From Flavobacterium sp. YO12 (lineage in GTDB: Bacteria; Bacteroidota; Bacteroidia; Flavobacteriales; Flavobacteriaceae), in assembly GCF_004119495.1 (NCBI RefSeq), contig NZ_NRQU01000011.1, forward strand, positions 1 to 64,000: a stretch of DNA of 64,000 nt. Reading direction: 5' to 3'. Below are positions 1 to 64,000 of the stretch, in pieces; the stretch's first letter is position 1; each line of letters begins with the position of its first letter. The notes under the pieces were generated by a model. That model was not told where the DNA came from, did not search any database, and was given only the letters and a program-made list of their open reading frames with translations. Both the position numbers and the translations under genes were made by a program.

Positions 1-1
1 T

Positions 2-43
2 ACCTTTGATCCTGATTTTGGTAATAAAAAGAATAATAAATAG
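2..43 (+). CDS. C-terminal end of an unidentified protein (partial, runs off left edge)
   Basis: An open frame enters from the left edge and stops at TAG 41-43. It encodes only TFDPDFGNKKNNK. The hydrophilic, Lys/Asn-rich tail looks like the end of a real protein, but 13 residues cannot identify it. Because the next genes concern galactose, it could be a glycoside hydrolase or another sugar gene; that is inference only. Confidence 0.35.
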   Translation, partial: TFDPDFGNKKNNK

Positions 44-118
44 AAAAATTATATTCTATTTACAGATGCCGAAATAAAGTATTGCCTCTTCATAATTTTA
101 TTACTATTTTCACATAAG

Positions 119-133
119 TGTAAATGTTACATT
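119..133. promoter_or_regulatory. Putative operator upstream of the Nudix regulator
   Basis: TGTAA-ATG-TTACA (119-131) is an inverted repeat about 55 bases before the start of the Nudix-type regulator gene. The overlapping AATGT-T-ACATT (123-133) is a second possible dyad. The same ATGTAA/TTACAT words recur in the palindromes at 1021-1046 and 5642-5662, and the context ATTAATAAGT is shared with the 1021 site. I infer an autoregulatory site for the adjacent regulator. Confidence 0.4.
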
Positions 134-188
134 AATAAGTTATGAAACAATTTAGGAAGTTTATATCTTTACCAATAAATTATTATAT

Positions 189-878
189 ATGCTAAACAGT
201 TATAGCTCTGCTGATAAGGTTTTACTAGCGGTAGATTGTATTATTTTTGGATTCGACAGTGAAGGTCTAAAAATACTTTTAATCAAAAGAGATTTTGAAC
301 CTGAAAAAGGAAAATGGTCCTTGATTGGAGGATTTTTAAAGCGTGATGAAATTTTAGATAATGCAGCTATTAGAATATTAAATACGTATACTGGTTTAAA
401 CGATATTTATATGGAACAGCTGTATGCTTACAGCGAAATTGATCGTGATCCTGTCGAAAGAACCATTTCTGTCTCCTATTTTGCCTTGATTAATATCGAA
501 AACCACAATGCTGAACTTATTAAAAATTATCATGCTGAATGGTTCCCTATAAATGATGCGCCAAATTTAATTTTTGACCATAATGAAATGGTTCAAAATG
601 CAATAAAAAGACTGCGATATAAAACTTCGATAAAACCAATTGGATTTGAATTACTGCCGGAAAAATTCACCATGCGTCAGCTTTTAGAATTATATGAAGC
701 TATCTTAAGTAAGGAGTTAGACAAAAGAAATTTCATTAGTAAAATAAACTCTCTTGAGATTTTAAATAAACTTGAAGAAAAAGACATGCAGTCGTCCAGA
801 AAAGGATCGTATTTGTACACTTTTAATAAAGAAAAATACGAAGAGAAGTTACTAAATGATTTCGTACTGAATTTATAA
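189..878 (+). CDS. Nudix-domain transcriptional regulator (NrtR/AraR-like)
   Basis: This 229-residue protein has an N-terminal Nudix fold (about 10-145) and a C-terminal winged-helix region (about 150-225) containing FTMRQLLELYEAIL, the usual layout of NrtR-type repressors. The Nudix box starts correctly (GGFLKRDE near residue 46) but its core reads RILNTYTGL, so the REXXEE metal-binding acidic residues are gone and hydrolysis is unlikely. In Bacteroidetes such proteins (for example AraR of Bacteroides) are sugar-responsive regulators. The position next to the galactose genes and the three related palindromes suggest control of sugar uptake here. The effector cannot be read from sequence. A hairpin terminator follows directly. 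Confidence 0.8.
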   Translation: MLNSYSSADKVLLAVDCIIFGFDSEGLKILLIKRDFEPEKGKWSLIGGFLKRDEILDNAAIRILNTYTGLNDIYMEQLYAYSEIDRDPVERTISVSYFALINIENHNAELIKNYHAEWFPINDAPNLIFDHNEMVQNAIKRLRYKTSIKPIGFELLPEKFTMRQLLELYEAILSKELDKRNFISKINSLEILNKLEEKDMQSSRKGSYLYTFNKEKYEEKLLNDFVLNL

Positions 879-884
879 AAAAAC

Positions 885-919
885 AAAACCCTGAAATTCC
901 ACAATTTTCAGGGTTTTTT
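885..919 (+). terminator. Rho-independent terminator after the Nudix regulator
   Basis: AAAACCCTGAAA (885-896) pairs exactly with TTTCAGGGTTTT (906-917) around a 9-base loop and runs into a T tract, seven bases after the stop codon. Confidence 0.8.
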
Positions 920-1020
920 CTTCAATAAAACTACTATTAAAAAAAATAAACAAAATTATTATCTTTTAACCTTTGTATTTAGCTGTTATTATGAACACTA
1001 ACTGCTAAAACATTAATAAG

Positions 1021-1046
1021 TGTAAAATTTACATTTGCAAATGTAA
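1021..1046. promoter_or_regulatory. Orphan operator-like double palindrome
   Basis: TGTAAA-A-TTTACA (1021-1033) overlaps a perfect 18-base palindrome TTACATTTGCAAATGTAA (1029-1046). The ATGTAA words match those upstream of the Nudix regulator and the symporter. Yet it sits between two gene 3' ends (regulator stop at 878, leftward GntR gene ending at 1175), with no gene reading away from it. I see nothing else in 920-1174. It may mark the promoter of a lost gene or serve as a distal site. Confidence 0.45.
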
Positions 1047-1174
1047 GCAAAATAATTCTTCAAAAACAAAAAATATCATCTTTATTTTTTTTATTAATAA
1101 ATAAGAGAGTTTTTAATCAAACAACGATTTAACTATAGTATGAATAACTGCATGTTAAATTCTTTACTAAATTA

Positions 1175-2173
1175 CTACAAAGAATTTCGCATTATTAAGG
1201 AGGACTTGTTTTCGATTTGTTCCTTTTTTCCCTTTAAAACCATTTCTGCCAAAATTTTTCCCATCGCTTCAAAATGAGTAGAAATTGTAGTAATTCCGCT
1301 GGCTACCACTTTTTTTAAAGGAGTTTCATTATAAGAAATAATTCCAAAATCTGTTCCGAGTTTTAAATTTTGATCTCTCGCGCTTTCTATTACCCGAACC
1401 AAATCACGATCATTTGGTATAATGTACAAATCTCCTGCATTTATCTTTCTATTTGTAAATTCGGCAATAATTTCAGATTCAAAATTATGTGCCGCACAAA
1501 AATCTTCAAAACCCATTTTCATTCCTATTGGCTCTCGGAAACCTGGAAAAATCAAAATCAATTTCTGATATTTAGCCAAACGTTCTTTTCCCTTCTCTAA
1601 TCCTTCAAAAATATCCTTTTGATGATTCTGATAAATTGCAGGATACGATTTTAAGTCAGCGTTTGTCTGATCCAGTATAATAACATCACCCACTGGTAGG
1701 GTTTTTATAGAGTCAACTATATCTTTTAAATTTGTTGGCATTAAAATGTATTTCGTATAATTCCCAACACTGTCATTAATCAGTTTCTGAAAAACAACAT
1801 TATTAAAATGATGAAAGTAAATATCGACCTGAACATTTTTCCCAATATTGTTTAAAAAGGAGTTATAAATATCTTCTTTGAAAATATTCAATTCATCAAA
1901 TAACAAAAAAATCTTCTGCTTAATCGTGATTTCTACACTCTTAACGTAGTATCCTTTTCCGGGAATAGCATAAATAATACCTCTTTTTTTGAGTTCTTCG
2001 TATCCTAACAAAACGGTATCTCGGGATAATGAAAATGCCAGACAAACTTTATTTACAGAGGGCAATCTGTCTCCTTTAACCAGTTTTTCGTCTTCAATTG
2101 CTTTTTCTATTGAAAGAATAATCTGCTTATATTTTGGCAGACCAATGTTGTTTTGAATCGAAATTATGTTCAT
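1175..2173 (-). CDS. GntR-family regulator with LacI-type sugar-binding domain
   Basis: The 332-residue product starts MNIISIQNN at 2173. An upstream in-frame ATG at 2260 is rejected because it would place the operator at 2207-2222 inside the gene. Residues about 10-78 form a GntR winged helix, with LPSVNKVCLAFSLSRDTV and a typical G(I)IYAIPGKGYYV wing. The remainder resembles a periplasmic-binding-protein-like effector domain (IILDQTN, GIISYNETPLKKVVASGITTIS). Divergence from galM over a 102-base gap holding a palindromic operator suggests that it controls the gal genes in response to a sugar. The ligand is not known; galactose is an inference from context. Confidence 0.8.
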   Translation of the reverse strand: MNIISIQNNIGLPKYKQIILSIEKAIEDEKLVKGDRLPSVNKVCLAFSLSRDTVLLGYEELKKRGIIYAIPGKGYYVKSVEITIKQKIFLLFDELNIFKEDIYNSFLNNIGKNVQVDIYFHHFNNVVFQKLINDSVGNYTKYILMPTNLKDIVDSIKTLPVGDVIILDQTNADLKSYPAIYQNHQKDIFEGLEKGKERLAKYQKLILIFPGFREPIGMKMGFEDFCAAHNFESEIIAEFTNRKINAGDLYIIPNDRDLVRVIESARDQNLKLGTDFGIISYNETPLKKVVASGITTISTHFEAMGKILAEMVLKGKKEQIENKSSLIMRNSL

Positions 2174-2206
2174 ATAAAATAAAGGTCTTTTAAAATTTAT
2201 ACAAAA

Positions 2207-2222
2207 ACTGGTAGGTACCGGT
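2207..2222. promoter_or_regulatory. Operator between GntR regulator and galM
   Basis: ACTGGTA-GG-TACCGGT is a 16-base near-perfect palindrome (one mismatched pair) midway between the divergent regulator and galM. GC-rich dyads of this kind, with GGTA half-sites, are typical GntR operators. It lies where the -33 element of the galM promoter would be. Confidence 0.6.
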
Positions 2223-2244
2223 ATGCAAAAATAAAGAATGTTTT

Positions 2245-2252
2245 TATTTTTG
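2245..2252 (+). promoter_or_regulatory. -7 element of the galM promoter
   Basis: TATTTTTG matches the Bacteroidetes consensus TAnnTTTG, 23 bases before the galM ATG. No TTTG is present 19-21 bases upstream. That region is occupied by the palindrome at 2207-2222, which may mean regulator-assisted transcription. Confidence 0.4.
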
Positions 2253-2275
2253 ACTTTCATTTTTCTAAAATTTTA

Positions 2276-3331
2276 ATGAAAACAATGAACAAATCACATA
2301 GTAACGCAACTTCTAATGCCGATTTTTCTGATTTCGAATCAGATATTGAAAAAATTCGTTCTTTCGAGTTATCGAATAGAAACGGAATGAGGGTTCAGGT
2401 TTTAAATTACGGTGCAACTATTAGTTCCATTCAGATTCCAATTTCTGAAGGTAAAATTGTTGATGTTGTTTTGGGATTTGACTCTCCAAAGTCTTATTTA
2501 GAATCTTATAATTTACCAAGCGCTCCTTATTTTGGAACAACGGTTGGGCGTTATGCGGGGCGAATTCACAATGGACTTTTTTCTTTAAATGGAAAAACAT
2601 ACCAATTAACAAAAAACAATAACGGAAACTCTTTACACGGCGGAAATATTGGTTTTGGGAAAAAAATATGGAATGTTACCAATCAAACTTCTAATGAAAA
2701 TCCGTCGATAACATTTAGTCTTTTAAGTGAAGATCTTAATGAAAATTATCCTGGAGAATTACAAGTTGACTTAACTTACACGTTGACAGAAGATAATGAG
2801 CTGAAATTAACTTATAAAGCAATTTCAACAGAAGATACTATTATAAATTTAACGCATCATAGTTATTTTAATCTTGATGGTCACGATGGCAGTGTTCTGG
2901 ATCAAAAAGTTTTTATTGATGCCGAAAAAATGCTGGAAACTAATCAAGAGAATATCCCAACTGGAAAATTTATTGATCTCAGCAACCATGAATTTGATTT
3001 TAGAACTGAAAAAAAATGCCCGGCTTCGATCGACAACTCTTTTGTTGTCAATAAAACCAATAATCCCTCAGCATCTTTATTTAGTTCAAAAAACAATTTA
3101 AAAATGAACGTTTATACGGATCAGCCAAGTGTACATATATATGTAGGCGGTAATTGTTTTGACATTTTAAAAGGAAAAAACGAAACTGCTTATCATAAAA
3201 CGAGCGGGATTTGCTTTGAAACTCAAAATTTTCCAGATGCTCCCAACCAAGCGCATTTTCCTAATTCAGTTTTAAGAAAAGGTGAAACATATAATCAAGA
3301 AACCGTTTATAAATTTGAAATTTTAAACTAA
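2276..3331 (+). CDS. galM: Aldose 1-epimerase (galactose mutarotase)
   Basis: GalM interconverts alpha- and beta-galactose, feeding the Leloir pathway. The 351-residue protein shows the family signatures GTTVGRYAGRIHNG, NSLHGG and THHSYFNLDG (catalytic His near 195). The general-base Glu lies in CFETQ near 315, followed by the FPNSVLRKGETY end. There is no signal peptide, so it should be cytoplasmic, unlike the periplasmic lipoprotein mutarotases of some Bacteroidetes. A second in-frame ATG at 2285 is an equally possible start. It is the first gene of galM-galK-galT, separated from galK by 24 bases. Confidence 0.93.
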   Translation: MKTMNKSHSNATSNADFSDFESDIEKIRSFELSNRNGMRVQVLNYGATISSIQIPISEGKIVDVVLGFDSPKSYLESYNLPSAPYFGTTVGRYAGRIHNGLFSLNGKTYQLTKNNNGNSLHGGNIGFGKKIWNVTNQTSNENPSITFSLLSEDLNENYPGELQVDLTYTLTEDNELKLTYKAISTEDTIINLTHHSYFNLDGHDGSVLDQKVFIDAEKMLETNQENIPTGKFIDLSNHEFDFRTEKKCPASIDNSFVVNKTNNPSASLFSSKNNLKMNVYTDQPSVHIYVGGNCFDILKGKNETAYHKTSGICFETQNFPDAPNQAHFPNSVLRKGETYNQETVYKFEILN

Positions 3332-3355
3332 AAACGGTAAACTAATTACAGTATA

Positions 3356-4516
3356 ATGAATGACATTTTAATACAAAACACTACTGCTTTTTTCGAAAAA
3401 TCTTTTGGGACTAAACCAGAAAAAATAGTACTTTCTCCAGGAAGAATCAACATTATTGGCGAACATATTGACTATAATGATGGTTATGTTTTACCTGCAG
3501 CAATTGACAAAGTAATTTGCTTTGCTTTGGAAAAAAACAATTCTAAAAAATCAAAAATAATTGCCATCGACTTAAACGAGCAATTTGAAATTGATTTAAC
3601 TCAGGAAGTAAAATTAAGCGATATTGTCTGGACAAATTATATTCAAGGCGTTATTAAACAATTGCAGGATAATGGCTTTTCCTTTGAAGGTTTCAATTGT
3701 GTTTTCAGCAGTAATATTCCTGTTGGTTCGGGATTATCATCATCTGCCGCTTTAGAATGTGGAATGATTTTCGGAATTCAACAGCTTTTCGATTTAAAAA
3801 TTGAAAAAGTAGATATAGCATTATTAGGACAAAAGGCTGAACACTGGGTGGGAATTAACTGCGGTATAATGGATCAATTTTCGAGTGTGCTTGGTCTTGA
3901 AAACAAAGTTATTCAATTAGACTGCAATACATTAGGCTATCATTATCATAATGCTGATTTTAAAGATTATTCTTTGGTTTTATTTGACAGTAATGTTAAA
4001 CATTCTCTTTTTACATCTGAGTACAATACACGCAGAATAGAATGTGAGCAGGGATTATCAATAATTAAAAGTCATTTTCCTGAGGTAAAAAGTTTTAGAA
4101 ATTGTACCGAGGAACAACTTTTAAGTATTCAAGACAAAATGGATGAAACTGTTTTTAAAAGAGTTCATTATGTGGTAAAAGAAATTAATCGTGTTATAAA
4201 AGCCTGCGAAGCGCTGGACAAAGGAAATATAGAAGAATTAGGACAATTGCTCTTTGAAACACATTATGGTTTATCTCAGGAATACGAAGTAAGCTGTGCC
4301 GAATTGGATATGCTTGTTGATACGGCAAAAGCAGATAATACTATCATTGGTTCTCGCTTAATGGGCGGCGGTTTTGGCGGGTGCACCATTAATTTAATTA
4401 AAAAAGGTCATGAAAATGAGGTAAAAAGTAAGTTTTCAAATCTTTATTTAAATACATTTGGGATTGAATTAAAATTTTACGACGTAAAAATCTCAAACGG
4501 AACAACATTACTTTAA
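3356..4516 (+). CDS. galK: Galactokinase
   Basis: GalK phosphorylates alpha-D-galactose with ATP to galactose-1-phosphate. The 386-residue protein has the galactokinase signature GRINIIGEHIDYND (29-42), the GHMP ATP-binding loop PVGSGLSSSAALE (122-134), a catalytic Asp in GIMDQF (173) and the C-terminal GHMP motif MGGGFGGC. Length and motif order are normal for bacterial GalK. It lies between galM and galT (16 bases to galT), clearly one operon. Confidence 0.96.
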   Translation: MNDILIQNTTAFFEKSFGTKPEKIVLSPGRINIIGEHIDYNDGYVLPAAIDKVICFALEKNNSKKSKIIAIDLNEQFEIDLTQEVKLSDIVWTNYIQGVIKQLQDNGFSFEGFNCVFSSNIPVGSGLSSSAALECGMIFGIQQLFDLKIEKVDIALLGQKAEHWVGINCGIMDQFSSVLGLENKVIQLDCNTLGYHYHNADFKDYSLVLFDSNVKHSLFTSEYNTRRIECEQGLSIIKSHFPEVKSFRNCTEEQLLSIQDKMDETVFKRVHYVVKEINRVIKACEALDKGNIEELGQLLFETHYGLSQEYEVSCAELDMLVDTAKADNTIIGSRLMGGGFGGCTINLIKKGHENEVKSKFSNLYLNTFGIELKFYDVKISNGTTLL

Positions 4517-4532
4517 ATACCACACCGAAAAA

Positions 4533-5576
4533 ATGAAAAACTTTGACATTAACGAAGATCCTCACAGACGTTTTAATCCTTTACTCAATGAATGGGTTTT
4601 AGTTTCACCTCATCGTGCGAAACGTCCTTGGCAGGGTCAAAACGAAACCATTTCGACTGAGAAACTTCCTAAACATGACCCAACTTGTTATTTGTGTCCG
4701 GGAAATGTTCGTGCAAACGGCGTAAGTAATCCTGCATACAAAAACAGTTTTGTATTCGACAATGATTTTGCTGCTTTAAAACAAGATGAGATCATTTTTG
4801 AAGAAGATATTAAACATACCTTTTTTAAGGCAGAACCTGAACAAGGAATTTCGAGAGTGGTTTGTTTTTCACCAAGACACGACTTGACGCTTCCTGAAAT
4901 GGAAGTTGCCGATATTGAAAACATTATTAAAACTTGGCAAAAAGAATATGCTGATCTAGGAAGTATTAAATACATTAACCATGTTCAGATTTTTGAAAAT
5001 AAAGGAAGCGTTATGGGATGCAGCAACCCGCATCCGCATGGGCAGATCTGGGCGCAGTCATCATTGCCTACTCAGGTTGAAAAAACGCACAAAAGCTTAA
5101 AAGCGTATTACGACAAAAATCAAAGAACACTGCTTGAAGATTATGTGAAGGCTGAATTGAGAGTTGGCAGTCGAATTGTAATCGAAAACGACCATTTTGT
5201 TGCATTAGTTCCGTTTTGGGCAATCTGGCCTTATGAAACTATGATTGTGAGCAAAAATCCAATTAGCAAAATCACCGATTTTAATGCCGAAGAAGTTACC
5301 GCTTATGCCAAAATTTTAAAGCAGCTTACCATTAAATACGATAATTTATTCAGCACATCATTTCCTTATTCTTCAGGAATTCATCAAGCGCCAACAGATA
5401 ATTTTGATCATCCAGAATGGCATTTTCACATGCATTTTTATCCACCGCTGCTTCGCTCAGCAACTGTAAAAAAATTCATGGTCGGCTATGAAATGATGGG
5501 AGAATCGCAAAGAGATATTACACCAGAAAAAAGTGCTGAAATTTTAAGACAACAATCAGACGTTCATTATAAATAA
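4533..5576 (+). CDS. galT: Galactose-1-phosphate uridylyltransferase
   Basis: GalT exchanges UMP between UDP-glucose and galactose-1-phosphate. The 347-residue class I enzyme has RRFNPL near the start, a zinc-type CYLC pair (52/55), the active-site HPHGQIW with His167 and His169 (His169 matches the uridylylated His of E. coli GalT), and the C-terminal WHFHMHFYPPLLRS. It completes the Leloir set with galM and galK. No galE is seen in the window. I see no clear terminator before the symporter. Confidence 0.96.
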   Translation: MKNFDINEDPHRRFNPLLNEWVLVSPHRAKRPWQGQNETISTEKLPKHDPTCYLCPGNVRANGVSNPAYKNSFVFDNDFAALKQDEIIFEEDIKHTFFKAEPEQGISRVVCFSPRHDLTLPEMEVADIENIIKTWQKEYADLGSIKYINHVQIFENKGSVMGCSNPHPHGQIWAQSSLPTQVEKTHKSLKAYYDKNQRTLLEDYVKAELRVGSRIVIENDHFVALVPFWAIWPYETMIVSKNPISKITDFNAEEVTAYAKILKQLTIKYDNLFSTSFPYSSGIHQAPTDNFDHPEWHFHMHFYPPLLRSATVKKFMVGYEMMGESQRDITPEKSAEILRQQSDVHYK

Positions 5577-5641
5577 AAATTGGCTGAATTTTTCTTACAA
5601 AATAAGTATTGGATCGAAAATTTAACATAATAATTTATTTA

Positions 5642-5697
5642 TAAATGTAAATAATACATTTACAACAGCAGATATATAACTTTTTATTTTAAATTTG
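5642..5697 (+). promoter_or_regulatory. Symporter promoter with upstream operator
   Basis: TAAATGTA-5-TACATTTA (5642-5662) is an 8-base inverted repeat with the same ATGTA half-site words as the sites at 119 and 1021. TAAATTTG at 5690-5697 matches the TAnnTTTG -7 consensus. The operator thus centres about 45 bases upstream of the likely start of transcription, leaving a leader of about 120 bases before the symporter. The site arrangement suggests control by the Nudix-type regulator. Confidence 0.45.
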
Positions 5698-5823
5698 GCT
5701 TCCGTTCTTTTTTTTGTAAAAAAATAACAGAATAAAAACACATTTTTCATTTTTTAAACAAATTAAACCATACAAAACCACAAAAAACAATCGCTATACT
5801 AATTATCTAATATACCATTATCA

Positions 5824-7509
5824 ATGAACCAGAACCTCACTATTGCAGATTATGCAGTATTTATTATCTATTTTCTCGTAGTATCTATCTATGGATATAC
5901 GATTTATCGCAAACGCGAAAAAAACGAACACGATGCCAAGGCTTATTTCCTTGCCGAAGGAACACTTACTTGGTGGGCAATTGGAGCTTCATTAATTGCA
6001 TCAAACATTTCGGCTGAACAATTTATCGGAATGAGCGGTGAAGGTTTCTTCTTAGGAATTGCAGTTGCTGCTTATGAATGGATTGCTGCTATTGCTTTGA
6101 TTATTGTTGCAGTTTGGTTTATTCCTGTATATCTTAAGAATAAGATTTACACGATGCCTCAGTTCTTAAAAACACGTTACAATGAATCGACGGCTTTAAT
6201 CATGGCAGTTTTCTGGTTGTTTTTATATGTATTTGTAAACCTTACTTCTATTTTATATTTAGGAGCAGTTGCCATTAATGGTCTTGCTGGCGGAGAATAT
6301 CTTCATGCCATTATGATAGGCTTAGCTGTTTTTGCATTAATTATCTCTTTAGGAGGAATGAAAGTTGTGGCTTATACCGATGTAATTCAGGTAGCGGTTT
6401 TAATCATTGGAGGTTTAGTTACAACTTATATTGCTTTGACTGTAGTATCTGATCATTTTGGTTTTGGAAAAGATGCTCTTGCAGGTTTCAATCTATTAAT
6501 GGAAAAAGCACCTGAACATTTCAAAATGATAATTGAAAGACCTACTGCTTCTTCATCTCAACTTGAAATTGATAAATATTTAACTTTCCCTGGTTTAATG
6601 TCTTATTTAGCAGGTATCTGGATTATCAACCTTAACTATTGGGGATGTAACCAATATATTACTCAAAGAGCTTTAGGTGCCGATTTACAAACTGCACGTA
6701 ATGGTATTTTGTTTGCAGGATTCTTAAAGTTATTAATGCCTTTAATCGTTATGTTACCTGGAATTGCTGCTTACGTTTTATATCAAAATGGTGGCTTACC
6801 ACAATTGATTGGCGGAAAAGACGGAGCTTACTCGGCAATGTTAACTTTCCTTCCAACAGGTTTAAAAGGATTATCTGTTGCTGCATTAACTGCTGCTATC
6901 GTAGCATCATTAGCTGGTAAAGTAAATAGTATTTCGACAATCTATACTTTAGACGTTCATAAAAAATACATTCAAAAAAATGCGAGTGACAGACACCAAG
7001 TAAATATCGGAAGATATGCTGTTTTTGCTGCTATGCTTTTAGCCGTATTATTTACATGGAATGACATATTAGGAATTGGCGGTGTTGGCGGATTTACTTA
7101 TATTCAAAAATATACTGGCTTTATTAGCCCTGGAGTTTTTGCGATGTTCTTCCTTGGAATGTTCTGGAAAAGAACAACTGGAACTGCAGCAATTGTGGGT
7201 GTAATTTTAGGATTTGTATTGTCTGTTTTATTCAATGAATATGCTCCAATGCTTTTCGGAAATGAAACCTTATTATATACCGCTTATTCTAATGGAAAAG
7301 GCGCATTCGAAATTCCGTTCCATATTTGTATGGGATTATCATTCTTCTTTACAATGCTGGCAATGATTGCAATCAGTTTTGCTGGACCTAAAGTAAACCC
7401 TAAAGCATTTGAAATTGATTCTGAAATGTTTAAAGTTAAACCACAAACTACTGTGTTAATCGTAATTACTTTATTGATTATTGTAGCATTATATGTGAAG
7501 TTCTGGTAA
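5824..7509 (+). CDS. Sodium/solute symporter (SGLT family), probable galactose transporter
   Basis: The 561-residue integral membrane protein has about 14 hydrophobic segments and SSS-family features: the early ASNISAEQFIGMSGEGF region, YTDVIQVAVLIIGG, NYWGCNQYITQRALGA and a final hydrophobic helix. These resemble Vibrio vSGLT, which couples Na+ to galactose uptake. The position after galMKT supports galactose or a related sugar as substrate, but the SSS family is broad. It is followed by a perfect 36-base palindromic terminator. Confidence 0.88.
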   Translation: MNQNLTIADYAVFIIYFLVVSIYGYTIYRKREKNEHDAKAYFLAEGTLTWWAIGASLIASNISAEQFIGMSGEGFFLGIAVAAYEWIAAIALIIVAVWFIPVYLKNKIYTMPQFLKTRYNESTALIMAVFWLFLYVFVNLTSILYLGAVAINGLAGGEYLHAIMIGLAVFALIISLGGMKVVAYTDVIQVAVLIIGGLVTTYIALTVVSDHFGFGKDALAGFNLLMEKAPEHFKMIIERPTASSSQLEIDKYLTFPGLMSYLAGIWIINLNYWGCNQYITQRALGADLQTARNGILFAGFLKLLMPLIVMLPGIAAYVLYQNGGLPQLIGGKDGAYSAMLTFLPTGLKGLSVAALTAAIVASLAGKVNSISTIYTLDVHKKYIQKNASDRHQVNIGRYAVFAAMLLAVLFTWNDILGIGGVGGFTYIQKYTGFISPGVFAMFFLGMFWKRTTGTAAIVGVILGFVLSVLFNEYAPMLFGNETLLYTAYSNGKGAFEIPFHICMGLSFFFTMLAMIAISFAGPKVNPKAFEIDSEMFKVKPQTTVLIVITLLIIVALYVKFW

Positions 7510-7534
7510 CAAAATTTTACAAATACTATTTAAT

Positions 7535-7570
7535 AAAAAAGAGGATTCTAAATTTAGAATCCTCTTTTTT
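7535..7570. terminator. Bidirectional terminator between symporter and halogenase-like gene
   Basis: Two perfectly complementary 18-base arms (7535-7552 and 7553-7570), with core GAGGATTCTAAA and flanking A6/T6 tracts, lie between two convergent genes. It should stop transcription from both sides. Confidence 0.85.
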
Positions 7571-7599
7571 ATTACAGTGCAACAATAGAAAAAACCAGA

Positions 7600-8850
7600 T
7601 TATTCCGAGCTTTGTTCTTTTTGCATATTTAGTAAATACGCCATATTTGCAATTACATGATCGTGTTTCTTGACAAACGAATTTTCTTCATTCCAAACAT
7701 AACCAGCCAAAACAGCGCATATTTTTTCTTTTACTTCAGGATTTTCCGGCTGATGGAAAAATAAAGTCTGCAGATTTCCGGTGTACCATTCTTGTACATA
7801 TGTTGTGAAAACTGCAATTCCACGTTTCATATATTGGGTAAACTCAACTTCCCAATCAACAGGAGTTCCTTGCGCTTCTTTCAAATATAATTTTGCAGCC
7901 AGCATTCCAGATTCAGTTGCAAAAGCTACACCTGACGAGAAAACAGGATCTAAAAATTCTGAACTGTTTCCCGTTAAAGCAAAACCATCGCCGTACATTC
8001 TTTTTACAGCTCTAGAATAATTCTCCAATTTTACAGGCTCAAACAAAAACTCAGTTCCCTGAAATCTTTTAATATAAAAGTCTGATAGCTGAATAGCATT
8101 TTTCAAAGCCTCGGCATTATCTTTATTCTCAGAAAGAGAATTGATAAAATCAGTCGGGCCAACAACTCCTAAACTCGTGTTTCCGTTAGAAAACGGAATT
8201 ACCCATAACCATACTTGGGTTTCTAGTATATCAAATGAAATTTGAGTTCCTTCTTCTCCTTCTTCTCTATTAATATCTTTTACGTGTGTAAATATTGAGG
8301 AATGCGGATCTAATTTTGAAGGCGTATCCAAATCTAAAAGTCTTGGTAAAACACGTCCATAACCGCTTGAATCGATAATAAACTTCGCGTGAATTTCTTT
8401 TAAATTCCCATCCTTATCTTTTACAATAGTTTTAGAATTTTTCCCTTCAAAAGAAACTTCCAAAACCTCTGTTTCAAATTCCAGATCAACACCTTTTCGC
8501 ACGACTTCCTGAGCCATTGTATTATCAAAATCAGCACGTGGAACCTGCCAGGTCCAATCCCAGCCTTCTCCAAATTTCTTACTGAAATCAAAAACACAAA
8601 TTTCTTCACCTCTTATAAAACGAGCTCCCAGCTTCTTTTCAAAATTCATTGCATTAAGAGCGTCAAGCAATTCTGCCTCAGCAAAATGATCCATTACTCT
8701 AGGAATTAAGCTTTCGCCAACAACAAGTCTCGGAAACCTTTGTTTTTCAACAACTTTTACCTTAACATTGTTTTTATGAAGATACGATGCCGATACGCAT
8801 CCAGAGGGTCCGGCGCCTATCACTAAAACATCTACAAACTCCTTTGTCAT
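7600..8850 (-). CDS. FAD-dependent halogenase-like oxidoreductase (flexirubin cluster)
   Basis: The 416-residue flavoprotein has the FAD dinucleotide motif GAGPSG (13-18), GESLIP (45-50), a Lys pair in FEKKLGARF (72/73) where phenolic halogenases carry the catalytic Lys, QVPRADFD (102-109), and the diagnostic halogenase motif WxWxIP (214-219). This favours a flavin-dependent halogenase over a plain monooxygenase or geranylgeranyl-reductase-type enzyme. Chlorinated flexirubins are known from Cytophaga/Flavobacterium, so chlorination of a pigment ring is a reasonable role. It is divergent from the TAL gene with a shared 101-base gap. Confidence 0.75.
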   Translation of the reverse strand: MTKEFVDVLVIGAGPSGCVSASYLHKNNVKVKVVEKQRFPRLVVGESLIPRVMDHFAEAELLDALNAMNFEKKLGARFIRGEEICVFDFSKKFGEGWDWTWQVPRADFDNTMAQEVVRKGVDLEFETEVLEVSFEGKNSKTIVKDKDGNLKEIHAKFIIDSSGYGRVLPRLLDLDTPSKLDPHSSIFTHVKDINREEGEEGTQISFDILETQVWLWVIPFSNGNTSLGVVGPTDFINSLSENKDNAEALKNAIQLSDFYIKRFQGTEFLFEPVKLENYSRAVKRMYGDGFALTGNSSEFLDPVFSSGVAFATESGMLAAKLYLKEAQGTPVDWEVEFTQYMKRGIAVFTTYVQEWYTGNLQTLFFHQPENPEVKEKICAVLAGYVWNEENSFVKKHDHVIANMAYLLNMQKEQSSE

Positions 8851-8951
8851 AATAAAAATATTATCAATTATTACCTTACATTTGCCATCATCAAAATAAC
8901 TACATTTATTTTGATTAATAAAATTAAATTAGCACAATCAAAACCGATTTA

Positions 8952-10472
8952 ATGAATACAATTAATGAATATTTAAGTTTAGCAGAATTCGAATCTATTA
9001 TATTTGGAAATAATAAAGTTGCAATCAGCGATGTCGTTCTAAACCGAGTAAATGAAAGCTTTAATTTCCTAAAAGAATTTTCTGGAAACAAAGTAATTTA
9101 CGGCGTAAATACTGGCTTTGGTCCAATGGCGCAATATAGAATTAAAGAATCTGATCAAATTCAGCTTCAATATAATTTAATCCGAAGCCACTCATCTGGA
9201 ACCGGAAAACCTTTAAGTCCAATTTGTGCAAAAGCAGCAATTCTAGCACGATTAAATACACTTTCATTAGGAAACTCAGGCGTTCATCCGTCAGTAATCA
9301 ACCTAATGTCTGAACTTATAAATAGAGATATTACGCCATTAATCTTCGAACACGGCGGTGTTGGTGCCAGCGGTGACTTAGTACAGTTATCTCACTTAGC
9401 TTTAGTTTTAATTGGTGAAGGCGAAGTTTTTTACAAAGGCGAAAGAAGACCAACTCCAGAAGTTTTTGAAATTGAAGGCTTAAAACCAATTCAAGTAGAA
9501 ATTAGAGAAGGTTTAGCACTAATCAACGGAACTTCGGTTATGACCGGAATTGGTGTTGTAAATGTATATCACGCTAAAAAATTATTAGACTGGTCATTAA
9601 AATCTTCATGTGCTATCAACGAATTAGTTCAAGCTTATGATGATCATTTCTCAGAAGAATTAAACCAAACCAAACGTCATAAAGGACAACAGGAAGTGGC
9701 GGCGAAAATACGTCAAAATCTTTCAGACAGTACTTTAATTCGTAAAAGAGAAGACCATTTGTATTCTGGTGAAAATACCGAAGAAATCTTCAAGGAAAAA
9801 GTACAGGAATACTATTCATTAAGATGCGTTCCTCAAATTCTTGGACCGGTTTTAGAAACCATTAATAACGTTGCTTCAATTTTAGAAGACGAATTTAACT
9901 CGGCAAACGATAACCCAATTATCGACGTAAAAAACAAACACGTTTACCACGGAGGAAATTTCCACGGAGATTATATTTCGCTTGAAATGGACAAATTGAA
10001 AATTGTTATTACAAAATTAACGATGCTGGCAGAACGTCAATTGAATTATTTATTAAATTCAAAAATCAACGAACTGCTGCCTCCATTTGTAAATTTAGGA
10101 ACATTAGGATTTAATTTCGGAATGCAGGGTGTTCAGTTTACTGCAACTTCAACAACCGCAGAAAGCCAAATGTTATCAAACCCAATGTACGTTCACAGTA
10201 TCCCGAACAACAACGACAATCAAGATATTGTAAGTATGGGAACCAACTCGGCTGTTATTACCTCAAAAGTAATCGAAAATGCTTTTGAAGTTCTGGCTAT
10301 CGAAATGATTACCATTGTTCAGGCAATTGATTATTTAGAACAAAAAGATAAAATTTCATCGGTTTCTAAAAAATGGTACGATGAAATTCGAAACATAATT
10401 CCTACTTTTAAAGAAGATCAGGTGATGTATCCTTTCGTTCAAAAAGTAAAAGATCATTTGATCAACAATTAA
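8952..10472 (+). CDS. Tyrosine ammonia-lyase (HAL/PAL/TAL family)
   Basis: The enzyme should deaminate tyrosine to 4-coumarate, the starter of the flexirubin aryl polyene. The 506-residue protein has the Ala-Ser-Gly triad (139-141) that forms the MIO cofactor in GGVGASGDLVQLSH, YGVNTGFG (50-57) and the NDNQD region of the family. From memory it is almost identical to the characterised F. johnsoniae TAL. The substrate-selectivity pair is Ser79-His80, as in histidine ammonia-lyases, not His-Leu of classic TALs, so motif rules alone would call it HutH. Cluster context decides for TAL. Confidence 0.9.
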   Translation: MNTINEYLSLAEFESIIFGNNKVAISDVVLNRVNESFNFLKEFSGNKVIYGVNTGFGPMAQYRIKESDQIQLQYNLIRSHSSGTGKPLSPICAKAAILARLNTLSLGNSGVHPSVINLMSELINRDITPLIFEHGGVGASGDLVQLSHLALVLIGEGEVFYKGERRPTPEVFEIEGLKPIQVEIREGLALINGTSVMTGIGVVNVYHAKKLLDWSLKSSCAINELVQAYDDHFSEELNQTKRHKGQQEVAAKIRQNLSDSTLIRKREDHLYSGENTEEIFKEKVQEYYSLRCVPQILGPVLETINNVASILEDEFNSANDNPIIDVKNKHVYHGGNFHGDYISLEMDKLKIVITKLTMLAERQLNYLLNSKINELLPPFVNLGTLGFNFGMQGVQFTATSTTAESQMLSNPMYVHSIPNNNDNQDIVSMGTNSAVITSKVIENAFEVLAIEMITIVQAIDYLEQKDKISSVSKKWYDEIRNIIPTFKEDQVMYPFVQKVKDHLINN

Positions 10473-10509
10473 AACTTGTTTTACAGTATTAATATTGAAT
10501 CTTAAAATC

Positions 10510-11739
10510 ATGAAAAAACCATTTATTTTTTTGTTGCTCGTATTTATTCAAGTTGTTAATAGTCAAGAATTGGCATTAGTTAAAAAGAATTCAAAAATTG
10601 GATATATCTCTAAAGATGGATCTTTTAAAATTGAACCGCAGTACAAATCTGCTAAAAGTTTCTCTGAAGGTTTGGCCGCAGTAGAAAATGGCGGAAAATG
10701 GGGTTTTATTGATGCAAAAGGAGAATGGGTAATTCCGGCTGATTTTAAAGATGCTAAAGATTTTAACGACGGAATTGCTATAGTGCAAAAAGATAAGCAA
10801 TGGGTTTATATTGATAAAAAAGGTGAAATTCAAAAAAATCCTGCATCAGATAAATTATTCGATTTTAATAATGGTGTTGCTTTTTTCAGACAAAATAATA
10901 AAGTTGGACTGATCAACAATAAAATGGCAATTGTTTTAGAACCAAAATACGATCAGATCAAACCTTTTGAAAATGGTTTTGCAAGAGTGGAACTGAATAA
11001 AAACTGGGGAATTATAAATGCTGAAGGAAAAGAAGTAGTTGAGCCGGCTTACGCCGAAATTGGAAACTATTTTAAAAACACAACTTGGGCTAGAAAAGAC
11101 AAAACTTTTGGACTTGTAAGCGCTGGTAAATTTATTCCAGTTGATGGAGCCGAAAAAATTTGGGATTTTGAAACACAAGATTTGACGTTTGCTAAAAAGA
11201 ATGGAAAAATTGGATACATTGACTTAAAAGGAAACTGGACCATTTTACCGATATATGATAAAGGAAAAGCTTTTTCTAAAAATTTAGCACCCGTTTTAGT
11301 TGGAAAAAAATGGGGATACATTAATCCAAAAGCAGAATTTGTAATTGAACCAACTTATAACGATGCCGAAGTTTTTAGTGCAAATGGTTTAGCTCCAGTT
11401 AAAGAAAGCAATTGGGGATTTATTAATGAATCTGGAAAACTGATTATTCCAACCCAATATGGCATTACTGCAAATGCAATTATTGCCATGTTTACCCAGC
11501 AAGATAAAGGCTTTATAGATGGTGTTGCAAGAGTAAAAAATGAAGGAAAATGGGGTTTTCTTAAACCAGACGGAACAGTATTAAGTAATCAATGGTTTGA
11601 AAATGCTGAACTATTTTCAAAATCTGCAGAAAAACCTCAACCAGTTGCAGCTCCCGCTGAAGCTCCAAAACAAGAAACAAAAACAACAAAACCTGCTGCT
11701 AAATCGACACCGAAACCAGCAGCTAAGAAAAAGAAATAA
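10510..11739 (+). CDS. Secreted WG-repeat protein
   Basis: The start is ATG 10510; a TTG 15 bases upstream is less likely because MKKPFIFLLLVFIQVVNSQ is a clean signal peptide. The 409-residue protein is made of about nine WG-type repeats (for example KWGFIDAKGEWVIP, KWGYINPKAEFVIEP, NWGFINESGKLIIP) predicted to fold as small beta units. It ends in a Lys/Pro/Ala-rich tail from about residue 375. Function is unknown. It lies 37 bases after the TAL gene and 9 before fabG, so it is probably co-transcribed and acts in the envelope. Confidence 0.75.
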   Translation: MKKPFIFLLLVFIQVVNSQELALVKKNSKIGYISKDGSFKIEPQYKSAKSFSEGLAAVENGGKWGFIDAKGEWVIPADFKDAKDFNDGIAIVQKDKQWVYIDKKGEIQKNPASDKLFDFNNGVAFFRQNNKVGLINNKMAIVLEPKYDQIKPFENGFARVELNKNWGIINAEGKEVVEPAYAEIGNYFKNTTWARKDKTFGLVSAGKFIPVDGAEKIWDFETQDLTFAKKNGKIGYIDLKGNWTILPIYDKGKAFSKNLAPVLVGKKWGYINPKAEFVIEPTYNDAEVFSANGLAPVKESNWGFINESGKLIIPTQYGITANAIIAMFTQQDKGFIDGVARVKNEGKWGFLKPDGTVLSNQWFENAELFSKSAEKPQPVAAPAEAPKQETKTTKPAAKSTPKPAAKKKK

Positions 11740-11748
11740 ATTTCACTT

Positions 11749-12480
11749 ATGAAATGTGTATTAGTAACAGGCGGTTCTAGAGGAATTGGAAGTGCTATTT
11801 GTAAAAAATTAGCTGTTGAATCTAATTATCATATTCTGATCAATTACCATTCAAACAAAACTGCTGCTGAAGCAACACTTCAGGAAATACAAAAATTAGG
11901 AGCAACAGGAGAAATCTTAGGTTTTGATGTTGCTAATTTTGAACAAGTACAAGATGTTTTAACAAAATGGCAGGAAACTAATCCTGAAGCTATTGTAGAA
12001 GCTATTGTAAATAACGCCGGAATTACAAAAGATGGTCTTTTTATGTGGATGACTCCCGAAGACTGGAACGGTGTTGTAAACACAAGTTTAAACGGATTTT
12101 TTAATGTAACGCAGTTTTTCATTCAAAAAATGCTGCGTAATAAATATGGCCGAATCGTAAATATGGTTTCGGTTTCTGGTGTAAAAGGAACAGCAGGACA
12201 AACCAATTATTCCGCAGCAAAAGGCGCAATTGTTGCTGCCACAAAAGCATTGGCACAAGAAGTAGCAAAACGTAACATTACCGTAAATGCTGTTGCCCCG
12301 GGATTCATTAGAACTGACATGACGAGCGAACTGGACGAGAAAGAATTATTAAAACTAATTCCTGTAAATCGTTTTGGCGAAGCCGAAGAAGTAGCAGATT
12401 TGGTAAGCTTTTTGATTTCAAAAAAATCAAGTTATATTACCGGTGAAATTATCAATATAAACGGAGGGATATATTCTTAA
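11749..12480 (+). CDS. fabG: 3-oxoacyl-ACP reductase (FabG-like SDR)
   Basis: The 243-residue short-chain dehydrogenase has the NADPH loop GGSRGIG (8-14), NNAG, and the catalytic YxxxK at Tyr154/Lys158, ending in the usual ITGEIININGG. It should reduce the 3-oxo group of the growing aryl-polyene chain on ACP. It lies between the WG-repeat gene and the first ketosynthase. A paralogue for primary fatty-acid synthesis is expected elsewhere, so this is most likely the cluster-dedicated reductase. Confidence 0.88.
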   Translation: MKCVLVTGGSRGIGSAICKKLAVESNYHILINYHSNKTAAEATLQEIQKLGATGEILGFDVANFEQVQDVLTKWQETNPEAIVEAIVNNAGITKDGLFMWMTPEDWNGVVNTSLNGFFNVTQFFIQKMLRNKYGRIVNMVSVSGVKGTAGQTNYSAAKGAIVAATKALAQEVAKRNITVNAVAPGFIRTDMTSELDEKELLKLIPVNRFGEAEEVADLVSFLISKKSSYITGEIININGGIYS

Positions 12481-12486
12481 AAAATA

Positions 12487-12630
12487 TTTTAAACACATAG
12501 AAACATAGAATTTTATGTGAAAAGAATGCAAAAAAGAAATGCATTTCTTTAACATAGATTGCTATGTGTATTTCAAATAAGTGAAACGCCTATTTTGAGT
12601 TTACAAAAGCTATGTTACTATGTGTTAAAA
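12487..12630. repeat. Intergenic inverted-repeat element built from CATAG words
   Basis: TTTTAAACACATAGAAACATAG (outer left arm, 12487-12508) is complementary, with one base change and one indel, to the right arm 12610-12630. In between lie more CATAG/CTATG words (12552-12568) and a perfect 18-base palindrome at 12533-12550 (AAAGAAAT-GC-ATTTCTTT). The whole fills the fabG-ketosynthase gap. It looks like a REP/MITE-like dispersed element. Confidence 0.6.
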
Positions 12631-12672
12631 ACAAAATTACACGTAACGGATATAAAATTACTTTGAAAGACG

Positions 12673-13908
12673 ATGAATAAGAGAGTTGTAATTACTGGAA
12701 TGGGAATTTATTCTTGTATCGGAACTTCTTTAGATGAAGTGAAGGAATCATTATATAACGGAAAATCAGGTATTCAATTTGATTCTGACCGAAAAGAGTT
12801 TGGTTTTCAATCAGCCTTAACAGGAATGGTTCCGAAAGCTGATTTAAAAAATTTATTGACACGCAGACAACGTATGAGCATTGGTGAAGAAACCGAATAT
12901 GCTTATATGGCGACTATCGAAGCATTGAAAAATGCTAATATTGACGATGCTTTTTTTGAGAATCGCGAGGTTGGAATTATGTACGGAAATGACAGCGTTT
13001 CTAAAGCTGTTATTGATGCTACAGATATTGTACGTGAGAAAAAAGATACCGCTTTAATTGGTTCTGGAGCTATTTTTAAATCGATGAATTCTACTGTTAC
13101 AATGAATCTTTCAACGATTTTTAAACTGCGAGGCATTAATTTAACTGTTAGTGCAGCTTGTGCGAGCGGTTCACATTCTATCGGGCTTGCTTATTTTTTA
13201 ATAAAAAGCGGTTTTCAAGATATTATTATTACCGGCGGCGCACAAGAAATTAATAAATATGCCATGAGCAGTTTTGATGGATTAGGCGTTTTTTCGAATA
13301 GAGAAAATGATCCCGAAAAAGCTTCTAGACCTTTCGACAAAGATCGCGACGGATTAATTCCAAGCGGCGGCGGTGCAACTTTAATTCTAGAAAGTTACGA
13401 ATCTGCGATTGCACGCGGCGCAAACATTATTGCCGAAGTTTCGGGTTACGGTTTTTCATCAAACGGCGGACATATTTCAACTCCAAATGTCGAAGGACCT
13501 GCCACAGCAATGCAAAGAGCTCTTGACGACGCAAAACTAAAAGCATCAGATATTGAGTATATCAATGCGCACGCAACTTCAACTCCCGTTGGAGATGCAA
13601 ATGAAGCTAAAGCTATCTTTGAAGTTTTTGGCGAGAAAAACCCATACGTAAGTTCTACAAAATCAATGACAGGTCACGAATGCTGGATGGCTGGAGCAAG
13701 TGAAGTCATTTATTCTATCATAATGATGCAGCACGATTTTATTGCACCAAACATCAATTTAGACAACCCTGATGAAGATGCTTCTAAATTAAATTTAGTT
13801 AAAACTACGTTAAACAAAAAATTTGACATATTTTTGTCCAATTCTTTCGGTTTCGGAGGAACCAACTCTGCGTTGGTGGTTAAAAAGTTTAAATTAAACA
13901 ATGAATAA
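12673..13908 (+). CDS. Beta-ketoacyl-ACP synthase (KAS II type), flexirubin cluster
   Basis: This 411-residue condensing enzyme has the complete FabF-type triad: Cys163 in AACASGSHS, His in NAHATSTPVGD and His in MTGHECWMAG, plus the GFGGTNS end. It should extend the aryl polyene by two carbons from malonyl-ACP. Its stop overlaps the start of the ACP gene by 8 bases. It is one of three cluster proteins with an intact active site. Confidence 0.87.
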   Translation: MNKRVVITGMGIYSCIGTSLDEVKESLYNGKSGIQFDSDRKEFGFQSALTGMVPKADLKNLLTRRQRMSIGEETEYAYMATIEALKNANIDDAFFENREVGIMYGNDSVSKAVIDATDIVREKKDTALIGSGAIFKSMNSTVTMNLSTIFKLRGINLTVSAACASGSHSIGLAYFLIKSGFQDIIITGGAQEINKYAMSSFDGLGVFSNRENDPEKASRPFDKDRDGLIPSGGGATLILESYESAIARGANIIAEVSGYGFSSNGGHISTPNVEGPATAMQRALDDAKLKASDIEYINAHATSTPVGDANEAKAIFEVFGEKNPYVSSTKSMTGHECWMAGASEVIYSIIMMQHDFIAPNINLDNPDEDASKLNLVKTTLNKKFDIFLSNSFGFGGTNSALVVKKFKLNNE

Positions 13909-14155
13909 AGAAGAGATTATAGCAAGAATTAATGGTTTTTTAGTTGATGAATTTGAAGTTGACAATGACGACATTGAACCAAATGCTAATTTAAAAGATA
14001 CACTTGGGTTAGACAGTCTGGATTATGTTGATTTAGTAGTTTCGATAGAATCTAACTTTGGTGTAAAACTAGTGGAGGCAGATTTTGTTGGAATTTCTGA
14101 TTTTCAAAGTTTCTACGACCTTATTGAAACCAAATTAAAAGCCAAAACAGCTTAA
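13901..14155 (+). CDS. Acyl carrier protein (first of two)
   Basis: The 84-residue acidic protein carries the phosphopantetheine Ser39 in LGLDSLDYVDLV. It overlaps the upstream ketosynthase by 8 bases and the downstream acyltransferase by one base (TAATG), so translation is probably coupled. It should carry the growing aryl-polyene or dialkylresorcinol precursor acyl chain. Confidence 0.92.
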   Translation: MNKEEIIARINGFLVDEFEVDNDDIEPNANLKDTLGLDSLDYVDLVVSIESNFGVKLVEADFVGISDFQSFYDLIETKLKAKTA

Positions 14156-15033
14156 TGAGTCAATGGGATGGCAAATCAAAAGGAACTGTTTTAGGCTATA
14201 GAATATTCGTTTTTTTAATACAAAAAGCGGGTATAAAGTCTGCTTATGTCCTGCTTTATTTTGTTGCCTCTTATTACTTTCTGTTTTTAAAAAAAAGCAA
14301 TCGAGCTATTTTTTATTACTTTAAAGAAAGACTCAACTATTCCTATTTCCAATCAAAAAAAATGGTTTTCAAAAGTTACTATACTTTTGGACAGACCATT
14401 ATTGATAAAATTTCCATTTCGGCTGGAATGCGAAACAAATTCACCTATGAGTTTGACGGAATCGAAACGCTGAAAAAACTTTTAGCCGAAAAAAAAGGCG
14501 GTGTTTTAATTAGCGCTCATGTTGGAAATTTTGAAATCGCAGAACATTTTCTAGGCGACATCGATCTTAATTTTCAAATTAATTTAGTCACAACAGACTT
14601 AGAGCATTCTGCTATTAAAAATTATTTAGCCAGCGTTACTCAAAAACCAACCGTAAAATTCATCATCATCAAAGACGATTTGTCTCATATTTTTGAGATT
14701 AATGCCGCTTTAGCCAATAATGAATTAGTCTGCTTTACCGGAGATCGCTACTTTGAAGGAACAAAATCACTTTCAGAAAACATTTTAGGCAAAGAAGCCA
14801 GCTTTCCGGCAGGACCATTTTTAATCGCTTCAAGACTAAAAGTTCCCGTTGTATTTGTTTATGTTATGAAAGAACCAAATCTGCATTATCATTTATACGC
14901 AAGAGAAGCCACAGTTAAACATCGTGACGAAAAAGCACTCTTGAAAGAGTATGTAACCAGCGTAGAAAATATCTTAAAAAAATATCCGCTTCAATGGTTT
15001 AATTATTTCGATTTTTGGAATGATTTACCATAA
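14155..15033 (+). CDS. LpxL/HtrB-like acyltransferase
   Basis: The 292-residue protein has an N-terminal hydrophobic segment (about 20-45) and the catalytic HX4E motif of lipid A late acyltransferases at His122-Glu127 (AHVGNFE), followed by FTGDRYFEGTKS. Such enzymes move acyl groups from ACP to a hydroxyl at the inner membrane. In a flexirubin cluster it is one of three candidates for joining the polyene acid to the resorcinol. Its start overlaps the ACP stop, linking it to an ACP-borne donor. Confidence 0.82.
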   Translation: MSQWDGKSKGTVLGYRIFVFLIQKAGIKSAYVLLYFVASYYFLFLKKSNRAIFYYFKERLNYSYFQSKKMVFKSYYTFGQTIIDKISISAGMRNKFTYEFDGIETLKKLLAEKKGGVLISAHVGNFEIAEHFLGDIDLNFQINLVTTDLEHSAIKNYLASVTQKPTVKFIIIKDDLSHIFEINAALANNELVCFTGDRYFEGTKSLSENILGKEASFPAGPFLIASRLKVPVVFVYVMKEPNLHYHLYAREATVKHRDEKALLKEYVTSVENILKKYPLQWFNYFDFWNDLP

Positions 15034-15065
15034 TTGGTAAAAAATAACGCAGGTTTTTTCTCATT

Positions 15066-15197
15066 TTTGTCATTTCGACGAAGGAGACTCGAGCGAAAGT
15101 GAACAGGCGAAGCAAATCTCCACGAGAAGCTCTAAAAAGATTGGCTTATAAGAACGGAGCTACTTACGAAGATTTCTCCCTTCGTCGAAATGACAAA
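15066..15197. repeat. 132-bp element with GTCATTTCGACGAAGG inverted ends
   Basis: The left end (TTTGTCATTTCGACGAAGG, on to 15087) and right end (15175-15197) are inverted copies differing by one indel. The interior is more GC-rich than the surroundings and repeats the AAATCTCC/AGATTTCTCC words. From memory this GTCATTTCGACGAAGG word is a dispersed intergenic repeat in flavobacteria. It fills most of the 306-base gap before darA. Confidence 0.65.
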
Positions 15198-15295
15198 CTG
15201 TGCTTTAAAGTGTTCTGCTAGATTAAAAACCCACCATAAATCCACATCCAAAAAAACTTATAAAACGAAACATTAAACAAGAAAATTCGTTTAAA

Positions 15296-15313
15296 TAAAT
15301 TTGCCTATTTTTG
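15296..15313 (+). promoter_or_regulatory. Candidate promoter of the darA-darB segment
   Basis: Two overlapping windows match TAnnTTTG: TAAATTTG (15296-15303) and TATTTTTG (15306-15313). They lie 27-44 bases before the darA ATG. No clear -33 TTTG is present. Confidence 0.4.
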
Positions 15314-15339
15314 TTCGCAACCATAGCCAATCAACCCAA

Positions 15340-16242
15340 ATGAAAAAAGTTCTCGTTATTTATTATACTCAATCCGGACAATTAGAAAGCATTGCACAAA
15401 ACATTGCAAAACCATTTTTAGATTCAGAGGAAATAGATGTAACTTTTTACCAAATACAATTAGAAAAACCTTTTCCTTTTCCTTGGAATAAGGATTCATT
15501 CTTTGATGCCTTTCCAGAATCATTTTTACAGATTCCAACCGCTCTAAAACCAGTTCCAGAAGATATTTTAAATACGAAATTCGACTTGGTGCTTTTCAAC
15601 TATCAAGTTTGGTATTTATCGCCTTCCATTCCTATTAACTCTTTTTTGAAAAGCGGCGAAGCAAAAAAAATTCTAAACAATACACCCGTAATCACCATCA
15701 GCGGTTCACGAAATATGTGGATAATGGCGCAGGAAAAAATCAAAACCCTGCTTAAAGAAGCCAATGCACAATTAGTAGGAAACGTTGCTCTAGTAGATCG
15801 TGTTGGAAACCTAATCAGCGTTATTACAATCGTAGAATGGATGTTCTCTGGCGTTAAGAAAAAATACTTAGGTATTTTTCCGCTTCCAGGAGTTTCAGAA
15901 AAAGACATTCAGGAATCTCCAAAATTTGGAGAAATAATACTTACAGATCTAAAAACGAACAGTTTGAATGATCTACAACCAAAATTAGTCGCAAATGGCG
16001 CCGTAAAAATCAGTCCCTATTTAGTGACCGTAGACAAAACCGCCAATAAAATTTTTAATAAATGGTCAAACCTCATTTATAAAAATCAAAAAAACCGAAA
16101 ACTGCTTCTAAAAGTATTTAATGTTTATTTATTCCTTGCGATTTGGTTAATCTCGCCAATAGTGTATATATTGCACCTTATTTCCTACCCATTTAAGTTA
16201 AAAACCATAAAAAGAGAAACTCAATATTATCAAGGAGTTTAG
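15340..16242 (+). CDS. darA: Dialkylresorcinol-forming enzyme DarA (flavodoxin-like)
   Basis: The start is ATG 15340; an in-frame TTG at 15301 overlaps the promoter and is rejected. The 300-residue product opens with a flavodoxin-type strand and loop (KKVLVIYYTQSGQLESIA), has an ISGSRNMWIMAQ segment and a C-terminal hydrophobic stretch near residue 270. This matches the DarA family. In dialkylresorcinol biosynthesis DarB makes a cyclohexanedione, which DarA oxidises to the aromatic ring. It is 16 bases upstream of darB, the standard pairing. Confidence 0.85.
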   Translation: MKKVLVIYYTQSGQLESIAQNIAKPFLDSEEIDVTFYQIQLEKPFPFPWNKDSFFDAFPESFLQIPTALKPVPEDILNTKFDLVLFNYQVWYLSPSIPINSFLKSGEAKKILNNTPVITISGSRNMWIMAQEKIKTLLKEANAQLVGNVALVDRVGNLISVITIVEWMFSGVKKKYLGIFPLPGVSEKDIQESPKFGEIILTDLKTNSLNDLQPKLVANGAVKISPYLVTVDKTANKIFNKWSNLIYKNQKNRKLLLKVFNVYLFLAIWLISPIVYILHLISYPFKLKTIKRETQYYQGV

Positions 16243-16258
16243 CATACTAAATTAGATT

Positions 16259-17392
16259 ATGTTTGAAGTATATATCACCAAAGCTGCAAAATATTTGCCA
16301 AACGACGCTGTTTCGAATGATGAAATGGAAGCCTATTTAGGCCTTATCAACGATACTGCCTCAAAAGCAAGACGTATTATTTTGCGCAACAACAAAATTA
16401 CAAGCCGTTATTACGCTGTTGATAAAACAGGAAAAAGTACACACAGTAATGCCGAATTAACACGAAATGCTATTTTACCGTTGTTCGACGAAAACTTTAC
16501 ATCTCAGGATCTAGAAGTACTTTCGTGCGGAACCTCAACTCCTGATATATTCCTGCCTTCGCACGCTGCGATGGTTCATGGTCTCTTAAAAAACAAATCG
16601 GTAGAACTAAACTCTTCAACAGGAGTTTGCTGTGCTGGAATGAATTCATTAAAATTTGGTTTTCTTTCTATAAAATCTGGAAATTCAAAAAATGCAATCT
16701 GTACAGGATCAGAAAAAGTTTCGACCTGGCTGAATGCTCAAAAATACAATCACGAAGCCGAAAATTTAAAAAGTCTGGAAGAGCAGCCCATTATTGCTTT
16801 CAAAAAAGACTTTTTAAGATGGATGCTGTCTGACGGTGCCGGCGCTTTTTTATTAGAAAATAAACCAAGAGGTCCGATTTCTCTAAAAATAGAATGGATG
16901 GAAGCTTTTTCGTATGCTTACGAACTAGAAACATGCATGTATGCAGGAGGTGATAAACTAGAAAACGGCGAAATCAAATCATGGAGCGATTACGCACCAG
17001 AACAATGGTTGAACGAATCTGTTTTTGCCATCAAACAAGATGTAAAACTACTGGACGAATTTATTCTTTCTAAAGGCGCAGAAAGCATGAAAGATGCCAT
17101 GGATAAAAACAATATTAAATCTGACGATATTACTTATTTTATTCCTCACGTTTCTTCTAACTTTTTTGTTGAAGGATTAAAAAAAGGATTAAATGAAAGA
17201 GGCATCGGAATGAATGATGATAAATGGTTTATGAATCTTTCTAGAGTGGGTAATGTAGGTTCGGCCTCCATATATTTAGCTTTAGAAGAATTAATGAATT
17301 CAGGAAACTTGAAAAAAGGAGACAAAATTCTTTTATCAGTTCCAGAAAGCGGAAGATTCTCTTTTGCCTACGCTTATTTAACAGTTTGCTAA
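16259..17392 (+). CDS. darB: Dialkylresorcinol condensing ketosynthase DarB (KAS III-like)
   Basis: The 377-residue FabH-like ketosynthase has a catalytic Cys at about 125 in STGVCCAGMNS, His in FIPHVSS and Asn in SRVGNVGSAS, the KAS III triad. DarB-type enzymes join a beta-ketoacyl thioester with an enoyl thioester and cyclise them to the resorcinol precursor. Adjacent darA confirms the role. Its stop overlaps the next start (TAATG). Confidence 0.87.
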   Translation: MFEVYITKAAKYLPNDAVSNDEMEAYLGLINDTASKARRIILRNNKITSRYYAVDKTGKSTHSNAELTRNAILPLFDENFTSQDLEVLSCGTSTPDIFLPSHAAMVHGLLKNKSVELNSSTGVCCAGMNSLKFGFLSIKSGNSKNAICTGSEKVSTWLNAQKYNHEAENLKSLEEQPIIAFKKDFLRWMLSDGAGAFLLENKPRGPISLKIEWMEAFSYAYELETCMYAGGDKLENGEIKSWSDYAPEQWLNESVFAIKQDVKLLDEFILSKGAESMKDAMDKNNIKSDDITYFIPHVSSNFFVEGLKKGLNERGIGMNDDKWFMNLSRVGNVGSASIYLALEELMNSGNLKKGDKILLSVPESGRFSFAYAYLTVC

Positions 17393-17823
17393 TGGAAACA
17401 ACAGCACTTTTAGAAAAAGAAACGGTCGAAAATTTATTGCCTCAAAAGTTTCCTTTTGTAATGGTTGATGCAATGTATTCTTATACCGAAACTTCTTTGA
17501 TTTCGGGTTTAACAATTCAGAACGATAACATTTTTACCGAAAACAATATTTTTCTAGAAGCAGGTTTAATTGAACACATGGCACAATCTGTTGCCTTGCA
17601 TACTGGTTATCAGTTTTTTTTAAGAAACGAAACTGCGCCGACTGGATATATTGGTTCTATTAAAGAAATTGCAATTAAAAAACTGCCAGAAATTAACGAT
17701 TCTATTCAATCTGAAGTTACCATTTTACAAGAATTTGCCGGTATCACTTTAGTGAATATTGTTACCAAATTAAATAATGAAGAAATTGCAAACGGACAAA
17801 TGAAAACCGTTTTAGCCAAATAA
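17392..17823 (+). CDS. Hot-dog fold dehydratase-like protein (ApeI-like)
   Basis: The start is ATG 17392; an in-frame TTG six bases upstream lies inside darB. The 143-residue protein resembles FabA/FabZ hot-dog dehydratases (LLPQKFPFVMVD, EAGLIEHMAQSVALHTG). It lacks the GHFPGxPxxPGV box, having NIFTENNIFLEAG instead, so the catalytic His is missing. With the next gene it may form a heterodimer like the ApeI/ApeP pair of aryl-polyene clusters, which dehydrates 3-hydroxyacyl-ACP. Confidence 0.75.
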   Translation: METTALLEKETVENLLPQKFPFVMVDAMYSYTETSLISGLTIQNDNIFTENNIFLEAGLIEHMAQSVALHTGYQFFLRNETAPTGYIGSIKEIAIKKLPEINDSIQSEVTILQEFAGITLVNIVTKLNNEEIANGQMKTVLAK

Positions 17824-17831
17824 TATAAAAA

Positions 17832-18296
17832 TTGAATACTGGAGTTGACATACAAAATTATCTGCCGCACCGAGCACCAATGCTTATGGTAGATTTGATT
17901 TTGGATATAGATGCCAACTTTGTAGAAACCACTTTTTTGATAAAAGAAGACAATATTTTTGTTGCCAATACTATTTTTACCGAAGCTGGTTTAATCGAAA
18001 ACACAGCACAAACCTGCTCTGCAATTGTAGGGAAAAAATATTTTTTTGAAGAGGACGGAACAGAAAATGAAAACGTAAATGTAATTGGATTTATCAGCGC
18101 TTTAAAAAATGCAAAAATTCATTTACTGCCAAAAGCAGGCAGCACTATAATTACCAGAGCAAATTTAATTTCGAAATTTGCCGGCGACGATTATACTTTA
18201 TGCACAATGAGCTGCAAAAGTTTACTCGGCGAACAACTGCTCTTAGAATGCGAAATTAATTTATTCATTCAAAAAACAATTTCGGTTCCAGAATAA
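17832..18296 (+). CDS. Hot-dog fold dehydratase-like protein (ApeP-like), TTG start
   Basis: The 154-residue protein has YLPHRAPMLMVD near its start, as in ApeP-type dehydratases, then NIFVANTIFTEAGLIENTAQ. It is a diverged paralogue of the preceding gene and also lacks the FabZ His box. No ATG precedes the conserved region in this frame, so TTG 17832 is the most likely start. The tandem suggests a two-subunit dehydratase for the polyene chain. Confidence 0.75.
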   Translation: MNTGVDIQNYLPHRAPMLMVDLILDIDANFVETTFLIKEDNIFVANTIFTEAGLIENTAQTCSAIVGKKYFFEEDGTENENVNVIGFISALKNAKIHLLPKAGSTIITRANLISKFAGDDYTLCTMSCKSLLGEQLLLECEINLFIQKTISVPE

Positions 18297-18320
18297 ATCC
18301 CAATAGAAACGATAAATGTC

Positions 18321-18725
18321 ATGGAAAAAGAAAATGTACCACAAGATAAAAGTAACTTAACCAAAAACAATGTTAAAGAGCTTTTATACGCGACTGATGA
18401 AAACGGCAATTATACCACCACCTTAAGTACAGGCTGGGAACCCAAAACAATTGCATTATCAAATTCTATCGAAGAAATAAACGAACGTATTGCCGAAGCA
18501 AAACAACAAGTTAAAACTGGCGAAGTAAGTCCGATTTCTTATTATATGGAACTTAATAAAATGGATCTTACGATTTTGTCAAGCTACGTAGGAATGTGGA
18601 AATGGCGCGTAAAAAGACATTTTAAACCTGCTGTTTTTGCCAAATTAAGCGATTCTATTTTGAAAAAATATGCTGATGCTTTTAGCATTTCAGTATCCGA
18701 ATTAAAAAACTTTAAAACAGATTAA
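18321..18725 (+). CDS. Conserved hypothetical protein, flexirubin cluster
   Basis: I do not recognise this 134-residue protein. It is hydrophilic, without signal peptide or membrane segment. Its middle (about 55-75) is likely helical (SIEEINERIAEAKQQVKTGEV), and it has a basic, Trp-containing patch (GMWKWRVKRHFKP). Its stop overlaps the next gene's start by one base (TTAATG), so its product may work with the BtrH-like protein. A small accessory or regulatory subunit of the assembly enzymes is possible. Confidence 0.6.
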   Translation: MEKENVPQDKSNLTKNNVKELLYATDENGNYTTTLSTGWEPKTIALSNSIEEINERIAEAKQQVKTGEVSPISYYMELNKMDLTILSSYVGMWKWRVKRHFKPAVFAKLSDSILKKYADAFSISVSELKNFKTD

Positions 18726-19723
18726 TGCAAGTCACTTTTACACATCACCAATCTGCTCACTGTGAAAATGGAGTAGCATCGAATCTGTTAAAAAACAACG
18801 GACTCAACATAAGCGAACCAATGGTTTTTGGTATCGGTTCAGGACTTTTCTTTGTGTATTTACCCTTTATAAAAGTCAATTACGCACCAGCAATCAGCTA
18901 TAGAACTTTACCGGGACAAATTTTTAATAAAGTAGCGACCCGCTTAAATCTTAAAATAAAAAGACAAAAATTTTCATCAACAGTAAACGCAAACAAAGCG
19001 CTTGATGAAAATTTAAAAAATAATATTCCAACCGGATTACAAGTTGGCGTTTATAATTTAAGTTATTTCCCTGACGAATACCGTTTTCATTTCAATGCAC
19101 ATAATTTAGTTGTTTACGGAAAAACCGATAAAGACTATTTGATCAGCGATCCTGTTATGGAAACTGTAACCACTTTAACGCACGACGAATTAGACAAAGT
19201 ACGTTTTGCAAAAGGAGCTTTCGCACCACGCGGACAAATGTATTATCCAATTCAAATTCCAAGTGAAGTCGATTTAAAAAGCGCCATCATTAAAGGAATA
19301 AAAAACACTTGCAGAGATATGCTTGCGCCAATGCCAATTGTGGGCGTTCGCGGAATCAAATTTGTATCTAAGCAAATTAGAAAATGGCCTGTAAAACACG
19401 GTACCAAAAAAGCCAATCACTATTTGGCACAAATGGTTCGTATGCAGGAAGAAATTGGAACCGGCGGCGGAGGTTTCCGTTTTATTTATGCCGCATTTTT
19501 ACAAGAAGCTTCTGTTATTTTAAACAATGAAGAACTTAAAGAACTTTCTAAAGAAATGACAAAAATTGGTGATTCATGGCGAGATTTTGCCGTTGAAGCC
19601 TCACGAATTTATAAAAACAGAAGTGCCAAAGAAGACGCTTACAATACTATTGCCGATGAACTTCTAGACATTGCCAATAGAGAAGAAATCTTTTTCAAAA
19701 AATTAAAAAAAGCCATCAGCTAA
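18725..19723 (+). CDS. BtrH-like acyltransferase (BtrH_N plus DUF4872 type)
   Basis: The 332-residue protein begins with the papain-like BtrH_N signature: Cys13 in SAHCENG, His126 in FNAHNLVVYG and Asp in LISDPV, a plausible catalytic triad. The C-terminal half matches the DUF4872 type (GTGGGGFRFIYAAFLQEA). BtrH of butirosin synthesis transfers an acyl group from ACP to an amine. By analogy this enzyme could transfer an ACP-bound polyene to the dialkylresorcinol hydroxyl. That is inference. Confidence 0.75.
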   Translation: MQVTFTHHQSAHCENGVASNLLKNNGLNISEPMVFGIGSGLFFVYLPFIKVNYAPAISYRTLPGQIFNKVATRLNLKIKRQKFSSTVNANKALDENLKNNIPTGLQVGVYNLSYFPDEYRFHFNAHNLVVYGKTDKDYLISDPVMETVTTLTHDELDKVRFAKGAFAPRGQMYYPIQIPSEVDLKSAIIKGIKNTCRDMLAPMPIVGVRGIKFVSKQIRKWPVKHGTKKANHYLAQMVRMQEEIGTGGGGFRFIYAAFLQEASVILNNEELKELSKEMTKIGDSWRDFAVEASRIYKNRSAKEDAYNTIADELLDIANREEIFFKKLKKAIS

Positions 19724-19729
19724 GATATT

Positions 19730-20482
19730 TTGCAATCTATAATTAAAATAGAATCCCTTTCGAAAAAGTACAAAGATGCCGACCAGTATTCTTTGAACAA
19801 TGTTTCGCTGGCTATAAATGAAGGTGAAATTTTTGGTTTACTAGGTCCAAACGGTGCCGGAAAAACAACCTTAATTTCAATGCTCTGCGGATTGGTAAAA
19901 CCAACTTCGGGACATTTTACAATTGATGGTTTAAACTATGCCAATCATTCTTCAAAAATTAAAAAAATCATAGGCGTTGTTCCTCAGGAATATGCCTTAT
20001 ATCCTACTCTTACCGCAAGAGAAAATCTTCATTACTTTGGAAGTATGTACGGTTTAAAAGGCTCTGATTTAAAAGATAAAGTAATTGAAACTTTAGATCT
20101 TTTGGGTTTATTAAAATTTGCCGATAAACGAGTTGAAACTTTCTCTGGCGGAATGAAACGCCGTGTCAATTTAATTGCCGGAATTCTGCATAAACCAAAA
20201 GTTTTATTTCTAGACGAACCAACCGTTGGGGTTGATGTTCATTCTAAAAATGCCATTATAGAATATCTAAAAGTGTTGAACCAAAACGGAACAACGATTA
20301 TTTATACTTCACATCATTTGGCTGAAGCCGAAGATTTCTGCAGCAACATTGCTATTTTAGACCAAGGTCAAATTTATGCGCAAAACACACCTTCAATTTT
20401 AATTGAATCGACAAAAGATGCTCGAAATCTCGAAGACGTTTTTATTTCATTAACCGGTAAAGACTTGAGAGATGATATATAA
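19730..20482 (+). CDS. ABC transporter ATP-binding protein, TTG start
   Basis: The 250-residue ATPase has Walker A GPNGAGKTT, Q-loop VPQEYALY, signature FSGGMKRR, Walker B VLFLDEPTVGVD and the H-loop SHH, all intact. No in-frame ATG precedes Walker A, so TTG 19730, seven bases after the previous stop, is the likely start. It overlaps the next gene (an ABC-2 permease) by 11 bases. The pair should export a hydrophobic product, probably pigment or precursor. Confidence 0.9.
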   Translation: MQSIIKIESLSKKYKDADQYSLNNVSLAINEGEIFGLLGPNGAGKTTLISMLCGLVKPTSGHFTIDGLNYANHSSKIKKIIGVVPQEYALYPTLTARENLHYFGSMYGLKGSDLKDKVIETLDLLGLLKFADKRVETFSGGMKRRVNLIAGILHKPKVLFLDEPTVGVDVHSKNAIIEYLKVLNQNGTTIIYTSHHLAEAEDFCSNIAILDQGQIYAQNTPSILIESTKDARNLEDVFISLTGKDLRDDI

Positions 20483-21752
20483 AATTTGGATGTCAGTTGT
20501 AAAAGAATTTTTACTCCTTAAACGAGATTTAGGCGGGTTGATTATTCTATTTATAATGCCATTGGTTTTGGTCATTACCGTTACATTAATTCAGGACAGT
20601 ACTTTTAAAAAAGTCAGCGATTCTAAAATTCCCATTTTATTAGTCGATAATGATAAAGGTTCTGTATCAAAAACCGTTTTTAACAATTTAGAAAAAAGCG
20701 ATTTATTCAGCGTTGTTACACAAATCGATAATAAAGCGATTACCGAAGATATTGCACGAGAAAATGTTTACAAAGGAAAATTTCAACTGGCTATTGTAAT
20801 TCCACAAGATTTAAGCTCTGACTTACAAGCCAAAGTAGATCAAAATGTCGAGAAAATTGTCAGCAGTTTAGGTATGACTGATAGTACTGCAGCGAGTGAA
20901 CCGCAGCGAATAATAAAAGAAAAAGAAGTAAAACTGTATTTTGATCCAGCGGTTCAAATGAGTTTTAAAAATGCGGTCATGAATTCGATCGATAAAATGA
21001 TTTCGCAAATCGAAACCAAATCTATTTATACCACTTTTCAGAATCAATTAGGAGGAAATGCCGACTTTGAGCAAAAAAGTTTCATTTCTTTCAAAGAAAT
21101 AATTCCGAGAATAAACAACAAAGAAGTTCGTCCAAATTCTGTACAGCATAATGTTCCAGCGTGGACACTTTTCGCCATATTTTTTATTGTAATTCCGTTA
21201 TCCATTAATATTGTAAAAGAAAAATCGCAGGGAACTTTCGTTCGATTAAGAACCAATCCCGTTTCCAATTTGGTTGTAATAATCGGAAAAACCATTACCT
21301 ACTCGATCATCTGTATGATTCAGTTTTATATGATGGTTGCTGTTGCCGTATTTTTATTTCCATCCATCGGATTGCCTTCTTTAAACATCGAAGGGCATTT
21401 AGCATTAATGAGTGTCGTTGCCTTATTTTCAGGTTTCGCCGCCATTGGATTCGGAATTTTATTAGGAACCGTTGCCAGTACACAAGAACAATCGGCTCCC
21501 TTTGGCGCAACAAGCGTTATTATTCTCGCTGCAATTGGCGGAGTTTGGGTTCCAGTTTTTGCTATGCCAAAAATCATGCAGATTATTGCCAAATCATCAC
21601 CCATGAACTGGGGATTAGAAGCTTTTTATGATGTTTTATTGCGCAGCGTTTCATTCCTGGAAATCATTCCAAAAATAAGTTTGTTATTTTTGTTCTTTAT
21701 TATCACAACATCCATTGCCTTATTTTATGACAAAAAGAAAAGAACAGTTTAA
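20472..21752 (+). CDS. ABC-2 type permease
   Basis: The 426-residue permease has one N-terminal membrane helix (about 20-42), a long extracytoplasmic domain (to about 230), then five to six helices including NVPAWTLFAIFFIVIPLSINI, the ABC-2 arrangement. It partners the overlapping ATPase. Its end overlaps the thioesterase gene by 26 bases. Confidence 0.88.
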   Translation: MIYKIWMSVVKEFLLLKRDLGGLIILFIMPLVLVITVTLIQDSTFKKVSDSKIPILLVDNDKGSVSKTVFNNLEKSDLFSVVTQIDNKAITEDIARENVYKGKFQLAIVIPQDLSSDLQAKVDQNVEKIVSSLGMTDSTAASEPQRIIKEKEVKLYFDPAVQMSFKNAVMNSIDKMISQIETKSIYTTFQNQLGGNADFEQKSFISFKEIIPRINNKEVRPNSVQHNVPAWTLFAIFFIVIPLSINIVKEKSQGTFVRLRTNPVSNLVVIIGKTITYSIICMIQFYMMVAVAVFLFPSIGLPSLNIEGHLALMSVVALFSGFAAIGFGILLGTVASTQEQSAPFGATSVIILAAIGGVWVPVFAMPKIMQIIAKSSPMNWGLEAFYDVLLRSVSFLEIIPKISLLFLFFIITTSIALFYDKKKRTV

Positions 21753-22176
21753 CGAAGCCACAGATTTAACCGTTTCTCACGAAATCAGAATTCGTTTTAA
21801 CGAAACTGATCCACTTGGAATTGTTTGGCACGGCAATTATATCACGTATTTTGAAGATGGACGCGAAGCGTTTGGTCGCGAACACGGACTAACTTATTTA
21901 GATATTGCAAAAACGGGTTATACAACGCCAATTGTAAAATCAAAATGTGAGCATAAATTGTCTTTACGCTACGGCGATGTCGTAACAATTGAAACAACGG
22001 TTGTTGATACACCTGCCGCCAAAATGATTTACCGTTTTAAAATTATTGATGCTAAAGGTGAAATAGCTTGCACTGGCGAAACCGTTCAGGTTTTTTTGGA
22101 TGCAGCAGGTAATTTAATGCTGACAAATCCTCCTTTTTATGAAGAATGGAAAAGGAAAGTTGGGTTGTTAAAGTAG
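21727..22176 (+). CDS. Acyl-CoA/ACP thioesterase, 4HBT family
   Basis: The start ATG 21727 (in-frame TTG at 21715 less likely) lies inside the permease gene. The 149-residue hot-dog thioesterase has the 4HBT active site with Asp28 in TDPLGIVWHGNY. It could release or proofread acyl chains in polyene or resorcinol synthesis. It is the last gene before an inserted-looking segment. Confidence 0.85.
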   Translation: MTKRKEQFNEATDLTVSHEIRIRFNETDPLGIVWHGNYITYFEDGREAFGREHGLTYLDIAKTGYTTPIVKSKCEHKLSLRYGDVVTIETTVVDTPAAKMIYRFKIIDAKGEIACTGETVQVFLDAAGNLMLTNPPFYEEWKRKVGLLK

Positions 22177-22184
22177 ACGCGTTT

Positions 22185-22768
22185 CCTGCAAGGTTTCCAA
22201 AACCTTGTAGGTATCCATAATATCGAATAAAGATGACACAACAAATCTTATTTGTACTAGCAGTATTAATAGATGCGTTTTTATTCTAGAAAACATGGTA
22301 ATAAAGCGAAGTCCGATATTGAGAAGTTTGAAAAAAATAAAGCTGATATGGAATATGAAAAGAAGTTTGATTATTTAAATCAGAATGTTTTCTTTGATCT
22401 TGAAAACAAAAATTCAGGATTCGATTCTGAATCTATAAAGTATTTTTTGGAAGAAGATTTTAAAATAGTATTAGATAGAGTTGAGAGTTTAAATCTTGGA
22501 ATTAGTGGTATCGAACCCTGGTTTGATGAAGAATTTTATGATGTAATTGTTGTAGAAGATTATGGTAATAATCCTTTTGATTCTAATTGGTATAAAAACG
22601 CATTCGAAAATTTAAAAAAAGGAAAGAAAAATCTTCTCTATGCAGCTAGTTATATTGTACCACTTGACTTATTATAGACAATTGTTATCAACTAATAGCT
22701 TAAAATCTGCATAGAATTAATTAAAAGTCTAAAATCATACACCTACAAGGTTTTAAAAACCTTGCAGG
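22185..22768. other. Candidate cassette: unknown gene between 27-bp inverted repeats
   Basis: The 27-base segment 22185-22211 (CCTGCAAGGTTT-cca-AAACCTTGTAGG) is itself a dyad. Its reverse complement recurs at 22742-22768 with only two differences in the centre. The two inverted copies bracket the unknown gene at 22273-22677, between the thioesterase and a ketosynthase. No transposase and no target duplication are visible. It could be a mobilised cassette or two chance neighbours of a dispersed repeat family. Confidence 0.5.
22273..22677 (+). CDS. Hypothetical protein inside inverted-repeat cassette
   Basis: I do not recognise this 134-residue protein. It is hydrophilic, rich in Lys/Asp/Glu/Asn, with a basic start (RFYSRKHGNKAK) and an acidic middle (EPWFDEEFYDVIVVEDYG), and has no signal peptide or membrane helix. 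It looks more AT-rich than the adjacent biosynthetic genes. The flanking inverted repeats and unrelated character suggest a passenger gene rather than a pigment gene. Confidence 0.55.
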   Translation: MRFYSRKHGNKAKSDIEKFEKNKADMEYEKKFDYLNQNVFFDLENKNSGFDSESIKYFLEEDFKIVLDRVESLNLGISGIEPWFDEEFYDVIVVEDYGNNPFDSNWYKNAFENLKKGKKNLLYAASYIVPLDLL

Positions 22769-22785
22769 AGAAATTGAAATTTAAA

Positions 22786-23925
22786 ATGTCAAGAGAAATA
22801 TACATCACACAAACAAATTGTATCACACCTTTAGGCTTTGATGTTGAATCTAATATCATCGCCATTCTTCGCGGCGATTCTGGAATTCAGCTTCACAATG
22901 ATATTTCTTTAATGCCAAATCCGTTTTATGCTTCAATTATTTCTGATGAAAAAATAAACAGTGCTTTCGCAAAAATCAGCACTGAAACCAAATATTCTCG
23001 TTTAGAGAAAATGATGATTTTGGCTTTAGAGCCAATTATCAAAAACTCAGGAATTGAATTCAATTCAAAAACTGCCTTTATACTTTCAACTACAAAAGGA
23101 AATGTTACGGCTTTAAAAGACAATACTAGTGACAGTTTCAATAATGCACATTTAGATGTTTTAGCCAAAAATGTTTCTGATTTCTTCGGATTTACGACAC
23201 AGCCAATTGTGGTTTCAAATGCTTGTGTTTCTGGAATTTTGGCAGTTTCAGTTGCCAAAAGAATGATTCAGTCTGAACTTTATGACAATATTTTTATTGT
23301 AGCAGGAGACGAAGTTTCAGAATTTGTTTTATCTGGTTTTAATGCGTTTCAAGCGATGAGTGATCTGCCTTGTAAACCGTATTCAAAAAACAGAACTGGA
23401 GTAAGTTTAGGCGAAGCAACGGTTGCTGTTTTAGTTTCGGCGGAAGCCAAAAAAGCTAAAATAAAAGTAATCGGAGACAGTTCGATAAACGATGCCAATC
23501 ATATTTCGGGACCGTCAAGAACAGGCGAAGGTTTGTTCAGAAGTATTCAAAATGCTTTGAAAGAAGCTCAAATTGAAGCCCAGAAATTAGATTATATTTC
23601 AGCTCATGGAACCGCAACTCCGTTTAATGACGAAATGGAAGCGATTGCTTTAAATCGTTTAGGGTTGCAAAATGTTCCTATTAATAGTTTAAAAGGATTT
23701 TATGGTCATACATTAGGCGCTTCGGGATTATTGGAAACGGTAATTGCTATAGAATCGGTAAATAAAAATAGGCTATTTGAATCAAAAGGTTTTGACGAAA
23801 TTGGAGTTAGCGAAAGTGTAAATGTTATTGAGAAAAATAAAGAGGCTAAAATTGAATATTTTTTGAAAACGGCTTCTGGATTTGGAGGTTGTAATACGGC
23901 TGTGGTTTTTGAGAAAGTGAAGTAA
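22786..23925 (+). CDS. Beta-ketoacyl-ACP synthase (second of the cluster)
   Basis: The start is ATG 22786; a TTG 24 bases upstream falls in the inverted repeat. The 379-residue enzyme has Cys147 in SNACVSGI, His in SAHGTATPFND and His in YGHTLGASG, so it should be active. Its N-terminal part is shorter than FabF. It probably works with the active-site-less partner downstream (24801) and the second ACP. Confidence 0.85.
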   Translation: MSREIYITQTNCITPLGFDVESNIIAILRGDSGIQLHNDISLMPNPFYASIISDEKINSAFAKISTETKYSRLEKMMILALEPIIKNSGIEFNSKTAFILSTTKGNVTALKDNTSDSFNNAHLDVLAKNVSDFFGFTTQPIVVSNACVSGILAVSVAKRMIQSELYDNIFIVAGDEVSEFVLSGFNAFQAMSDLPCKPYSKNRTGVSLGEATVAVLVSAEAKKAKIKVIGDSSINDANHISGPSRTGEGLFRSIQNALKEAQIEAQKLDYISAHGTATPFNDEMEAIALNRLGLQNVPINSLKGFYGHTLGASGLLETVIAIESVNKNRLFESKGFDEIGVSESVNVIEKNKEAKIEYFLKTASGFGGCNTAVVFEKVK

Positions 23926-23940
23926 TTAAAACATATAAAA

Positions 23941-24756
23941 ATGACAGAAAAGGTTGGTCTTATAAAAAACCCGTTAACAATTATTGCCATTTTTGCAGGA
24001 ATTGCTGAAGTAAGCGGAACATTAGTTTTACCATTTATCCATGAAAATAATCAAGAATTATTTATCTATTTTCTTATTTCTTTTCCAACGGCACTTGTTG
24101 TTCTTTTCTTTTTAACCTTAAATTTTAACAATAAGGTTTTATATGCACCCTCTGATTATCAAGATGAAACAAATTATATTAAGATTAACAAATATGATTT
24201 TTCAAGACAGCAAAACGTAGAAGTAAAAGTTTCTAGAGATGATGCAAAAAACATTCAATTTTTACAATTAACTGAAAAGGTAAATTTCATAAATACGCAA
24301 CTAATTAAATTGGAAAATTCCATTTTAGCTCCAGAAGAAAATGAAAAATTTTTACGTGAAACAATTGGTCGTGATTTTAAGGTTACCAATTTTGAAAATG
24401 TAAATCAGTTTATAAAATATATGGGGAAAATTGGTGTAGCATTCGAAATTTACCATAGTCCAGAATTTGAAGAAGACTTTGATAATGATTTTTCAGATAA
24501 TGAATCAATTTGGCTTGGAGGAAATGTCTCTCTCAATCTTGCTAAAATAATAATTAAAAATTCTAAAAGTTTTTATCCTCACTTAAAATACATTGGTCTA
24601 TCAAAAAGCATGACAGATATTTATATCGGAGGATCTACAGAAAGTGCTGTTAAAACATTTAAATTACGCCCACTAAAAGATCAAGATTTTGAAAAATTAA
24701 ATACATTCAAAAACTTAGACTCTTTTCATAATTTTATTAAATCTTTTAAAAAATAG
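23941..24756 (+). CDS. Hypothetical membrane-anchored protein (orphan in pigment cluster)
   Basis: The 271-residue protein has two predicted membrane helices near the N terminus (about 12-33 and 42-60) and a soluble, Asn/Asp/Lys-rich domain with a possible coiled segment (about 100-128). I know no family for it. It sits between the second ketosynthase and its apparent partner, separates genes that are usually adjacent, and looks more AT-rich. It is probably a later insertion; any role in pigment synthesis is doubtful. Confidence 0.6.
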   Translation: MTEKVGLIKNPLTIIAIFAGIAEVSGTLVLPFIHENNQELFIYFLISFPTALVVLFFLTLNFNNKVLYAPSDYQDETNYIKINKYDFSRQQNVEVKVSRDDAKNIQFLQLTEKVNFINTQLIKLENSILAPEENEKFLRETIGRDFKVTNFENVNQFIKYMGKIGVAFEIYHSPEFEEDFDNDFSDNESIWLGGNVSLNLAKIIIKNSKSFYPHLKYIGLSKSMTDIYIGGSTESAVKTFKLRPLKDQDFEKLNTFKNLDSFHNFIKSFKK

Positions 24757-24800
24757 ATAAACTTTAAATTGGTTTTTCTAAAAATGAATCACAAAGTCAA

Positions 24801-25418
24801 ATGACTCAAAATAAAACCTACATACAATCCTATATCACAATCCAAAACAACGAAATTGTTTTGAACGGAACTTCTGTATTTAAAACTGAACCAACAGATT
24901 TTGCTGATTTCTCCAAACAAGCGTATCGTAATTTTGAAATGCAATATCCAAAGTTTTACAAAATGGATGCTTTGAGTAAACTGGCTTTTTTAGGATCAGA
25001 ATTGCTTTTGAGTCCGATAACCTCAACAGAGCAGGAAAATAATATCGCATTGGTTTTGGCCAATAAATCGTCGAGTTTAGATACGGATGTAAAATATCAA
25101 GAATCTATTTCAGACAAGGAAAACTATTATCCGAGTCCTGCGGTTTTTGTTTATACACTGCCAAATATTTGTCTGGGCGAAATAAGTATTCGTCATCAGC
25201 TGAAAAGTGAGAATTCTTTCTTTATATTTGATGCCTTTAACACAGAATTCATATCGAATTATTCGGATATTCTTTTGAATACGAATAAGGCAGATGTAGT
25301 TTTATGCGGCTGGGTAGAATATTTTAACGACAATTACAAAGCTTTTCTCTGTACTATAAGCAAAGAAGAAAGCGAAAAATATACAAACGAAACTATCAAT
25401 ACATTATACAATAAATAA
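24801..25418 (+). CDS. Short ketosynthase-like (chain-length-factor-like) protein
   Basis: The 205-residue protein resembles only the N-terminal half of a ketosynthase (KMDALSKLAFLGSELLL, NNIALVLANKSSSLDTD). It has no Cys/His/His triad. Proteins of this kind accompany ketosynthases in aryl-polyene clusters, probably as a partner subunit. The next gene, an ACP, starts three bases after it. A truncated ketosynthase cannot be excluded, but the clean ends argue for a functional short form. Confidence 0.65.
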   Translation: MTQNKTYIQSYITIQNNEIVLNGTSVFKTEPTDFADFSKQAYRNFEMQYPKFYKMDALSKLAFLGSELLLSPITSTEQENNIALVLANKSSSLDTDVKYQESISDKENYYPSPAVFVYTLPNICLGEISIRHQLKSENSFFIFDAFNTEFISNYSDILLNTNKADVVLCGWVEYFNDNYKAFLCTISKEESEKYTNETINTLYNK

Positions 25419-25420
25419 TC

Positions 25421-25678
25421 ATGGAAGCATTAAAAGAAGAATTGAAAAACAAAATTATTACTACTCTAAACCTTGAAGATATCGCAGTAGAAGATATTGC
25501 TGATAACGATCCTTTGTTTGGAGATGGTTTAGGTTTGGACTCAATTGATGCACTTGAATTGATCGTGATTTTAGATAAAGATTACGGAATTAAATTAGTA
25601 GATCCGAAAGAGGGAAAAACAATTTTCCAGTCTATCGAAACTATGGCGGCTTATATCAGCGCTAACAGAACTAAATAA
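25421..25678 (+). CDS. Acyl carrier protein (second of two)
   Basis: The 85-residue acidic ACP carries the phosphopantetheine attachment Ser41 in LGLDSIDALEL. It lies two bases after the ketosynthase-like gene and is followed by a 26-base perfect inverted repeat and the third ketosynthase. Two ACPs in one cluster suggest separate handling of the aryl-polyene and alkyl chains. Confidence 0.92.
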   Translation: MEALKEELKNKIITTLNLEDIAVEDIADNDPLFGDGLGLDSIDALELIVILDKDYGIKLVDPKEGKTIFQSIETMAAYISANRTK

Positions 25679-25684
25679 GACTTC

Positions 25685-25806
25685 TTAGACTGACTTAGAT
25701 TTTTAGACTTCTTAGACAAAAAACTGTCTCTATCTAGAAATCCAAAAATCTAAGCAAGTCTAAATTCTAATAATCTAAGCAAGTCTAAAAATCTAAGTCA
25801 GTCTAA
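25685..25806. repeat. Perfect 26-bp inverted repeat abutting a start codon
   Basis: 25685-25710 (beginning TTAGACTGACTTAGAT) is exactly complementary to 25781-25806, one base before the ketosynthase ATG at 25808. Between the arms the word TCTAAGCAAGTCTAAA occurs twice (25749-25764, 25774-25789). A transcript would fold into a long hairpin directly in front of the start codon. It belongs to the same style of word-based intergenic palindromes as the other gaps. Confidence 0.7.
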
Positions 25807-25807
25807 A

Positions 25808-27004
25808 ATGAAAGGTGTTGCAATAACAGGAATGGGAATTATCTCTTCGATCGGAAATTCGGTTGAGGAAAATTATCATTCGTTAATCGAAAATAAAATC
25901 GGGATTTCTCGTATCTCAAATATTTCTACAGTTCATGCAGATGTTATTAAAGTAGGTGAAATCAAAAAAAACAACGATGAGCTTATCAACGAACTGGGAT
26001 TAAACAGCGATAATAATTTTTCGAGAACTGCTATGATTGGTACTTTGGCGGCAAAACAAGCTGTTGAAAATGCTGGAATCACCTCTATAAATGAATTTAG
26101 AACTGGACTTATTTCGGCTACTAGTGTAGGCGGAATGGACATGACGGAGACACATTATTACGATTATTTCGAAAAACCTGAATTGGTTAAATATATTACC
26201 TGTCACGACGGCGGTGATGTTGCTGAAAAAATTGCTGAAGAACTGGGCTTAAAAGGAATGGTTACAACTATAAGTACCGCTTGTTCCTCTGCAGCCAATT
26301 CAATTATGCTTGGTGCAAGATTGATTAAAACTGGAAAATTAGATCGTGTAATTGTGGGAGGTGCCGATGCTTTGGCAAAATTCACTATCAACGGATTTAA
26401 AACTTTAATGATTTTATCTGACGATTACAACAAACCTTTCGACAATAACAGGAAAGGGCTAAATCTTGGAGAAGCTGCTGCTTTTTTGGTTTTAGAATCG
26501 GACGAAATTGTTGAAAAGCAAAACAAAAAAGTACTGGCAAGAGTTTCGGGTTACGGAAATGCAAATGATGCTTTTCACCAAACCGCTTCTTCAGAAAACG
26601 GAGACGGTGCTTTTTTGGCAATGAAAAAAGCATTTGAAGTTTCGGGTTTAAAACCCTCTGAAATAGATTATATCAACGTTCACGGAACTGCTACTCCAAA
26701 TAACGATTTATCTGAAGGAAGAGCTTTGCGCCGAATTTATAAAGAGGAAAATGTTCCCGATTTTAGTTCAACAAAACCATTTACAGGTCACACTTTAGCA
26801 GCTGCAGCGGCAATTGAAGCTGTTTACAGTGTTTTGGCGATTCAGAATAATGTCGTTTATCCAAATTTGAATTTTGAAACTCAAATGGAGGAATTCGATT
26901 TGACGCCGCAGACTACTTTAAAAAATAAAAACATCGAACACGTTTTATCTAACTCTTTTGGGTTTGGAGGAAATTGTTCAACCCTTATATTTTCAAAAAG
27001 CTAA
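25808..27004 (+). CDS. Beta-ketoacyl-ACP synthase (third of the cluster)
   Basis: The 398-residue FabF-like enzyme has Cys159 in TISTACSSAANS, His in NVHGTATPNND and His in FTGHTLAAAA, plus NSFGFGGN near the end. It should be active. The following gene encodes a ketosynthase homologue without the Cys, so the two probably form a KS-CLF heterodimer as in aryl-polyene and type II polyketide systems. Confidence 0.87.
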   Translation: MKGVAITGMGIISSIGNSVEENYHSLIENKIGISRISNISTVHADVIKVGEIKKNNDELINELGLNSDNNFSRTAMIGTLAAKQAVENAGITSINEFRTGLISATSVGGMDMTETHYYDYFEKPELVKYITCHDGGDVAEKIAEELGLKGMVTTISTACSSAANSIMLGARLIKTGKLDRVIVGGADALAKFTINGFKTLMILSDDYNKPFDNNRKGLNLGEAAAFLVLESDEIVEKQNKKVLARVSGYGNANDAFHQTASSENGDGAFLAMKKAFEVSGLKPSEIDYINVHGTATPNNDLSEGRALRRIYKEENVPDFSSTKPFTGHTLAAAAAIEAVYSVLAIQNNVVYPNLNFETQMEEFDLTPQTTLKNKNIEHVLSNSFGFGGNCSTLIFSKS

Positions 27005-27005
27005 A

Positions 27006-28067
27006 ATGAAAAAAACATATATAAATGGAGTAGGCTGTATTTCGACTCAAAAAACATTTGATACTGTTTTTTTAGAAGAAGCTGTTGTAAATCATGATGA
27101 AAATGTACTGGCAATTGTTTCGCCGGCATACAAAGAATATATTTCGCCAGCTGCAAGCCGCAGAATGGCAAAAGGTGTAAAAAACGGAATCGTAGCTTCG
27201 GCTTTAGCAATGAAAGATGCTAATATTGAAAATGTTGACGCAATCATAACTGGAACTGGTTTGGGCTGCATCGAAGATTCTGAAAAATTCCTAAAAAGTA
27301 TTTTAGATAATAAAGAAGAGTTTTTAACGCCAACTTCCTTTATTCAATCTACTCATAATACTGTTGGTGCACAGATTGCGCTTTTACAGCAATGTAAAGG
27401 TTATAATTTTACGTATGTAAATGGTGCGGTTTCTTTTGAATCGGCACTTTTGGATGCCAAAATGCAAATTGAAGAGGACGAAGCCAATTCGATTTTAGTA
27501 GGCGGTGTTGATGAAAACGGAGAATATACTACTTCACTTTTCAAATTAAACGGACGTATTAAAGCAGATAATTCTGCTCCTTATGATGTTTTAAATGCTG
27601 CAACCAGCGGTGCCGTTTATGGCGAAGGAGCCAGCTTTTTTGTTTTGGAAAATGAAAGAAAAGAAAACACTTATGCCGAACTTCTAGATGTTTCTATTGT
27701 AAATACTTTGGAAGAAAATGAAGTTGAAACAGCAATTGTTTCGTTCTTAAAATCAAATCATTTAGAAATTTCAGATATTGATGCTCTTGTTTTAGGTTTT
27801 GACGGAAATGCAGATTTTGAGAATTATTATAGAAATCTTGCTGAAAATGCATTTGCTCAAACTCCCATTTTATATTACAAACATTTGAGCGGCGAATATG
27901 ATACTGCTTCGGCTTTTGCTTTTTGGATGGCGACTAAAATTTTGAAAACTCAAGAAATTCCTGAAATCGTAAAAGTAAATACTGTCGAAAAATCAGATTA
28001 CAAAACGATTTTATTATATAATCAATTAAACGGAAAAAACCATAGTTTTACGCTGCTGTCAAAATGA
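27006..28067 (+). CDS. Ketosynthase-like chain-length factor (no active-site Cys)
   Basis: The start is ATG 27006; an in-frame TTG 48 bases earlier lies in the upstream gene. The 353-residue protein keeps the thiolase-fold outline (MKKTYINGVGCIST, GTGLGCIEDSEKF), but the active-site region reads VNGAVSFESALLDA where active enzymes have TACSSA. The Cys is therefore absent. It should pair with the preceding ketosynthase and set chain length. Its stop overlaps the next start (ATGA). Confidence 0.78.
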   Translation: MKKTYINGVGCISTQKTFDTVFLEEAVVNHDENVLAIVSPAYKEYISPAASRRMAKGVKNGIVASALAMKDANIENVDAIITGTGLGCIEDSEKFLKSILDNKEEFLTPTSFIQSTHNTVGAQIALLQQCKGYNFTYVNGAVSFESALLDAKMQIEEDEANSILVGGVDENGEYTTSLFKLNGRIKADNSAPYDVLNAATSGAVYGEGASFFVLENERKENTYAELLDVSIVNTLEENEVETAIVSFLKSNHLEISDIDALVLGFDGNADFENYYRNLAENAFAQTPILYYKHLSGEYDTASAFAFWMATKILKTQEIPEIVKVNTVEKSDYKTILLYNQLNGKNHSFTLLSK

Positions 28068-28848
28068 TAACGCACAAAAACATATCGCTGTTTTTTATCT
28101 TTTTATTGCTTTTATTGTTTCTTCTGAAAATAAGTCTAGCAATTAATGAATTATGGTTTCTTATAATTGCTTTACTATGGATCGGAATAAATGCTTTTGG
28201 TTCTGCACGCATTTCTTCCAATTATCATGTAAAAGCATTTTGCAGTAATCCGTTAGAAACAGAAAAAAAATCGCGCTTACTTTTGACGACGGTCCAAGTA
28301 TTTACACTTTACAAGTTTTAGAACTTTTAAAAAAATACAATGCCAAAGCGACCTTTTTCTGTATTGGAAAAAACATTGAAGCACATCCCCAAATTCTCCA
28401 AAAAGTGATTGATGAAGGACATTTAGTTGGAAATCATTCTTATTCACATTCTAAGTTTTTTGATTTTTATAATGCTTCAACAATAACCGAAGAACTTCAA
28501 AAAACAGACGCGCTTTTAGAAAAATTCACTTCCAAAAAGATCAACTTCTTTCGTCCGCCTTATGGAGTTACAACACCTTCGATAAGAAGAGCTTTAAAAG
28601 TAACTGGACATAAAACAATTGGCTGGAATATTCGTTCACTTGACGGTGGAACCCAAAATCAGGAATTAATTTTCAATCGACTCATTAAGCATATATCTCC
28701 CGGCGGAATTGTACTTTTGCATGATACAGCAGAACATTCTGTTTTGGTACTGGAACAGTTTTTGCAATTTTTACAGCAGAATAATTATGAAGTAGTTTCG
28801 ATTGAAGAATTACTGAATCTTAAAGCTTATGAAATTGAACGCGGATGA
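28064..28848 (+). pseudogene. Polysaccharide deacetylase-like gene with -1 disruption at an A8 tract
   Basis: The frame from ATG 28064 encodes two hydrophobic segments and then goes out of frame after A8 (28263-28270), stopping at 28321. From 28270 the second frame continues the protein perfectly with the NodB domain: TFDDGP, the metal-binding HSYSHS, RPPYG and LLHDTAE, to 28848. Total length is one base short of a multiple of three; one more A, or a -1 slip on the A tract, would give a 261-residue membrane-anchored deacetylase. All catalytic motifs are intact, so it may be an assembly error, a recent mutation or slippage expression. It overlaps the upstream gene by four bases. Confidence 0.75.
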
Positions 28849-28958
28849 AACAGATTCGCTATCGCGAAGACGCGGATTTAAACGGATTTTATTAAATTAA
28901 AAATTCGTGAAAATTGGTGCAATTCGTGGCAAAATTATTAAGCACAATCTTAAAAAAT
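28849..28958. repeat. Degraded intergenic repeat
   Basis: The gap holds TTCGC-TATC-GCGAA (28855-28868 region), the near-duplicated words GCGGATGAAACAGATT and GCGGATTTAAACGGATT, and AATTCGTG twice. It resembles a decayed member of the same intergenic repeat style, but has no clean outer dyad. Confidence 0.35.
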
Positions 28959-29585
28959 ATGAAAACTAAAATAGCTCTACTAATTCTTTTTATTTCAGGC
29001 GGTTTGTTTGCTCAAGAGCAAAAAATGTCTGCTGCAGAAATTACACAATTTAAAGAAGATGTAAATGTCGTAGCCAAAAAAATCAAAACTTTAAGTACCG
29101 ATTTTGTTCAATACAAGCATTTAGATTTTTTGTCAAAAGACATTGAAACTTCGGGAAAAATGGTTTTTAAAGAGCCGGCTTTGCTTCAATGGCAGTATAA
29201 AAAACCATACAACTACAGCATTACTTTCAAAAACGGAAAAATCCTGATTAATGACGAAGGAAAGAAAAGTGCAGTTGATATTGGCAACAGCAAAATCTTT
29301 GCACGAATTAATAAATTAATTGTGGGAAGTGTAAGCGGTAATATGTTTGATGACAAAGAATTTACGATTTCGTACTTTAAATTGAAAGGTCAGAATCTAG
29401 CAAAATTTGTTCCGAAAGATGCTGCGCTGAAAAAATACATCAAACAAATCGAGCTCACTTTTGACAAAGAAGAAGCAACTGTTGTTCAGGTAAAATTATT
29501 AGAATCATCTGAAGATTATACTAGAATTGTACTTAAAAATAAAGTAATCAATGCAAAAATCGACGATTCAGTTTTTACTAATTAA
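28959..29585 (+). CDS. LolA-like outer-membrane lipoprotein carrier protein
   Basis: The start is ATG 28959 (MKTKIALLILFISGGLFAQ, a clean signal peptide); an in-frame TTG at 28914 lies in repeat sequence. The 208-residue periplasmic protein has the LolA-like beta pattern (TSGKMVFKEPALLQWQYKKP). Cluster-encoded LolA-like proteins are common in aryl-polyene clusters, where they may carry a lipid or pigment across the periplasm. Its end overlaps the lipoprotein gene by 35 bases. Confidence 0.8.
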   Translation: MKTKIALLILFISGGLFAQEQKMSAAEITQFKEDVNVVAKKIKTLSTDFVQYKHLDFLSKDIETSGKMVFKEPALLQWQYKKPYNYSITFKNGKILINDEGKKSAVDIGNSKIFARINKLIVGSVSGNMFDDKEFTISYFKLKGQNLAKFVPKDAALKKYIKQIELTFDKEEATVVQVKLLESSEDYTRIVLKNKVINAKIDDSVFTN

Positions 29586-30186
29586 TTGCTTTCTGGCAAT
29601 TGTTTTAGTTTCGTGCGGCTCAGTCACAAAAAACTATGCACCAAAAAAACTAGACAAAACGTCTTATGAAGTTCCGTATTTTTCAGATTCAAAAACAGAT
29701 TATGTTTATAAAACCAACATAAGCGTTTACGGAAATGAGTTATCAGGAATTTTTATTGCCAAAAAAATAAACGATACAACACATCGAATTGTTTTTACAA
29801 CGGAATTCGGAAATAAATTAATGGATTTCGAAATTTCTGAAACTGATTTTAAAGTCAATTCTATTGTTTCTGAATTAGATCGAAAAATATTAATCAATAC
29901 TTTGAAAGAAGATTTTCGTCTGCTTTTGAAAAAACAATATTTGATTCAAGAGCAATTTGAAAATGAATCTGATAATATCTATAAATCGGCAGATGGAAAA
30001 CGAGACAATTACATTTTTGTTTCTAAAAAAGATCAAAAACTAGAAAAGATAGTTCACGCCTCTAAAACAAAAGAAAAATTTACGCTGTATTTCAATTCAG
30101 AAAACAATATTTTTGCCGAAAAGATTCAGATAATTCATCAGAATATTAAATTGAAAATTGAGCTTAATTATTTTAAATCAGAATAA
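29551..30186 (+). CDS. Hypothetical lipoprotein, flexirubin cluster
   Basis: The 211-residue protein has a lipoprotein signal with lipobox LVSCG (Cys about 22). The mature part is beta-rich and Lys-rich with no family I know. It overlaps the LolA-like gene, which suggests joint function in moving or anchoring the product at the outer membrane. Confidence 0.65.
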   Translation: MQKSTIQFLLINCFLAIVLVSCGSVTKNYAPKKLDKTSYEVPYFSDSKTDYVYKTNISVYGNELSGIFIAKKINDTTHRIVFTTEFGNKLMDFEISETDFKVNSIVSELDRKILINTLKEDFRLLLKKQYLIQEQFENESDNIYKSADGKRDNYIFVSKKDQKLEKIVHASKTKEKFTLYFNSENNIFAEKIQIIHQNIKLKIELNYFKSE

Positions 30187-30220
30187 AAATTTAAACTAAT
30201 CCTAAAACTAAACTAATCTA

Positions 30221-30823
30221 ATGATGAAAAAAATAACCTTAATTGCATTCGTTTTATGCATCGGAATTCAATTATCTCAAGCGCAAGTAAAAGTTAGTCC
30301 GGGGCTACGAGGTGGTTTAAATGTGTCAACATTAACCAATATTGATGATAATCAATCTAAAACAGATTTTTATGTTGGTGGATTAGTGAACATTAAATTT
30401 AATAAATATTTTTCGTTACAGCCTGAAATAACGTATTCTAGACAAGGTGATGAAGGAAGATACTTTGAAAATGGTCGTTATTATTCTGAAAAGTATGAAC
30501 TAAATTATTTAACACTTGGTGCGGTTGCAAAATTTAACATTGGCGGTAAAGGCTTCCACATTTTGGGCGGTCCGTCTTTAGATTTAAAAGTTTCTGATAA
30601 TTATATCAACAGCAATCCCGAAGGTTTTGACCTTGCCATTGTTGGCGGTGTTGGCTATACATTACCAAATGGATTAACATTTGAAGCCAGAATTAAACAA
30701 GGATTAATTGATATTTATGGTTACGACGGAATTGATTACGATAATAACGATTATTACTATAATGATGTTATCTTAAATCAAGTTTTTCAAATTGGTATTA
30801 GTTACACTTTTAAAGTAAAATAA
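30221..30823 (+). CDS. Outer-membrane beta-barrel protein (PorT-like)
   Basis: The 200-residue protein has a signal peptide ending in SQA and alternating beta strands (PGLRGGLNVSTL, FSLQPEITYSRQGDE, LNYLTLGAVAKF) typical of small eight-stranded barrels. The next gene is a tandem paralogue. Role in the cluster is unknown; pigment insertion into the outer membrane is possible. The double ATG (30221/30224) leaves the exact start open. Confidence 0.75.
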   Translation: MMKKITLIAFVLCIGIQLSQAQVKVSPGLRGGLNVSTLTNIDDNQSKTDFYVGGLVNIKFNKYFSLQPEITYSRQGDEGRYFENGRYYSEKYELNYLTLGAVAKFNIGGKGFHILGGPSLDLKVSDNYINSNPEGFDLAIVGGVGYTLPNGLTFEARIKQGLIDIYGYDGIDYDNNDYYYNDVILNQVFQIGISYTFKVK

Positions 30824-31441
30824 ATGTATAAAAGTAAACTAGCGGCTGCCCTATTTCTTTTTTTCGCAGTTGTAAACATACAAGCTCAAGCAACTTTTAA
30901 ACCCGGTTTACGAGCAGGTTTGAGTCTTTCGACGATTTCAGAAATGCATGCAGATTACAGACCTGATTTTTATATTGGCGGTTTTGGAGAAATAAATCTA
31001 ACAAAGCGTTATGCGCTGCAGCCCGAAATAAATTACATCAGACAAGGATCTAATAATGTTGCACGAAATTTTATTGATCCCAATACACAAACAGAAAGAA
31101 TCGTTTATCAGGATTTACAAATGAGTTATTTGTCTATCGCTATGATTAACAAATTTACATTTGGACAAGGTTTTCAAATACAGTTTGGGCCAGCTTTAGA
31201 TGTTCTTTTAAATGACAATTTAGCTTTTAGAAAAACTTATAATGACCTTTCGTTTGTAACAGGTCTTGCTTACAAAATGCCATCAGGTCTTGCTTTTGAA
31301 TTCCGATTTAAAAAAGGACTTTTAGACGTTTTAGACAGCGATTACTATTATAACAATTCAAATAGTCACTATCTTTTTGGTGATTATAATACTAATGTAA
31401 ATTTTCAAATAGGTGTTTCGTACTCTTTTGAGGTGAAATAA
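30824..31441 (+). CDS. Outer-membrane beta-barrel protein, paralogue of preceding gene
   Basis: The 205-residue protein has a signal peptide (ending in QAQA) and the same strand pattern (PGLRAGLSLSTI, YALQPEINYIRQGSN, MSYLSIAMINKF). It starts directly after the preceding stop. The two probably arose by tandem duplication and then diverged widely. Confidence 0.75.
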   Translation: MYKSKLAAALFLFFAVVNIQAQATFKPGLRAGLSLSTISEMHADYRPDFYIGGFGEINLTKRYALQPEINYIRQGSNNVARNFIDPNTQTERIVYQDLQMSYLSIAMINKFTFGQGFQIQFGPALDVLLNDNLAFRKTYNDLSFVTGLAYKMPSGLAFEFRFKKGLLDVLDSDYYYNNSNSHYLFGDYNTNVNFQIGVSYSFEVK

Positions 31442-31452
31442 AAAATAAAATT

Positions 31453-31824
31453 ATGGTTTTAAAAGACTTCTATAAAGTACTTTCAGAAGAGAAAACGGGC
31501 GATGCTAAATATAATATTCGTATATTAGTTAATGCCAATCATGAGGTTTTTAAAGGTCATTTTCCTGGAAACCCAATAATGCCAGGCGTTTGCATGATTC
31601 AAATTATTAAAGAACTTACAGAGTCTATTACCAAAAGTTCGTTGATGATTCAAACCTTGACAAATGTAAAATTCATGGCATTAATAAATCCTGAGACAAA
31701 TCCTGAGTTACGCTTAGAACTTGATATAACAGTCACAGAAGATGATTTGGTAAAGGTGAAAAACACCACTTATTTTAATGATACCGTTGCCCTGAAATTA
31801 AGCAATGCGTATAAAAAATTATAA
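31453..31824 (+). CDS. FabZ-like 3-hydroxyacyl-ACP dehydratase
   Basis: This 123-residue hot-dog protein carries the full FabA/FabZ box GHFPGNPIMPGV (35-46) with the catalytic His36, unlike the two dehydratase-like proteins at 17392 and 17832. A Glu is not obvious at the usual later position (MIQIIKELT). It may be the true dehydratase for one chain. Confidence 0.78.
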   Translation: MVLKDFYKVLSEEKTGDAKYNIRILVNANHEVFKGHFPGNPIMPGVCMIQIIKELTESITKSSLMIQTLTNVKFMALINPETNPELRLELDITVTEDDLVKVKNTTYFNDTVALKLSNAYKKL

Positions 31825-31826
31825 TT

Positions 31827-32312
31827 ATGAAATTACTTATATCATTACTTCTTTGGATCAATTTTGTTGGAACTCCTGATCTGGCTTCTATCCGAAAAAT
31901 GTATTCTGATGTTACAAAATCAGAAACTAATGCGAAAGAATTTACACAGAAACTTTCTGGAGTTTCTAATGACGATGATAAAATTTTGGTGGCTTACAAA
32001 GCGGCATCTATTTTATTAGATTCAAAATTCGAGAAAAAACTAAGAGACAAAATGGATCGTTTCAAGGAAGGTGCCAAATTGTTGGAAGCGACGATAAAAA
32101 GTGATCCAAATAATATCGAAATCAGAATGATTCGCTTAAGTATTCAGGAAGATGTTCCTGGAATTACCGGCTACAAAAAAAACATTAAAGAAGATAAAGC
32201 TTTTATTACCGCTCATTATGCAGAGCAAAATACTGCTTTAAAACTATATCTAAAAGACTTTGTTTTACAATCTAAAAGTTTCTCTGACAAGGAGAAGCAG
32301 TTTGTAAAATAA
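31827..32312 (+). CDS. Hypothetical secreted protein, flexirubin cluster
   Basis: The 161-residue protein begins with a short signal-like hydrophobic segment (MKLLISLLLWINFVG) and is otherwise helical and charged, with a TPR-like stretch (LLEATIKSDPNNIEIRMIRL, about 85-105). I do not recognise a family. It starts two bases after the FabZ-like gene and precedes the glycosyltransferase, so it is part of the operon. Confidence 0.6.
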   Translation: MKLLISLLLWINFVGTPDLASIRKMYSDVTKSETNAKEFTQKLSGVSNDDDKILVAYKAASILLDSKFEKKLRDKMDRFKEGAKLLEATIKSDPNNIEIRMIRLSIQEDVPGITGYKKNIKEDKAFITAHYAEQNTALKLYLKDFVLQSKSFSDKEKQFVK

Positions 32313-32330
32313 GCTCAAGAACAACTCCCA

Positions 32331-33518
32331 ATGAAACCTATATTATCTCAGCAAGACCTGCTCAGTTCAACTTCTTTTTGTGTTATTGTACCCACTTACA
32401 ATAATCAAAAAACATTGAAAAAAGTGCTGGATTCTATTTTAGATTTCACTTCAAATGTCATTATTGTTAATGATGGTTCGACTGACGAAACAAACGAAAT
32501 TCTAAAACAATATCATCATCTAACTCAAATTCATCATCCTAAAAATCTAGGAAAAGGCAGAGCGCTGCGTAATGGTTTTAGAAAAGCAATCGAACAAAAT
32601 TTTGAATATGCCATTACGATTGATTCAGACGGACAGCATTTTGCTTCTGATATTCCTGTTTTTATCGAAGCAATTCAAAAAGAACCCAATTCGCTTTTAA
32701 TTGGAAGCCGAAACATGACTCAGGAAAATGTGCCGAAGAAAAGCAGTTTTGGAAATAAATTTTCGAATTTCTGGTTTAAGTTTGAAACTGGAATTGTACT
32801 TGAAGATACACAATCAGGTTTTAGATTGTATCCGTTAAAATTAATTCCGAAGCAATTTTACACCAATAAATTTGAGTTTGAAATTGAAGTAATTGTTCGC
32901 TCCGCTTGGAAAGGAATTGTAGTTAAAAATATTCCTATTCAAGTTTTGTATGATCCTGCAGAACGCGTTTCGCATTTTCGTCCATTTAGAGATTTTACCC
33001 GAATCAGTATTTTAAATACCGTTTTGGTAATCAACGCTCTTTTGTACATTAAACCGAGAGATTTTTTTAGGAGAGCAAAAAAAAAAGGTTTTAAAAAATT
33101 CTTTCTTGAAGATATTTTAGAAAGCAACGATTCTAATTTCATAAAATCAGCCTCAATTGCTTTAGGAGTTTTTATTGGTATCTCGCCATTTTGGGGTTTT
33201 CAAACCGTGTTGCTTTTTACTTTTGCAGCATTATTCAGGCTCAACAAAGTCATTGCCTATCTAGCTTCAAATGTAAGTTTCCCGCCTTTCATTCCGTTTG
33301 TCATATATGGTTCCTTAAAAATGGGAAGCTTTTTTGTAGCGGGAGATGATGCTTTGGTTTTAGATAGTTCTATTACGTTTGATGATATTCAAAAAAATGC
33401 TACACAATATATCGTAGGAAGTCTTATTTTAGCATCCGTTTCGGCGCTATCAGCTGGCTTTATAAGTTATCTGCTTTTAAGCGCTTTTAGTTCTAAGAAC
33501 AAAACGAATATTAAGTAA
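32331..33518 (+). CDS. Family 2 glycosyltransferase fused to DUF2062 membrane domain
   Basis: Residues about 15-240 form a GT-A domain with VPTYNN, VNDGSTDETNE and the metal-binding DSDGQH (98-103). Residues about 260-390 form a membrane domain of the DUF2062 type (GVFIGISPFWGFQT). GT2-DUF2062 fusions occur in aryl-polyene clusters. It may glycosylate a lipid intermediate or act in anchoring; the substrate is unknown. Confidence 0.8.
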   Translation: MKPILSQQDLLSSTSFCVIVPTYNNQKTLKKVLDSILDFTSNVIIVNDGSTDETNEILKQYHHLTQIHHPKNLGKGRALRNGFRKAIEQNFEYAITIDSDGQHFASDIPVFIEAIQKEPNSLLIGSRNMTQENVPKKSSFGNKFSNFWFKFETGIVLEDTQSGFRLYPLKLIPKQFYTNKFEFEIEVIVRSAWKGIVVKNIPIQVLYDPAERVSHFRPFRDFTRISILNTVLVINALLYIKPRDFFRRAKKKGFKKFFLEDILESNDSNFIKSASIALGVFIGISPFWGFQTVLLFTFAALFRLNKVIAYLASNVSFPPFIPFVIYGSLKMGSFFVAGDDALVLDSSITFDDIQKNATQYIVGSLILASVSALSAGFISYLLLSAFSSKNKTNIK

Positions 33519-33520
33519 GG

Positions 33521-33665
33521 TTTGCCACAGATTACATGGATTAAAATGATTTTAGTATCTGTGTCAGTTTGCCACGAATTTCACAAATTTCCACGAATTG
33601 ATTTGTGTTAATTCGTGAAATTTGTGGCGAAAAAAATCATTTTAATCCATGTAATCTGTGGCAAA
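33521..33665. repeat. Nested inverted repeat with perfect 33-bp outer arms
   Basis: 33521-33553 (starting TTTGCCACAGATTACATGG) is exactly complementary to 33633-33665. Inside lies a second imperfect dyad made of CCACGAATTTCACAAATT and its inverse (about 33568-33632). The element fills the gap before the MMPL gene. In RNA it would form a very long hairpin that might limit read-through. Confidence 0.7.
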
Positions 33666-33684
33666 AAAACAATAATAAATAACT

Positions 33685-36600
33685 ATGCATCAATACTTCT
33701 ACGCCATTCATTTATTTGTAAACCGACGAAAATCTTTATCGGTTCTTTTGGCCGTTTTGATGCTTTTAGTATTTGGCTTTTTTGCTTCACAAATTAAGTT
33801 TGAAGAGGACATCAGCAAGCTTATTCCAGCAAACGACAAAGCCGATGCGACCGCAAAAGTTTTAAAACAATTAAATTTTGCTGATAAAACAACCGTTATT
33901 TTTGAACTTGAAAAAAACGGTTCTCAAGACGATTTAAAAGAAATGGCTGCTGTTTTTTCAGACAGCGTTTCTAAATCCTGCAAACCATACATTACTGGAA
34001 TTCAAGGAAAAATAGACGAAGAAAATATTCAAGAAACTATTGATTTTGTTTACAATAATCTGCCTCTTTTTCTAGATGACAACGATTATACTGCCATTCA
34101 AAACAAACTGCAAAAAGACAGCATTGCGGCAACTGCACAAGGAAATTACAAATCAATCATTTCTCCATCTGGATTTATTACCAAAGATTTTATTCTGCAG
34201 GACCCGCTTGGAATTTCTTTCATCGCTTTAAAAAAATTACAGCAATTAAATATTGGCGACGATTTTACACTCGATAATGGTTTTGTAATGACAAAGGATA
34301 AAAAGAAATTACTTCTTTTTATAACCTCAGATATTTCATCAAGCGAAACGGAAAAAAACTCCATTTTTGCCGAAAAACTTAAATCAATTCAAGAAAACTT
34401 AAATCAGCAGTTTAAAGGAAAAACTTCTGTGAGTTATTTTGGTTCGGCTTTAATTGCGGCTGCCAATGCAAAACAAATTAAAAGCGATATTGTTTTAACA
34501 ACATCAATTGCGATGTTTACCTTAATGTTGATTCTGATATTATTTTACAGAAAAATATTAATTCCGCTTATTATTTTTCTTCCAACCGTTTTTGGAGCTT
34601 TATTTGCCGTTGCCTTTTTATATTTTGTAAAAGAACAAATTTCAGCGATTTCTCTAGGAATTGGATCGATCTTGTTGGGAATTACGATCGATTATTCGCT
34701 TCACATTCTTACACATTACAAACACAACAGCGATATAAAAACCTTGTACAAAGACATTACGATGCCTGTTATTATGAGCAGTTCAACAACTGCCGTTGCC
34801 TTTTTATGTTTGCTTTTTGTAAAATCGGATGCCTTAAATGATCTCGGAATTTTTGCCGCTGTTATCGTTATGGCAACTGGAATTTTCTCTCTTTTGATTA
34901 TTCCGCATTTGTATAATCCAAAACAAGACAATTTTGAACATAAAAAAAATGCGATTGATAAACTCGCGCATTTCTCCTTTCATAATAATAAAATCCTGAT
35001 TGGTCTGTGTGTTATAATTACAATCGTTTGTTGTTTTACTTATAATAATGTTGGCTTCAATAACGATTTATCGCAGTTAAATTTTGTTCCAAAAGACATT
35101 AAAGCGGCCGAAAAACAATTGGAAGAAAGCACAAGTTTAACTTCCAAAACCATTTATGTTGCCTCGTACGGAAAAAGTATGGAGGAAGTATTGCAGAACA
35201 ACAACAAGCTTTTTGGAGATTTATCTACAGCAAAAGAACAAGACAAAATATTAAATTTTAGTTCAATTGGCGGTATTGTGCTTTCGCAAGAAGCGCAAAA
35301 AGAGAAAATTGAAAAATGGAATTCATTTTGGAACGCTGAGAAAAAAGAAAATTTGAAGTCACAATTGATTTCCGAAGGTTCAAAACTTGGCTTTAAACCA
35401 ACAACCTACTCGATCTTTTTTGATCGTTTAGGCTTTGATTTTAAACCAATTTCTATTTCAGATTATTTAAAAGTTCAAGCATTGCAGCTGAAAGAATTTG
35501 TAACCGAAAAAAATGGTTTTTATACGATTTCAACTTTAGTAAAAGTTACCCCAAAACAACGTGATGTTTTTGTAAAATCAACTTCTGCCAAAGACAACAT
35601 CATTGCGATTGATCGTCAGCAAATGAATGAAACCTTTTTCAGTACTTTAAAAACTGATTTTAATTCGCTTGTAAATTATTCTTTTGTTGCCGTAATTTTT
35701 ATTTTATTTTTCTTCTTCCGAAGAGTCGAATTAGTGATTATCAGCTGTATTCCAATTGCTTTAACTGGAATTGTTACGGCTGGAATTATGGGCATTTTTG
35801 GTATTCAAATGAATATTTTCAGCATGATTGTCTGCACCTTAATTTTTGGTCATGGTGTTGATTTTAGTATTTTCATGACAAGCGCTTTACAAAAAGAATA
35901 TTCGTCAGGAAAAAATGAAATTGCCATTTACAGAACTTCAATTATTCTGGCGGTAATTACCACTATTTTAGGAATTGGTGCGATGATTTTTGCAAAACAT
36001 CCAGCATTACGATCTATTTCTTCCGTTTCTTTAATTGGAGTTTTTGCAGCTTTAATTATTACATTTATTTTTTATCCTATACTGTTCAAATTATTTTTGT
36101 CAAATAGACCCAAAAACGGAAATCCTCCTTTTCAATTACGCACTTTTATTCATGGTGTAATTTCGTTTTTCTATTATGGTATGGGTGGCATTTTAATGTC
36201 TATTTTCAGTTTTACGATAATGCCGATTTTACCGCTGAGCAAAAAAACAAAAATGAAAGCTTTTAGATATGTGATTTCAAAATTCATGAAATCTGTATTG
36301 TATTCAAACCCATTTATCCACAAAAAAGTCATCAATAATTTTAATGAAACTTTTGATAAGCCAGCTGTTATAATTGCAAATCATTCTTCGTTTATAGATA
36401 TTCTTGCAATGGGAATGCTGAGTCCAAAAATTATTTTTCTGGTAAGCGACTGGGTTTACAACTCTCCCATATTTGGCGGAACAGTTAGAAAAGCAGGTTT
36501 TTATCCCGTTTCTGAAGGTCTTGAAGGCGGTGTAGAACATTTAAGAAAAAAAGTTGAAGAAGGTTATTCCTTAATGGTATTTCCAGAAGGAACTCGTTCT

Positions 36601-37362
36601 GAAAACAATGTTGTAAAAAGATTTCATAAAGGCGCTTTCTTTCTTGCCCAAGAATTTAACTTAGACATTATTCCTGTTGTGATTCATGGTGCCTCAGAAG
36701 CGATTCCAAAAGGCGATTTTGTAATTCATCGCAGTACGCTTACCCTTTCAATTTTAGAGCGAATTACTCCCGAAAATAATTCTTTTGGAAATAATTATGC
36801 CGAGCGTACAAAACAAATCAGTTCTTTCTTTAAGGCTGAATATCGCAAAATTCGCCAACAGCTCGAAGGTCCTGCTTATTTCAAATCAATGCTCATTAAC
36901 AGCTATGATTATAAAGAACTTGAAATAGGCAATAGTGTAAAAAAAGATCTAAGTCAAAATTTAGAAACCTATTACAACTTAAATAAATACATTGATTCTA
37001 AAGCTAAAATACTCCATCTTGCAAATGATTATGGGCAGCTGGATGTTTTATTGACTTTGCAGGAACCACAGCATAAGGTGTTTTCATTTATAAATGATGA
37101 AGAAAAATTGGCTGTTGCAAAAACGAATTATTTCCTTAAAAAAAGAAAAATATTTTATTCAGATCCATTAGAATCAGCATTTGAAAATCAACATGAAATT
37201 CTTTTAATTTCTGATGAAAGCTATGTTGCTGCTTTTGAAAAAATCATTTTAAGCACAACAATAATTTTAATTAACTGCCAAGATTTAAAAACTAAATTGA
37301 TTGCAGCTGGTTTTGAAATTACTGCTGAAGAAAATGATATAACCGTAGTAAAGAAAAAATAG
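33685..37362 (+). CDS. MMPL/RND transporter fused to PlsC-type acyltransferase and extra C-terminal domain
   Basis: The 1225-residue protein has two RND/MMPL halves (to about residue 860), each with an extracytoplasmic loop and a membrane bundle. A PlsC/LPLAT domain follows, with NHSSFIDILA (His about 899) and FPEGTRSEN (about 967). The last 120-150 residues resemble a Rossmann-like methyltransferase (KAKILHLANDYG) without a clear SAM motif. MMPL-acyltransferase fusions occur in aryl-polyene-type clusters. It probably exports or flips the lipid-like product and acylates it. Confidence 0.82.
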   Translation: MHQYFYAIHLFVNRRKSLSVLLAVLMLLVFGFFASQIKFEEDISKLIPANDKADATAKVLKQLNFADKTTVIFELEKNGSQDDLKEMAAVFSDSVSKSCKPYITGIQGKIDEENIQETIDFVYNNLPLFLDDNDYTAIQNKLQKDSIAATAQGNYKSIISPSGFITKDFILQDPLGISFIALKKLQQLNIGDDFTLDNGFVMTKDKKKLLLFITSDISSSETEKNSIFAEKLKSIQENLNQQFKGKTSVSYFGSALIAAANAKQIKSDIVLTTSIAMFTLMLILILFYRKILIPLIIFLPTVFGALFAVAFLYFVKEQISAISLGIGSILLGITIDYSLHILTHYKHNSDIKTLYKDITMPVIMSSSTTAVAFLCLLFVKSDALNDLGIFAAVIVMATGIFSLLIIPHLYNPKQDNFEHKKNAIDKLAHFSFHNNKILIGLCVIITIVCCFTYNNVGFNNDLSQLNFVPKDIKAAEKQLEESTSLTSKTIYVASYGKSMEEVLQNNNKLFGDLSTAKEQDKILNFSSIGGIVLSQEAQKEKIEKWNSFWNAEKKENLKSQLISEGSKLGFKPTTYSIFFDRLGFDFKPISISDYLKVQALQLKEFVTEKNGFYTISTLVKVTPKQRDVFVKSTSAKDNIIAIDRQQMNETFFSTLKTDFNSLVNYSFVAVIFILFFFFRRVELVIISCIPIALTGIVTAGIMGIFGIQMNIFSMIVCTLIFGHGVDFSIFMTSALQKEYSSGKNEIAIYRTSIILAVITTILGIGAMIFAKHPALRSISSVSLIGVFAALIITFIFYPILFKLFLSNRPKNGNPPFQLRTFIHGVISFFYYGMGGILMSIFSFTIMPILPLSKKTKMKAFRYVISKFMKSVLYSNPFIHKKVINNFNETFDKPAVIIANHSSFIDILAMGMLSPKIIFLVSDWVYNSPIFGGTVRKAGFYPVSEGLEGGVEHLRKKVEEGYSLMVFPEGTRSENNVVKRFHKGAFFLAQEFNLDIIPVVIHGASEAIPKGDFVIHRSTLTLSILERITPENNSFGNNYAERTKQISSFFKAEYRKIRQQLEGPAYFKSMLINSYDYKELEIGNSVKKDLSQNLETYYNLNKYIDSKAKILHLANDYGQLDVLLTLQEPQHKVFSFINDEEKLAVAKTNYFLKKRKIFYSDPLESAFENQHEILLISDESYVAAFEKIILSTTIILINCQDLKTKLIAAGFEITAEENDITVVKKK

Positions 37363-37363
37363 A

Positions 37364-38881
37364 ATGAAGGAGCATTACGATGTAGTAATTGTTGGCAGCG
37401 GTTTAGGCGGATTAGTTTCGTCTATAATTTTGGCTAAAGAAGGCTACAGCGTTTGTGTGCTTGAAAAGAACAATCAATACGGTGGAAATCTGCAGACTTT
37501 TGTTCGTGATAAAACTATTTTTGATACGGGAATTCATTATATCGGAGGCTTAGATAAAGGCGAAAATCTCTATAAATATTTTAATTATATCGGTATTATG
37601 AAGCATCTAAATTTGAAAAAATTAGATGATAATTGTTACGATATGATTTCTTTTGAAGATGATCCAAACGAATATCCACATGCGCAGGGATACGATAATT
37701 TCACCAAACAGCTGACTGCCTTTTTTCCTGAAGAAAAAGCCAATATTGATAAATACTGCGAAAAACTAAAGTCGATCTGCGACGCTTTTCCGCTTTACAA
37801 TTTAAATTGGGAAGGAAAATATGAAAACGAAATTCTTGCGCTAAACGCAAAAGAAACGATTGACGAATGCACGCAGAATGAAAAATTAAAAGCGGTTCTT
37901 GCCGGCTCTAATTTTTTATATGCCGGAATTCCAGATAAATCACCTTTTTACGTTCATGCCCTTTCGGTAAATTCATACATTCAAAGTTCGTGGCGATGCA
38001 TTAACGGCGGAAGCCAAATTACAAAACAACTTTTAAAACAGCTTAAAAAATACGGCGGCGAATTTTACAAATACAAAGAAGTGACTCGATTTCATGTCGA
38101 AAACAATAAAGTCGAATTTGTCGAATTAAAAGACGGAACAAAAGTTTTTGGCTCCATGTTTATTTCAAATATTGAACCTAAAACAACTTTGAAAATGGCT
38201 GGCGAAGAAAACTTTAGAAAAGCGTTTGTTAATAGAGTTCAAAGTCTTGAAGGTGTCATTTCGGCTTTTAGTTTGTATTTGGTTTTTAAACCTGAAACTT
38301 TTAAATATATCAATCATAATTTTTATCATTTCAAAAAAAGCAGTGAGGTCTGGACTGCGCATGATTATGATGATGATTCGTGGCCAAAAGGTTTTATGGC
38401 TTCGATGAATGCTTCAAAAAAAGATGAAATCTGGGCTGACGGAATGACGTTTATTACGTACATGAAATATGAAGATATGATTCCTTGGATTGATACTTTT
38501 AACACAACTGCGGAAAAAAGTGATCGAGGGGAAAGTTATGAGGAATTTAAAGCGAGAAAAACGGCTAAATTTTTAGATGAAATTGAACTGAAGTTTCCAG
38601 GAATTAAAGATTGTATCAAATCGATTCATTCTTCTACACCGCTTTCATATCGCGATTATATTGGCGGTTACAATGGAAATATGTACGGATATGTTAAAGA
38701 TTCTAATAATCCTATGAAAACATTAATCCCTGCAAAAACCAAATTGGATAATTTGTATCTTACGGGTCAAAGTATAAACATGCACGGAGTATTGGGTGTA
38801 ACAATTGGTGCCGTTTCTACCTGCTCTGAAATTATTGGTAAAGAATATTTGGTTACCAAAATTAACAAAGAATCTGAATAA
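37364..38881 (+). CDS. FAD-dependent CrtI/retinol-saturase-like oxidoreductase
   Basis: The 505-residue flavoprotein has the FAD motif VIVGSGLGGLVSS (8-20), the phytoene-desaturase-type NQYGGNLQTF, and FDTGIHYIGG. The C-terminal FAD region reads NLYLTGQSINMHGVLGVTIGA. It could oxidise or reduce the polyene or ring. The family covers both desaturases and saturases, so the direction is not decided by sequence. It starts two bases after the MMPL fusion gene. Confidence 0.78.
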   Translation: MKEHYDVVIVGSGLGGLVSSIILAKEGYSVCVLEKNNQYGGNLQTFVRDKTIFDTGIHYIGGLDKGENLYKYFNYIGIMKHLNLKKLDDNCYDMISFEDDPNEYPHAQGYDNFTKQLTAFFPEEKANIDKYCEKLKSICDAFPLYNLNWEGKYENEILALNAKETIDECTQNEKLKAVLAGSNFLYAGIPDKSPFYVHALSVNSYIQSSWRCINGGSQITKQLLKQLKKYGGEFYKYKEVTRFHVENNKVEFVELKDGTKVFGSMFISNIEPKTTLKMAGEENFRKAFVNRVQSLEGVISAFSLYLVFKPETFKYINHNFYHFKKSSEVWTAHDYDDDSWPKGFMASMNASKKDEIWADGMTFITYMKYEDMIPWIDTFNTTAEKSDRGESYEEFKARKTAKFLDEIELKFPGIKDCIKSIHSSTPLSYRDYIGGYNGNMYGYVKDSNNPMKTLIPAKTKLDNLYLTGQSINMHGVLGVTIGAVSTCSEIIGKEYLVTKINKESE

Positions 38882-38887
38882 AGAATC

Positions 38888-40555
38888 ATGAAAAACAGAA
38901 TCTCATTTTTTTTATTTATCGGTTTTCTACTGTCGCTTGTTTCTTGCGGAACATCAAAATCAATGCACCATCAACCCGAAATTTCGGGATATAATGCACA
39001 AAAACCAGTTGTCAAAAAAATCTCTGATTCTGTTTTTACCTCAGGAAAAAATTCTCTTTTAAAAAACAGACAAGGTCTTTGGGAATTGTATGCTGAAGGC
39101 GATCCGCTTGAAATTGGTTTAAACACCGGCGCCTTGACAGATTCACTTTTAAAAAAACAACAACAGATTTTTTTCTCTAAAATAACCGATTTAATTCCGT
39201 CCAATTTTGAACAGAAAATGCTTCGTCATTTTTTAAAATGGTACAATCGAAAATTATTTTTGAATGTTCCTGAGGAATATCAAACGGAAATTTTTGGCGT
39301 TTCAGAATATACTTCACATGAGTTCGACAATATTGCATCCAAATATCAACGCGGCTTATATTTACACGCTGCACACGATATTGGCCATGCTCTTCAAGAT
39401 TTAGCTTTAGTCGGCTGTTCTTCTTTTGCTGCTTGGAATGAAAAATCGGAAGACGGGAGTTTAATTCTTGGACGAAATTTTGATTTTTATGTAAACGATG
39501 CTTTCGCCGAAAATAAAATCGTGGCATTCATAAATCCGAAAGAAGGTCATAAATTTATGATGATTACTTGGCCGGGAATGATTGGTGCGGTTTCTGGAAT
39601 GAACCAAGAAGGTTTAACAATTACAATTAATGCATCAAAATCGAAAATTCCATTAATTGCCAAAACACCAATTTCGATTCTTACTCGAGAAATTTTACAG
39701 CACGCCGCAACAATAGACGAAGCCGTTGCGATTGCCAAAAAAAGAAAAGTATTTGTTTCTGAATCTATAATGGTAGGAAGTGCAAATGATAATAAAGCAG
39801 TTTTAATCGAAGTTTCTCCCAAAAAAATGGATGTTTACGACGTTTCAAACAGTAATGAATTAATTTGTTCGAATCATTTTCAAGGTGATGCTTTTAAATA
39901 TGATAAAAGAAATCAAGCTCAAATCGCTAACAGCCATTCTGAATATCGATTTGAAAGAATGCAGGAACTTTTATCTGAAAATCCAAAAGTAAATCCTGAA
40001 ATTGCTTCTGAAATTCTTCGAAATAAAAACGGTTTAAAAGATATTCCGCTTGGTTATGGATCTGAAAAAGCACTAAATCAGCTTATGGCACATCACGGAA
40101 TTATTTTTAAACCTAAAGAAAAATTAGTCTGGGTGTCTGCAAATCCGTATCAATTAGGCGAATTTGTCTGCTACAATTTAGATACTGTTTTTAGTAATCG
40201 AAAAACAGATACTTTGGTTTCGTTTCAACTAGAAAATTTAAATATTGCCAAAGATCCTTTTCTAGAAACTACAGCTTACGAGAATTATAAAAAATTTAGA
40301 ATTGAAGATCATAAAATAGATGCTCTGCTTGAAAAAAAAGAAAGTATTTCGGTTGCATTTATTCAAAATTACCAATCCTTAAACCCTGATTATTGGGTTG
40401 TATATTATAAGCCAGGATTGTACTTTTACCAAATAAAAGATTTTAATCAGGCAAAGCTTAATTTTGAAAAAGCTTTGACGAAAGAAATCACCACTGCACC
40501 CGAAAAAGAAAAAATTGAAAAATATTTAAAAAAGATCAAAAGAAAACTACAATGA
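38888..40555 (+). CDS. C45-family (AAT/choloylglycine-hydrolase-like) lipoprotein acyltransferase or hydrolase
   Basis: The 555-residue protein has a lipoprotein signal (LVSCG, Cys20) and an Ntn-hydrolase domain. The predicted nucleophile is Cys177 in VGCSSFAAW, with LILGRNFDFY directly after, typical of acyl-CoA:6-APA acyltransferase-like proteins. The last 60 residues look TPR-like. An extracytoplasmic acyltransferase could form the polyene-resorcinol ester. Equally it could be a hydrolase. It overlaps the ligase gene by four bases. Confidence 0.75.
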   Translation: MKNRISFFLFIGFLLSLVSCGTSKSMHHQPEISGYNAQKPVVKKISDSVFTSGKNSLLKNRQGLWELYAEGDPLEIGLNTGALTDSLLKKQQQIFFSKITDLIPSNFEQKMLRHFLKWYNRKLFLNVPEEYQTEIFGVSEYTSHEFDNIASKYQRGLYLHAAHDIGHALQDLALVGCSSFAAWNEKSEDGSLILGRNFDFYVNDAFAENKIVAFINPKEGHKFMMITWPGMIGAVSGMNQEGLTITINASKSKIPLIAKTPISILTREILQHAATIDEAVAIAKKRKVFVSESIMVGSANDNKAVLIEVSPKKMDVYDVSNSNELICSNHFQGDAFKYDKRNQAQIANSHSEYRFERMQELLSENPKVNPEIASEILRNKNGLKDIPLGYGSEKALNQLMAHHGIIFKPKEKLVWVSANPYQLGEFVCYNLDTVFSNRKTDTLVSFQLENLNIAKDPFLETTAYENYKKFRIEDHKIDALLEKKESISVAFIQNYQSLNPDYWVVYYKPGLYFYQIKDFNQAKLNFEKALTKEITTAPEKEKIEKYLKKIKRKLQ

Positions 40556-41847
40556 TTCCAGCAATAGAAAAAGATTCTTTAGAAGAAATTAAAATTTTTC
40601 AAGAAAAAAAACTTACCGAACTTTTAGAATACATCAGTCAAAATTCTCCTTTTTACAAAAGACTTTTTGCTGGACAGAATATTGATATTTCAAAAATTAA
40701 AACGCTCGAAGATTTACAATTTTTGCCTGTTACTACAAAAGAAGATTTACAACAATACAATGATGATTTTGTATGTGTACCGCAAAACAAAATTATCGAC
40801 TACGCCTCTACTTCTGGTACTTTAGGAGATCCTGTAACTTTTGGTTTAACCGATTCTGATTTAGATCGATTGGCTTATAATGAAGCTATTTCTTTTGCCT
40901 GCGCAGGAATTGCTGAAGGCGATGTTGTACAGTTGATGACTACAATCGATAGAAAATTTATGGCTGGTTTGGCTTATTTTCTGGGACTACGAAAACTAAA
41001 AGTAGGCGTTATTCGTGTTGGTGCCGGAATTCCTGAAATGCAATGGGATTCGATTTTAAAATACAATCCGAGTTATTTAATTACCGTTCCTTCGTTTTTA
41101 TTGAAGTTAATTGAATATGCCGAAATTCACGGAATCGATTATAATAATTCGAGTGTAAAAGGCGCTATTTGTATTGGAGAATCGCTGAGAGATCAAGATT
41201 TTTCGATGAATACTTTGTCTAAAAAAATCACGGATAAATGGAATATTAAGTTGTTTTCGACTTATGCTTCTACTGAAATGAGTACGGCTTTTACAGAATG
41301 TGAACACGGAAAAGGCGGTCATCATCATCCAGAATTAATCATTGTTGAAGTTTTGGACGAAAATAATCTGCCAGTAAAAAATGGCGAAACGGGTGAACTC
41401 ACTTTTACTACTTTAGGTATTGAAGCGATGCCTTTATTGCGTTTTAAAACGGGCGATATTGTACAGCTTCATAATGAACCTTGCGCCTGCGGGCGACACA
41501 CTTTGCGTGTTGGTCCAGTTTTAGGACGAAAAAAACAGATGATCAAATACAAAGGCACAACACTTTATCCGCCGGCAATGAACGATGTTTTAAGTGGTTT
41601 TGATAATATCGAGAATCATATTATTGAAATTTCGACAAACGATTTAGGCACAGATGAAATCGTGATAAAGATTGCTGTAAAAAATCAAACTCCAGAATTT
41701 TTACAGGAAATAAAAGATCATTTTAGAGCCAAATTAAGAGTAACTCCAAAAATAGAATTCGCCTCAAAAGAAACTTTAAACCCTTTGGTTTTTAACCCAA
41801 TGAGCCGTAAACCAATTCGTTTTTTTGATTATAGAACTTCGTTCTAA
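40552..41847 (+). CDS. Adenylate-forming ligase (phenylacetate-CoA-ligase-like), probable 4-coumarate activation
   Basis: The 431-residue protein has the AMP-binding motif YASTSGTLGDP (84-94), STEMSTAFTEC and the later FKTGDIVQL region of PaaK-like ligases. In the cluster it most likely activates 4-coumarate, made by the TAL, and loads it onto ACP or CoA as the polyene starter. It is the last gene of the cluster and is followed by an inverted-repeat region. Confidence 0.82.
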   Translation: MIPAIEKDSLEEIKIFQEKKLTELLEYISQNSPFYKRLFAGQNIDISKIKTLEDLQFLPVTTKEDLQQYNDDFVCVPQNKIIDYASTSGTLGDPVTFGLTDSDLDRLAYNEAISFACAGIAEGDVVQLMTTIDRKFMAGLAYFLGLRKLKVGVIRVGAGIPEMQWDSILKYNPSYLITVPSFLLKLIEYAEIHGIDYNNSSVKGAICIGESLRDQDFSMNTLSKKITDKWNIKLFSTYASTEMSTAFTECEHGKGGHHHPELIIVEVLDENNLPVKNGETGELTFTTLGIEAMPLLRFKTGDIVQLHNEPCACGRHTLRVGPVLGRKKQMIKYKGTTLYPPAMNDVLSGFDNIENHIIEISTNDLGTDEIVIKIAVKNQTPEFLQEIKDHFRAKLRVTPKIEFASKETLNPLVFNPMSRKPIRFFDYRTSF

Positions 41848-41943
41848 GTTGCTAAGATACTGAGATTCTAAGGTTCTAAGTTTTTCTTTTTTAATATTAA
41901 ATAAGGATAAAAAACTCAGAACCTTAGCATCTTAGAAACTTAG
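41844..41943. repeat. Imperfect inverted repeat of CTAAG words at the cluster's end
   Basis: The left arm 41844-41885 (CTAAGTTGCTAAGAT…) and right arm 41910-41943 (…ATCTTAGAAACTTAG) pair over most of their length, with one 8-base insertion on the left. The word CTAAG/CTTAG repeats throughout. It may end transcription of the pigment operon and belongs to the same style as the other gap elements. Confidence 0.55.
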
Positions 41944-41969
41944 ACTCTTTTTAATTAAACTAAATGTTG

Positions 41970-41977
41970 TAATTTTG
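41970..41977 (+). promoter_or_regulatory. -7 element of the dusB promoter
   Basis: TAATTTTG followed by CA matches the flavobacterial TAnnTTTG(CA) -7 consensus. It is 10-16 bases before the candidate ATGs, which implies a very short leader. No clear -33 element is seen. Confidence 0.45.
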
Positions 41978-41986
41978 CAAAAAATT

Positions 41987-42985
41987 ATGAAGATGGTCAA
42001 GATTGGCAACATAGAATTACCCGAATTTCCTTTACTGCTTGCTCCAATGGAAGATGTGAGTGATCCGCCGTTTCGCAGATTATGCAAAACGCACGGCGCT
42101 GACATGATGTACTCGGAATTTATTTCATCAGAAGGATTGATTCGTGATGCGATCAAAAGTAGAATGAAGTTGGATATTTTTGATTACGAACGTCCTGTTG
42201 GAATTCAGATTTTTGGTGGTGATGAGGAAGCAATGGCACTTTCGTCTAAAATTGTTTCTACGGTAAAACCTGATTTAGTCGATATTAATTTTGGCTGTCC
42301 TGTAAAAAAAGTAGTTTGTAAAGGTGCTGGAGCGGGCGTTTTGAAAGATGTTGATTTGATGGTTCGTTTGACAAAAGCGGTTATTAGAAGTACTGATTTA
42401 CCTGTAACGGTAAAAACGCGTTTGGGCTGGGATGAAAACTCGATTAATATTGATGAAGTTGCAGAAAGGCTTCAGGATATAGGTGTTCAAGCTTTAACGA
42501 TTCACGCCAGAACTCGTGCTCAAATGTACAAAGGCCACTCTGATTGGTCGCATATTGCGCGTGTAAAAAACAACCCAAGAATTACGATGCCTATTTTTGG
42601 AAACGGTGATATCGATAATCCTGAAAAGGCTTTAAAATATAAAAACGAATACGGAATTGATGGTATCATGATTGGCCGTGCTGCAATTGGTTATCCGTGG
42701 ATTTTTAATGAAATTAAACATTATTTTAAAACGGGCGAGCATTTACCTGCTCCAACGGTTATTGATCGTGTTGAAGCCGCTCGAAATCATTTACAATGGT
42801 CTATGGATTGGAAAGGCGAACGTTTAGGAATTGTAGAAATGCGCCGTCATTATACGAACTACTTCAAAGGAATTCATTCTTTTAAAGAATTCAAACAAAA
42901 ACTAGTTACCACTGATGCACCTGAAGATTTATTCGCAATTATGAAGGAAATTGAGCAGGTTTATGCAGGATATGAGTTTGTTTAA
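41987..42985 (+). CDS. dusB: tRNA-dihydrouridine synthase
   Basis: The 332-residue flavoprotein has LLAPMEDVSDPPFR at the start, VDINFGCPVKKVVCKGAG with the catalytic Cys, the TRAQMYKG loop and IMIGRAAIGYPWIFNE near the phosphate-binding site, as in DusB. It reduces uridine to dihydrouridine in tRNA. The start is ATG 41987 or, two codons later, 41993; an in-frame TTG at 41975 lies in the -7 box. It is monocistronic and ends at a hairpin. Confidence 0.92.
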   Translation: MKMVKIGNIELPEFPLLLAPMEDVSDPPFRRLCKTHGADMMYSEFISSEGLIRDAIKSRMKLDIFDYERPVGIQIFGGDEEAMALSSKIVSTVKPDLVDINFGCPVKKVVCKGAGAGVLKDVDLMVRLTKAVIRSTDLPVTVKTRLGWDENSINIDEVAERLQDIGVQALTIHARTRAQMYKGHSDWSHIARVKNNPRITMPIFGNGDIDNPEKALKYKNEYGIDGIMIGRAAIGYPWIFNEIKHYFKTGEHLPAPTVIDRVEAARNHLQWSMDWKGERLGIVEMRRHYTNYFKGIHSFKEFKQKLVTTDAPEDLFAIMKEIEQVYAGYEFV

Positions 42986-43033
42986 AATATAATCTTTGCC
43001 AAAGTTTTCACCTCTGATAAAGATCTGATATAT

Positions 43034-43065
43034 AAAAAATACCTTCAATATTGAAGGTATTTTTT
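43034..43065. terminator. Bidirectional terminator between dusB and amidase gene
   Basis: ACCTTCAAT/ATTGAAGGT (43041-43058) is a perfect palindrome extended by A6T and AT6 tracts on both sides. It lies between convergent genes. Confidence 0.85.
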
Positions 43066-43083
43066 TTGAATGTATAGTCATTT

Positions 43084-43691
43084 TTACTTTACAGCTTCTA
43101 AAATGTTTAGGGCAATTTCTGTCTGTCCTTTTTCACTAGTAATATAATCGCGATCTTTTTCATTCGATAAAAATCCGATTTGTAATGTCATTACAGGACA
43201 GCTAGCATTTTTTAGTATATAAAAAGGTGCTTCAGAAACTCTTCTTTTTTTGAGATTTCCAGCTTCAGTCATTTTATCAATTACAATAACTGCACTTTCT
43301 TTTGATTTTTCATGAAACGTCTCATTTGATGGAACATAGACATCTACTCCGTTTACACTCATATTCATACTTTTACTAACATGAAGAGAAACAACTAAGT
43401 CTGGTTTTAAATTATTGATAATCGAAACTCTTTCGCTCAATTCCATCTCACGATCACTATCTCGAAGTAAAACAATTTCAAGGTTACTATCCTTATTTAA
43501 CGTTTTAATTTTTTTGCAATTGTTTCCGTAATTAATTTCTCTTGAAATCCATACATGTCGGCACCAAGATCTTTTCCGCCATGACCGGCATCAATTACAA
43601 TTGTTTTTTTCTCTTCTAGTGGTTTAAATGAAAAAATAACTGCTAATCCTAAAATTCCTAAAAGTGTTGAAAATTTAATTCGCTTTTTCAT
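43084..43691 (-). pseudogene. N-acetylmuramoyl-L-alanine amidase gene with -1 disruption at an A7 tract
   Basis: The gene starts at 43691 with a signal-like segment, then IVIDAGHGGKDLG (zinc His) and QEKLITETIAKK. It leaves frame after A7 (T7 at 43509-43515 on the plus strand) and stops at 43497. The other frame continues as KTLNKDSNLEIVLLRDSD, VVSLHV (second His) and LQIGFLSNEKD, to 43084. One added A would give a 202-residue amidase_3 protein. The catalytic Glu normally found in the LVExGFLSN motif is Gln here, so the enzyme might be inactive even if the frame were restored. Confidence 0.75.
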
Positions 43692-43754
43692 AATATAGTT
43701 TTTGGTTACTAAATTTTTAACGTCTTTTTTTAAGAAAAAGTATACAAATAAATT

Positions 43755-45182
43755 TTAAACCTGAACTCTTTTCCACTTTCCTCTTTTATAGAAAAAGATT
43801 CCGGCTAATGTTATTGCAGTTTCAGCAACTGGAATTGCGATGAAAACTCCTGTTGGTCCCATATTAAAATGTTTGGCAAGTATATAGGCTAATGGTATTT
43901 GAAACAGCCAAAATCCGAAGAAATTAATTCCTGTTGGTGTCCACGTATCTCCTGCTCCATTAAAGGTATTTATTAAAACCATTCCAATTCCATAAAAGAC
44001 AAAACCAATACACATGATCTGTAAAGCTTCGACTGCAACCGTTTTTACTATTTCGTCATTGGTAAAAAATGAAATAATATACTGTCCAAAAACTAATGTT
44101 ATAATTGTAATAGAAGCCATAAAAACCAAATTGTATTTTGCAGTTGTAAAAACTGATTTTTCGGCGCGTTCAATTTGTTTGGCTCCTAAATTCTGTCCGA
44201 CCAAAGTTGCCGCTGCATTACTTAACCCCCAAGCAGGCAGAATAAAAAACATCATAATTCGCAATGCCGTTTGATAACCTGCAGAACCATGATCGCCTCC
44301 TGTTGTAGCTACTAATTGTGCCAAGAAAATCCAACTGCATGAAGCGATTACAAATTGCAAAACTCCTGGAGCAGCAATTTTGACTAAAGCTTTTATCTGC
44401 TTGAAATCTGGAATTAAATAAGAGATTTTAATTTTTAAAACTCCATTTCCATAGAACAAATGATAAATTTGATACAAAACCCCAATGCTTCTTCCTAAAG
44501 TCGTGGCAATCGCCGCACCAACTAATCCAAAAGCAGGAATTGACCCGAAACCATTAATTAAAATTGGGCATAAAATAATATTACAAATATTAGCAATCCA
44601 AAGGCTTTTCATTGCGATTGCCGCATTACCAGCACCGCGAAAAATTCCGTTTATCAAGAATAAAAATGTAATACATAAACTAGAGCCAATCATAATTTGA
44701 GTGTATCTAAACCCATGTTCAGCGGCTTCAACAGAAGCTCCCATGAATAAAAGAATATCTTTGGCATAGATGATTCCAAAAATGCTCATAAAAACACTTA
44801 GTACAAATGCAATAATTATAGCCTGCATTCCGGCTTTTGCTGCAGCAACAGGATCTTTTTCTCCAATACGTCTTGCTACAACTGCGGTTGCTGCCATACT
44901 TAATCCGATGTCTAGAGAATATATAATTGTTAAAACAGACTCTGTTAATCCCACTGTTTGAATTGCAAAACTGCTGTGTTCTAAGTGACCAACGAAATAC
45001 AAATCGACTAAAGCAAAAACCGATTCCATCATCATTTCTAAAACCATTGGTATGGCTAATAGAATTACGGCTTTCTTAATACTTCCAGAGGTATAATCAA
45101 AGGATTCGTCACCTTGCAAGGCTTGTTTTAGGGTGGTGAATATTTTAGAAAATAAACTTTTCTTTATAACTGTTTCTGTCAT
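43755..45182 (-). CDS. MATE family efflux transporter
   Basis: The 475-residue membrane protein has twelve hydrophobic segments in two similar halves. MATE features include AIPMVLEMMMESVFALVDLYFVGHL at the start of the first half (split here only by position, 34-58) and GLVGAAIATTLGRSIG. It should export cationic or amphipathic compounds in exchange for Na+ or H+. The substrate is unknown. It stands alone on the minus strand. Confidence 0.9.
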   Translation of the reverse strand: MTETVIKKSLFSKIFTTLKQALQGDESFDYTSGSIKKAVILLAIPMVLEMMMESVFALVDLYFVGHLEHSSFAIQTVGLTESVLTIIYSLDIGLSMAATAVVARRIGEKDPVAAAKAGMQAIIIAFVLSVFMSIFGIIYAKDILLFMGASVEAAEHGFRYTQIMIGSSLCITFLFLINGIFRGAGNAAIAMKSLWIANICNIILCPILINGFGSIPAFGLVGAAIATTLGRSIGVLYQIYHLFYGNGVLKIKISYLIPDFKQIKALVKIAAPGVLQFVIASCSWIFLAQLVATTGGDHGSAGYQTALRIMMFFILPAWGLSNAAATLVGQNLGAKQIERAEKSVFTTAKYNLVFMASITIITLVFGQYIISFFTNDEIVKTVAVEALQIMCIGFVFYGIGMVLINTFNGAGDTWTPTGINFFGFWLFQIPLAYILAKHFNMGPTGVFIAIPVAETAITLAGIFFYKRGKWKRVQV

Positions 45183-45354
45183 GATATTTAGGATAAATGA
45201 TAAAAATTGTCCAGATGTAATAACCTGAACTAAGAAAGTAAAACGTAAGTATCCTAATTATTCTAAAAAAATAAAATTAGGATTAGGCAGAAACAATCAT
45301 ATGCTGTAGATTTTTAAAGCAATAAATGTAAGTAATATTTTTTAGAGAAATATA

Positions 45355-46554
45355 TTAATCCAACAACTTTTTGCTTACGCGGCTGCTGGCAATTAATGAA
45401 GCGACAAAACCAAGAGAAACAATTGTACCTAAAACAATAAGCACATTTTCTACTGTAAATACTACTGGATATGCCAAAGTTGCGGTAAGCATAATAAGCT
45501 CATATTTTTGCTGCAGCACTACTAGAATAATACCTAAAGCGAGACCCAATAATCCGCCAAAAATACTTAGCAGCGTTCCCTGAAGTAAAAATATTTTTCG
45601 AAGACTGTTGATTTCTGTTCCAAGATTAAATAGGGTTTTTAGATTTCCTTTTTTCTCTAAAATCATCATAATTAAAGCGCCGACTAAATTAAAAAGTGCT
45701 ACCACAATTACGAGAGTAAAAATCAAATAAACTACGATATTCTCCGTATTGAGCATTCTGTATAAAGACTCATTAAGCTGTGCTCTGTTTTTTAAGGTGA
45801 CTTTATTATCGAAGATCTTTTTTAATTGATTTGTAATGGCATTTTCATCTGCATTTGGTTTCAGTTTAAACTCAATTCCTGAAATCTGATTGGGTTTATA
45901 CATCAATAATTCCTGAGTAAGACCTAAATCTGCAAATACATATTTCGAATCTAAATCTTCGCTGATTGAGTAAACTCCAACAGGCAATACATCTGTTTTT
46001 GTAAAGGCTTCATTTGGATTTTCGATTGCTCCTTTTCCTGGTTTTGGTGCAAATATCTGCAACGGATTTTCAAAATCAAGAATTCCCATCGAGAAATCCT
46101 GTGCCATTCTATATCCAATTACTACCTGATAAGAATCTCTTCTAATCCATTGCCCATTAAATAATTTTTTCTTGATATCGTTTACTACAGGATAAACACT
46201 GTCTACACCTTTTAAATAGGTAACATGCTGTTTATCTTTGAATAAGAACAAAACACGTTCTTCGATAATTTTGGTATAAGAGGCAACTCCTTCAATTTTT
46301 TTGAGTTGATTTTCTTGTTCTTTAGAAATAAAAAATGATTTTCCTAAAGTACTTGTCATTTTCAAGTCGGGATCTATTTCGTTTGTAAACGAAAGACTAA
46401 AAACTTTTAATCCGCTAAAAACGGACAATACCACAAACAAAGCCATTGTGCCAACAACAATTCCCATGCTGGCAATACGATTGATAATATTGATAGCGTT
46501 ATTTTTACTTCGGCTGAAAATATATCGTTTGGCTATGTAAAGGGGGAAATTCAA
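45355..46554 (-). CDS. ABC transporter permease (LolC/LolE-like, FtsX/MacB fold), TTG start
   Basis: The 399-residue protein has one N-terminal helix, a large periplasmic domain (about 50-270) and three C-terminal helices, the LolC/E layout, with IASMGIVVGTMALFVVLSVFSG near the N terminus. It probably helps release lipoproteins to the outer membrane. No ATG occurs before residue 30, so TTG 46554, two bases after the rbfA stop, is the likely start. It forms an operon with rbfA. Confidence 0.85.
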   Translation of the reverse strand: MNFPLYIAKRYIFSRSKNNAINIINRIASMGIVVGTMALFVVLSVFSGLKVFSLSFTNEIDPDLKMTSTLGKSFFISKEQENQLKKIEGVASYTKIIEERVLFLFKDKQHVTYLKGVDSVYPVVNDIKKKLFNGQWIRRDSYQVVIGYRMAQDFSMGILDFENPLQIFAPKPGKGAIENPNEAFTKTDVLPVGVYSISEDLDSKYVFADLGLTQELLMYKPNQISGIEFKLKPNADENAITNQLKKIFDNKVTLKNRAQLNESLYRMLNTENIVVYLIFTLVIVVALFNLVGALIMMILEKKGNLKTLFNLGTEINSLRKIFLLQGTLLSIFGGLLGLALGIILVVLQQKYELIMLTATLAYPVVFTVENVLIVLGTIVSLGFVASLIASSRVSKKLLD

Positions 46555-46555
46555 T

Positions 46556-46948
46556 TTATGATTTTCTTCTTTTTTCTAGTAGATCACGGTTTTCAATTGG
46601 ATTTTCTCTGTTTGCCAAAGCATTGTCTATTTTTTCAATATAGTCTAAAGAGTCATCAATAAAGAAAACTAGATTTGGCACACGGCGTAATTGCAAACGA
46701 ACGCGTTGTGATAAATCATGCTTGATTAGGGTAGTATTTGATTTTATTCCTTCTAAAGTTTCTTTGGCTTTTTCTTGTGGAAAAATACTTAAATATACTG
46801 TCGCCACAGATAAATCTGAAGTAACACTAACTTTGGATACTGAAATTACTAAGTTGCTAATTCCATTTTTTCTCACTTCACCTTGCAAAATATCAACCAG
46901 ATCTTTCTGGATTACACTGCCTATTTTTTTCTGTCTATTTGTTTCCAT
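46556..46948 (-). CDS. rbfA: Ribosome-binding factor A
   Basis: The 130-residue KH-like protein has the RbfA outline: RQKKIGSVIQKDLVDILQ, VSVTSDLSVATVYLSIF and the C-terminal VPNLVFFIDDSLDYIEKID. It acts in late 30S ribosome maturation and cold adaptation. It is directly followed by the Lol-like permease, an arrangement I recall from other Bacteroidetes. Confidence 0.93.
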   Translation of the reverse strand: METNRQKKIGSVIQKDLVDILQGEVRKNGISNLVISVSKVSVTSDLSVATVYLSIFPQEKAKETLEGIKSNTTLIKHDLSQRVRLQLRRVPNLVFFIDDSLDYIEKIDNALANRENPIENRDLLEKRRKS

Positions 46949-47179
46949 AGTGCAAAAAATACTATTTTTAATTTCAATCGATGCAATTTCGAATTAACTT
47001 AAGAATGAATTTACAAATCTATTTCTCAAAAAACGGTCACTTCTAGTATTCATTTTCACAATATCCTCAAATTTTAACTATTATAGGTAATCATTTGTTT
47101 TGATTTAAAAGCTGATAAATATCACAAATATTATCAGAATTATTTTACATATTTGATATAAATTTAACACTTATCTATT

Positions 47180-47598
47180 ATGAAAAAAGAGAACCAATTA
47201 GTCACATTATGACTAAAAGCGTAGTGACTGTAAATCAAAATGACGATTTAAGAAAAGTAGTAGAAAAACTAAAATCGAATTCGATCAGACATATTCCTGT
47301 TGTTAATGGCAAAGTGGTAGTTGGTATTATAAGCCGAACAGATGTTAATCGATTGACTTTTGGTGCTTTGTTTGATGGACAAGAAGGTGTAGATGAAGCG
47401 ATCTTGGATATGCTCAGCATTTCTCAAGTTATGACTTCAAAACCAAAAACTCTTCCTTCTGATACCATTATTAAAGATCTAGCGGAAGTTTTTGCAAAAG
47501 AAGATTTTCATGCTCTGCCTGTTGTAGACAATGGAGAACTGAAAGGAATTGTAACTACGACTGATGTTATTAAATATTTTTTAGAACAATATGATTAA
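47180..47598 (+). pseudogene. CBS-domain protein gene with apparent one-base deletion after the start codon
   Basis: From ATG 47209 the frame encodes two CBS motifs (VNGKVVVGIISRTDV and VDNGELKGIVTTTDV). Upstream, ATG 47180 with A6 reads MKKENQLVTL and stops; with one more A it would read MKKREPISHIMTKSVV, the N terminus I recall for flavobacterial homologues, giving 139 residues. Either translation starts at 47209 (129 residues) or the A run is one short. CBS pairs bind adenine nucleotides; the role here is unknown. It ends at a strong terminator. Confidence 0.7.
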
Positions 47599-47701
47599 GT
47601 GATTCAAAACTGTAAAAACCGAATTTCTTATTCAAAATTCATCTATACAATCTGGTTTAAATACTGTTTTAATTGAAAACCCTGATAATGTAAGCAAATA
47701 A

Positions 47702-47739
47702 AAAACCTTTTCACTAGTATTAATCAGTGAAAAGGTTTT
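47702..47739. terminator. Bidirectional terminator between CBS and EnvC-like genes
   Basis: AAAACCTTTTCACT (47702-47715) and AGTGAAAAGGTTTT (47726-47739) are perfectly complementary, with a 10-base loop and a following T run. It lies between convergent genes. Confidence 0.88.
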
Positions 47740-47783
47740 CTTTTAGCTAATATTCAATCAGCTCATTTTATAGTACTGCTAAA

Positions 47784-49063
47784 CTATCTATTTTGCAGCC
47801 ATCCTTCTGGATTATTATTTGATGTATTTTGAAGAATCAGGAATTTAATAATTGTTTTTCCTGTGTCTCCACTAGTTCTAACTTTTCCAATAACTTGCTT
47901 CACTTTTACTTTATCACCTTGTTCAACAGACACGGAACTTAAATTTTGATATACGGTAAAGAAATCTCCATGCTGAATAAAAACGGCTCTGTTTACAGGA
48001 GATAAGGCAATCACTTTGGATACCACTCCTTCAAACACCGCACGTGCGCTTGCTCCTTGTTCAGTAGTGATCTCTACTCCTGAATTATGAACAGTCAATG
48101 ATGGATACAATGGATGCGGTTGATCTCCGTAACCAAGAGATATAAATCCTTTCTCTACCGGCCAAGGTAATTTTCCTCTGTTTGCTTTAAAATCGGCAGC
48201 CAAAATTTTACCTTCCGGCGTTAATGCAATTCTATCTGATGAATAACTTTTAGGTGCTGCTGCCTCTGCTTTCTCTGCTTCGCTGGCTTTACCTTCTGCG
48301 ATTCTTCTACGTCTCTCTTCCTCGGCTCTTTGATTCGCTAATCTAATTTGTTCACGAATAAGTTCTTTAATTTTAGCGTCGATTCTTCTCGATTCTTGCT
48401 GTTTCGCTCTTGTATCAGCAATAATTTTATTCTTATCTTTTTTAATTGAGTTAACTAATTTTTGCTGTTCTTTTTTCTCAACTTCTAAACTTTGTTTTTC
48501 CTTTTCGTTCTCAGCAATAATTTTTTTCTTAACCTGTCTCTGCCCGTCTAACCTTGCATTAAAATCAACTAATTGTGCAGTTTTAGACTCGATTTCTAAA
48601 CCTTGATTTTTTCTAAAATTAGTATATTGTTTTAAATATTGTGCTCTTTTATAAGCTTGTAAAAAACTTTCTGAAGACAAAATAAACATTGCTCTACTTT
48701 GCTCAGAACGGCTTTTGTACGATTTTAAAATCATCTTAGCATAATCTGCTTTTAAAACTTCCAGCTCCTTTTTTAATTTATTAACCTTAACTTGATTAAT
48801 ATACATATCATTACTTAACAGTTTTTCCTGCTTTGCGGTAGTATTGATTAATTTCTCTTTTAACTTGATTTTATTCGCCTGAATTAAAAACACATTTACA
48901 GCCGATTTTTCTTTTTCTTTACTGATTGCAGCATTTTTTCATTATCTCTAATTTCTTGCTGAATCTGCGCTTTACGCTGTTCAAGTTTTTCTTGCTGTGA
49001 ATCTTGCGCCCACATAAAAGTTGTGGCACAAATAAAAATTAGGCTGAGGAGAAATTTTGGCAT
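47784..49063 (-). pseudogene. EnvC-like murein hydrolase activator gene with -1 disruption
   Basis: The start at 49063 gives a signal peptide (MPKFLLSLIFICATTFMWAQ) and the beginning of a coiled coil. The frame is lost in AAAGAAAAAGAAAAA (about 48906-48920) and stops at 48896. The other frame continues the coiled coil and a LytM/M23 domain to 47784. One added A would give 426 residues. In the LytM domain HNSGVEI and YQNL replace the usual HxGxD and YxHL zinc ligands, as expected for EnvC-type activators that lack peptidase activity. The upstream gene (DUF4292) is the usual neighbour in Bacteroidetes. Confidence 0.75.
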
Positions 49064-49086
49064 GTTTCTTTTTTCTTTTTGCAAAT

Positions 49087-49866
49087 TTACTTAATTAAAA
49101 CTTTTTTATAACCGCTTGGTACGCTATACGGAAAAGAAAGTTCCTCGTTAAACGAAATATTGTTATAATTTAAATTAATATTGGTTGTTCCTTTTGGCTG
49201 CACAGCATTAATTGTAAGTGTTGTTGGAATTGTTCCTTGGGCAAACGTTTTACTGTCAGAATAATTAATTTCTAACTTTCTGTTTTCAGATGCTTGTGTG
49301 ATTTCTTCTTTCTGCAGCAAATATTTTTCAGGATCTAAATAGAATGCCTTTTTTATATTTTCATCCTTTTCATCTTCTAAGCGAAAAAGATTTTCTACAA
49401 TTGTCTGTGTATACTCGCCTTTTCTTAAATCATCAAAAGCTTCTCCAATTAACAAATTCTGTACTTTGTTATAATCTAATTCAGTTCCAAGCCATTTACT
49501 CAAACTGCTAAAATCACCTTCATAATAAGTACTGTTTATTTTTTCGTAATAACTTACTGCGGTTGGGGTAATCAAGGCTTTCGCCATTGTAATTCCTAAA
49601 AACCGAACGCTTACTAAAATCTGTTTGTCTTTTTCAATTTTTATTTCGGCAGTTACGTTTTGACTTTGTTTATCATCTACATACTTCGCAGCGGCTTTTA
49701 TATAGAGAGTCGAAAAATCTAGTTTGTTTTCGTAATGCTTCTCTATTGCTTTTTTATCTTTTTTTGTAATCGTTTCGACTACAGTGTTGTTTTGTACTGC
49801 TGCCTGTTTTGATTTACATGAAATCACAAAAACGGACATCAATACTAATACAATATATTTTTTCAT
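49087..49866 (-). CDS. DUF4292 lipoprotein
   Basis: The 259-residue protein has a lipobox (VISCKS, Cys17) and the beta-rich fold of DUF4292 proteins, which resemble LolA/LolB-like lipid-binding shells (ITVSVRF-like strands; SVRFLGITMAKALITP). It lies between the TPR and EnvC-like genes, 13 and 23 bases away. A role in outer-membrane assembly is plausible but unproven. Confidence 0.78.
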   Translation of the reverse strand: MKKYIVLVLMSVFVISCKSKQAAVQNNTVVETITKKDKKAIEKHYENKLDFSTLYIKAAAKYVDDKQSQNVTAEIKIEKDKQILVSVRFLGITMAKALITPTAVSYYEKINSTYYEGDFSSLSKWLGTELDYNKVQNLLIGEAFDDLRKGEYTQTIVENLFRLEDEKDENIKKAFYLDPEKYLLQKEEITQASENRKLEINYSDSKTFAQGTIPTTLTINAVQPKGTTNINLNYNNISFNEELSFPYSVPSGYKKVLIK

Positions 49867-49879
49867 TTTATTCTCCTTA

Positions 49880-51226
49880 TTATTTTTGTTTTAATAACTC
49901 ATTTGCTTTCAAAAAGTATTCCTCTTTTTTCTTAGCATCTCCCAATCCATTGTAAGCCTCACCAAGTTGAATATTAAAATTTGCTTCGAGCTTTTTATCA
50001 TCAACAACATAATCAAGTCCCATTTCTAAAACGGTTTTTGCGTTTTTAAATTGTTTCAGCTGATTATTTCCTAGTCCTGCATAATAGTAAAATTGAGGCT
50101 GACTCGGATAAACTTCTATCATATTCATCGCCCTTTTTGTCATTGGCTCAAATTGTTTTGCCTGTGTATAAGCATCAAGTAAAAGCAAATTAGTTTCACG
50201 ATCTGTCTCTGAGTTTGTTCTTAGATCTTTCTCGTAATACTTAATTGCGTTTTCAAATTGTCCTTTTCCATGATAAAATTTGCCAATTTCTTTTGCTACA
50301 TCAATTTCTTTATCGTTATCAAAATATGCAATTGCCTTTTCTAAATCAGGTGCATACTGAGGATTTTTAGTAACATAAATCAAAAATTCATTTAAGGTAC
50401 GATGTTTAATTTTTGAGTCAATTTTTGAACTTGACAAAACTATATTCATCGCTTTTATCGCTTTATCTGCCTGATTGGCATCTAGATATACTTTGAATAA
50501 GCTTACCTGCGCCCATTCTGAATCTGGAATTTCTTTTGATAATTGTTTTGCTATATCTAATGCCTTATCTGTTTCCTCTGCTTTTGAATATAAAAAAATC
50601 AAATTAACGTAATTGGATTCTTCTTTTGGATTTTTCTTAATCTGATCTATTAAATTGGTAATAGCAGCATCCTGATATTTTCCCTGCGATAAAATCTGTA
50701 TTTTGTATCTTTCACGATCTTCAGATTTCCCAAACTTATCGTTCATTTCATTAATAGCAGTCAAAGCTTTATCAAATTGGTTTGTGATCATATACAACGA
50801 TATTAAATCGTCTTTGTACTCTTCATCAAAAACCATAATTTTCTGAATCGTTTCGATTGCCAGCGGATAATTTTTGGTTTCATAACTTACATCGTAAATT
50901 CCTAACCAATACCATTTATTTTTTGGGTTTAATTGTGTGGCTTTTTCAAATGCATCCTGTGCATTTTTATAATCTTTGAGAGCCAGATAATTTTTCCCTA
51001 ATTCAAAATAGGCAACAGCATCATTGGGTTTTAGTTTGATACATTTGTCTAATGATGCTATTGCTTTATCATAATTTTCAATTCCTTTTTGTTTTAAAGA
51101 TTCATAAAAAGCATCTTGATAATCATCTGTTGCCATAGCAATATCTTCTGGTTCAGTTTGAGCCAAAACCACATTTGAATTGCCAAGCAAAACGATAAAT
51201 AAAATTATTAAAACGCCTTTTTTCAT
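49880..51226 (-). CDS. Tetratricopeptide-repeat protein with signal peptide
   Basis: The 448-residue periplasmic protein has a signal peptide (ending about AQT) and about ten TPR units, the clearest being AIASLDKCIKLKPNDAVAYF and AQDAFEKATQLNPKNKWYW. It probably scaffolds other envelope proteins. Close spacing suggests an operon with the DUF4292 and EnvC-like genes. Confidence 0.85.
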   Translation of the reverse strand: MKKGVLIILFIVLLGNSNVVLAQTEPEDIAMATDDYQDAFYESLKQKGIENYDKAIASLDKCIKLKPNDAVAYFELGKNYLALKDYKNAQDAFEKATQLNPKNKWYWLGIYDVSYETKNYPLAIETIQKIMVFDEEYKDDLISLYMITNQFDKALTAINEMNDKFGKSEDRERYKIQILSQGKYQDAAITNLIDQIKKNPKEESNYVNLIFLYSKAEETDKALDIAKQLSKEIPDSEWAQVSLFKVYLDANQADKAIKAMNIVLSSSKIDSKIKHRTLNEFLIYVTKNPQYAPDLEKAIAYFDNDKEIDVAKEIGKFYHGKGQFENAIKYYEKDLRTNSETDRETNLLLLDAYTQAKQFEPMTKRAMNMIEVYPSQPQFYYYAGLGNNQLKQFKNAKTVLEMGLDYVVDDKKLEANFNIQLGEAYNGLGDAKKKEEYFLKANELLKQK

Positions 51227-51277
51227 TCTTTTTATATTTTCATTTTTAAACCAAAAAGAACCTTTTGAAATTTATTT

Positions 51278-52294
51278 TTATTCTAAAACAGAATAATCTC
51301 CAATGCTGATGCTGGTAAATTTACCATCATAACTTACATGATTTCCAATCATTGCATTGTCTAAATTTGCATTTTTTATTTGAGAATAAGTCTGTACTAA
51401 ACTGTTCTTAATTGCACTATCCGTTATGTGACATCCTTTGCCAATTGAAACGTTCGGACCAACCGTCGTGTTTTTAAGCACTACATTTTCACCAATATAA
51501 CAAGGTGGAATAATGGTTGAATTTTCTAGTTTTACATCATAGTCAACTAAATGTTCACCATCATTATGTAAAAATCCCAGCATTCTGGTATTTGTTTCAA
51601 CGGTTACATCTTTGTTTCCGCAATCCATCCATTCGTCAACGCTTCCTGTTTTAAAAACTTTTCCGTTGGCCATCATTGCTTTGATACCGTCATTGATTTG
51701 ATATTCTCCGCCGTTTTGAATGTTATTATCTAAAACGCCTTGTAATTCCTTTTTCAAATCACTAACTTCTTTGAAATAGTAAATTCCAATAACTGCTAAA
51801 TCGCTTACAAACTCTTTTGGTTTTTCAACCAATTCTATAATTTCATTATTTGCGTTTAATTTTACTACACCAAAAGCTTCTGGCTGTTCTACTTGTTTTA
51901 CCCAAATTACAGCATCTGCCTCAGGATCTAATTCAAAATCAGCTCTAATTAAAGTATCCGCATAAGCGATAACTGCAGGACCAGAAAGAGATTCTTTTGC
52001 ACACATAATAGCGTGACCTGTTCCCAAAGGCAAATCTTGTCGATAAATAGATGCTTTTGCTCCTAACCCTTTTGCCAAATCTTCTAAACTTGCTACAAGA
52101 TCATCTCCAAAAAAAGCAGGATCTCCTAATATAAAAGCGACTTCTTCGATAGGCTCTTTTAAAATTTTGGCAATATCCTCGACCAAACGATGCACGATTG
52201 ATTTTCCTGCAACTGGAATTAATGGTTTTGGAACGGTTAAAGTATGTGGCCTAAGTCTCGATCCGCGGCCAGCCATTGGAACTATTATTTTCAT
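51278..52294 (-). CDS. Sugar-phosphate nucleotidyltransferase
   Basis: The 338-residue protein has the nucleotidyltransferase signature PMAGRGSRLRPHTLTVPKPL (6-25), followed by the AYADTL metal site and an EKPKEF substrate loop. A C-terminal left-handed beta-helix (VVLKNTTVGPNVSIG) is also present. It makes an NDP-sugar from a sugar-1-phosphate. RmlA/RffH-like thymidylyl or guanylyl activity cannot be told apart here. Genes around it (flippase, dut) suggest envelope polysaccharide supply. Confidence 0.87.
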   Translation of the reverse strand: MKIIVPMAGRGSRLRPHTLTVPKPLIPVAGKSIVHRLVEDIAKILKEPIEEVAFILGDPAFFGDDLVASLEDLAKGLGAKASIYRQDLPLGTGHAIMCAKESLSGPAVIAYADTLIRADFELDPEADAVIWVKQVEQPEAFGVVKLNANNEIIELVEKPKEFVSDLAVIGIYYFKEVSDLKKELQGVLDNNIQNGGEYQINDGIKAMMANGKVFKTGSVDEWMDCGNKDVTVETNTRMLGFLHNDGEHLVDYDVKLENSTIIPPCYIGENVVLKNTTVGPNVSIGKGCHITDSAIKNSLVQTYSQIKNANLDNAMIGNHVSYDGKFTSISIGDYSVLE

Positions 52295-52455
52295 TTTTTG
52301 TTTTTATTTGTTTCGTGAAGATTTAAATCTTCATTGATTTGGTTTAATTTTTTTTATGATAAAGCCCGTGAATATTCTTTACTAAGATTTTTCATTTCAC
52401 TTTAAAAGTGCTAGAAATTAATGTGCTTCTAGATTCTATAATGTAAAACTAAAAA

Positions 52456-52890
52456 CTATTTTACTCCTGTACTGCCAAAACCGCCTTCACCTCTTGAAGT
52501 TTCAGAAAGTTCTTCGACTTCGATCCATTCAGCTCTTTCGTGTTTCGCAATAATTAATTGTGCAATTCGTTCTCCGTTTTCGATTACAAATTCTTCATTT
52601 GATAAATTTACTAAAATTACCCCTATTTCTCCTCTATAATCTGCATCAACCGTACCTGGAGAATTTAAAACTGTAATTCCTTTTTTAGCAGCCAGTCCGC
52701 TTCTTGGTCTTACCTGTGCTTCGCAGCCAATTGGTAATTCGATAAAAAGTCCTGTTTTTACAATTGTTCTTTCTAAAGGTTTTAGCGTAATTGATTCAGT
52801 TAAATTAGCACGCAAATCCATTCCTGCAGAAGCAATAGTTTCATAGTTAGGTAAATCGTGCTGTGATTTATTGATAATTTGTATTTTCAT
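52456..52890 (-). CDS. dut: dUTP diphosphatase
   Basis: The 144-residue trimeric dUTPase has all five motifs: [34 protein letters not shown] and [10 protein letters not shown]. It hydrolyses dUTP to dUMP. Length is normal. It lies between the nucleotidyltransferase and the flippase, 31 bases from the latter. Confidence 0.95.
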
Positions 52891-52921
52891 TTTATATTTT
52901 AAATAATTAAAAAAGTAATTT

Positions 52922-54379
52922 CTACTTTTTCATGATTCCTTTAATAGTCTCTTTTTCATTATGATAAACAAAGTACATAAAGCCTAAAAGCAACGGGATG
53001 CCAACGAAATAATTTTCTCTAAAGCCATAGAAAGAAATTGCCGAGAACACAATCGAAATTCCTAAATAAGCAGATATCTTATTCATATCATATGGTATCG
53101 GGTAATATTTATTTCCTAAAACATAGGAAATTAACATCATGCTTCCGTATGCTGAAATAGTAGCAATTGCTGATCCGTAATAACTGTATTTTGGAATTAA
53201 AAAGTAGTTTAAAACTAATGTTACGATTGCACCAACTATCGAAATGTAGGCTCCAATTTTTGTTTTATCTGTAAGTTTATACCAAACTGATAAATTGTTG
53301 TAGATTCCTAAAAAGAAGTTTGCCAAAATAATTAAGGGTACCACTTTCATTGCTTCCCAATAGGACTTATTATCTAACAAAAGATACTTTAAGACATCGG
53401 CAAAAACAATTACGCCCAATAAAATCAATGAGCCCAAAATCACAAAGTATTTTGTAATAACTGCATATGTTTGAGGGGCATTGGCATTTTTTGCGTGGCT
53501 AAAAAAGAACGGTTCAATTCCTAATCTAAAAGCTGTTGCAAACAAAACCATAAACAAGCCTAATTTATAACAGGCAGAATATGCTCCAACTTCAGATTTT
53601 GCTAAATTCTCAGGTAATAAATAGCCTAACAAAATTTTATCAAAATGCTCGTTAACGGCAAATGCTAAACCTGCAACCAAAATTGGAAGACCGTATTTCA
53701 TCATTTTTTTCCAAAGTACAGGATCAAATTTTCGACCAAGCGACATATAATTTGGTGATAGCACTACAAACGTGGCTAAACTTGCCAGCAGATTGGCAAT
53801 GAAAATATAAGCAATCTGGAAATTTTCTACATATAAGTTATCCCAAACTGAATTAGGATTTGAAGCCGCCAGTTTAGGTAAATAAATCAAAAAGAAAATA
53901 TTCAGCAATAAGTTAATGATAACATTACCTATTTTAATAGCCGCATACATCATTGGACGCTGATTGGCTCTTAACTTAGAAAATGGTACTAAAACCAAAG
54001 CATCTAAAACTAAAATCCAAACAGAATATGTTATATACTGTACATCAACTTCTGCCCAAGCTGCCAAGGTATTTCTAAATATTAAAGCAGCAAATAAAAA
54101 GATTATTGACGACCAAAATATTGATATTGTAGATGTCGCAATTACATTTTTCTTGTCTTCTTCTGCGCTGTAAAATCTAAAAAAAGCCGTTTCCATTCCG
54201 TAGGAAAGTACTACGTTAAAGAAAACCATCCAAGACAAAACAATCGAAACCTCACCATATTCAGCTGTTGGCAAAATACCTGTATATAATCTGACCAGTA
54301 AAAAACTAAGCATTCGGGGTAAAACCGTTGCCAGTCCATAAATCGCAGTTTGTTTGAATAGATTTTTATATAATCCCAA
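52922..54379 (-). CDS. Oligosaccharide flippase (MATE/MOP superfamily, Wzx-like), TTG start
   Basis: The protein has 12-14 hydrophobic segments, beginning [20 protein letters not shown] and ending with basic residues. I chose TTG 54379 as start because it directly precedes GLYKNLFKQ, which is the conserved beginning as I recall it. A second TTG at 54418 would add 13 residues. No ATG exists before about residue 22. It should flip a lipid-linked oligosaccharide across the inner membrane. Confidence 0.82.
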
Positions 54380-54470
54380 AATAGTTTGTAATAAAGTTCG
54401 TGAAACAAAAATAACCAATTCTTTGGTTTAATAATGCTTTTGAAGGTTCAATAAAAGCTTAACTATTATT

Positions 54471-54917
54471 TTATTTAGTTATTTTATTCTCGTCTAAGAT
54501 TTTTACAAAATGAAACCCTTTTGGATTGTATCCTTGATTATAATAAAAACGATGAGCGCCAAAATTTCCCGTAAAAGCATCCAGAACTATACTACTGCAA
54601 CCTAATGCTTTTGCCTTTTGTTCAATAAAATCAGTTAATAATTTACCAATTCCTTTAGAGCGGTATTCTGGATTTACAACAAAATTGTCAATCTCAAGAT
54701 ATTTCCCTGTCCATAATTTAGTGGCTGACCAACAGCCCGTAAGTCCTACACAAGTTTCATCTTGAAAAACACCAATTTGAATATAATTATGAGGCACCAT
54801 TTCAAGGAGAAACGATTTATACTTTTCTACCGTAATCATTGGGTATAAAAATCTCATTGTGTCGATTTGGTCCAACATCTCTTCTATCGAAGTAAGCTCA
54901 CGTATTTGTAAATTCAT
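54471..54917 (-). CDS. GNAT family N-acetyltransferase
   Basis: The 148-residue protein has the acetyl-CoA pyrophosphate loop RSKGIGKLL preceded by VNPEY, and the final HRFYYNQGYNPKGFHF of GNAT enzymes. Substrate is unknown. It is the last gene before the gap ahead of the ATP synthase operon. Confidence 0.87.
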   Translation of the reverse strand: MNLQIRELTSIEEMLDQIDTMRFLYPMITVEKYKSFLLEMVPHNYIQIGVFQDETCVGLTGCWSATKLWTGKYLEIDNFVVNPEYRSKGIGKLLTDFIEQKAKALGCSSIVLDAFTGNFGAHRFYYNQGYNPKGFHFVKILDENKITK

Positions 54918-54934
54918 AATATAAAAATAGACTT

Positions 54935-54942
54935 CAAAAATA
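54935..54942 (-). promoter_or_regulatory. -7 element upstream of the GNAT gene
   Basis: On the minus strand the sequence is TATTTTTG, a match to TAnnTTTG, 17 bases before the ATG at 54917. Confidence 0.35.
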
Positions 54943-55170
54943 CTTATTTTTTTGCTCTCTGTATAATAAGATAAAAAGCAAACATGTTAAATCTATAATA
55001 AAGAGAAAAAATTTTGTAATTTTTCTAGGAGTCTTCTTGATAACTTTGTTGTACAGGGAATGAGAAAAGCTACAACGCAACCCTAAAAAAGCAAAGCATT
55101 GGGACTAATAAAGCTAGTTTGTTCCCATAAAAGACAAAGCAGACAGAGGTGATAAATCTGTTCAATAATT
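54943..55170. other. Gene-free gap with possible structured RNA
   Basis: No open frame of note lies here. The part 55030-55160 looks less AT-rich than the surroundings and has short pairings (for example TTGGGAC with GTTCCCA, about 55098-55128; AGGGAATG with CAACCCT). This could be a small RNA or a decayed gene. I cannot assign it to a known RNA family. Confidence 0.25.
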
Positions 55171-55228
55171 TTATAAAATGGTAATGGTTCTCAATTTTTA
55201 GGGTAAATTGAGAATCACCATTTTATAA
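55171..55228. repeat. Long hairpin downstream of the ATP synthase operon
   Basis: TTATAAAATGGT…TTCTCAATTT (55171-55197) pairs with AAATTGAGAA…ACCATTTTATAA (55205-55228), broken only by a small bulge, with a 7-base loop. It may be a second, fail-safe terminator behind the one at 55261-55292. Confidence 0.6.
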
Positions 55229-55260
55229 GTTAACTAGAAAATACAAAACTATTATACAAA

Positions 55261-55292
55261 AAAAGAGCCGACAAGTAATTGTCGGCTCTTTT
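55261..55292 (-). terminator. Rho-independent terminator of the atp operon
   Basis: AAAAGAGCCGACAA (55261-55274) and TTGTCGGCTCTTTT (55279-55292) are perfectly complementary with a four-base loop, 18 bases after the atpG stop. Confidence 0.9.
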
Positions 55293-55309
55293 AGTATTTC
55301 ATTATTAAA

Positions 55310-56170
55310 TTATCCGTTCAAAGCTTCTGCTCCACCAACGATCTCTAAGATTTCGTTTGTAATCGCAGCTTGACGTGCTTTGTTGTACGTTAATTTTAAC
55401 TGGTTTCTTAATTCTGTTGCGTTGTCAGTTGCTTTGTGCATAGCTGTCATACGCGCTCCGTGTTCTGAAGCAAATGAATCGCGAATACCTTTATATAATT
55501 GTGTTTTTAAAGACTTAGGAATCAAAGTCAAAACAATTTCTTCTTTTGAAGGTTCGAAAATATAATCTCCAGCAGAAACTGATACATCAGATTTTAAAGG
55601 TGCTAAAGGCAAAAATTGTTCTGTTTGAACGATTTGAGTCGCAGCATTTTTAAACTGATTGTAGATTAACTCGATTCTGTCATATTCTCCAGAAACGAAT
55701 TTTTCAGTCAAATTATCAGCAATTCCAGCAACATTTTCAAAAGTTAAATGATCAAAAATTGCGTTATGATGACCGTGAACTTTATGAGTTTTGCTTAAAA
55801 CATCGTTTCCTTTTTTACCAATAGCAAAAACATCAACTTGTTTTCCAGCGTAAAAATCAGTACGATTTTTAACTTCTTTAATAATATTTGAATTGAATGC
55901 ACCACATAAACCTCTATTTGAAGTTATAGCTACAAGCAATACTTTTTTTACTTCACGTTGTGTTGTGTAATCTCCTCCAACTTCACCTTCAAGTGTAGCC
56001 GAAAGATTTTGCAGTAACTCCGTTAACTTCTCGGCATAAGGACGCATTGCAGTGATTGCATCTTGTGCCTTCTTAAGCTTTGCAGCAGAAACCATTTTCA
56101 TTGCCGATGTAATCTGCATCGTCGATGAAACGGAAGTAATTCTATTACGGATTTCCTTTAAATTTGCCAT
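55310..56170 (-). CDS. atpG: F1 ATP synthase gamma subunit
   Basis: The 286-residue rotor subunit begins MANLKEIRNRITSV, has the SNRGLCGAFN motif and the C-terminal helix NKARQAAITNEILEIVGGAEA. It is the central stalk that turns within the alpha/beta ring. It is the last gene of this operon; beta and epsilon genes do not follow. A 90-base gap with an inverted repeat separates it from atpA. Confidence 0.97.
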   Translation of the reverse strand: MANLKEIRNRITSVSSTMQITSAMKMVSAAKLKKAQDAITAMRPYAEKLTELLQNLSATLEGEVGGDYTTQREVKKVLLVAITSNRGLCGAFNSNIIKEVKNRTDFYAGKQVDVFAIGKKGNDVLSKTHKVHGHHNAIFDHLTFENVAGIADNLTEKFVSGEYDRIELIYNQFKNAATQIVQTEQFLPLAPLKSDVSVSAGDYIFEPSKEEIVLTLIPKSLKTQLYKGIRDSFASEHGARMTAMHKATDNATELRNQLKLTYNKARQAAITNEILEIVGGAEALNG

Positions 56171-56198
56171 CTATTAATTAGAAAATGTGACAATTTGA

Positions 56199-56264
56199 AA
56201 ATTAGATAATTAGATTAATGTGAAAACATTCTCTAATTATCTAATTTACCAATTATCTAATTAG
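56199..56264. repeat. Inverted repeat in the atpA-atpG gap
   Basis: AAATTAGATAATTAGA (56199-56214) is exactly complementary to 56232-56247, and a third copy of the word (AATTATCTAATTAG, 56251-56264) overlaps the end of atpA. It is the same word-repeat style as the elements between the pigment genes, here inside an operon. Confidence 0.6.
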
Positions 56265-57838
56265 TTATATTTTGCTGAAATTTCTTTTGCTGCTTTTTCG
56301 ATAACATCAGTAATGTTGTCATCTAATTTTCCAGCTTTCAACGCGTTAAGCGTATCTTTATGTTTACTGTTTAAGTAAGCTAAGAAATCTGCTTCAAATT
56401 CTTTTACTTTATTTACAGGAACGTTTCTTAATAAGTTTTTAGAACCAGCGTAAATAATAGCTACTTGATTTTCTACTGTATAAGGATCGTTAAGACCTTG
56501 TTTCAAGATTTCAACGTTTCTTTTTCCTTTTTCAATTACGTTTAATGTAACTGAATCTAAGTCAGAACCAAATTTAGCGAAAGCTTCTAATTCACGGAAT
56601 TGAGCTTGATCTAATTTTAAAGTTCCAGAAACTTTTTTCATTGATTTAATCTGAGCATTACCTCCAACACGAGATACAGAGATACCTACGTTAATTGCAG
56701 GACGAACTCCAGAGTTGAACAAATCTCCATCAAGGAAAATCTGACCATCTGTAATCGAAATTACGTTTGTTGGAATATATGCAGAAACGTCACCAGCTTG
56801 AGTTTCGATAATTGGCAATGCAGTTAATGAACCACCACCTTTTACGATAGACTTGATAGAATCTGGTAAATCATTCATGCTTTTAGCAATACCATCATCA
56901 GCGATTACTTTACAAGCACGCTCTAATAAACGAGAGTGTAAGTAGAAAACGTCTCCAGGGTAAGCCTCACGTCCCGGTGGTCTTCTTAATAAAAGAGAAA
57001 CCTCACGGTAAGCAACAGCTTGCTTAGATAAATCATCATACACGATAAGTGCTGGACGACCTGAATCTCTAAAATACTCACCAATTGCAGCACCTGCGAA
57101 AGGAGCATAAACTTGCATTGGAGCTGGATCAGAAGCATTAGCTGCAACGATAACTGTATAAGCCATTGCGCCTTTTTCTTCTAACATTTTTGCGATTCCT
57201 GCTACAGTTGAAGCTTTTTGCCCAATTGCAACATATATACAGAATACAGGTTTTCCTGCATCGTAAAATTCTTTTTGATTTAAGATTGTATCGATACAAA
57301 CAGTTGATTTACCTGTTTGACGGTCACCAATTACAAGCTCACGTTGTCCACGACCTACTGGGATCATAGCATCTACTGCTTTTACTCCAGTTTGTAATGG
57401 CTCAGTTACTGGCTGACGAAATACAACACCAGGTGCTTTTCTTTCTAAAGGCATTTCATATAATGTTCCGCCAATTGGTCCTTTTCCGTCAATTGGAAAA
57501 CCAAGAGTGTTCACTACACGTCCTACCATTTGCTCACCTACTTTAAGAGAAGCAATACGTTGAGTTCTTTTTGCAGTAGATCCTTCTTTAATTCCTGTTG
57601 ATGGTCCTAAAAGTACCACACCAACATTGTCTTCTTCAAGATTCAATACGATACCTTCCATACCGTTATCAAATTCTACTAACTCACCATATTGAACATT
57701 AGACAGCCCGTAAACACGAGCAATACCATCTCCAACTTGAAGTACTGTTCCTACTTCCTCCAGCGTAGCACCAGATTCAAAACCTTCTACTTGCTTTCTT
57801 AATATTGCTGAAATTTCAGCAGGTTTGATTTCCGCCAT
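56261..57838 (-). CDS. atpA: F1 ATP synthase alpha subunit
   Basis: The 525-residue protein has the Walker [10 protein letters not shown] (about 170), the Walker B-like [17 protein letters not shown] and the [21 protein letters not shown] signature. It forms the regulatory, non-catalytic sites of the F1 ring. Length is normal. Confidence 0.98.
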
Positions 57839-57876
57839 CTTAATTTATAATTTAGACACTTTTATGTGTAATAAAA

Positions 57877-58410
57877 CTAATTACTTAACTCTCTTTTTAA
57901 TACTTGCAATCTGTTTGCAACAGATGCATTGTATTGATTATCACCTATTCTTAAAATAAATCCACCAATAATTGAAGGATCTACTATATTTTCAATTGTA
58001 ATTTTCTTATCTGACAAAGTTGCAATTTTAGCTAAAACTTTAGCTTCTAATGCAGCATCCATTGGAATTGCAGTTGTAACTTTTGCAGTTTCAACTCCGT
58101 TGCTTTCGTCAAATAATTTATTGTATTCTACTGCAATTGCATCTAGAATTTCAAATCTTTTGTTTTCGAATAATAAATGAAATAAACCTTTAGTTACGCC
58201 ATTTACATTTGCAAAAACCTCTAAAAGAGCACTTTCTTTAACTTCAACTTTTGTAGTTTGGTTTTGAATAAATGCGCTTAATTCTGAATTATTTTCAATC
58301 GCTGATGCAATTGATTTCATATCGTTATTTACAGCTTCGGCAACACCTTTAGAGTTTGCTAAGTCTAGAATTGCTTTTGCATAACGAATTGCTGCTCTTG
58401 TACTTGCCAT
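57877..58410 (-). CDS. atpH: F1 ATP synthase delta subunit
   Basis: The 177-residue protein starts MASTRAAIRYAKAILDLA and has the typical ending GGFILRIGDNQYNASVANRL. It links F1 to the peripheral stalk. It sits four bases after atpF. Confidence 0.95.
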   Translation of the reverse strand: MASTRAAIRYAKAILDLANSKGVAEAVNNDMKSIASAIENNSELSAFIQNQTTKVEVKESALLEVFANVNGVTKGLFHLLFENKRFEILDAIAVEYNKLFDESNGVETAKVTTAIPMDAALEAKVLAKIATLSDKKITIENIVDPSIIGGFILRIGDNQYNASVANRLQVLKRELSN

Positions 58411-58414
58411 AATC

Positions 58415-58906
58415 TTAGTTTAACTTTACGTCACCCAACATTTTCTCTACTAATTTAGTTTGAGATTCTTTGTTAGATAATTCTTCTTTCAATAATTTTT
58501 CAGCGATGCTTAAAGATAGACTTGAAACTTGTGATTTCAATTCTGCCATTGCAGCATTTTTTTCACTTTCGATAGCCGCTTTAGCTTGCTCAATTAATTT
58601 TTGACCTTGCTCTTGTGCATCGTTTTTAGAATCAGCAATAATTTGCTCTCTCATTTCACGTGCTTCTTTCAACATAGCATCACGTTCTGCACGAGCTTCT
58701 TTTAAAATACGCTCATTATCTGCAGTTAAGTTTTCCATTTCTCTGCGAGCAGCTTCTGCTGAAGCTAACGCATTGTTGATAGATTCCTCACGGCTTTTTA
58801 CAGCTCCTAAAATTGGTTTCCAAGCAAATTTTGCTAAAAGAATAAAGAAAACAATAAAGATAATTGTTGTCCAAAAAATTAAACTTTCCGGTGAAGTTAA
58901 TTGCAT
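58415..58906 (-). CDS. atpF: F0 ATP synthase b subunit
   Basis: The 163-residue protein has one N-terminal membrane helix (about 8-27) and a long charged coiled coil with Ala-rich repeats, the peripheral stalk. Start and length are normal. Confidence 0.95.
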   Translation of the reverse strand: MQLTSPESLIFWTTIIFIVFFILLAKFAWKPILGAVKSREESINNALASAEAARREMENLTADNERILKEARAERDAMLKEAREMREQIIADSKNDAQEQGQKLIEQAKAAIESEKNAAMAELKSQVSSLSLSIAEKLLKEELSNKESQTKLVEKMLGDVKLN

Positions 58907-58945
58907 AACATTATATGTTTAAAAATTGTTTGTCGTTTTTTTAAA

Positions 58946-58980
58946 AAAACTTCCTGAAGCCAACCGCTGCAGGAAGTTTT
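58946..58980 (-). terminator. Terminator-like hairpin between atpE and atpF
   Basis: AAAACTTCCTG (58946-58956) pairs with CAGGAAGTTTT (58970-58980) within the operon, nine bases after the atpE stop. On the minus-strand transcript it is followed by U-rich sequence. It could attenuate or protect mRNA, allowing more c subunit than the downstream subunits. Confidence 0.6.
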
Positions 58981-58989
58981 AAGTTTTAA

Positions 58990-59208
<219 letters not shown>

Positions 59209-59230
59209 TTAATAATTAAAAAAACTCTGA

Positions 59231-60406
59231 TTAATGGTGATCGTGCTCTTCAACAGCCTGACCAATAAATAATGCTGAAAGCAATGTAAATACATATGCT
59301 TGTAATGCAGCAACTAACATCTCTAATACACTCATGAATAGTACAAATGCTCCAGAAACTGGTCCAATTGCAACTGATTTAAATATGAAGATTAAAGAAA
59401 CTAAACTCAAGATAATAATATGCCCTGCAGTAATGTTTGCAAACAAACGAATCATTAACGCGAATGGCTTAGTAAGCATTCCGATGATTTCTACAGGAAT
59501 CATAATTGGAGCTAACCACACAGGAACTCCTGGTGTATTAAAAATATGTCCCCAATAATTTTTGTTTCCGCTTAAAGTTGTAACTACAAAAGTGATAAAT
59601 GCCATTACAAATGTAAAGTAAATATTTCCTGTTAAGTTTGAACTGAATGGGAAGAATGGAATTAAACCGATAAGGTTATTAATCCAGATAAAGAAAAAGA
59701 TAGTTAAAAGATACGGCATGTATTTAGCATACTTTTTTGTTCCTATATTAGGAATAGCAATTTCGTCTCTAACAAAAGTAACAAGCGGCTCTAAAAATCC
59801 AGCCAATCCTTTTGGTGCTTTGTCGTTTTTCTTGTATGATCTTGCAACCGCAAAAAACATAACAAACAAAATAATTGCCGACATTAACATTGAGAAAACA
59901 TTTTTTGTAATAGAGAAATCTAAAGGTCTTGCATCAAAAGCAAAAGCTCCGTTATCTTTTACATCTTGTGACAATCCTTCAAATTTGTCAGCGTAAAAAA
60001 TTATTTCCTTATAACGAACAAATTTTTGACCATTGATATCAACTACATGTTCTCCTGAATTGTCGTGGTGAAATTTTGCAGATGAAAAAATCTCTAAACC
60101 ATTTGCAGTCCATAAAATAACTGGAAGGCTAAAAGAGATTGGATGACCATCCCAGTCAGCAATATGAAAATCGTGAGCATCTCCAGTATGCGCATTGATT
60201 AATTCACTAGCGTTAAACTCTTCTTCAACTTTATGAGCAACAGTTTCTCCGTGGCCGTTTGTCTCTGCATGACTTCCTTCTGCTAATTCGACATTTTCGT
60301 GTGCAGCTGAAACACTGTCAACAGGCGTTGATGCGAAATTTATCGACGAAGTAAGTGCTAATAAGGTAACTAATAAGTACTGAACTGGTTTATTGGAAAT
60401 TATCAT
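59231..60406 (-). CDS. atpB: F0 ATP synthase a subunit with long N-terminal extension
   Basis: The 391-residue protein has the a-subunit core with the essential Arg in LMIRLFANITAGH and later helices. An N-terminal extension of about 150 residues holds a signal-like segment (1-25), a His/Glu-rich stretch (about 35-80: SHAETNGHGETVAH) and a domain before the first core helix. Long a subunits are known in Bacteroidetes. The C-terminal end is EEHDHH. Confidence 0.94.
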   Translation of the reverse strand: MIISNKPVQYLLVTLLALTSSINFASTPVDSVSAAHENVELAEGSHAETNGHGETVAHKVEEEFNASELINAHTGDAHDFHIADWDGHPISFSLPVILWTANGLEIFSSAKFHHDNSGEHVVDINGQKFVRYKEIIFYADKFEGLSQDVKDNGAFAFDARPLDFSITKNVFSMLMSAIILFVMFFAVARSYKKNDKAPKGLAGFLEPLVTFVRDEIAIPNIGTKKYAKYMPYLLTIFFFIWINNLIGLIPFFPFSSNLTGNIYFTFVMAFITFVVTTLSGNKNYWGHIFNTPGVPVWLAPIMIPVEIIGMLTKPFALMIRLFANITAGHIIILSLVSLIFIFKSVAIGPVSGAFVLFMSVLEMLVAALQAYVFTLLSALFIGQAVEEHDHH

Positions 60407-60447
60407 TATTAAAACTGTATCTAATTTTAGGTTTCAAAAATTTTTTG

Positions 60448-60455
60448 CAAAGGTA
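60448..60455 (-). promoter_or_regulatory. -7 element of the atpB promoter
   Basis: On the minus strand TACCTTTG followed by CA matches TAnnTTTG, 41 bases before the atpB ATG. The -33 region has no clear TTTG. It would allow the F0F1 genes to be transcribed apart from the upstream small genes. Confidence 0.5.
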
Positions 60456-60539
60456 CATTTTTAATTTAAAACTGAAAATATATCGATATAATTTTTAAAA
60501 TTTCCGTTTCAAAATGCGATATATTTAATAATGAGACTA

Positions 60540-60923
60540 TTAACCCTTGTTTATAAGCCTAATTGTAAAGACTGTCTCAAAAAGTAAAAACAAAAAATAA
60601 GGGATAAAAAACGCGCTTACATCTACTATAGGATTTGCAACGCCTGACTTTATAAACGGAATTAGGAAAACAACAGCCGCCATCATTCTAAAAAAACTAG
60701 CGCCAAGAAACGTAAAACCGGTATAAGTGGAGAAATTTTTATTGATATAAATAAGTAAAAGATATACTAAAAAAGTGGCCAAAATATTGAACAAATAAAT
60801 ACTCCATGCCGCATAGAAAAAATTATACTTCTCAGATAAAGACTGCATTATAAAATACTGAGCAGCAAACAACACAATTGAAAAAGGGATAAAATACTTT
60901 AGGAAATCTACAGTTCTATTCAT
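60540..60923 (-). CDS. Small four-helix membrane protein (possibly DUF6168)
   Basis: The 127-residue protein has four predicted membrane helices and almost no soluble part. Position between the AtpZ-like gene and atpB suggests a role like AtpI (c-ring assembly or ion supply). From memory the Flavobacteriaceae family DUF6168 sits here. Its start overlaps the AtpZ-like stop by one base. Confidence 0.7.
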   Translation of the reverse strand: MNRTVDFLKYFIPFSIVLFAAQYFIMQSLSEKYNFFYAAWSIYLFNILATFLVYLLLIYINKNFSTYTGFTFLGASFFRMMAAVVFLIPFIKSGVANPIVDVSAFFIPYFLFLLFETVFTIRLINKG

Positions 60924-61144
60924 TACTTGTTTAAATTTTTAACTTGTCTGATGACATTATAAAGTGCTAAAAAAACAGAGAATAAAGAAAGAACAATTGT
61001 CCAAAGCGATCCTCCGTTAGAATACTTTTCGTCTAACCAGATGCCAAAGTAACTAAATAAAAAAATAATTATCCCCATTTGAAAGGGGATATTTATAAGT
61101 GCAATCCATTTGTTATTTTGTTTATTATTCGGATCCTTATCCAT
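60923..61144 (-). CDS. AtpZ/AtpI-family protein
   Basis: The 73-residue protein has two membrane helices (about 12-32 and 45-66) around GIWLDEKYSNGG, the AtpZ family pattern. AtpZ/AtpI proteins aid ATP synthase c-ring assembly and Mg2+ or Ca2+ transport. It overlaps the bactofilin gene by 8 bases. Confidence 0.83.
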   Translation of the reverse strand: MDKDPNNKQNNKWIALINIPFQMGIIIFLFSYFGIWLDEKYSNGGSLWTIVLSLFSVFLALYNVIRQVKNLNK

Positions 61145-61520
61145 TTTTTAGAGTTACTTCCTTATTGTTAGTTATCATGGTACAAGTTGCTGTAAATTCA
61201 GCTCCAGGTTCTATAGAAAGTTTTCCAACGGCAACTTCGCCGTGAATTTGTGCAGATTCTTTAATATTAAGGATTTCAAGAACTTTAATTTTTCCACGAA
61301 ATTCGCCTTCAATATCTGCGTTGTTACAAATGATCTCTCCTTTTACAACACCGCTTGCTCCAATGACTAATTTTCCTTCGGATGTAAAATTTCCAATCAA
61401 TTCGCCGTCAAGCCTAAAATCAGCTTTTGAAACAATATCTCCTATTATAGAGGTTCCTTCAACAATTCTATTTGTTTTTCCTAGAAGTTCTGTTCCGTTT
61501 TTTTTTACTTTATCAAACAT
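61137..61520 (-). CDS. Bactofilin (polymer-forming cytoskeletal protein)
   Basis: The 127-residue protein has the bactofilin beta-helix with repeating short strands (GKLVIGASGVVKGEIIC, IEGEFRGKIKVLEILNI, AQIHGEVAVGKLSI) starting about residue 25. Bactofilins polymerise without nucleotides and place envelope machinery. It lies two bases after the sprE-like gene, suggesting a link between cytoskeleton and gliding/secretion proteins. Confidence 0.9.
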   Translation of the reverse strand: MFDKVKKNGTELLGKTNRIVEGTSIIGDIVSKADFRLDGELIGNFTSEGKLVIGASGVVKGEIICNNADIEGEFRGKIKVLEILNIKESAQIHGEVAVGKLSIEPGAEFTATCTMITNNKEVTLKNG

Positions 61521-61522
61521 TA

Positions 61523-64000
61523 TTATGGGGTTTTTGGGGTCAAATAAACATCGAGATTTTTCTTGATTTGAACCACTTTGTAATTATCGCTCGATATAAT
61601 TACTGCAGGTTGAGCGATTTTAAATCTTTTATCATCTCTCAAAACGCCCGCCACATCTTTAGCATAAGCCTCAGATTTTACTCCATGAATAACAACAAAA
61701 CTTTCAGTCTTATTGTATTTATCTACTGAAGTTGTCAGACGCTGATAATTTTCGACAGCTAAAAAGCTTTTAATCACATCTTCTATATGCTTTGCTGTTT
61801 TACTGTCATTACTTGCAATTGGATAGATTATTTTCCAATTTTTATTGTCTTCTGTTGTAAAGTTAAGACGCTCTAAAACTGGAACTTGTTTTTCTAGAAT
61901 CTCTCTTGCATTTTTACCTTCTTCACTATTTGGATAATTATCTGCAACTGTTTCTAAACCTTTTTTATAAGCTTCCAATCCGTTAACCTTTCCTAATGTA
62001 TTTGCTTTAAGCAATTCATATTTAGAAACTATTTCATCTCCTGAATACTGATTAATTAAATTATCAATATTATCTAAAACAACATTAAACTGCTCTTCTT
62101 GATAGAGTTTAAACCATTTTTGATATTCTTTATCTGGTGACGAAAGGTCGTCTGTTTTTACATTATTTAAAATTTGAGCATATCGCGAGTTCGGATATGT
62201 TGCTATAATGTTTGCTTTTATCGCTTGTGCCTTTGCAGGATCAGTAATTTGATAAATTTTATACAAATTATACATTGCCGGCAATACCAATTTTTCTTCT
62301 GGATTATTTTTTAATAATTGTTCCAGCTTATCACTTGCTAAAGTATATTCATTAAACTTTTCTTTATATATAAGTCCTAATTGGTAGTACGCAAAATTGC
62401 GGTCTTTACTAATACTATCAATAGCCGCTTGTGATTTAGGAAGCTTATTTTCATAAAAAGCAGAAGTATATTTTTCGACAACAACAGTATCTTTTAATGC
62501 ATTTGCATTTTCCAGATTATTTATCGTGTCATTCATTGCGGCATTATTTGCAGATTTTATGGCTGCCAATCTCCAATTTCCTCCCATTGTTCTATTACCC
62601 CACAATTTCTTAAACTGCAATTTTCCATAGGCAACTGTGGTTGGATTATAGAAATAAAAAGTACTTGCGACATCATTTCCTGCTTGAGGTTTTAATCCGC
62701 CGTCAAAATCAACAGGTTTCCCTAATGAATTAGGATTAATTGCTGTTGGCGCATTTGATGCATTTGTATTTCGATCAATATTTGCCAGCTTCTCTTTCTC
62801 TCTTTCTTCTAAAATTCGTTTTGCTTCATCTTTCTTTTTTAATTCAGCAATATAATTTTCAAAGTAAATTGTTCTCTCGGCGCCTGGCAGTTTGTATACC
62901 TTAATTATACTGTCATTAGTTTTAGCAATTGCTTCGTACTTAATAACGTTGTCAAGGTTTTTTCTGTTTTTTTCAATAAAAGCAAACTCTCTGCTTTTTG
63001 GATTTAACTTCGTTAATGTACTGTCATAATATTTAGCAGCCATTGAATAATCTGTATTTTTAAAATACATATTTCCAATGTTTCGATATGCCGATGCCAT
63101 TAAATATGGATCTTTCGATTTTCTGCCTAATGATTTATTATAAAATTTCAGCGCATTTTCAGTATCTTTCTTTTTATCATAATAAACCGCCATTTCATAA
63201 AACAAAACATCATAATAAGGTCTGTTTTCACGATCTGCAACTAGTTTATTGTAGGTTTTTAAGAAAATAGTGTCGTTACCGCTTGCGTAATCGTACATCT
63301 GTGCTTTTTTTGCATAAGCATGCATCATATATTTTCGATCGGCTTTACGATTCATATCAATTACACCATCGTAAAAATAAATAGCACTATCTTTTTTGCC
63401 AGCCTCTTGATACATCTGTCCTAAAATAAAACGATATCTGGCACGATCTTCATTTATTTTGGTAAATTTCTCAGCAATTTTAAGCTTTGTTACTGCGCTG
63501 TCTCTTTGTTCTAAATTTAAAAATGCTTCCGCCAAAAGCGCATTAGCATCTGAAAAAGTCTGTTTATTTAAATCTGTATTTTTTAATAACAGATTGATAT
63601 TTTTTATAACAATTGCATCATTACCCAAACGCATATTGGTTTTTTCGCGCCAGATTTTTGCGGTATAGATATTACTGCTGTTTGGATATTTGTATAAAAT
63701 ATAATTGAATGCTTCTAAAGCCGGTATAAAACGCTGATCGTAATATCTGGCTTTTCCAAGCATTAAATAGGCTTCATCTATTTGAGAGTTTCTTTCTCGG
63801 CCTCCAATATTCATTGAATGCTTCTGAATTGCTTTTGTAGCTTTTGTTTCTGCTAATTCAAAATCAGGATTTTTGGCTTTTTCTTCATCAGAAAAGTTTT
63901 CATCAAACTGCATTTTTTCTATTGGAAGTATTTTCCAAAAATTATCCTGATTATTTGCGTATATCGATTGTAAACCTTTGTCGAGGCCTATTCCACCATT
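61523..64000 (-). CDS. sprE: SprE/PorW-like TPR lipoprotein of gliding and type 9 secretion (partial)
   Basis: The open frame runs through the right window edge; 29 codons lie beyond the internal ATG at 63911-63913 (ending WKILPIEK), so the gene is cut by the window. The 825 visible residues contain many TPR units (for example ALEAFNYILYKYPNSSNIY and SDKLEQLLKNNPEEKLVLP). The end looks like a SPOR-type domain. This matches SprE/PorW, a lipoprotein needed for gliding and type 9 secretion in F. johnsoniae. The assignment is from memory and layout. Confidence 0.68.
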   Translation of the reverse strand, partial: NGGIGLDKGLQSIYANNQDNFWKILPIEKMQFDENFSDEEKAKNPDFELAETKATKAIQKHSMNIGGRERNSQIDEAYLMLGKARYYDQRFIPALEAFNYILYKYPNSSNIYTAKIWREKTNMRLGNDAIVIKNINLLLKNTDLNKQTFSDANALLAEAFLNLEQRDSAVTKLKIAEKFTKINEDRARYRFILGQMYQEAGKKDSAIYFYDGVIDMNRKADRKYMMHAYAKKAQMYDYASGNDTIFLKTYNKLVADRENRPYYDVLFYEMAVYYDKKKDTENALKFYNKSLGRKSKDPYLMASAYRNIGNMYFKNTDYSMAAKYYDSTLTKLNPKSREFAFIEKNRKNLDNVIKYEAIAKTNDSIIKVYKLPGAERTIYFENYIAELKKKDEAKRILEEREKEKLANIDRNTNASNAPTAINPNSLGKPVDFDGGLKPQAGNDVASTFYFYNPTTVAYGKLQFKKLWGNRTMGGNWRLAAIKSANNAAMNDTINNLENANALKDTVVVEKYTSAFYENKLPKSQAAIDSISKDRNFAYYQLGLIYKEKFNEYTLASDKLEQLLKNNPEEKLVLPAMYNLYKIYQITDPAKAQAIKANIIATYPNSRYAQILNNVKTDDLSSPDKEYQKWFKLYQEEQFNVVLDNIDNLINQYSGDEIVSKYELLKANTLGKVNGLEAYKKGLETVADNYPNSEEGKNAREILEKQVPVLERLNFTTEDNKNWKIIYPIASNDSKTAKHIEDVIKSFLAVENYQRLTTSVDKYNKTESFVVIHGVKSEAYAKDVAGVLRDDKRFKIAQPAVIISSDNYKVVQIKKNLDVYLTPKTP

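Follow-up and report, generated by a model that had tools for sequence, protein, structure and literature searches.

DarE, a papain-like protein with a small partner, as the probable ester-forming enzyme of flexirubin biosynthesis in Flavobacterium

Genes of the cluster

The window analysed here is a stretch of 64,000 nucleotides from Flavobacterium sp. YO12 (contig NZ_NRQU01000011.1). It holds genes for the two ester-linked parts of the orange pigment flexirubin, a dialkylresorcinol (DAR) and an aryl polyene (Table 1). Flexirubin-type pigments are described as chemical markers of Bacteroidota (PMC3992019). The order of the genes is largely repeated in related genomes, and because of this recurrence and of the curated cut-offs that are exceeded, the gene calls cannot be attributed to chance. 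The name DarA follows the usage in PMC3949708 and PMC3992019; the longest open reading frame of darA begins at 15301, ahead of the start used here.

An earlier note on this DNA named an LpxL-like acyltransferase, a BtrH-like protein (here DarE) and a C45 lipoprotein as three rival enzymes for the ester bond. All three reading frames are real and intact at the positions listed in Table 1. A fourth acyltransferase, overlooked in that account, is the PlsC-type domain at the end of the MMPL exporter.

Table 1. Features of the window and their assignments.
Feature	Position	Strand	Remarks
FlxA tyrosine ammonia-lyase, polyene starter	8952..10472	+	NCBIfam FlxA_rubin_TAL 902.3 bits, cut-off 700
ApeF-like acyl carrier protein	13901..14155	+	PP-binding; 42.2 bits to ApeF
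LpxL-like acyltransferase	14155..15033	+	Corresponds to the acyltransferase domain at the C-terminus of ApeJ (E. coli)
DarA, resorcinol-forming aromatase	15343..16242	+	41-69% identity to 11 other Bacteroidota DarA
DarB, ketosynthase of DAR formation	16259..17392	+	NCBIfam resorcinol_DarB 675.3 bits, cut-off 550
DarD (NCBIfam DarG)	18321..18725	+	134-aa partner; shares 1 base with the start of darE
DarE (NCBIfam DarH)	18725..19723	+	BtrH_N + DUF4872 papain-like acyltransferase; candidate ester-forming enzyme
ABC transporter ATPase, DarD-DarE module	19730..20482	+	
ABC-2 permease, DarD-DarE module	20472..21752	+	
ApeE-like acyl carrier protein	25421..25678	+	PP-binding; 75.4 bits to E. coli ApeE
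Glycosyltransferase family 2	32331..33518	+	Counterpart of the ApeJ glycosyltransferase part, 110.9 bits
MMPL exporter (ApeM-like) with C-terminal PlsC-type acyltransferase (ApeD-like)	33685..37362	+	
C45/AAT-family lipoprotein	38888..40555	+	Cys20 in lipobox-like context, Cys177
FlxY-type aryl-CoA/AMP ligase	40552..41847	+	NCBIfam FlxY_rubin 746.3 bits, cut-off 520

Sequence and predicted structure of DarE and DarD

DarE contains two Pfam domains above cut-off (PF14399, 173.9 bits; PF16169, 214.9 bits) and scores 523.9 bits against the NCBIfam model NF053550 (DarH_acyl), for which the equivalog cut-off is 300. Cys13 and His126, the two residues pointed out earlier, are indeed present, and together with Asp142 they are invariant in 17 of 17 sequences of one alignment and 45 of 45 of another. 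Asp142 did not figure in the earlier account. The structure of DarE was predicted with a pLDDT of 94.6, and the best full-length fold matches of the model are CtaG, AziU3 and CcbD (Z 20.5-25.1), with which the predicted model shares a papain-like domain combined with a helical domain. When the DarE profile was compared with the sequences of solved structures, 14 matches were obtained, the best being a designed coiled coil, and AziU3 appeared at E 0.11. Genes for acyl carrier proteins (ACPs) lie near darE both in the window and in related loci. The earlier proposal that DarE takes acyl groups from an ACP is supported to the extent that DarE is a candidate ACP-dependent acyltransferase.

The small gene darD is coupled to darE by the overlap proposed before, which amounts to a single base, and its product can be accepted as the partner of DarE: darD directly precedes darE at every locus for which that DNA is available, 74 of 74 and 23 of 23 (11 of 85 DarE copies, which start at most 133 bases from a sequence end, are left out of this count). 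DarD scores 210.3 bits against NF053545 (flexirubin_DarG, equivalog cut-off 170). It has a small strand pair and a helical domain resembling the XRE/Cro fold. A fold search gave 376 matches, none with E <= 0.001; in most of the best 50 the matching entry is an XRE-type helical domain or a protein containing one. A profile search against the sequences of solved structures gave no match up to E 10. In Pseudomonadaceae, DarD is present in the same 26 genomes as DarE. It was found neither in the 47 polyene-only genomes of this family that were searched (out of 99) nor in G411, G531, G473, G118 and G238.

The adjacent transporter genes suggest another role, in which DarD, DarE and the ABC transporter would act as one module that exports or processes either DAR or the finished pigment, the ester being made by another enzyme. 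An ABC gene was seen in 64 of 84 stretches carrying DarE, C39 peptidase domains of exporters are among the next-best folds of DarE after CtaG, AziU3 and CcbD (Z 14.0 and below), and the homologue in Azoarcus was termed a BtrH-like peptidase by Schoner et al. We nevertheless consider such a module unlikely, in view of the far better fit of full-length DarE, including its helical DUF4872 half, to acyltransferases linked to carrier proteins, and because a peptide substrate is not apparent. In the four DarE-bearing Pseudomonadaceae loci viewed, moreover, those ABC, ACP and ketosynthase genes of the module that were seen lie on the strand opposite to DarA-B-D-E. Since ABC genes occur in 64 and ketosynthase genes in 47 of the 84 stretches, co-occurrence by itself cannot separate synthesis from export.

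Ketosynthase-like proteins can also form C-O bonds, as NonJ and NonK do for nonactin. A ketosynthase-like protein of the module acting as the acyltransferase would agree with the occurrence of ketosynthase genes just given and of ACP genes in 49 of the 84 stretches. It would also agree with the replacement of the HGT-motif histidine by glutamine in 18 of 39 ketosynthase reading frames, all of the rhodocyclalean and Variovorax kind (39 of 41 were compared, two of at most 300 residues being dropped). This change suggests a non-elongating enzyme. Cys-His-His is kept, however, in the other 21 of the 39 and in the three ketosynthase proteins of the window; the substitution tracks lineage rather than the DAR-polyene trait and would be compatible with a chain-loading step before DarE as well. 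A ketosynthase-type ester synthase therefore seems to us scarcely credible.

Occurrence of DarE with resorcinol and polyene genes

PF13723 was chosen here as the marker of polyene genes; among the genomes without DarE, those in which a polyene cluster was viewed around it are G118, G238 and G473. Among 296 Bacteroidota genomes, DarA occurs in 23, PF16169 in 24 and PF13723 above cut-off in 25, counts from which G079 and G237 were left out since their PF13723 match is below cut-off. All 23 DarA genomes carry PF16169 and PF13723, and PF16169 is absent from both PF13723 genomes without DarA (0/2; G118 and G238). In the 248 Pseudomonadaceae genomes DarA was found 27 times, always with PF13723 above cut-off (27/27), and in 26 of these genomes a distance of about 3 kb separates DarE from DarA. 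None of the 99 Pseudomonadaceae genomes with PF13723 and no DarA contains DarE; one of them, G531, has a divergent PF16169 protein. The sole genome of this family that combines DAR and polyene genes without DarE, G473, has DarA and DarB, lacks DarD and appears to resemble P. chlororaphis. In G017 the DarD-DarE and DarA-DarB pairs are on separate contigs, and both are kept. A DarA-like protein is also encoded in three Streptomyces records. Two of these, plasmid loci that encode a KAS III-type synthase as well, were viewed, and no BtrH-family gene was seen in the stretch inspected. Neighbouring genes are co-inherited, and the Fisher P values take no account of kinship.

PF16169 was rejected as a pure marker of DarE, as it also catches divergent relatives, namely the proteins of G158, G411 and G531 and the second copies of G210, G265 and G269. 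All of them lie outside the DarE clade, the support of which is moderate (0.863), and DarD is missing in those tested. A plasmid search with DarE returned 60 records, all below 60% identity; the best 30 of the 60, at 23-32%, are distant BtrH relatives.

DarE also occurs apart from DarA. The genome search for DarA covered 50 of the 84 DarE stretches (titles were listed for 80), including 31 of the 32 without DarA or DarB nearby; L062, a Variovorax, was left out. Fourteen of the 50 DarE-bearing genomes lack DarA at E 1e-5 and one more has a weak partial match only. Seven of these 15 have DarB-like proteins and eight have neither DarA nor a DarB-like protein, so that DarE may use acceptors other than DAR there. 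Seven of the eight are metagenome bins (the eighth is L141), and three fall together in a single myxobacterial group. When ten reading frames near two myxobacterial modules were scanned with Pfam, domains of the ketosynthase, CLF-like and B12-binding types and one slime-mould repeat were found, and no acceptor enzyme.

The other acyltransferases

The LpxL-like protein matches the broad family PF03279 (50 bits, cut-off 22.3), and the earlier reading that its HX4E motif is intact holds, with the motif at His122-Glu127. Against the model of the lipid A acyltransferase LpxL/HtrB (TIGR02207) it reaches only 27.7, far from the cut-off of 297.8. It matches the C-terminal domain of ApeJ with 61.9 bits (22% identity over 304 alignment columns), the HX4E motifs aligning as HVGNFE and HLGDVE. 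The C-terminus of the MMPL exporter carries PF01553 (residues 888-1000, HSSFID at 900), and this PlsC-type domain matches E. coli ApeD. The two proteins belong to the membrane-type acyltransferases, their respective motifs, HX4E and HX4D, are intact, and late intermediates from E. coli apeD and apeJ mutants are described in PMC8253772, which could speak for a role of either in ester formation. Yet the E. coli aryl-polyene (APE) cluster with ApeJ and ApeD has no DAR genes, and for this reason both look, from their sequences, like general APE-lipid genes rather than preferred ester enzymes. G118 and G238, genomes without DarA, moreover retain the LpxL-like protein, and it was not seen in the stretches of G099 and G017 that were examined. 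As counterparts of ApeJ and ApeD, the two were set aside; that one of them makes the ester is quite improbable.

The C45 protein is a member of the family named earlier: PF03417 is matched, the NCBIfam model C45_proenzyme (NF040521) gives 234.9 bits with a cut-off of 85, and inspection confirms Cys177 as well as Cys20 in its lipobox-like context. These features would suit an ester synthase outside the cytoplasm. Of the 47 genomes searched, 16 gave an ortholog-level match, and each of these belongs to Bacteroidota. The protein may correspond to FlxW, judging from gene order only. FlxW, a 'ligase-like enzyme', was put forward as a proposal for the ester step in Chitinophaga pinensis, and it is the one published suggestion for the joining enzyme that we found. 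The distribution of the C45 protein does not fit a general polyene-DAR ester synthase, and the protein was rejected as such. It is kept in the polyene clusters of G118 (664 bits) and G238 (486 bits), neither of which has DarA or DarE, and an ortholog-level match occurs in 16 of the 33 genomes with both DarA and DarE and is missing in the other 17. These 17 include all the proteobacterial genomes and two of Bacteroidota, namely G099, with a match of 28 bits, and the Muribaculaceae bin G310, without any; G340, also among the 17, is intermediate with 159 bits at 28% identity. G300, with its weak DarA match, was kept out of the 33; one of the presence searches behind this set used 38 genomes. For these reasons esterification after export, as the earlier note envisaged, is unlikely to be a general route, and we regard ester formation by the C45 lipoprotein as highly improbable.

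The BtrH-like candidate and its small partner thus stand, while the equal standing of three rivals and the C45 route do not: the LpxL-like protein is an ApeJ counterpart, the distribution of the C45 protein does not fit, and DarE is favoured.

Proposed role of DarD-DarE

We consider it probable that DarE, together with DarD, forms the flexirubin ester. The substrates, product and order of steps that we infer are as follows. Cys13 of DarE, activated by His126 and Asp142, would accept the finished aryl polyene from an ACP as a thioester, and the ApeE-like ACP is a candidate for the donor carrier. DarE would then use this chain to acylate one of the phenolic hydroxyls on the DAR made by DarB and DarA, with DarD serving in docking or activation. 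The reaction would be located in the cytoplasm, given that an ACP would serve as donor and that, judged by eye, neither DarD nor DarE has an N-terminus resembling an export signal. The adjacent ABC-2 transporter and the LolA2, LolB2 and MMPL genes would subsequently carry the ester to the outer membrane.

The enzyme joining the two parts of flexirubin is not established in the literature that we found, and the present analysis narrows the question to a single candidate, for which both the residues and a partner can be named. With confirmation, aryl esters would join amides among the bonds made by papain-like carrier-dependent transferases, and there would be a genetic marker separating polyene-DAR hybrids from producers of plain aryl polyenes or plain DAR. 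A wider and more tentative idea is that DarD and DarE together make up a papain-like ACP:phenol O-acyltransferase, a carrier-dependent ester synthase of two components that occurs across several bacterial phyla, that the XRE-like fold of the partner serves docking rather than DNA, and that clusters like that of G323 make undescribed polyene-ester pigments. G323 is a Geobacter bin with DarB, polyene genes and DarD-DarE, in which DarA was not found; its products could then be polyene esters of a cyclohexanedione or of some other compound made by DarB.

Comparison with known systems

NCBIfam already names the families DarH_acyl (NF053550), as an acyltransferase, and flexirubin_DarG (NF053545), and the model names are silent on reaction, acceptor and pairing. 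In a literature search confined largely to the main texts of freely accessible articles, no paper was met that credits DarE/DarH with the flexirubin ester. The closest structural match is CtaG of closthioamide biosynthesis (PDB 9QUZ, 9QVJ, 9QVL and others; Z 25.1, rmsd 3.2, 295 residues aligned). The numbering of the triad is nearly equal, Cys13/His126/Asp142 in DarE and Cys11/His128/Asp144 in CtaG, the latter taken from entry titles that list the changes C11A, H128A and D144N. CtaG forms an amide-type bond. It shares 12-13% identity with DarE, which differs in having a small partner encoded by an adjoining gene and in that its product would be an aryl ester. CcbD of celesticetin biosynthesis (PDB 7YN1, 9DKR, 9DKS) aligns over 302-306 residues with Z 20.5-22.0 and 12% identity. 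According to their titles, two of its entries are complexes with a carrier-protein domain, as expected of a carrier-dependent transferase. CcbD is known for amides, its acceptor being an amino sugar. BtrH of butirosin biosynthesis has the same N-terminal Pfam domain (PF14399) as DarE, for which a separate NCBIfam equivalog exists. PMC10318531 terms BtrH an acyl carrier protein:aminoglycoside acyltransferase, and the group that it acylates is an amine (PMC8430323). The precedents of CtaG, CcbD and BtrH thus concern amides, not aryl esters.

A complex of two proteins is found in AziU2/AziU3 of azinomycin biosynthesis (PDB 7WUW, 8GS1), where AziU3 matches DarE with Z 24.0-24.1 over 303-305 residues at 15-16% identity and its His and Asp align with the DarE triad in the weak sequence match given above. 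Kinship of the partners is not indicated, as AziU2 is not among the best 50 of the 376 DarD fold matches. The nearest genetic parallel is Azoarcus sp. BH72, the arcuflavin producer, for which the portion of PMC3949708 available to us gives no function for darD or darE. There the two genes, annotated as coding for a conserved hypothetical protein and for a BtrH-like one, immediately follow darA-darB and are accompanied by ABC genes. The polyene genes are in two other loci apart from the dar locus, and the polyene-DAR ester was inferred from MS fragmentation (PMC3949708).

Candidate acyltransferases in the flexirubin cluster

Three open reading frames had been proposed in an earlier note as rival enzymes for the ester bond between the polyene and the dialkylresorcinol (DAR): an LpxL-like acyltransferase, a BtrH-like protein and a C45 lipoprotein. 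All three are present and intact at the coordinates assigned to them, and their families were borne out by Pfam and NCBIfam matches. The BtrH-like protein has the expected Cys13 and His126, to which Asp142 can be added, and the start of its gene is indeed overlapped by one base by an upstream frame encoding 134 residues. We refer to this pair as DarD and DarE after Azoarcus (PMC3949708, Table 1); the NCBIfam names are DarG and DarH. The three acyltransferases are real, but a fourth had been overlooked: the MMPL exporter ends in a PlsC-type domain. FlxA, DarB, FlxY, LolA2 and LolB2 are also encoded in the cluster, each exceeding its NCBIfam cut-off.

Features of the flexirubin cluster and adjoining genes in the window
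Feature	Coordinates	Strand	Remark
Tryptophan-halogenase-like flavoprotein	7600-8850	-	PF04820, 80 bits; next to tyrosine ammonia-lyase, strands opposed; candidate role in flexirubin ring chlorination
LpxL-like acyltransferase	14155-15033		HX4E
DarD (NCBIfam DarG)	18321-18725		134 residues
DarE (NCBIfam DarH)	18725-19723		BtrH-like
134-residue ORF	22273-22677	+	between thioesterase and ketosynthase; no Pfam match at E 0.01
Polysaccharide deacetylase	28064-28848	+	N-terminal ORF and a second ORF starting at GTG lie in different frames, with an apparent shift of frame in A-rich sequence between them; gene is broken or the assembly is in error
Glycosyltransferase	32331-33518		
MMPL exporter	33685-37362		PlsC-type acyltransferase domain at C-terminus
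C45 lipoprotein	38888-40555		

Comparison with the 18 proteins of the aryl-polyene (ape) cluster of E. coli CFT073 suggests a role for two of the acyltransferases. At 73 bits and 22% identity (304 columns), the LpxL-like protein aligns to ApeJ over the C-terminal half of the latter, with the HX4E motifs in register. The glycosyltransferase also matches ApeJ (110.9 bits); the two domains of E. coli ApeJ are therefore represented by two genes in the window. The PlsC domain aligns to ApeD, the counterpart of which is thus fused to the exporter. No match to DarA, DarB, DarD or DarE was found among the 18 proteins. Mutants in apeD and apeJ yield late intermediates, and ApeD and ApeJ were proposed to link the polyene to an anchor (PMC8253772). 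In view of these matches, the missing dar counterparts and the mutant data, the LpxL-like protein and the PlsC domain are best read as components of general polyene-lipid assembly. No query protein from the window matched E. coli ApeB; an ApeB-like methyltransferase occurs in the polyene clusters of genomes G118, G238 and G269 (loci L208, L210, L211 and L214).

Distribution of DarE, DarD and the C45 lipoprotein

Among 296 evenly sampled Bacteroidota genomes, 23 encode DarA, 24 the PF16169 domain of DarE, and 25 the polyene marker PF13723, a chain-length-factor family, over cut-off. All 23 DarA genomes carry both domains. The remaining two PF13723 genomes, G118 and G238, are without PF16169, and the sole additional PF16169 genome (G158) has a divergent subfamily member and no DarD. 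In 248 Pseudomonadaceae genomes the counts are 27, 28 and 126, respectively. PF13723 exceeds the cut-off in all 27 DarA genomes, 26 of which have DarE about 3 kb from DarA and also DarD. DarE was found in none of the 99 Pseudomonadaceae genomes with PF13723 but without DarA, nor DarD in the 47 polyene-only ones searched for it; among genomes without DarE, the equation of PF13723 with a polyene cluster was inspected only in G118, G238 and the exception G473. Divergent PF16169 proteins occur in G531, which has PF13723 but no DarA, and in G411, which matches neither. Searches for DarD found none in G411, G531, G118 or G238 and recovered it in G017 and G099. Fisher tests of co-occurrence gave very small P values, with kinship ignored. 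Judged by gene content, DarE tracks the polyene plus DAR.

The C45 lipoprotein is distributed differently. Of the 47 genomes searched, 16 have an ortholog-level match (at least 421 bits), every one of them assigned to Bacteroidota by kinship or locus title. Such matches are absent from 17 of the 33 with DarA and DarE. These 17 comprise all the proteobacterial ones, plus two Bacteroidota, G099 with a score of 28 bits and G310, a Muribaculaceae bin with no match; G340, also among the 17, matches at an intermediate level (159 bits, 28% identity). In G118 and G238, Bacteroidota that have a polyene cluster but no DarA, DarD or DarE, C45 is kept, with 664 and 486 bits, and so is the LpxL-like protein, with 327 and 235 bits; the stretches inspected from them show no ABC pair. 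G238 has a DarB-like protein elsewhere (L234, 378 bits). C45 tracks the Bacteroidota polyene cluster and not DAR. A ligase-like protein, FlxW, was proposed for the ester without a test (PMC3992019), and by gene order the C45 gene may correspond to it.

Exceptions to the pattern

Other results run against a strict link between DarE and DAR. Of 50 genomes with DarE, 14 lack DarA and a fifteenth matches it only weakly and in part. A DarB-like protein is found in seven of these 15; eight, including three related myxobacterial genomes, have neither. Seven or more of the eight come from metagenome bins, which makes the absence uncertain, but DarE may act on other acceptors in them. DarE sequences from genomes without DarA are scattered across the DarE tree, which fits repeated loss or incompleteness. 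In the Geobacter bin G323 (L203, L152, L153), one of the seven with a DarB-like protein, a contiguous flexirubin-like cluster holds TAL, AMP ligase and polyene ketosynthase genes with DarB and DarD-DarE. DarA was not found in this genome, and a new pigment from the polyene and the DarB product is possible. The myxobacterial genomes G307, G316 and G324 (L148, L149, L154), without DarA or DarB, carry DarD-DarE with adjoining ABC transporter genes, followed in L149 and L154 by a ketosynthase or CLF-like protein and a B12-binding-domain protein.

The converse case is G473, where DarA, DarB and a polyene cluster occur without DarD or DarE; the stretch inspected there shows no ABC module either. An AraC-type regulator lies close to its dar genes. 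The dar cluster of Pseudomonas chlororaphis PCL1606, consisting of darA, darB, darC and two AraC/XylS regulators, makes 2-hexyl-5-propylresorcinol (PMC6403133); the G473 locus resembles it and may be a cluster of this kind. The DarA tree places G473 in one group (support 0.97) with seven betaproteobacterial sequences, all from DarE loci. As most loci in the tree were gathered through DarE, this is no more than a hint at loss of DarD-DarE. Two Streptomyces plasmid loci have a DarA-like protein adjoining a KAS III-type synthase and an ACP; across the 24.9 and 20.9 kb inspected, neither has a gene of the BtrH family. G017 has DarA-DarB and DarD-DarE on separate contigs, and in Azoarcus BH72, where the authors inferred a polyene-DAR ester from MS fragmentation, darD-darE follow darA-darB and the polyene genes lie elsewhere (PMC3949708).

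The DarD-DarE pair and a probable mechanism

Searching for a conserved DarE motif by a GC-rich pattern yielded 84 stretches in several phyla, with 85 DarE copies. In 74 of these copies DarD is the gene directly upstream, on the same strand; the other 11 begin no more than 133 bases from the end of the available sequence. In the Bacteroidota sample DarD is found at this position in 23 of 23 cases and is absent at all four divergent paralogs. In the predicted DarD model (pLDDT 91.4) a pair of strands and a long helix accompany a helical domain at the C-terminus that resembles the XRE/Cro kind; a fold search gave no match better than E 0.01. DarD could be a DNA-binding regulator, but its strict pairing with an enzyme argues more for a subunit or adaptor.

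In mechanistic terms, DarE and DarD most likely transfer the ACP-bound polyene to a resorcinol hydroxyl. The polyene would remain on the ApeE-type ACP until accepted by Cys13 of DarE, which would hand it to the hydroxyl with assistance from DarD. The ABC-2 pair and the LolA2, LolB2 and MMPL genes would act in transport, as was suggested for LolA2/LolB2 (PMC11885536). In 18 of 39 ketosynthase ORFs from DarE loci the His of the HGT motif is Gln (C-Q-H; L059, L062, L065, L083, L100, L106, L113, L117 and 10 more), at least 17 of them from Variovorax, Rhodocyclales-type or other betaproteobacterial contigs. The substitution would fit a chain-loading, non-elongating role.

Comparison with known acyltransferases

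Cys13, His126 and Asp142 are invariant in all 45 aligned DarE sequences. Over its full length the predicted DarE model (mean pLDDT 94.6) resembles CtaG (Z 25.1, rmsd 3.2, 295 aligned), AziU3 (Z 24.1) and CcbD (Z up to 22.0), with C39 peptidase domains well below (Z 14.0 and less). Structure entry titles list the CtaG variants C11A, H128A and D144N, to which the three DarE residues correspond by position number only, and CcbD in complex with a carrier-protein domain. BtrH has been called an acyl carrier protein:aminoglycoside acyltransferase (PMC10318531). In NCBIfam DarH already bears the name of an acyltransferase and DarG that of a flexirubin protein; our literature search found no paper crediting the pair with the ester bond. 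If shown, the DarE reaction would be a variant within a known kind of enzyme, forming an aryl ester instead of an amide.
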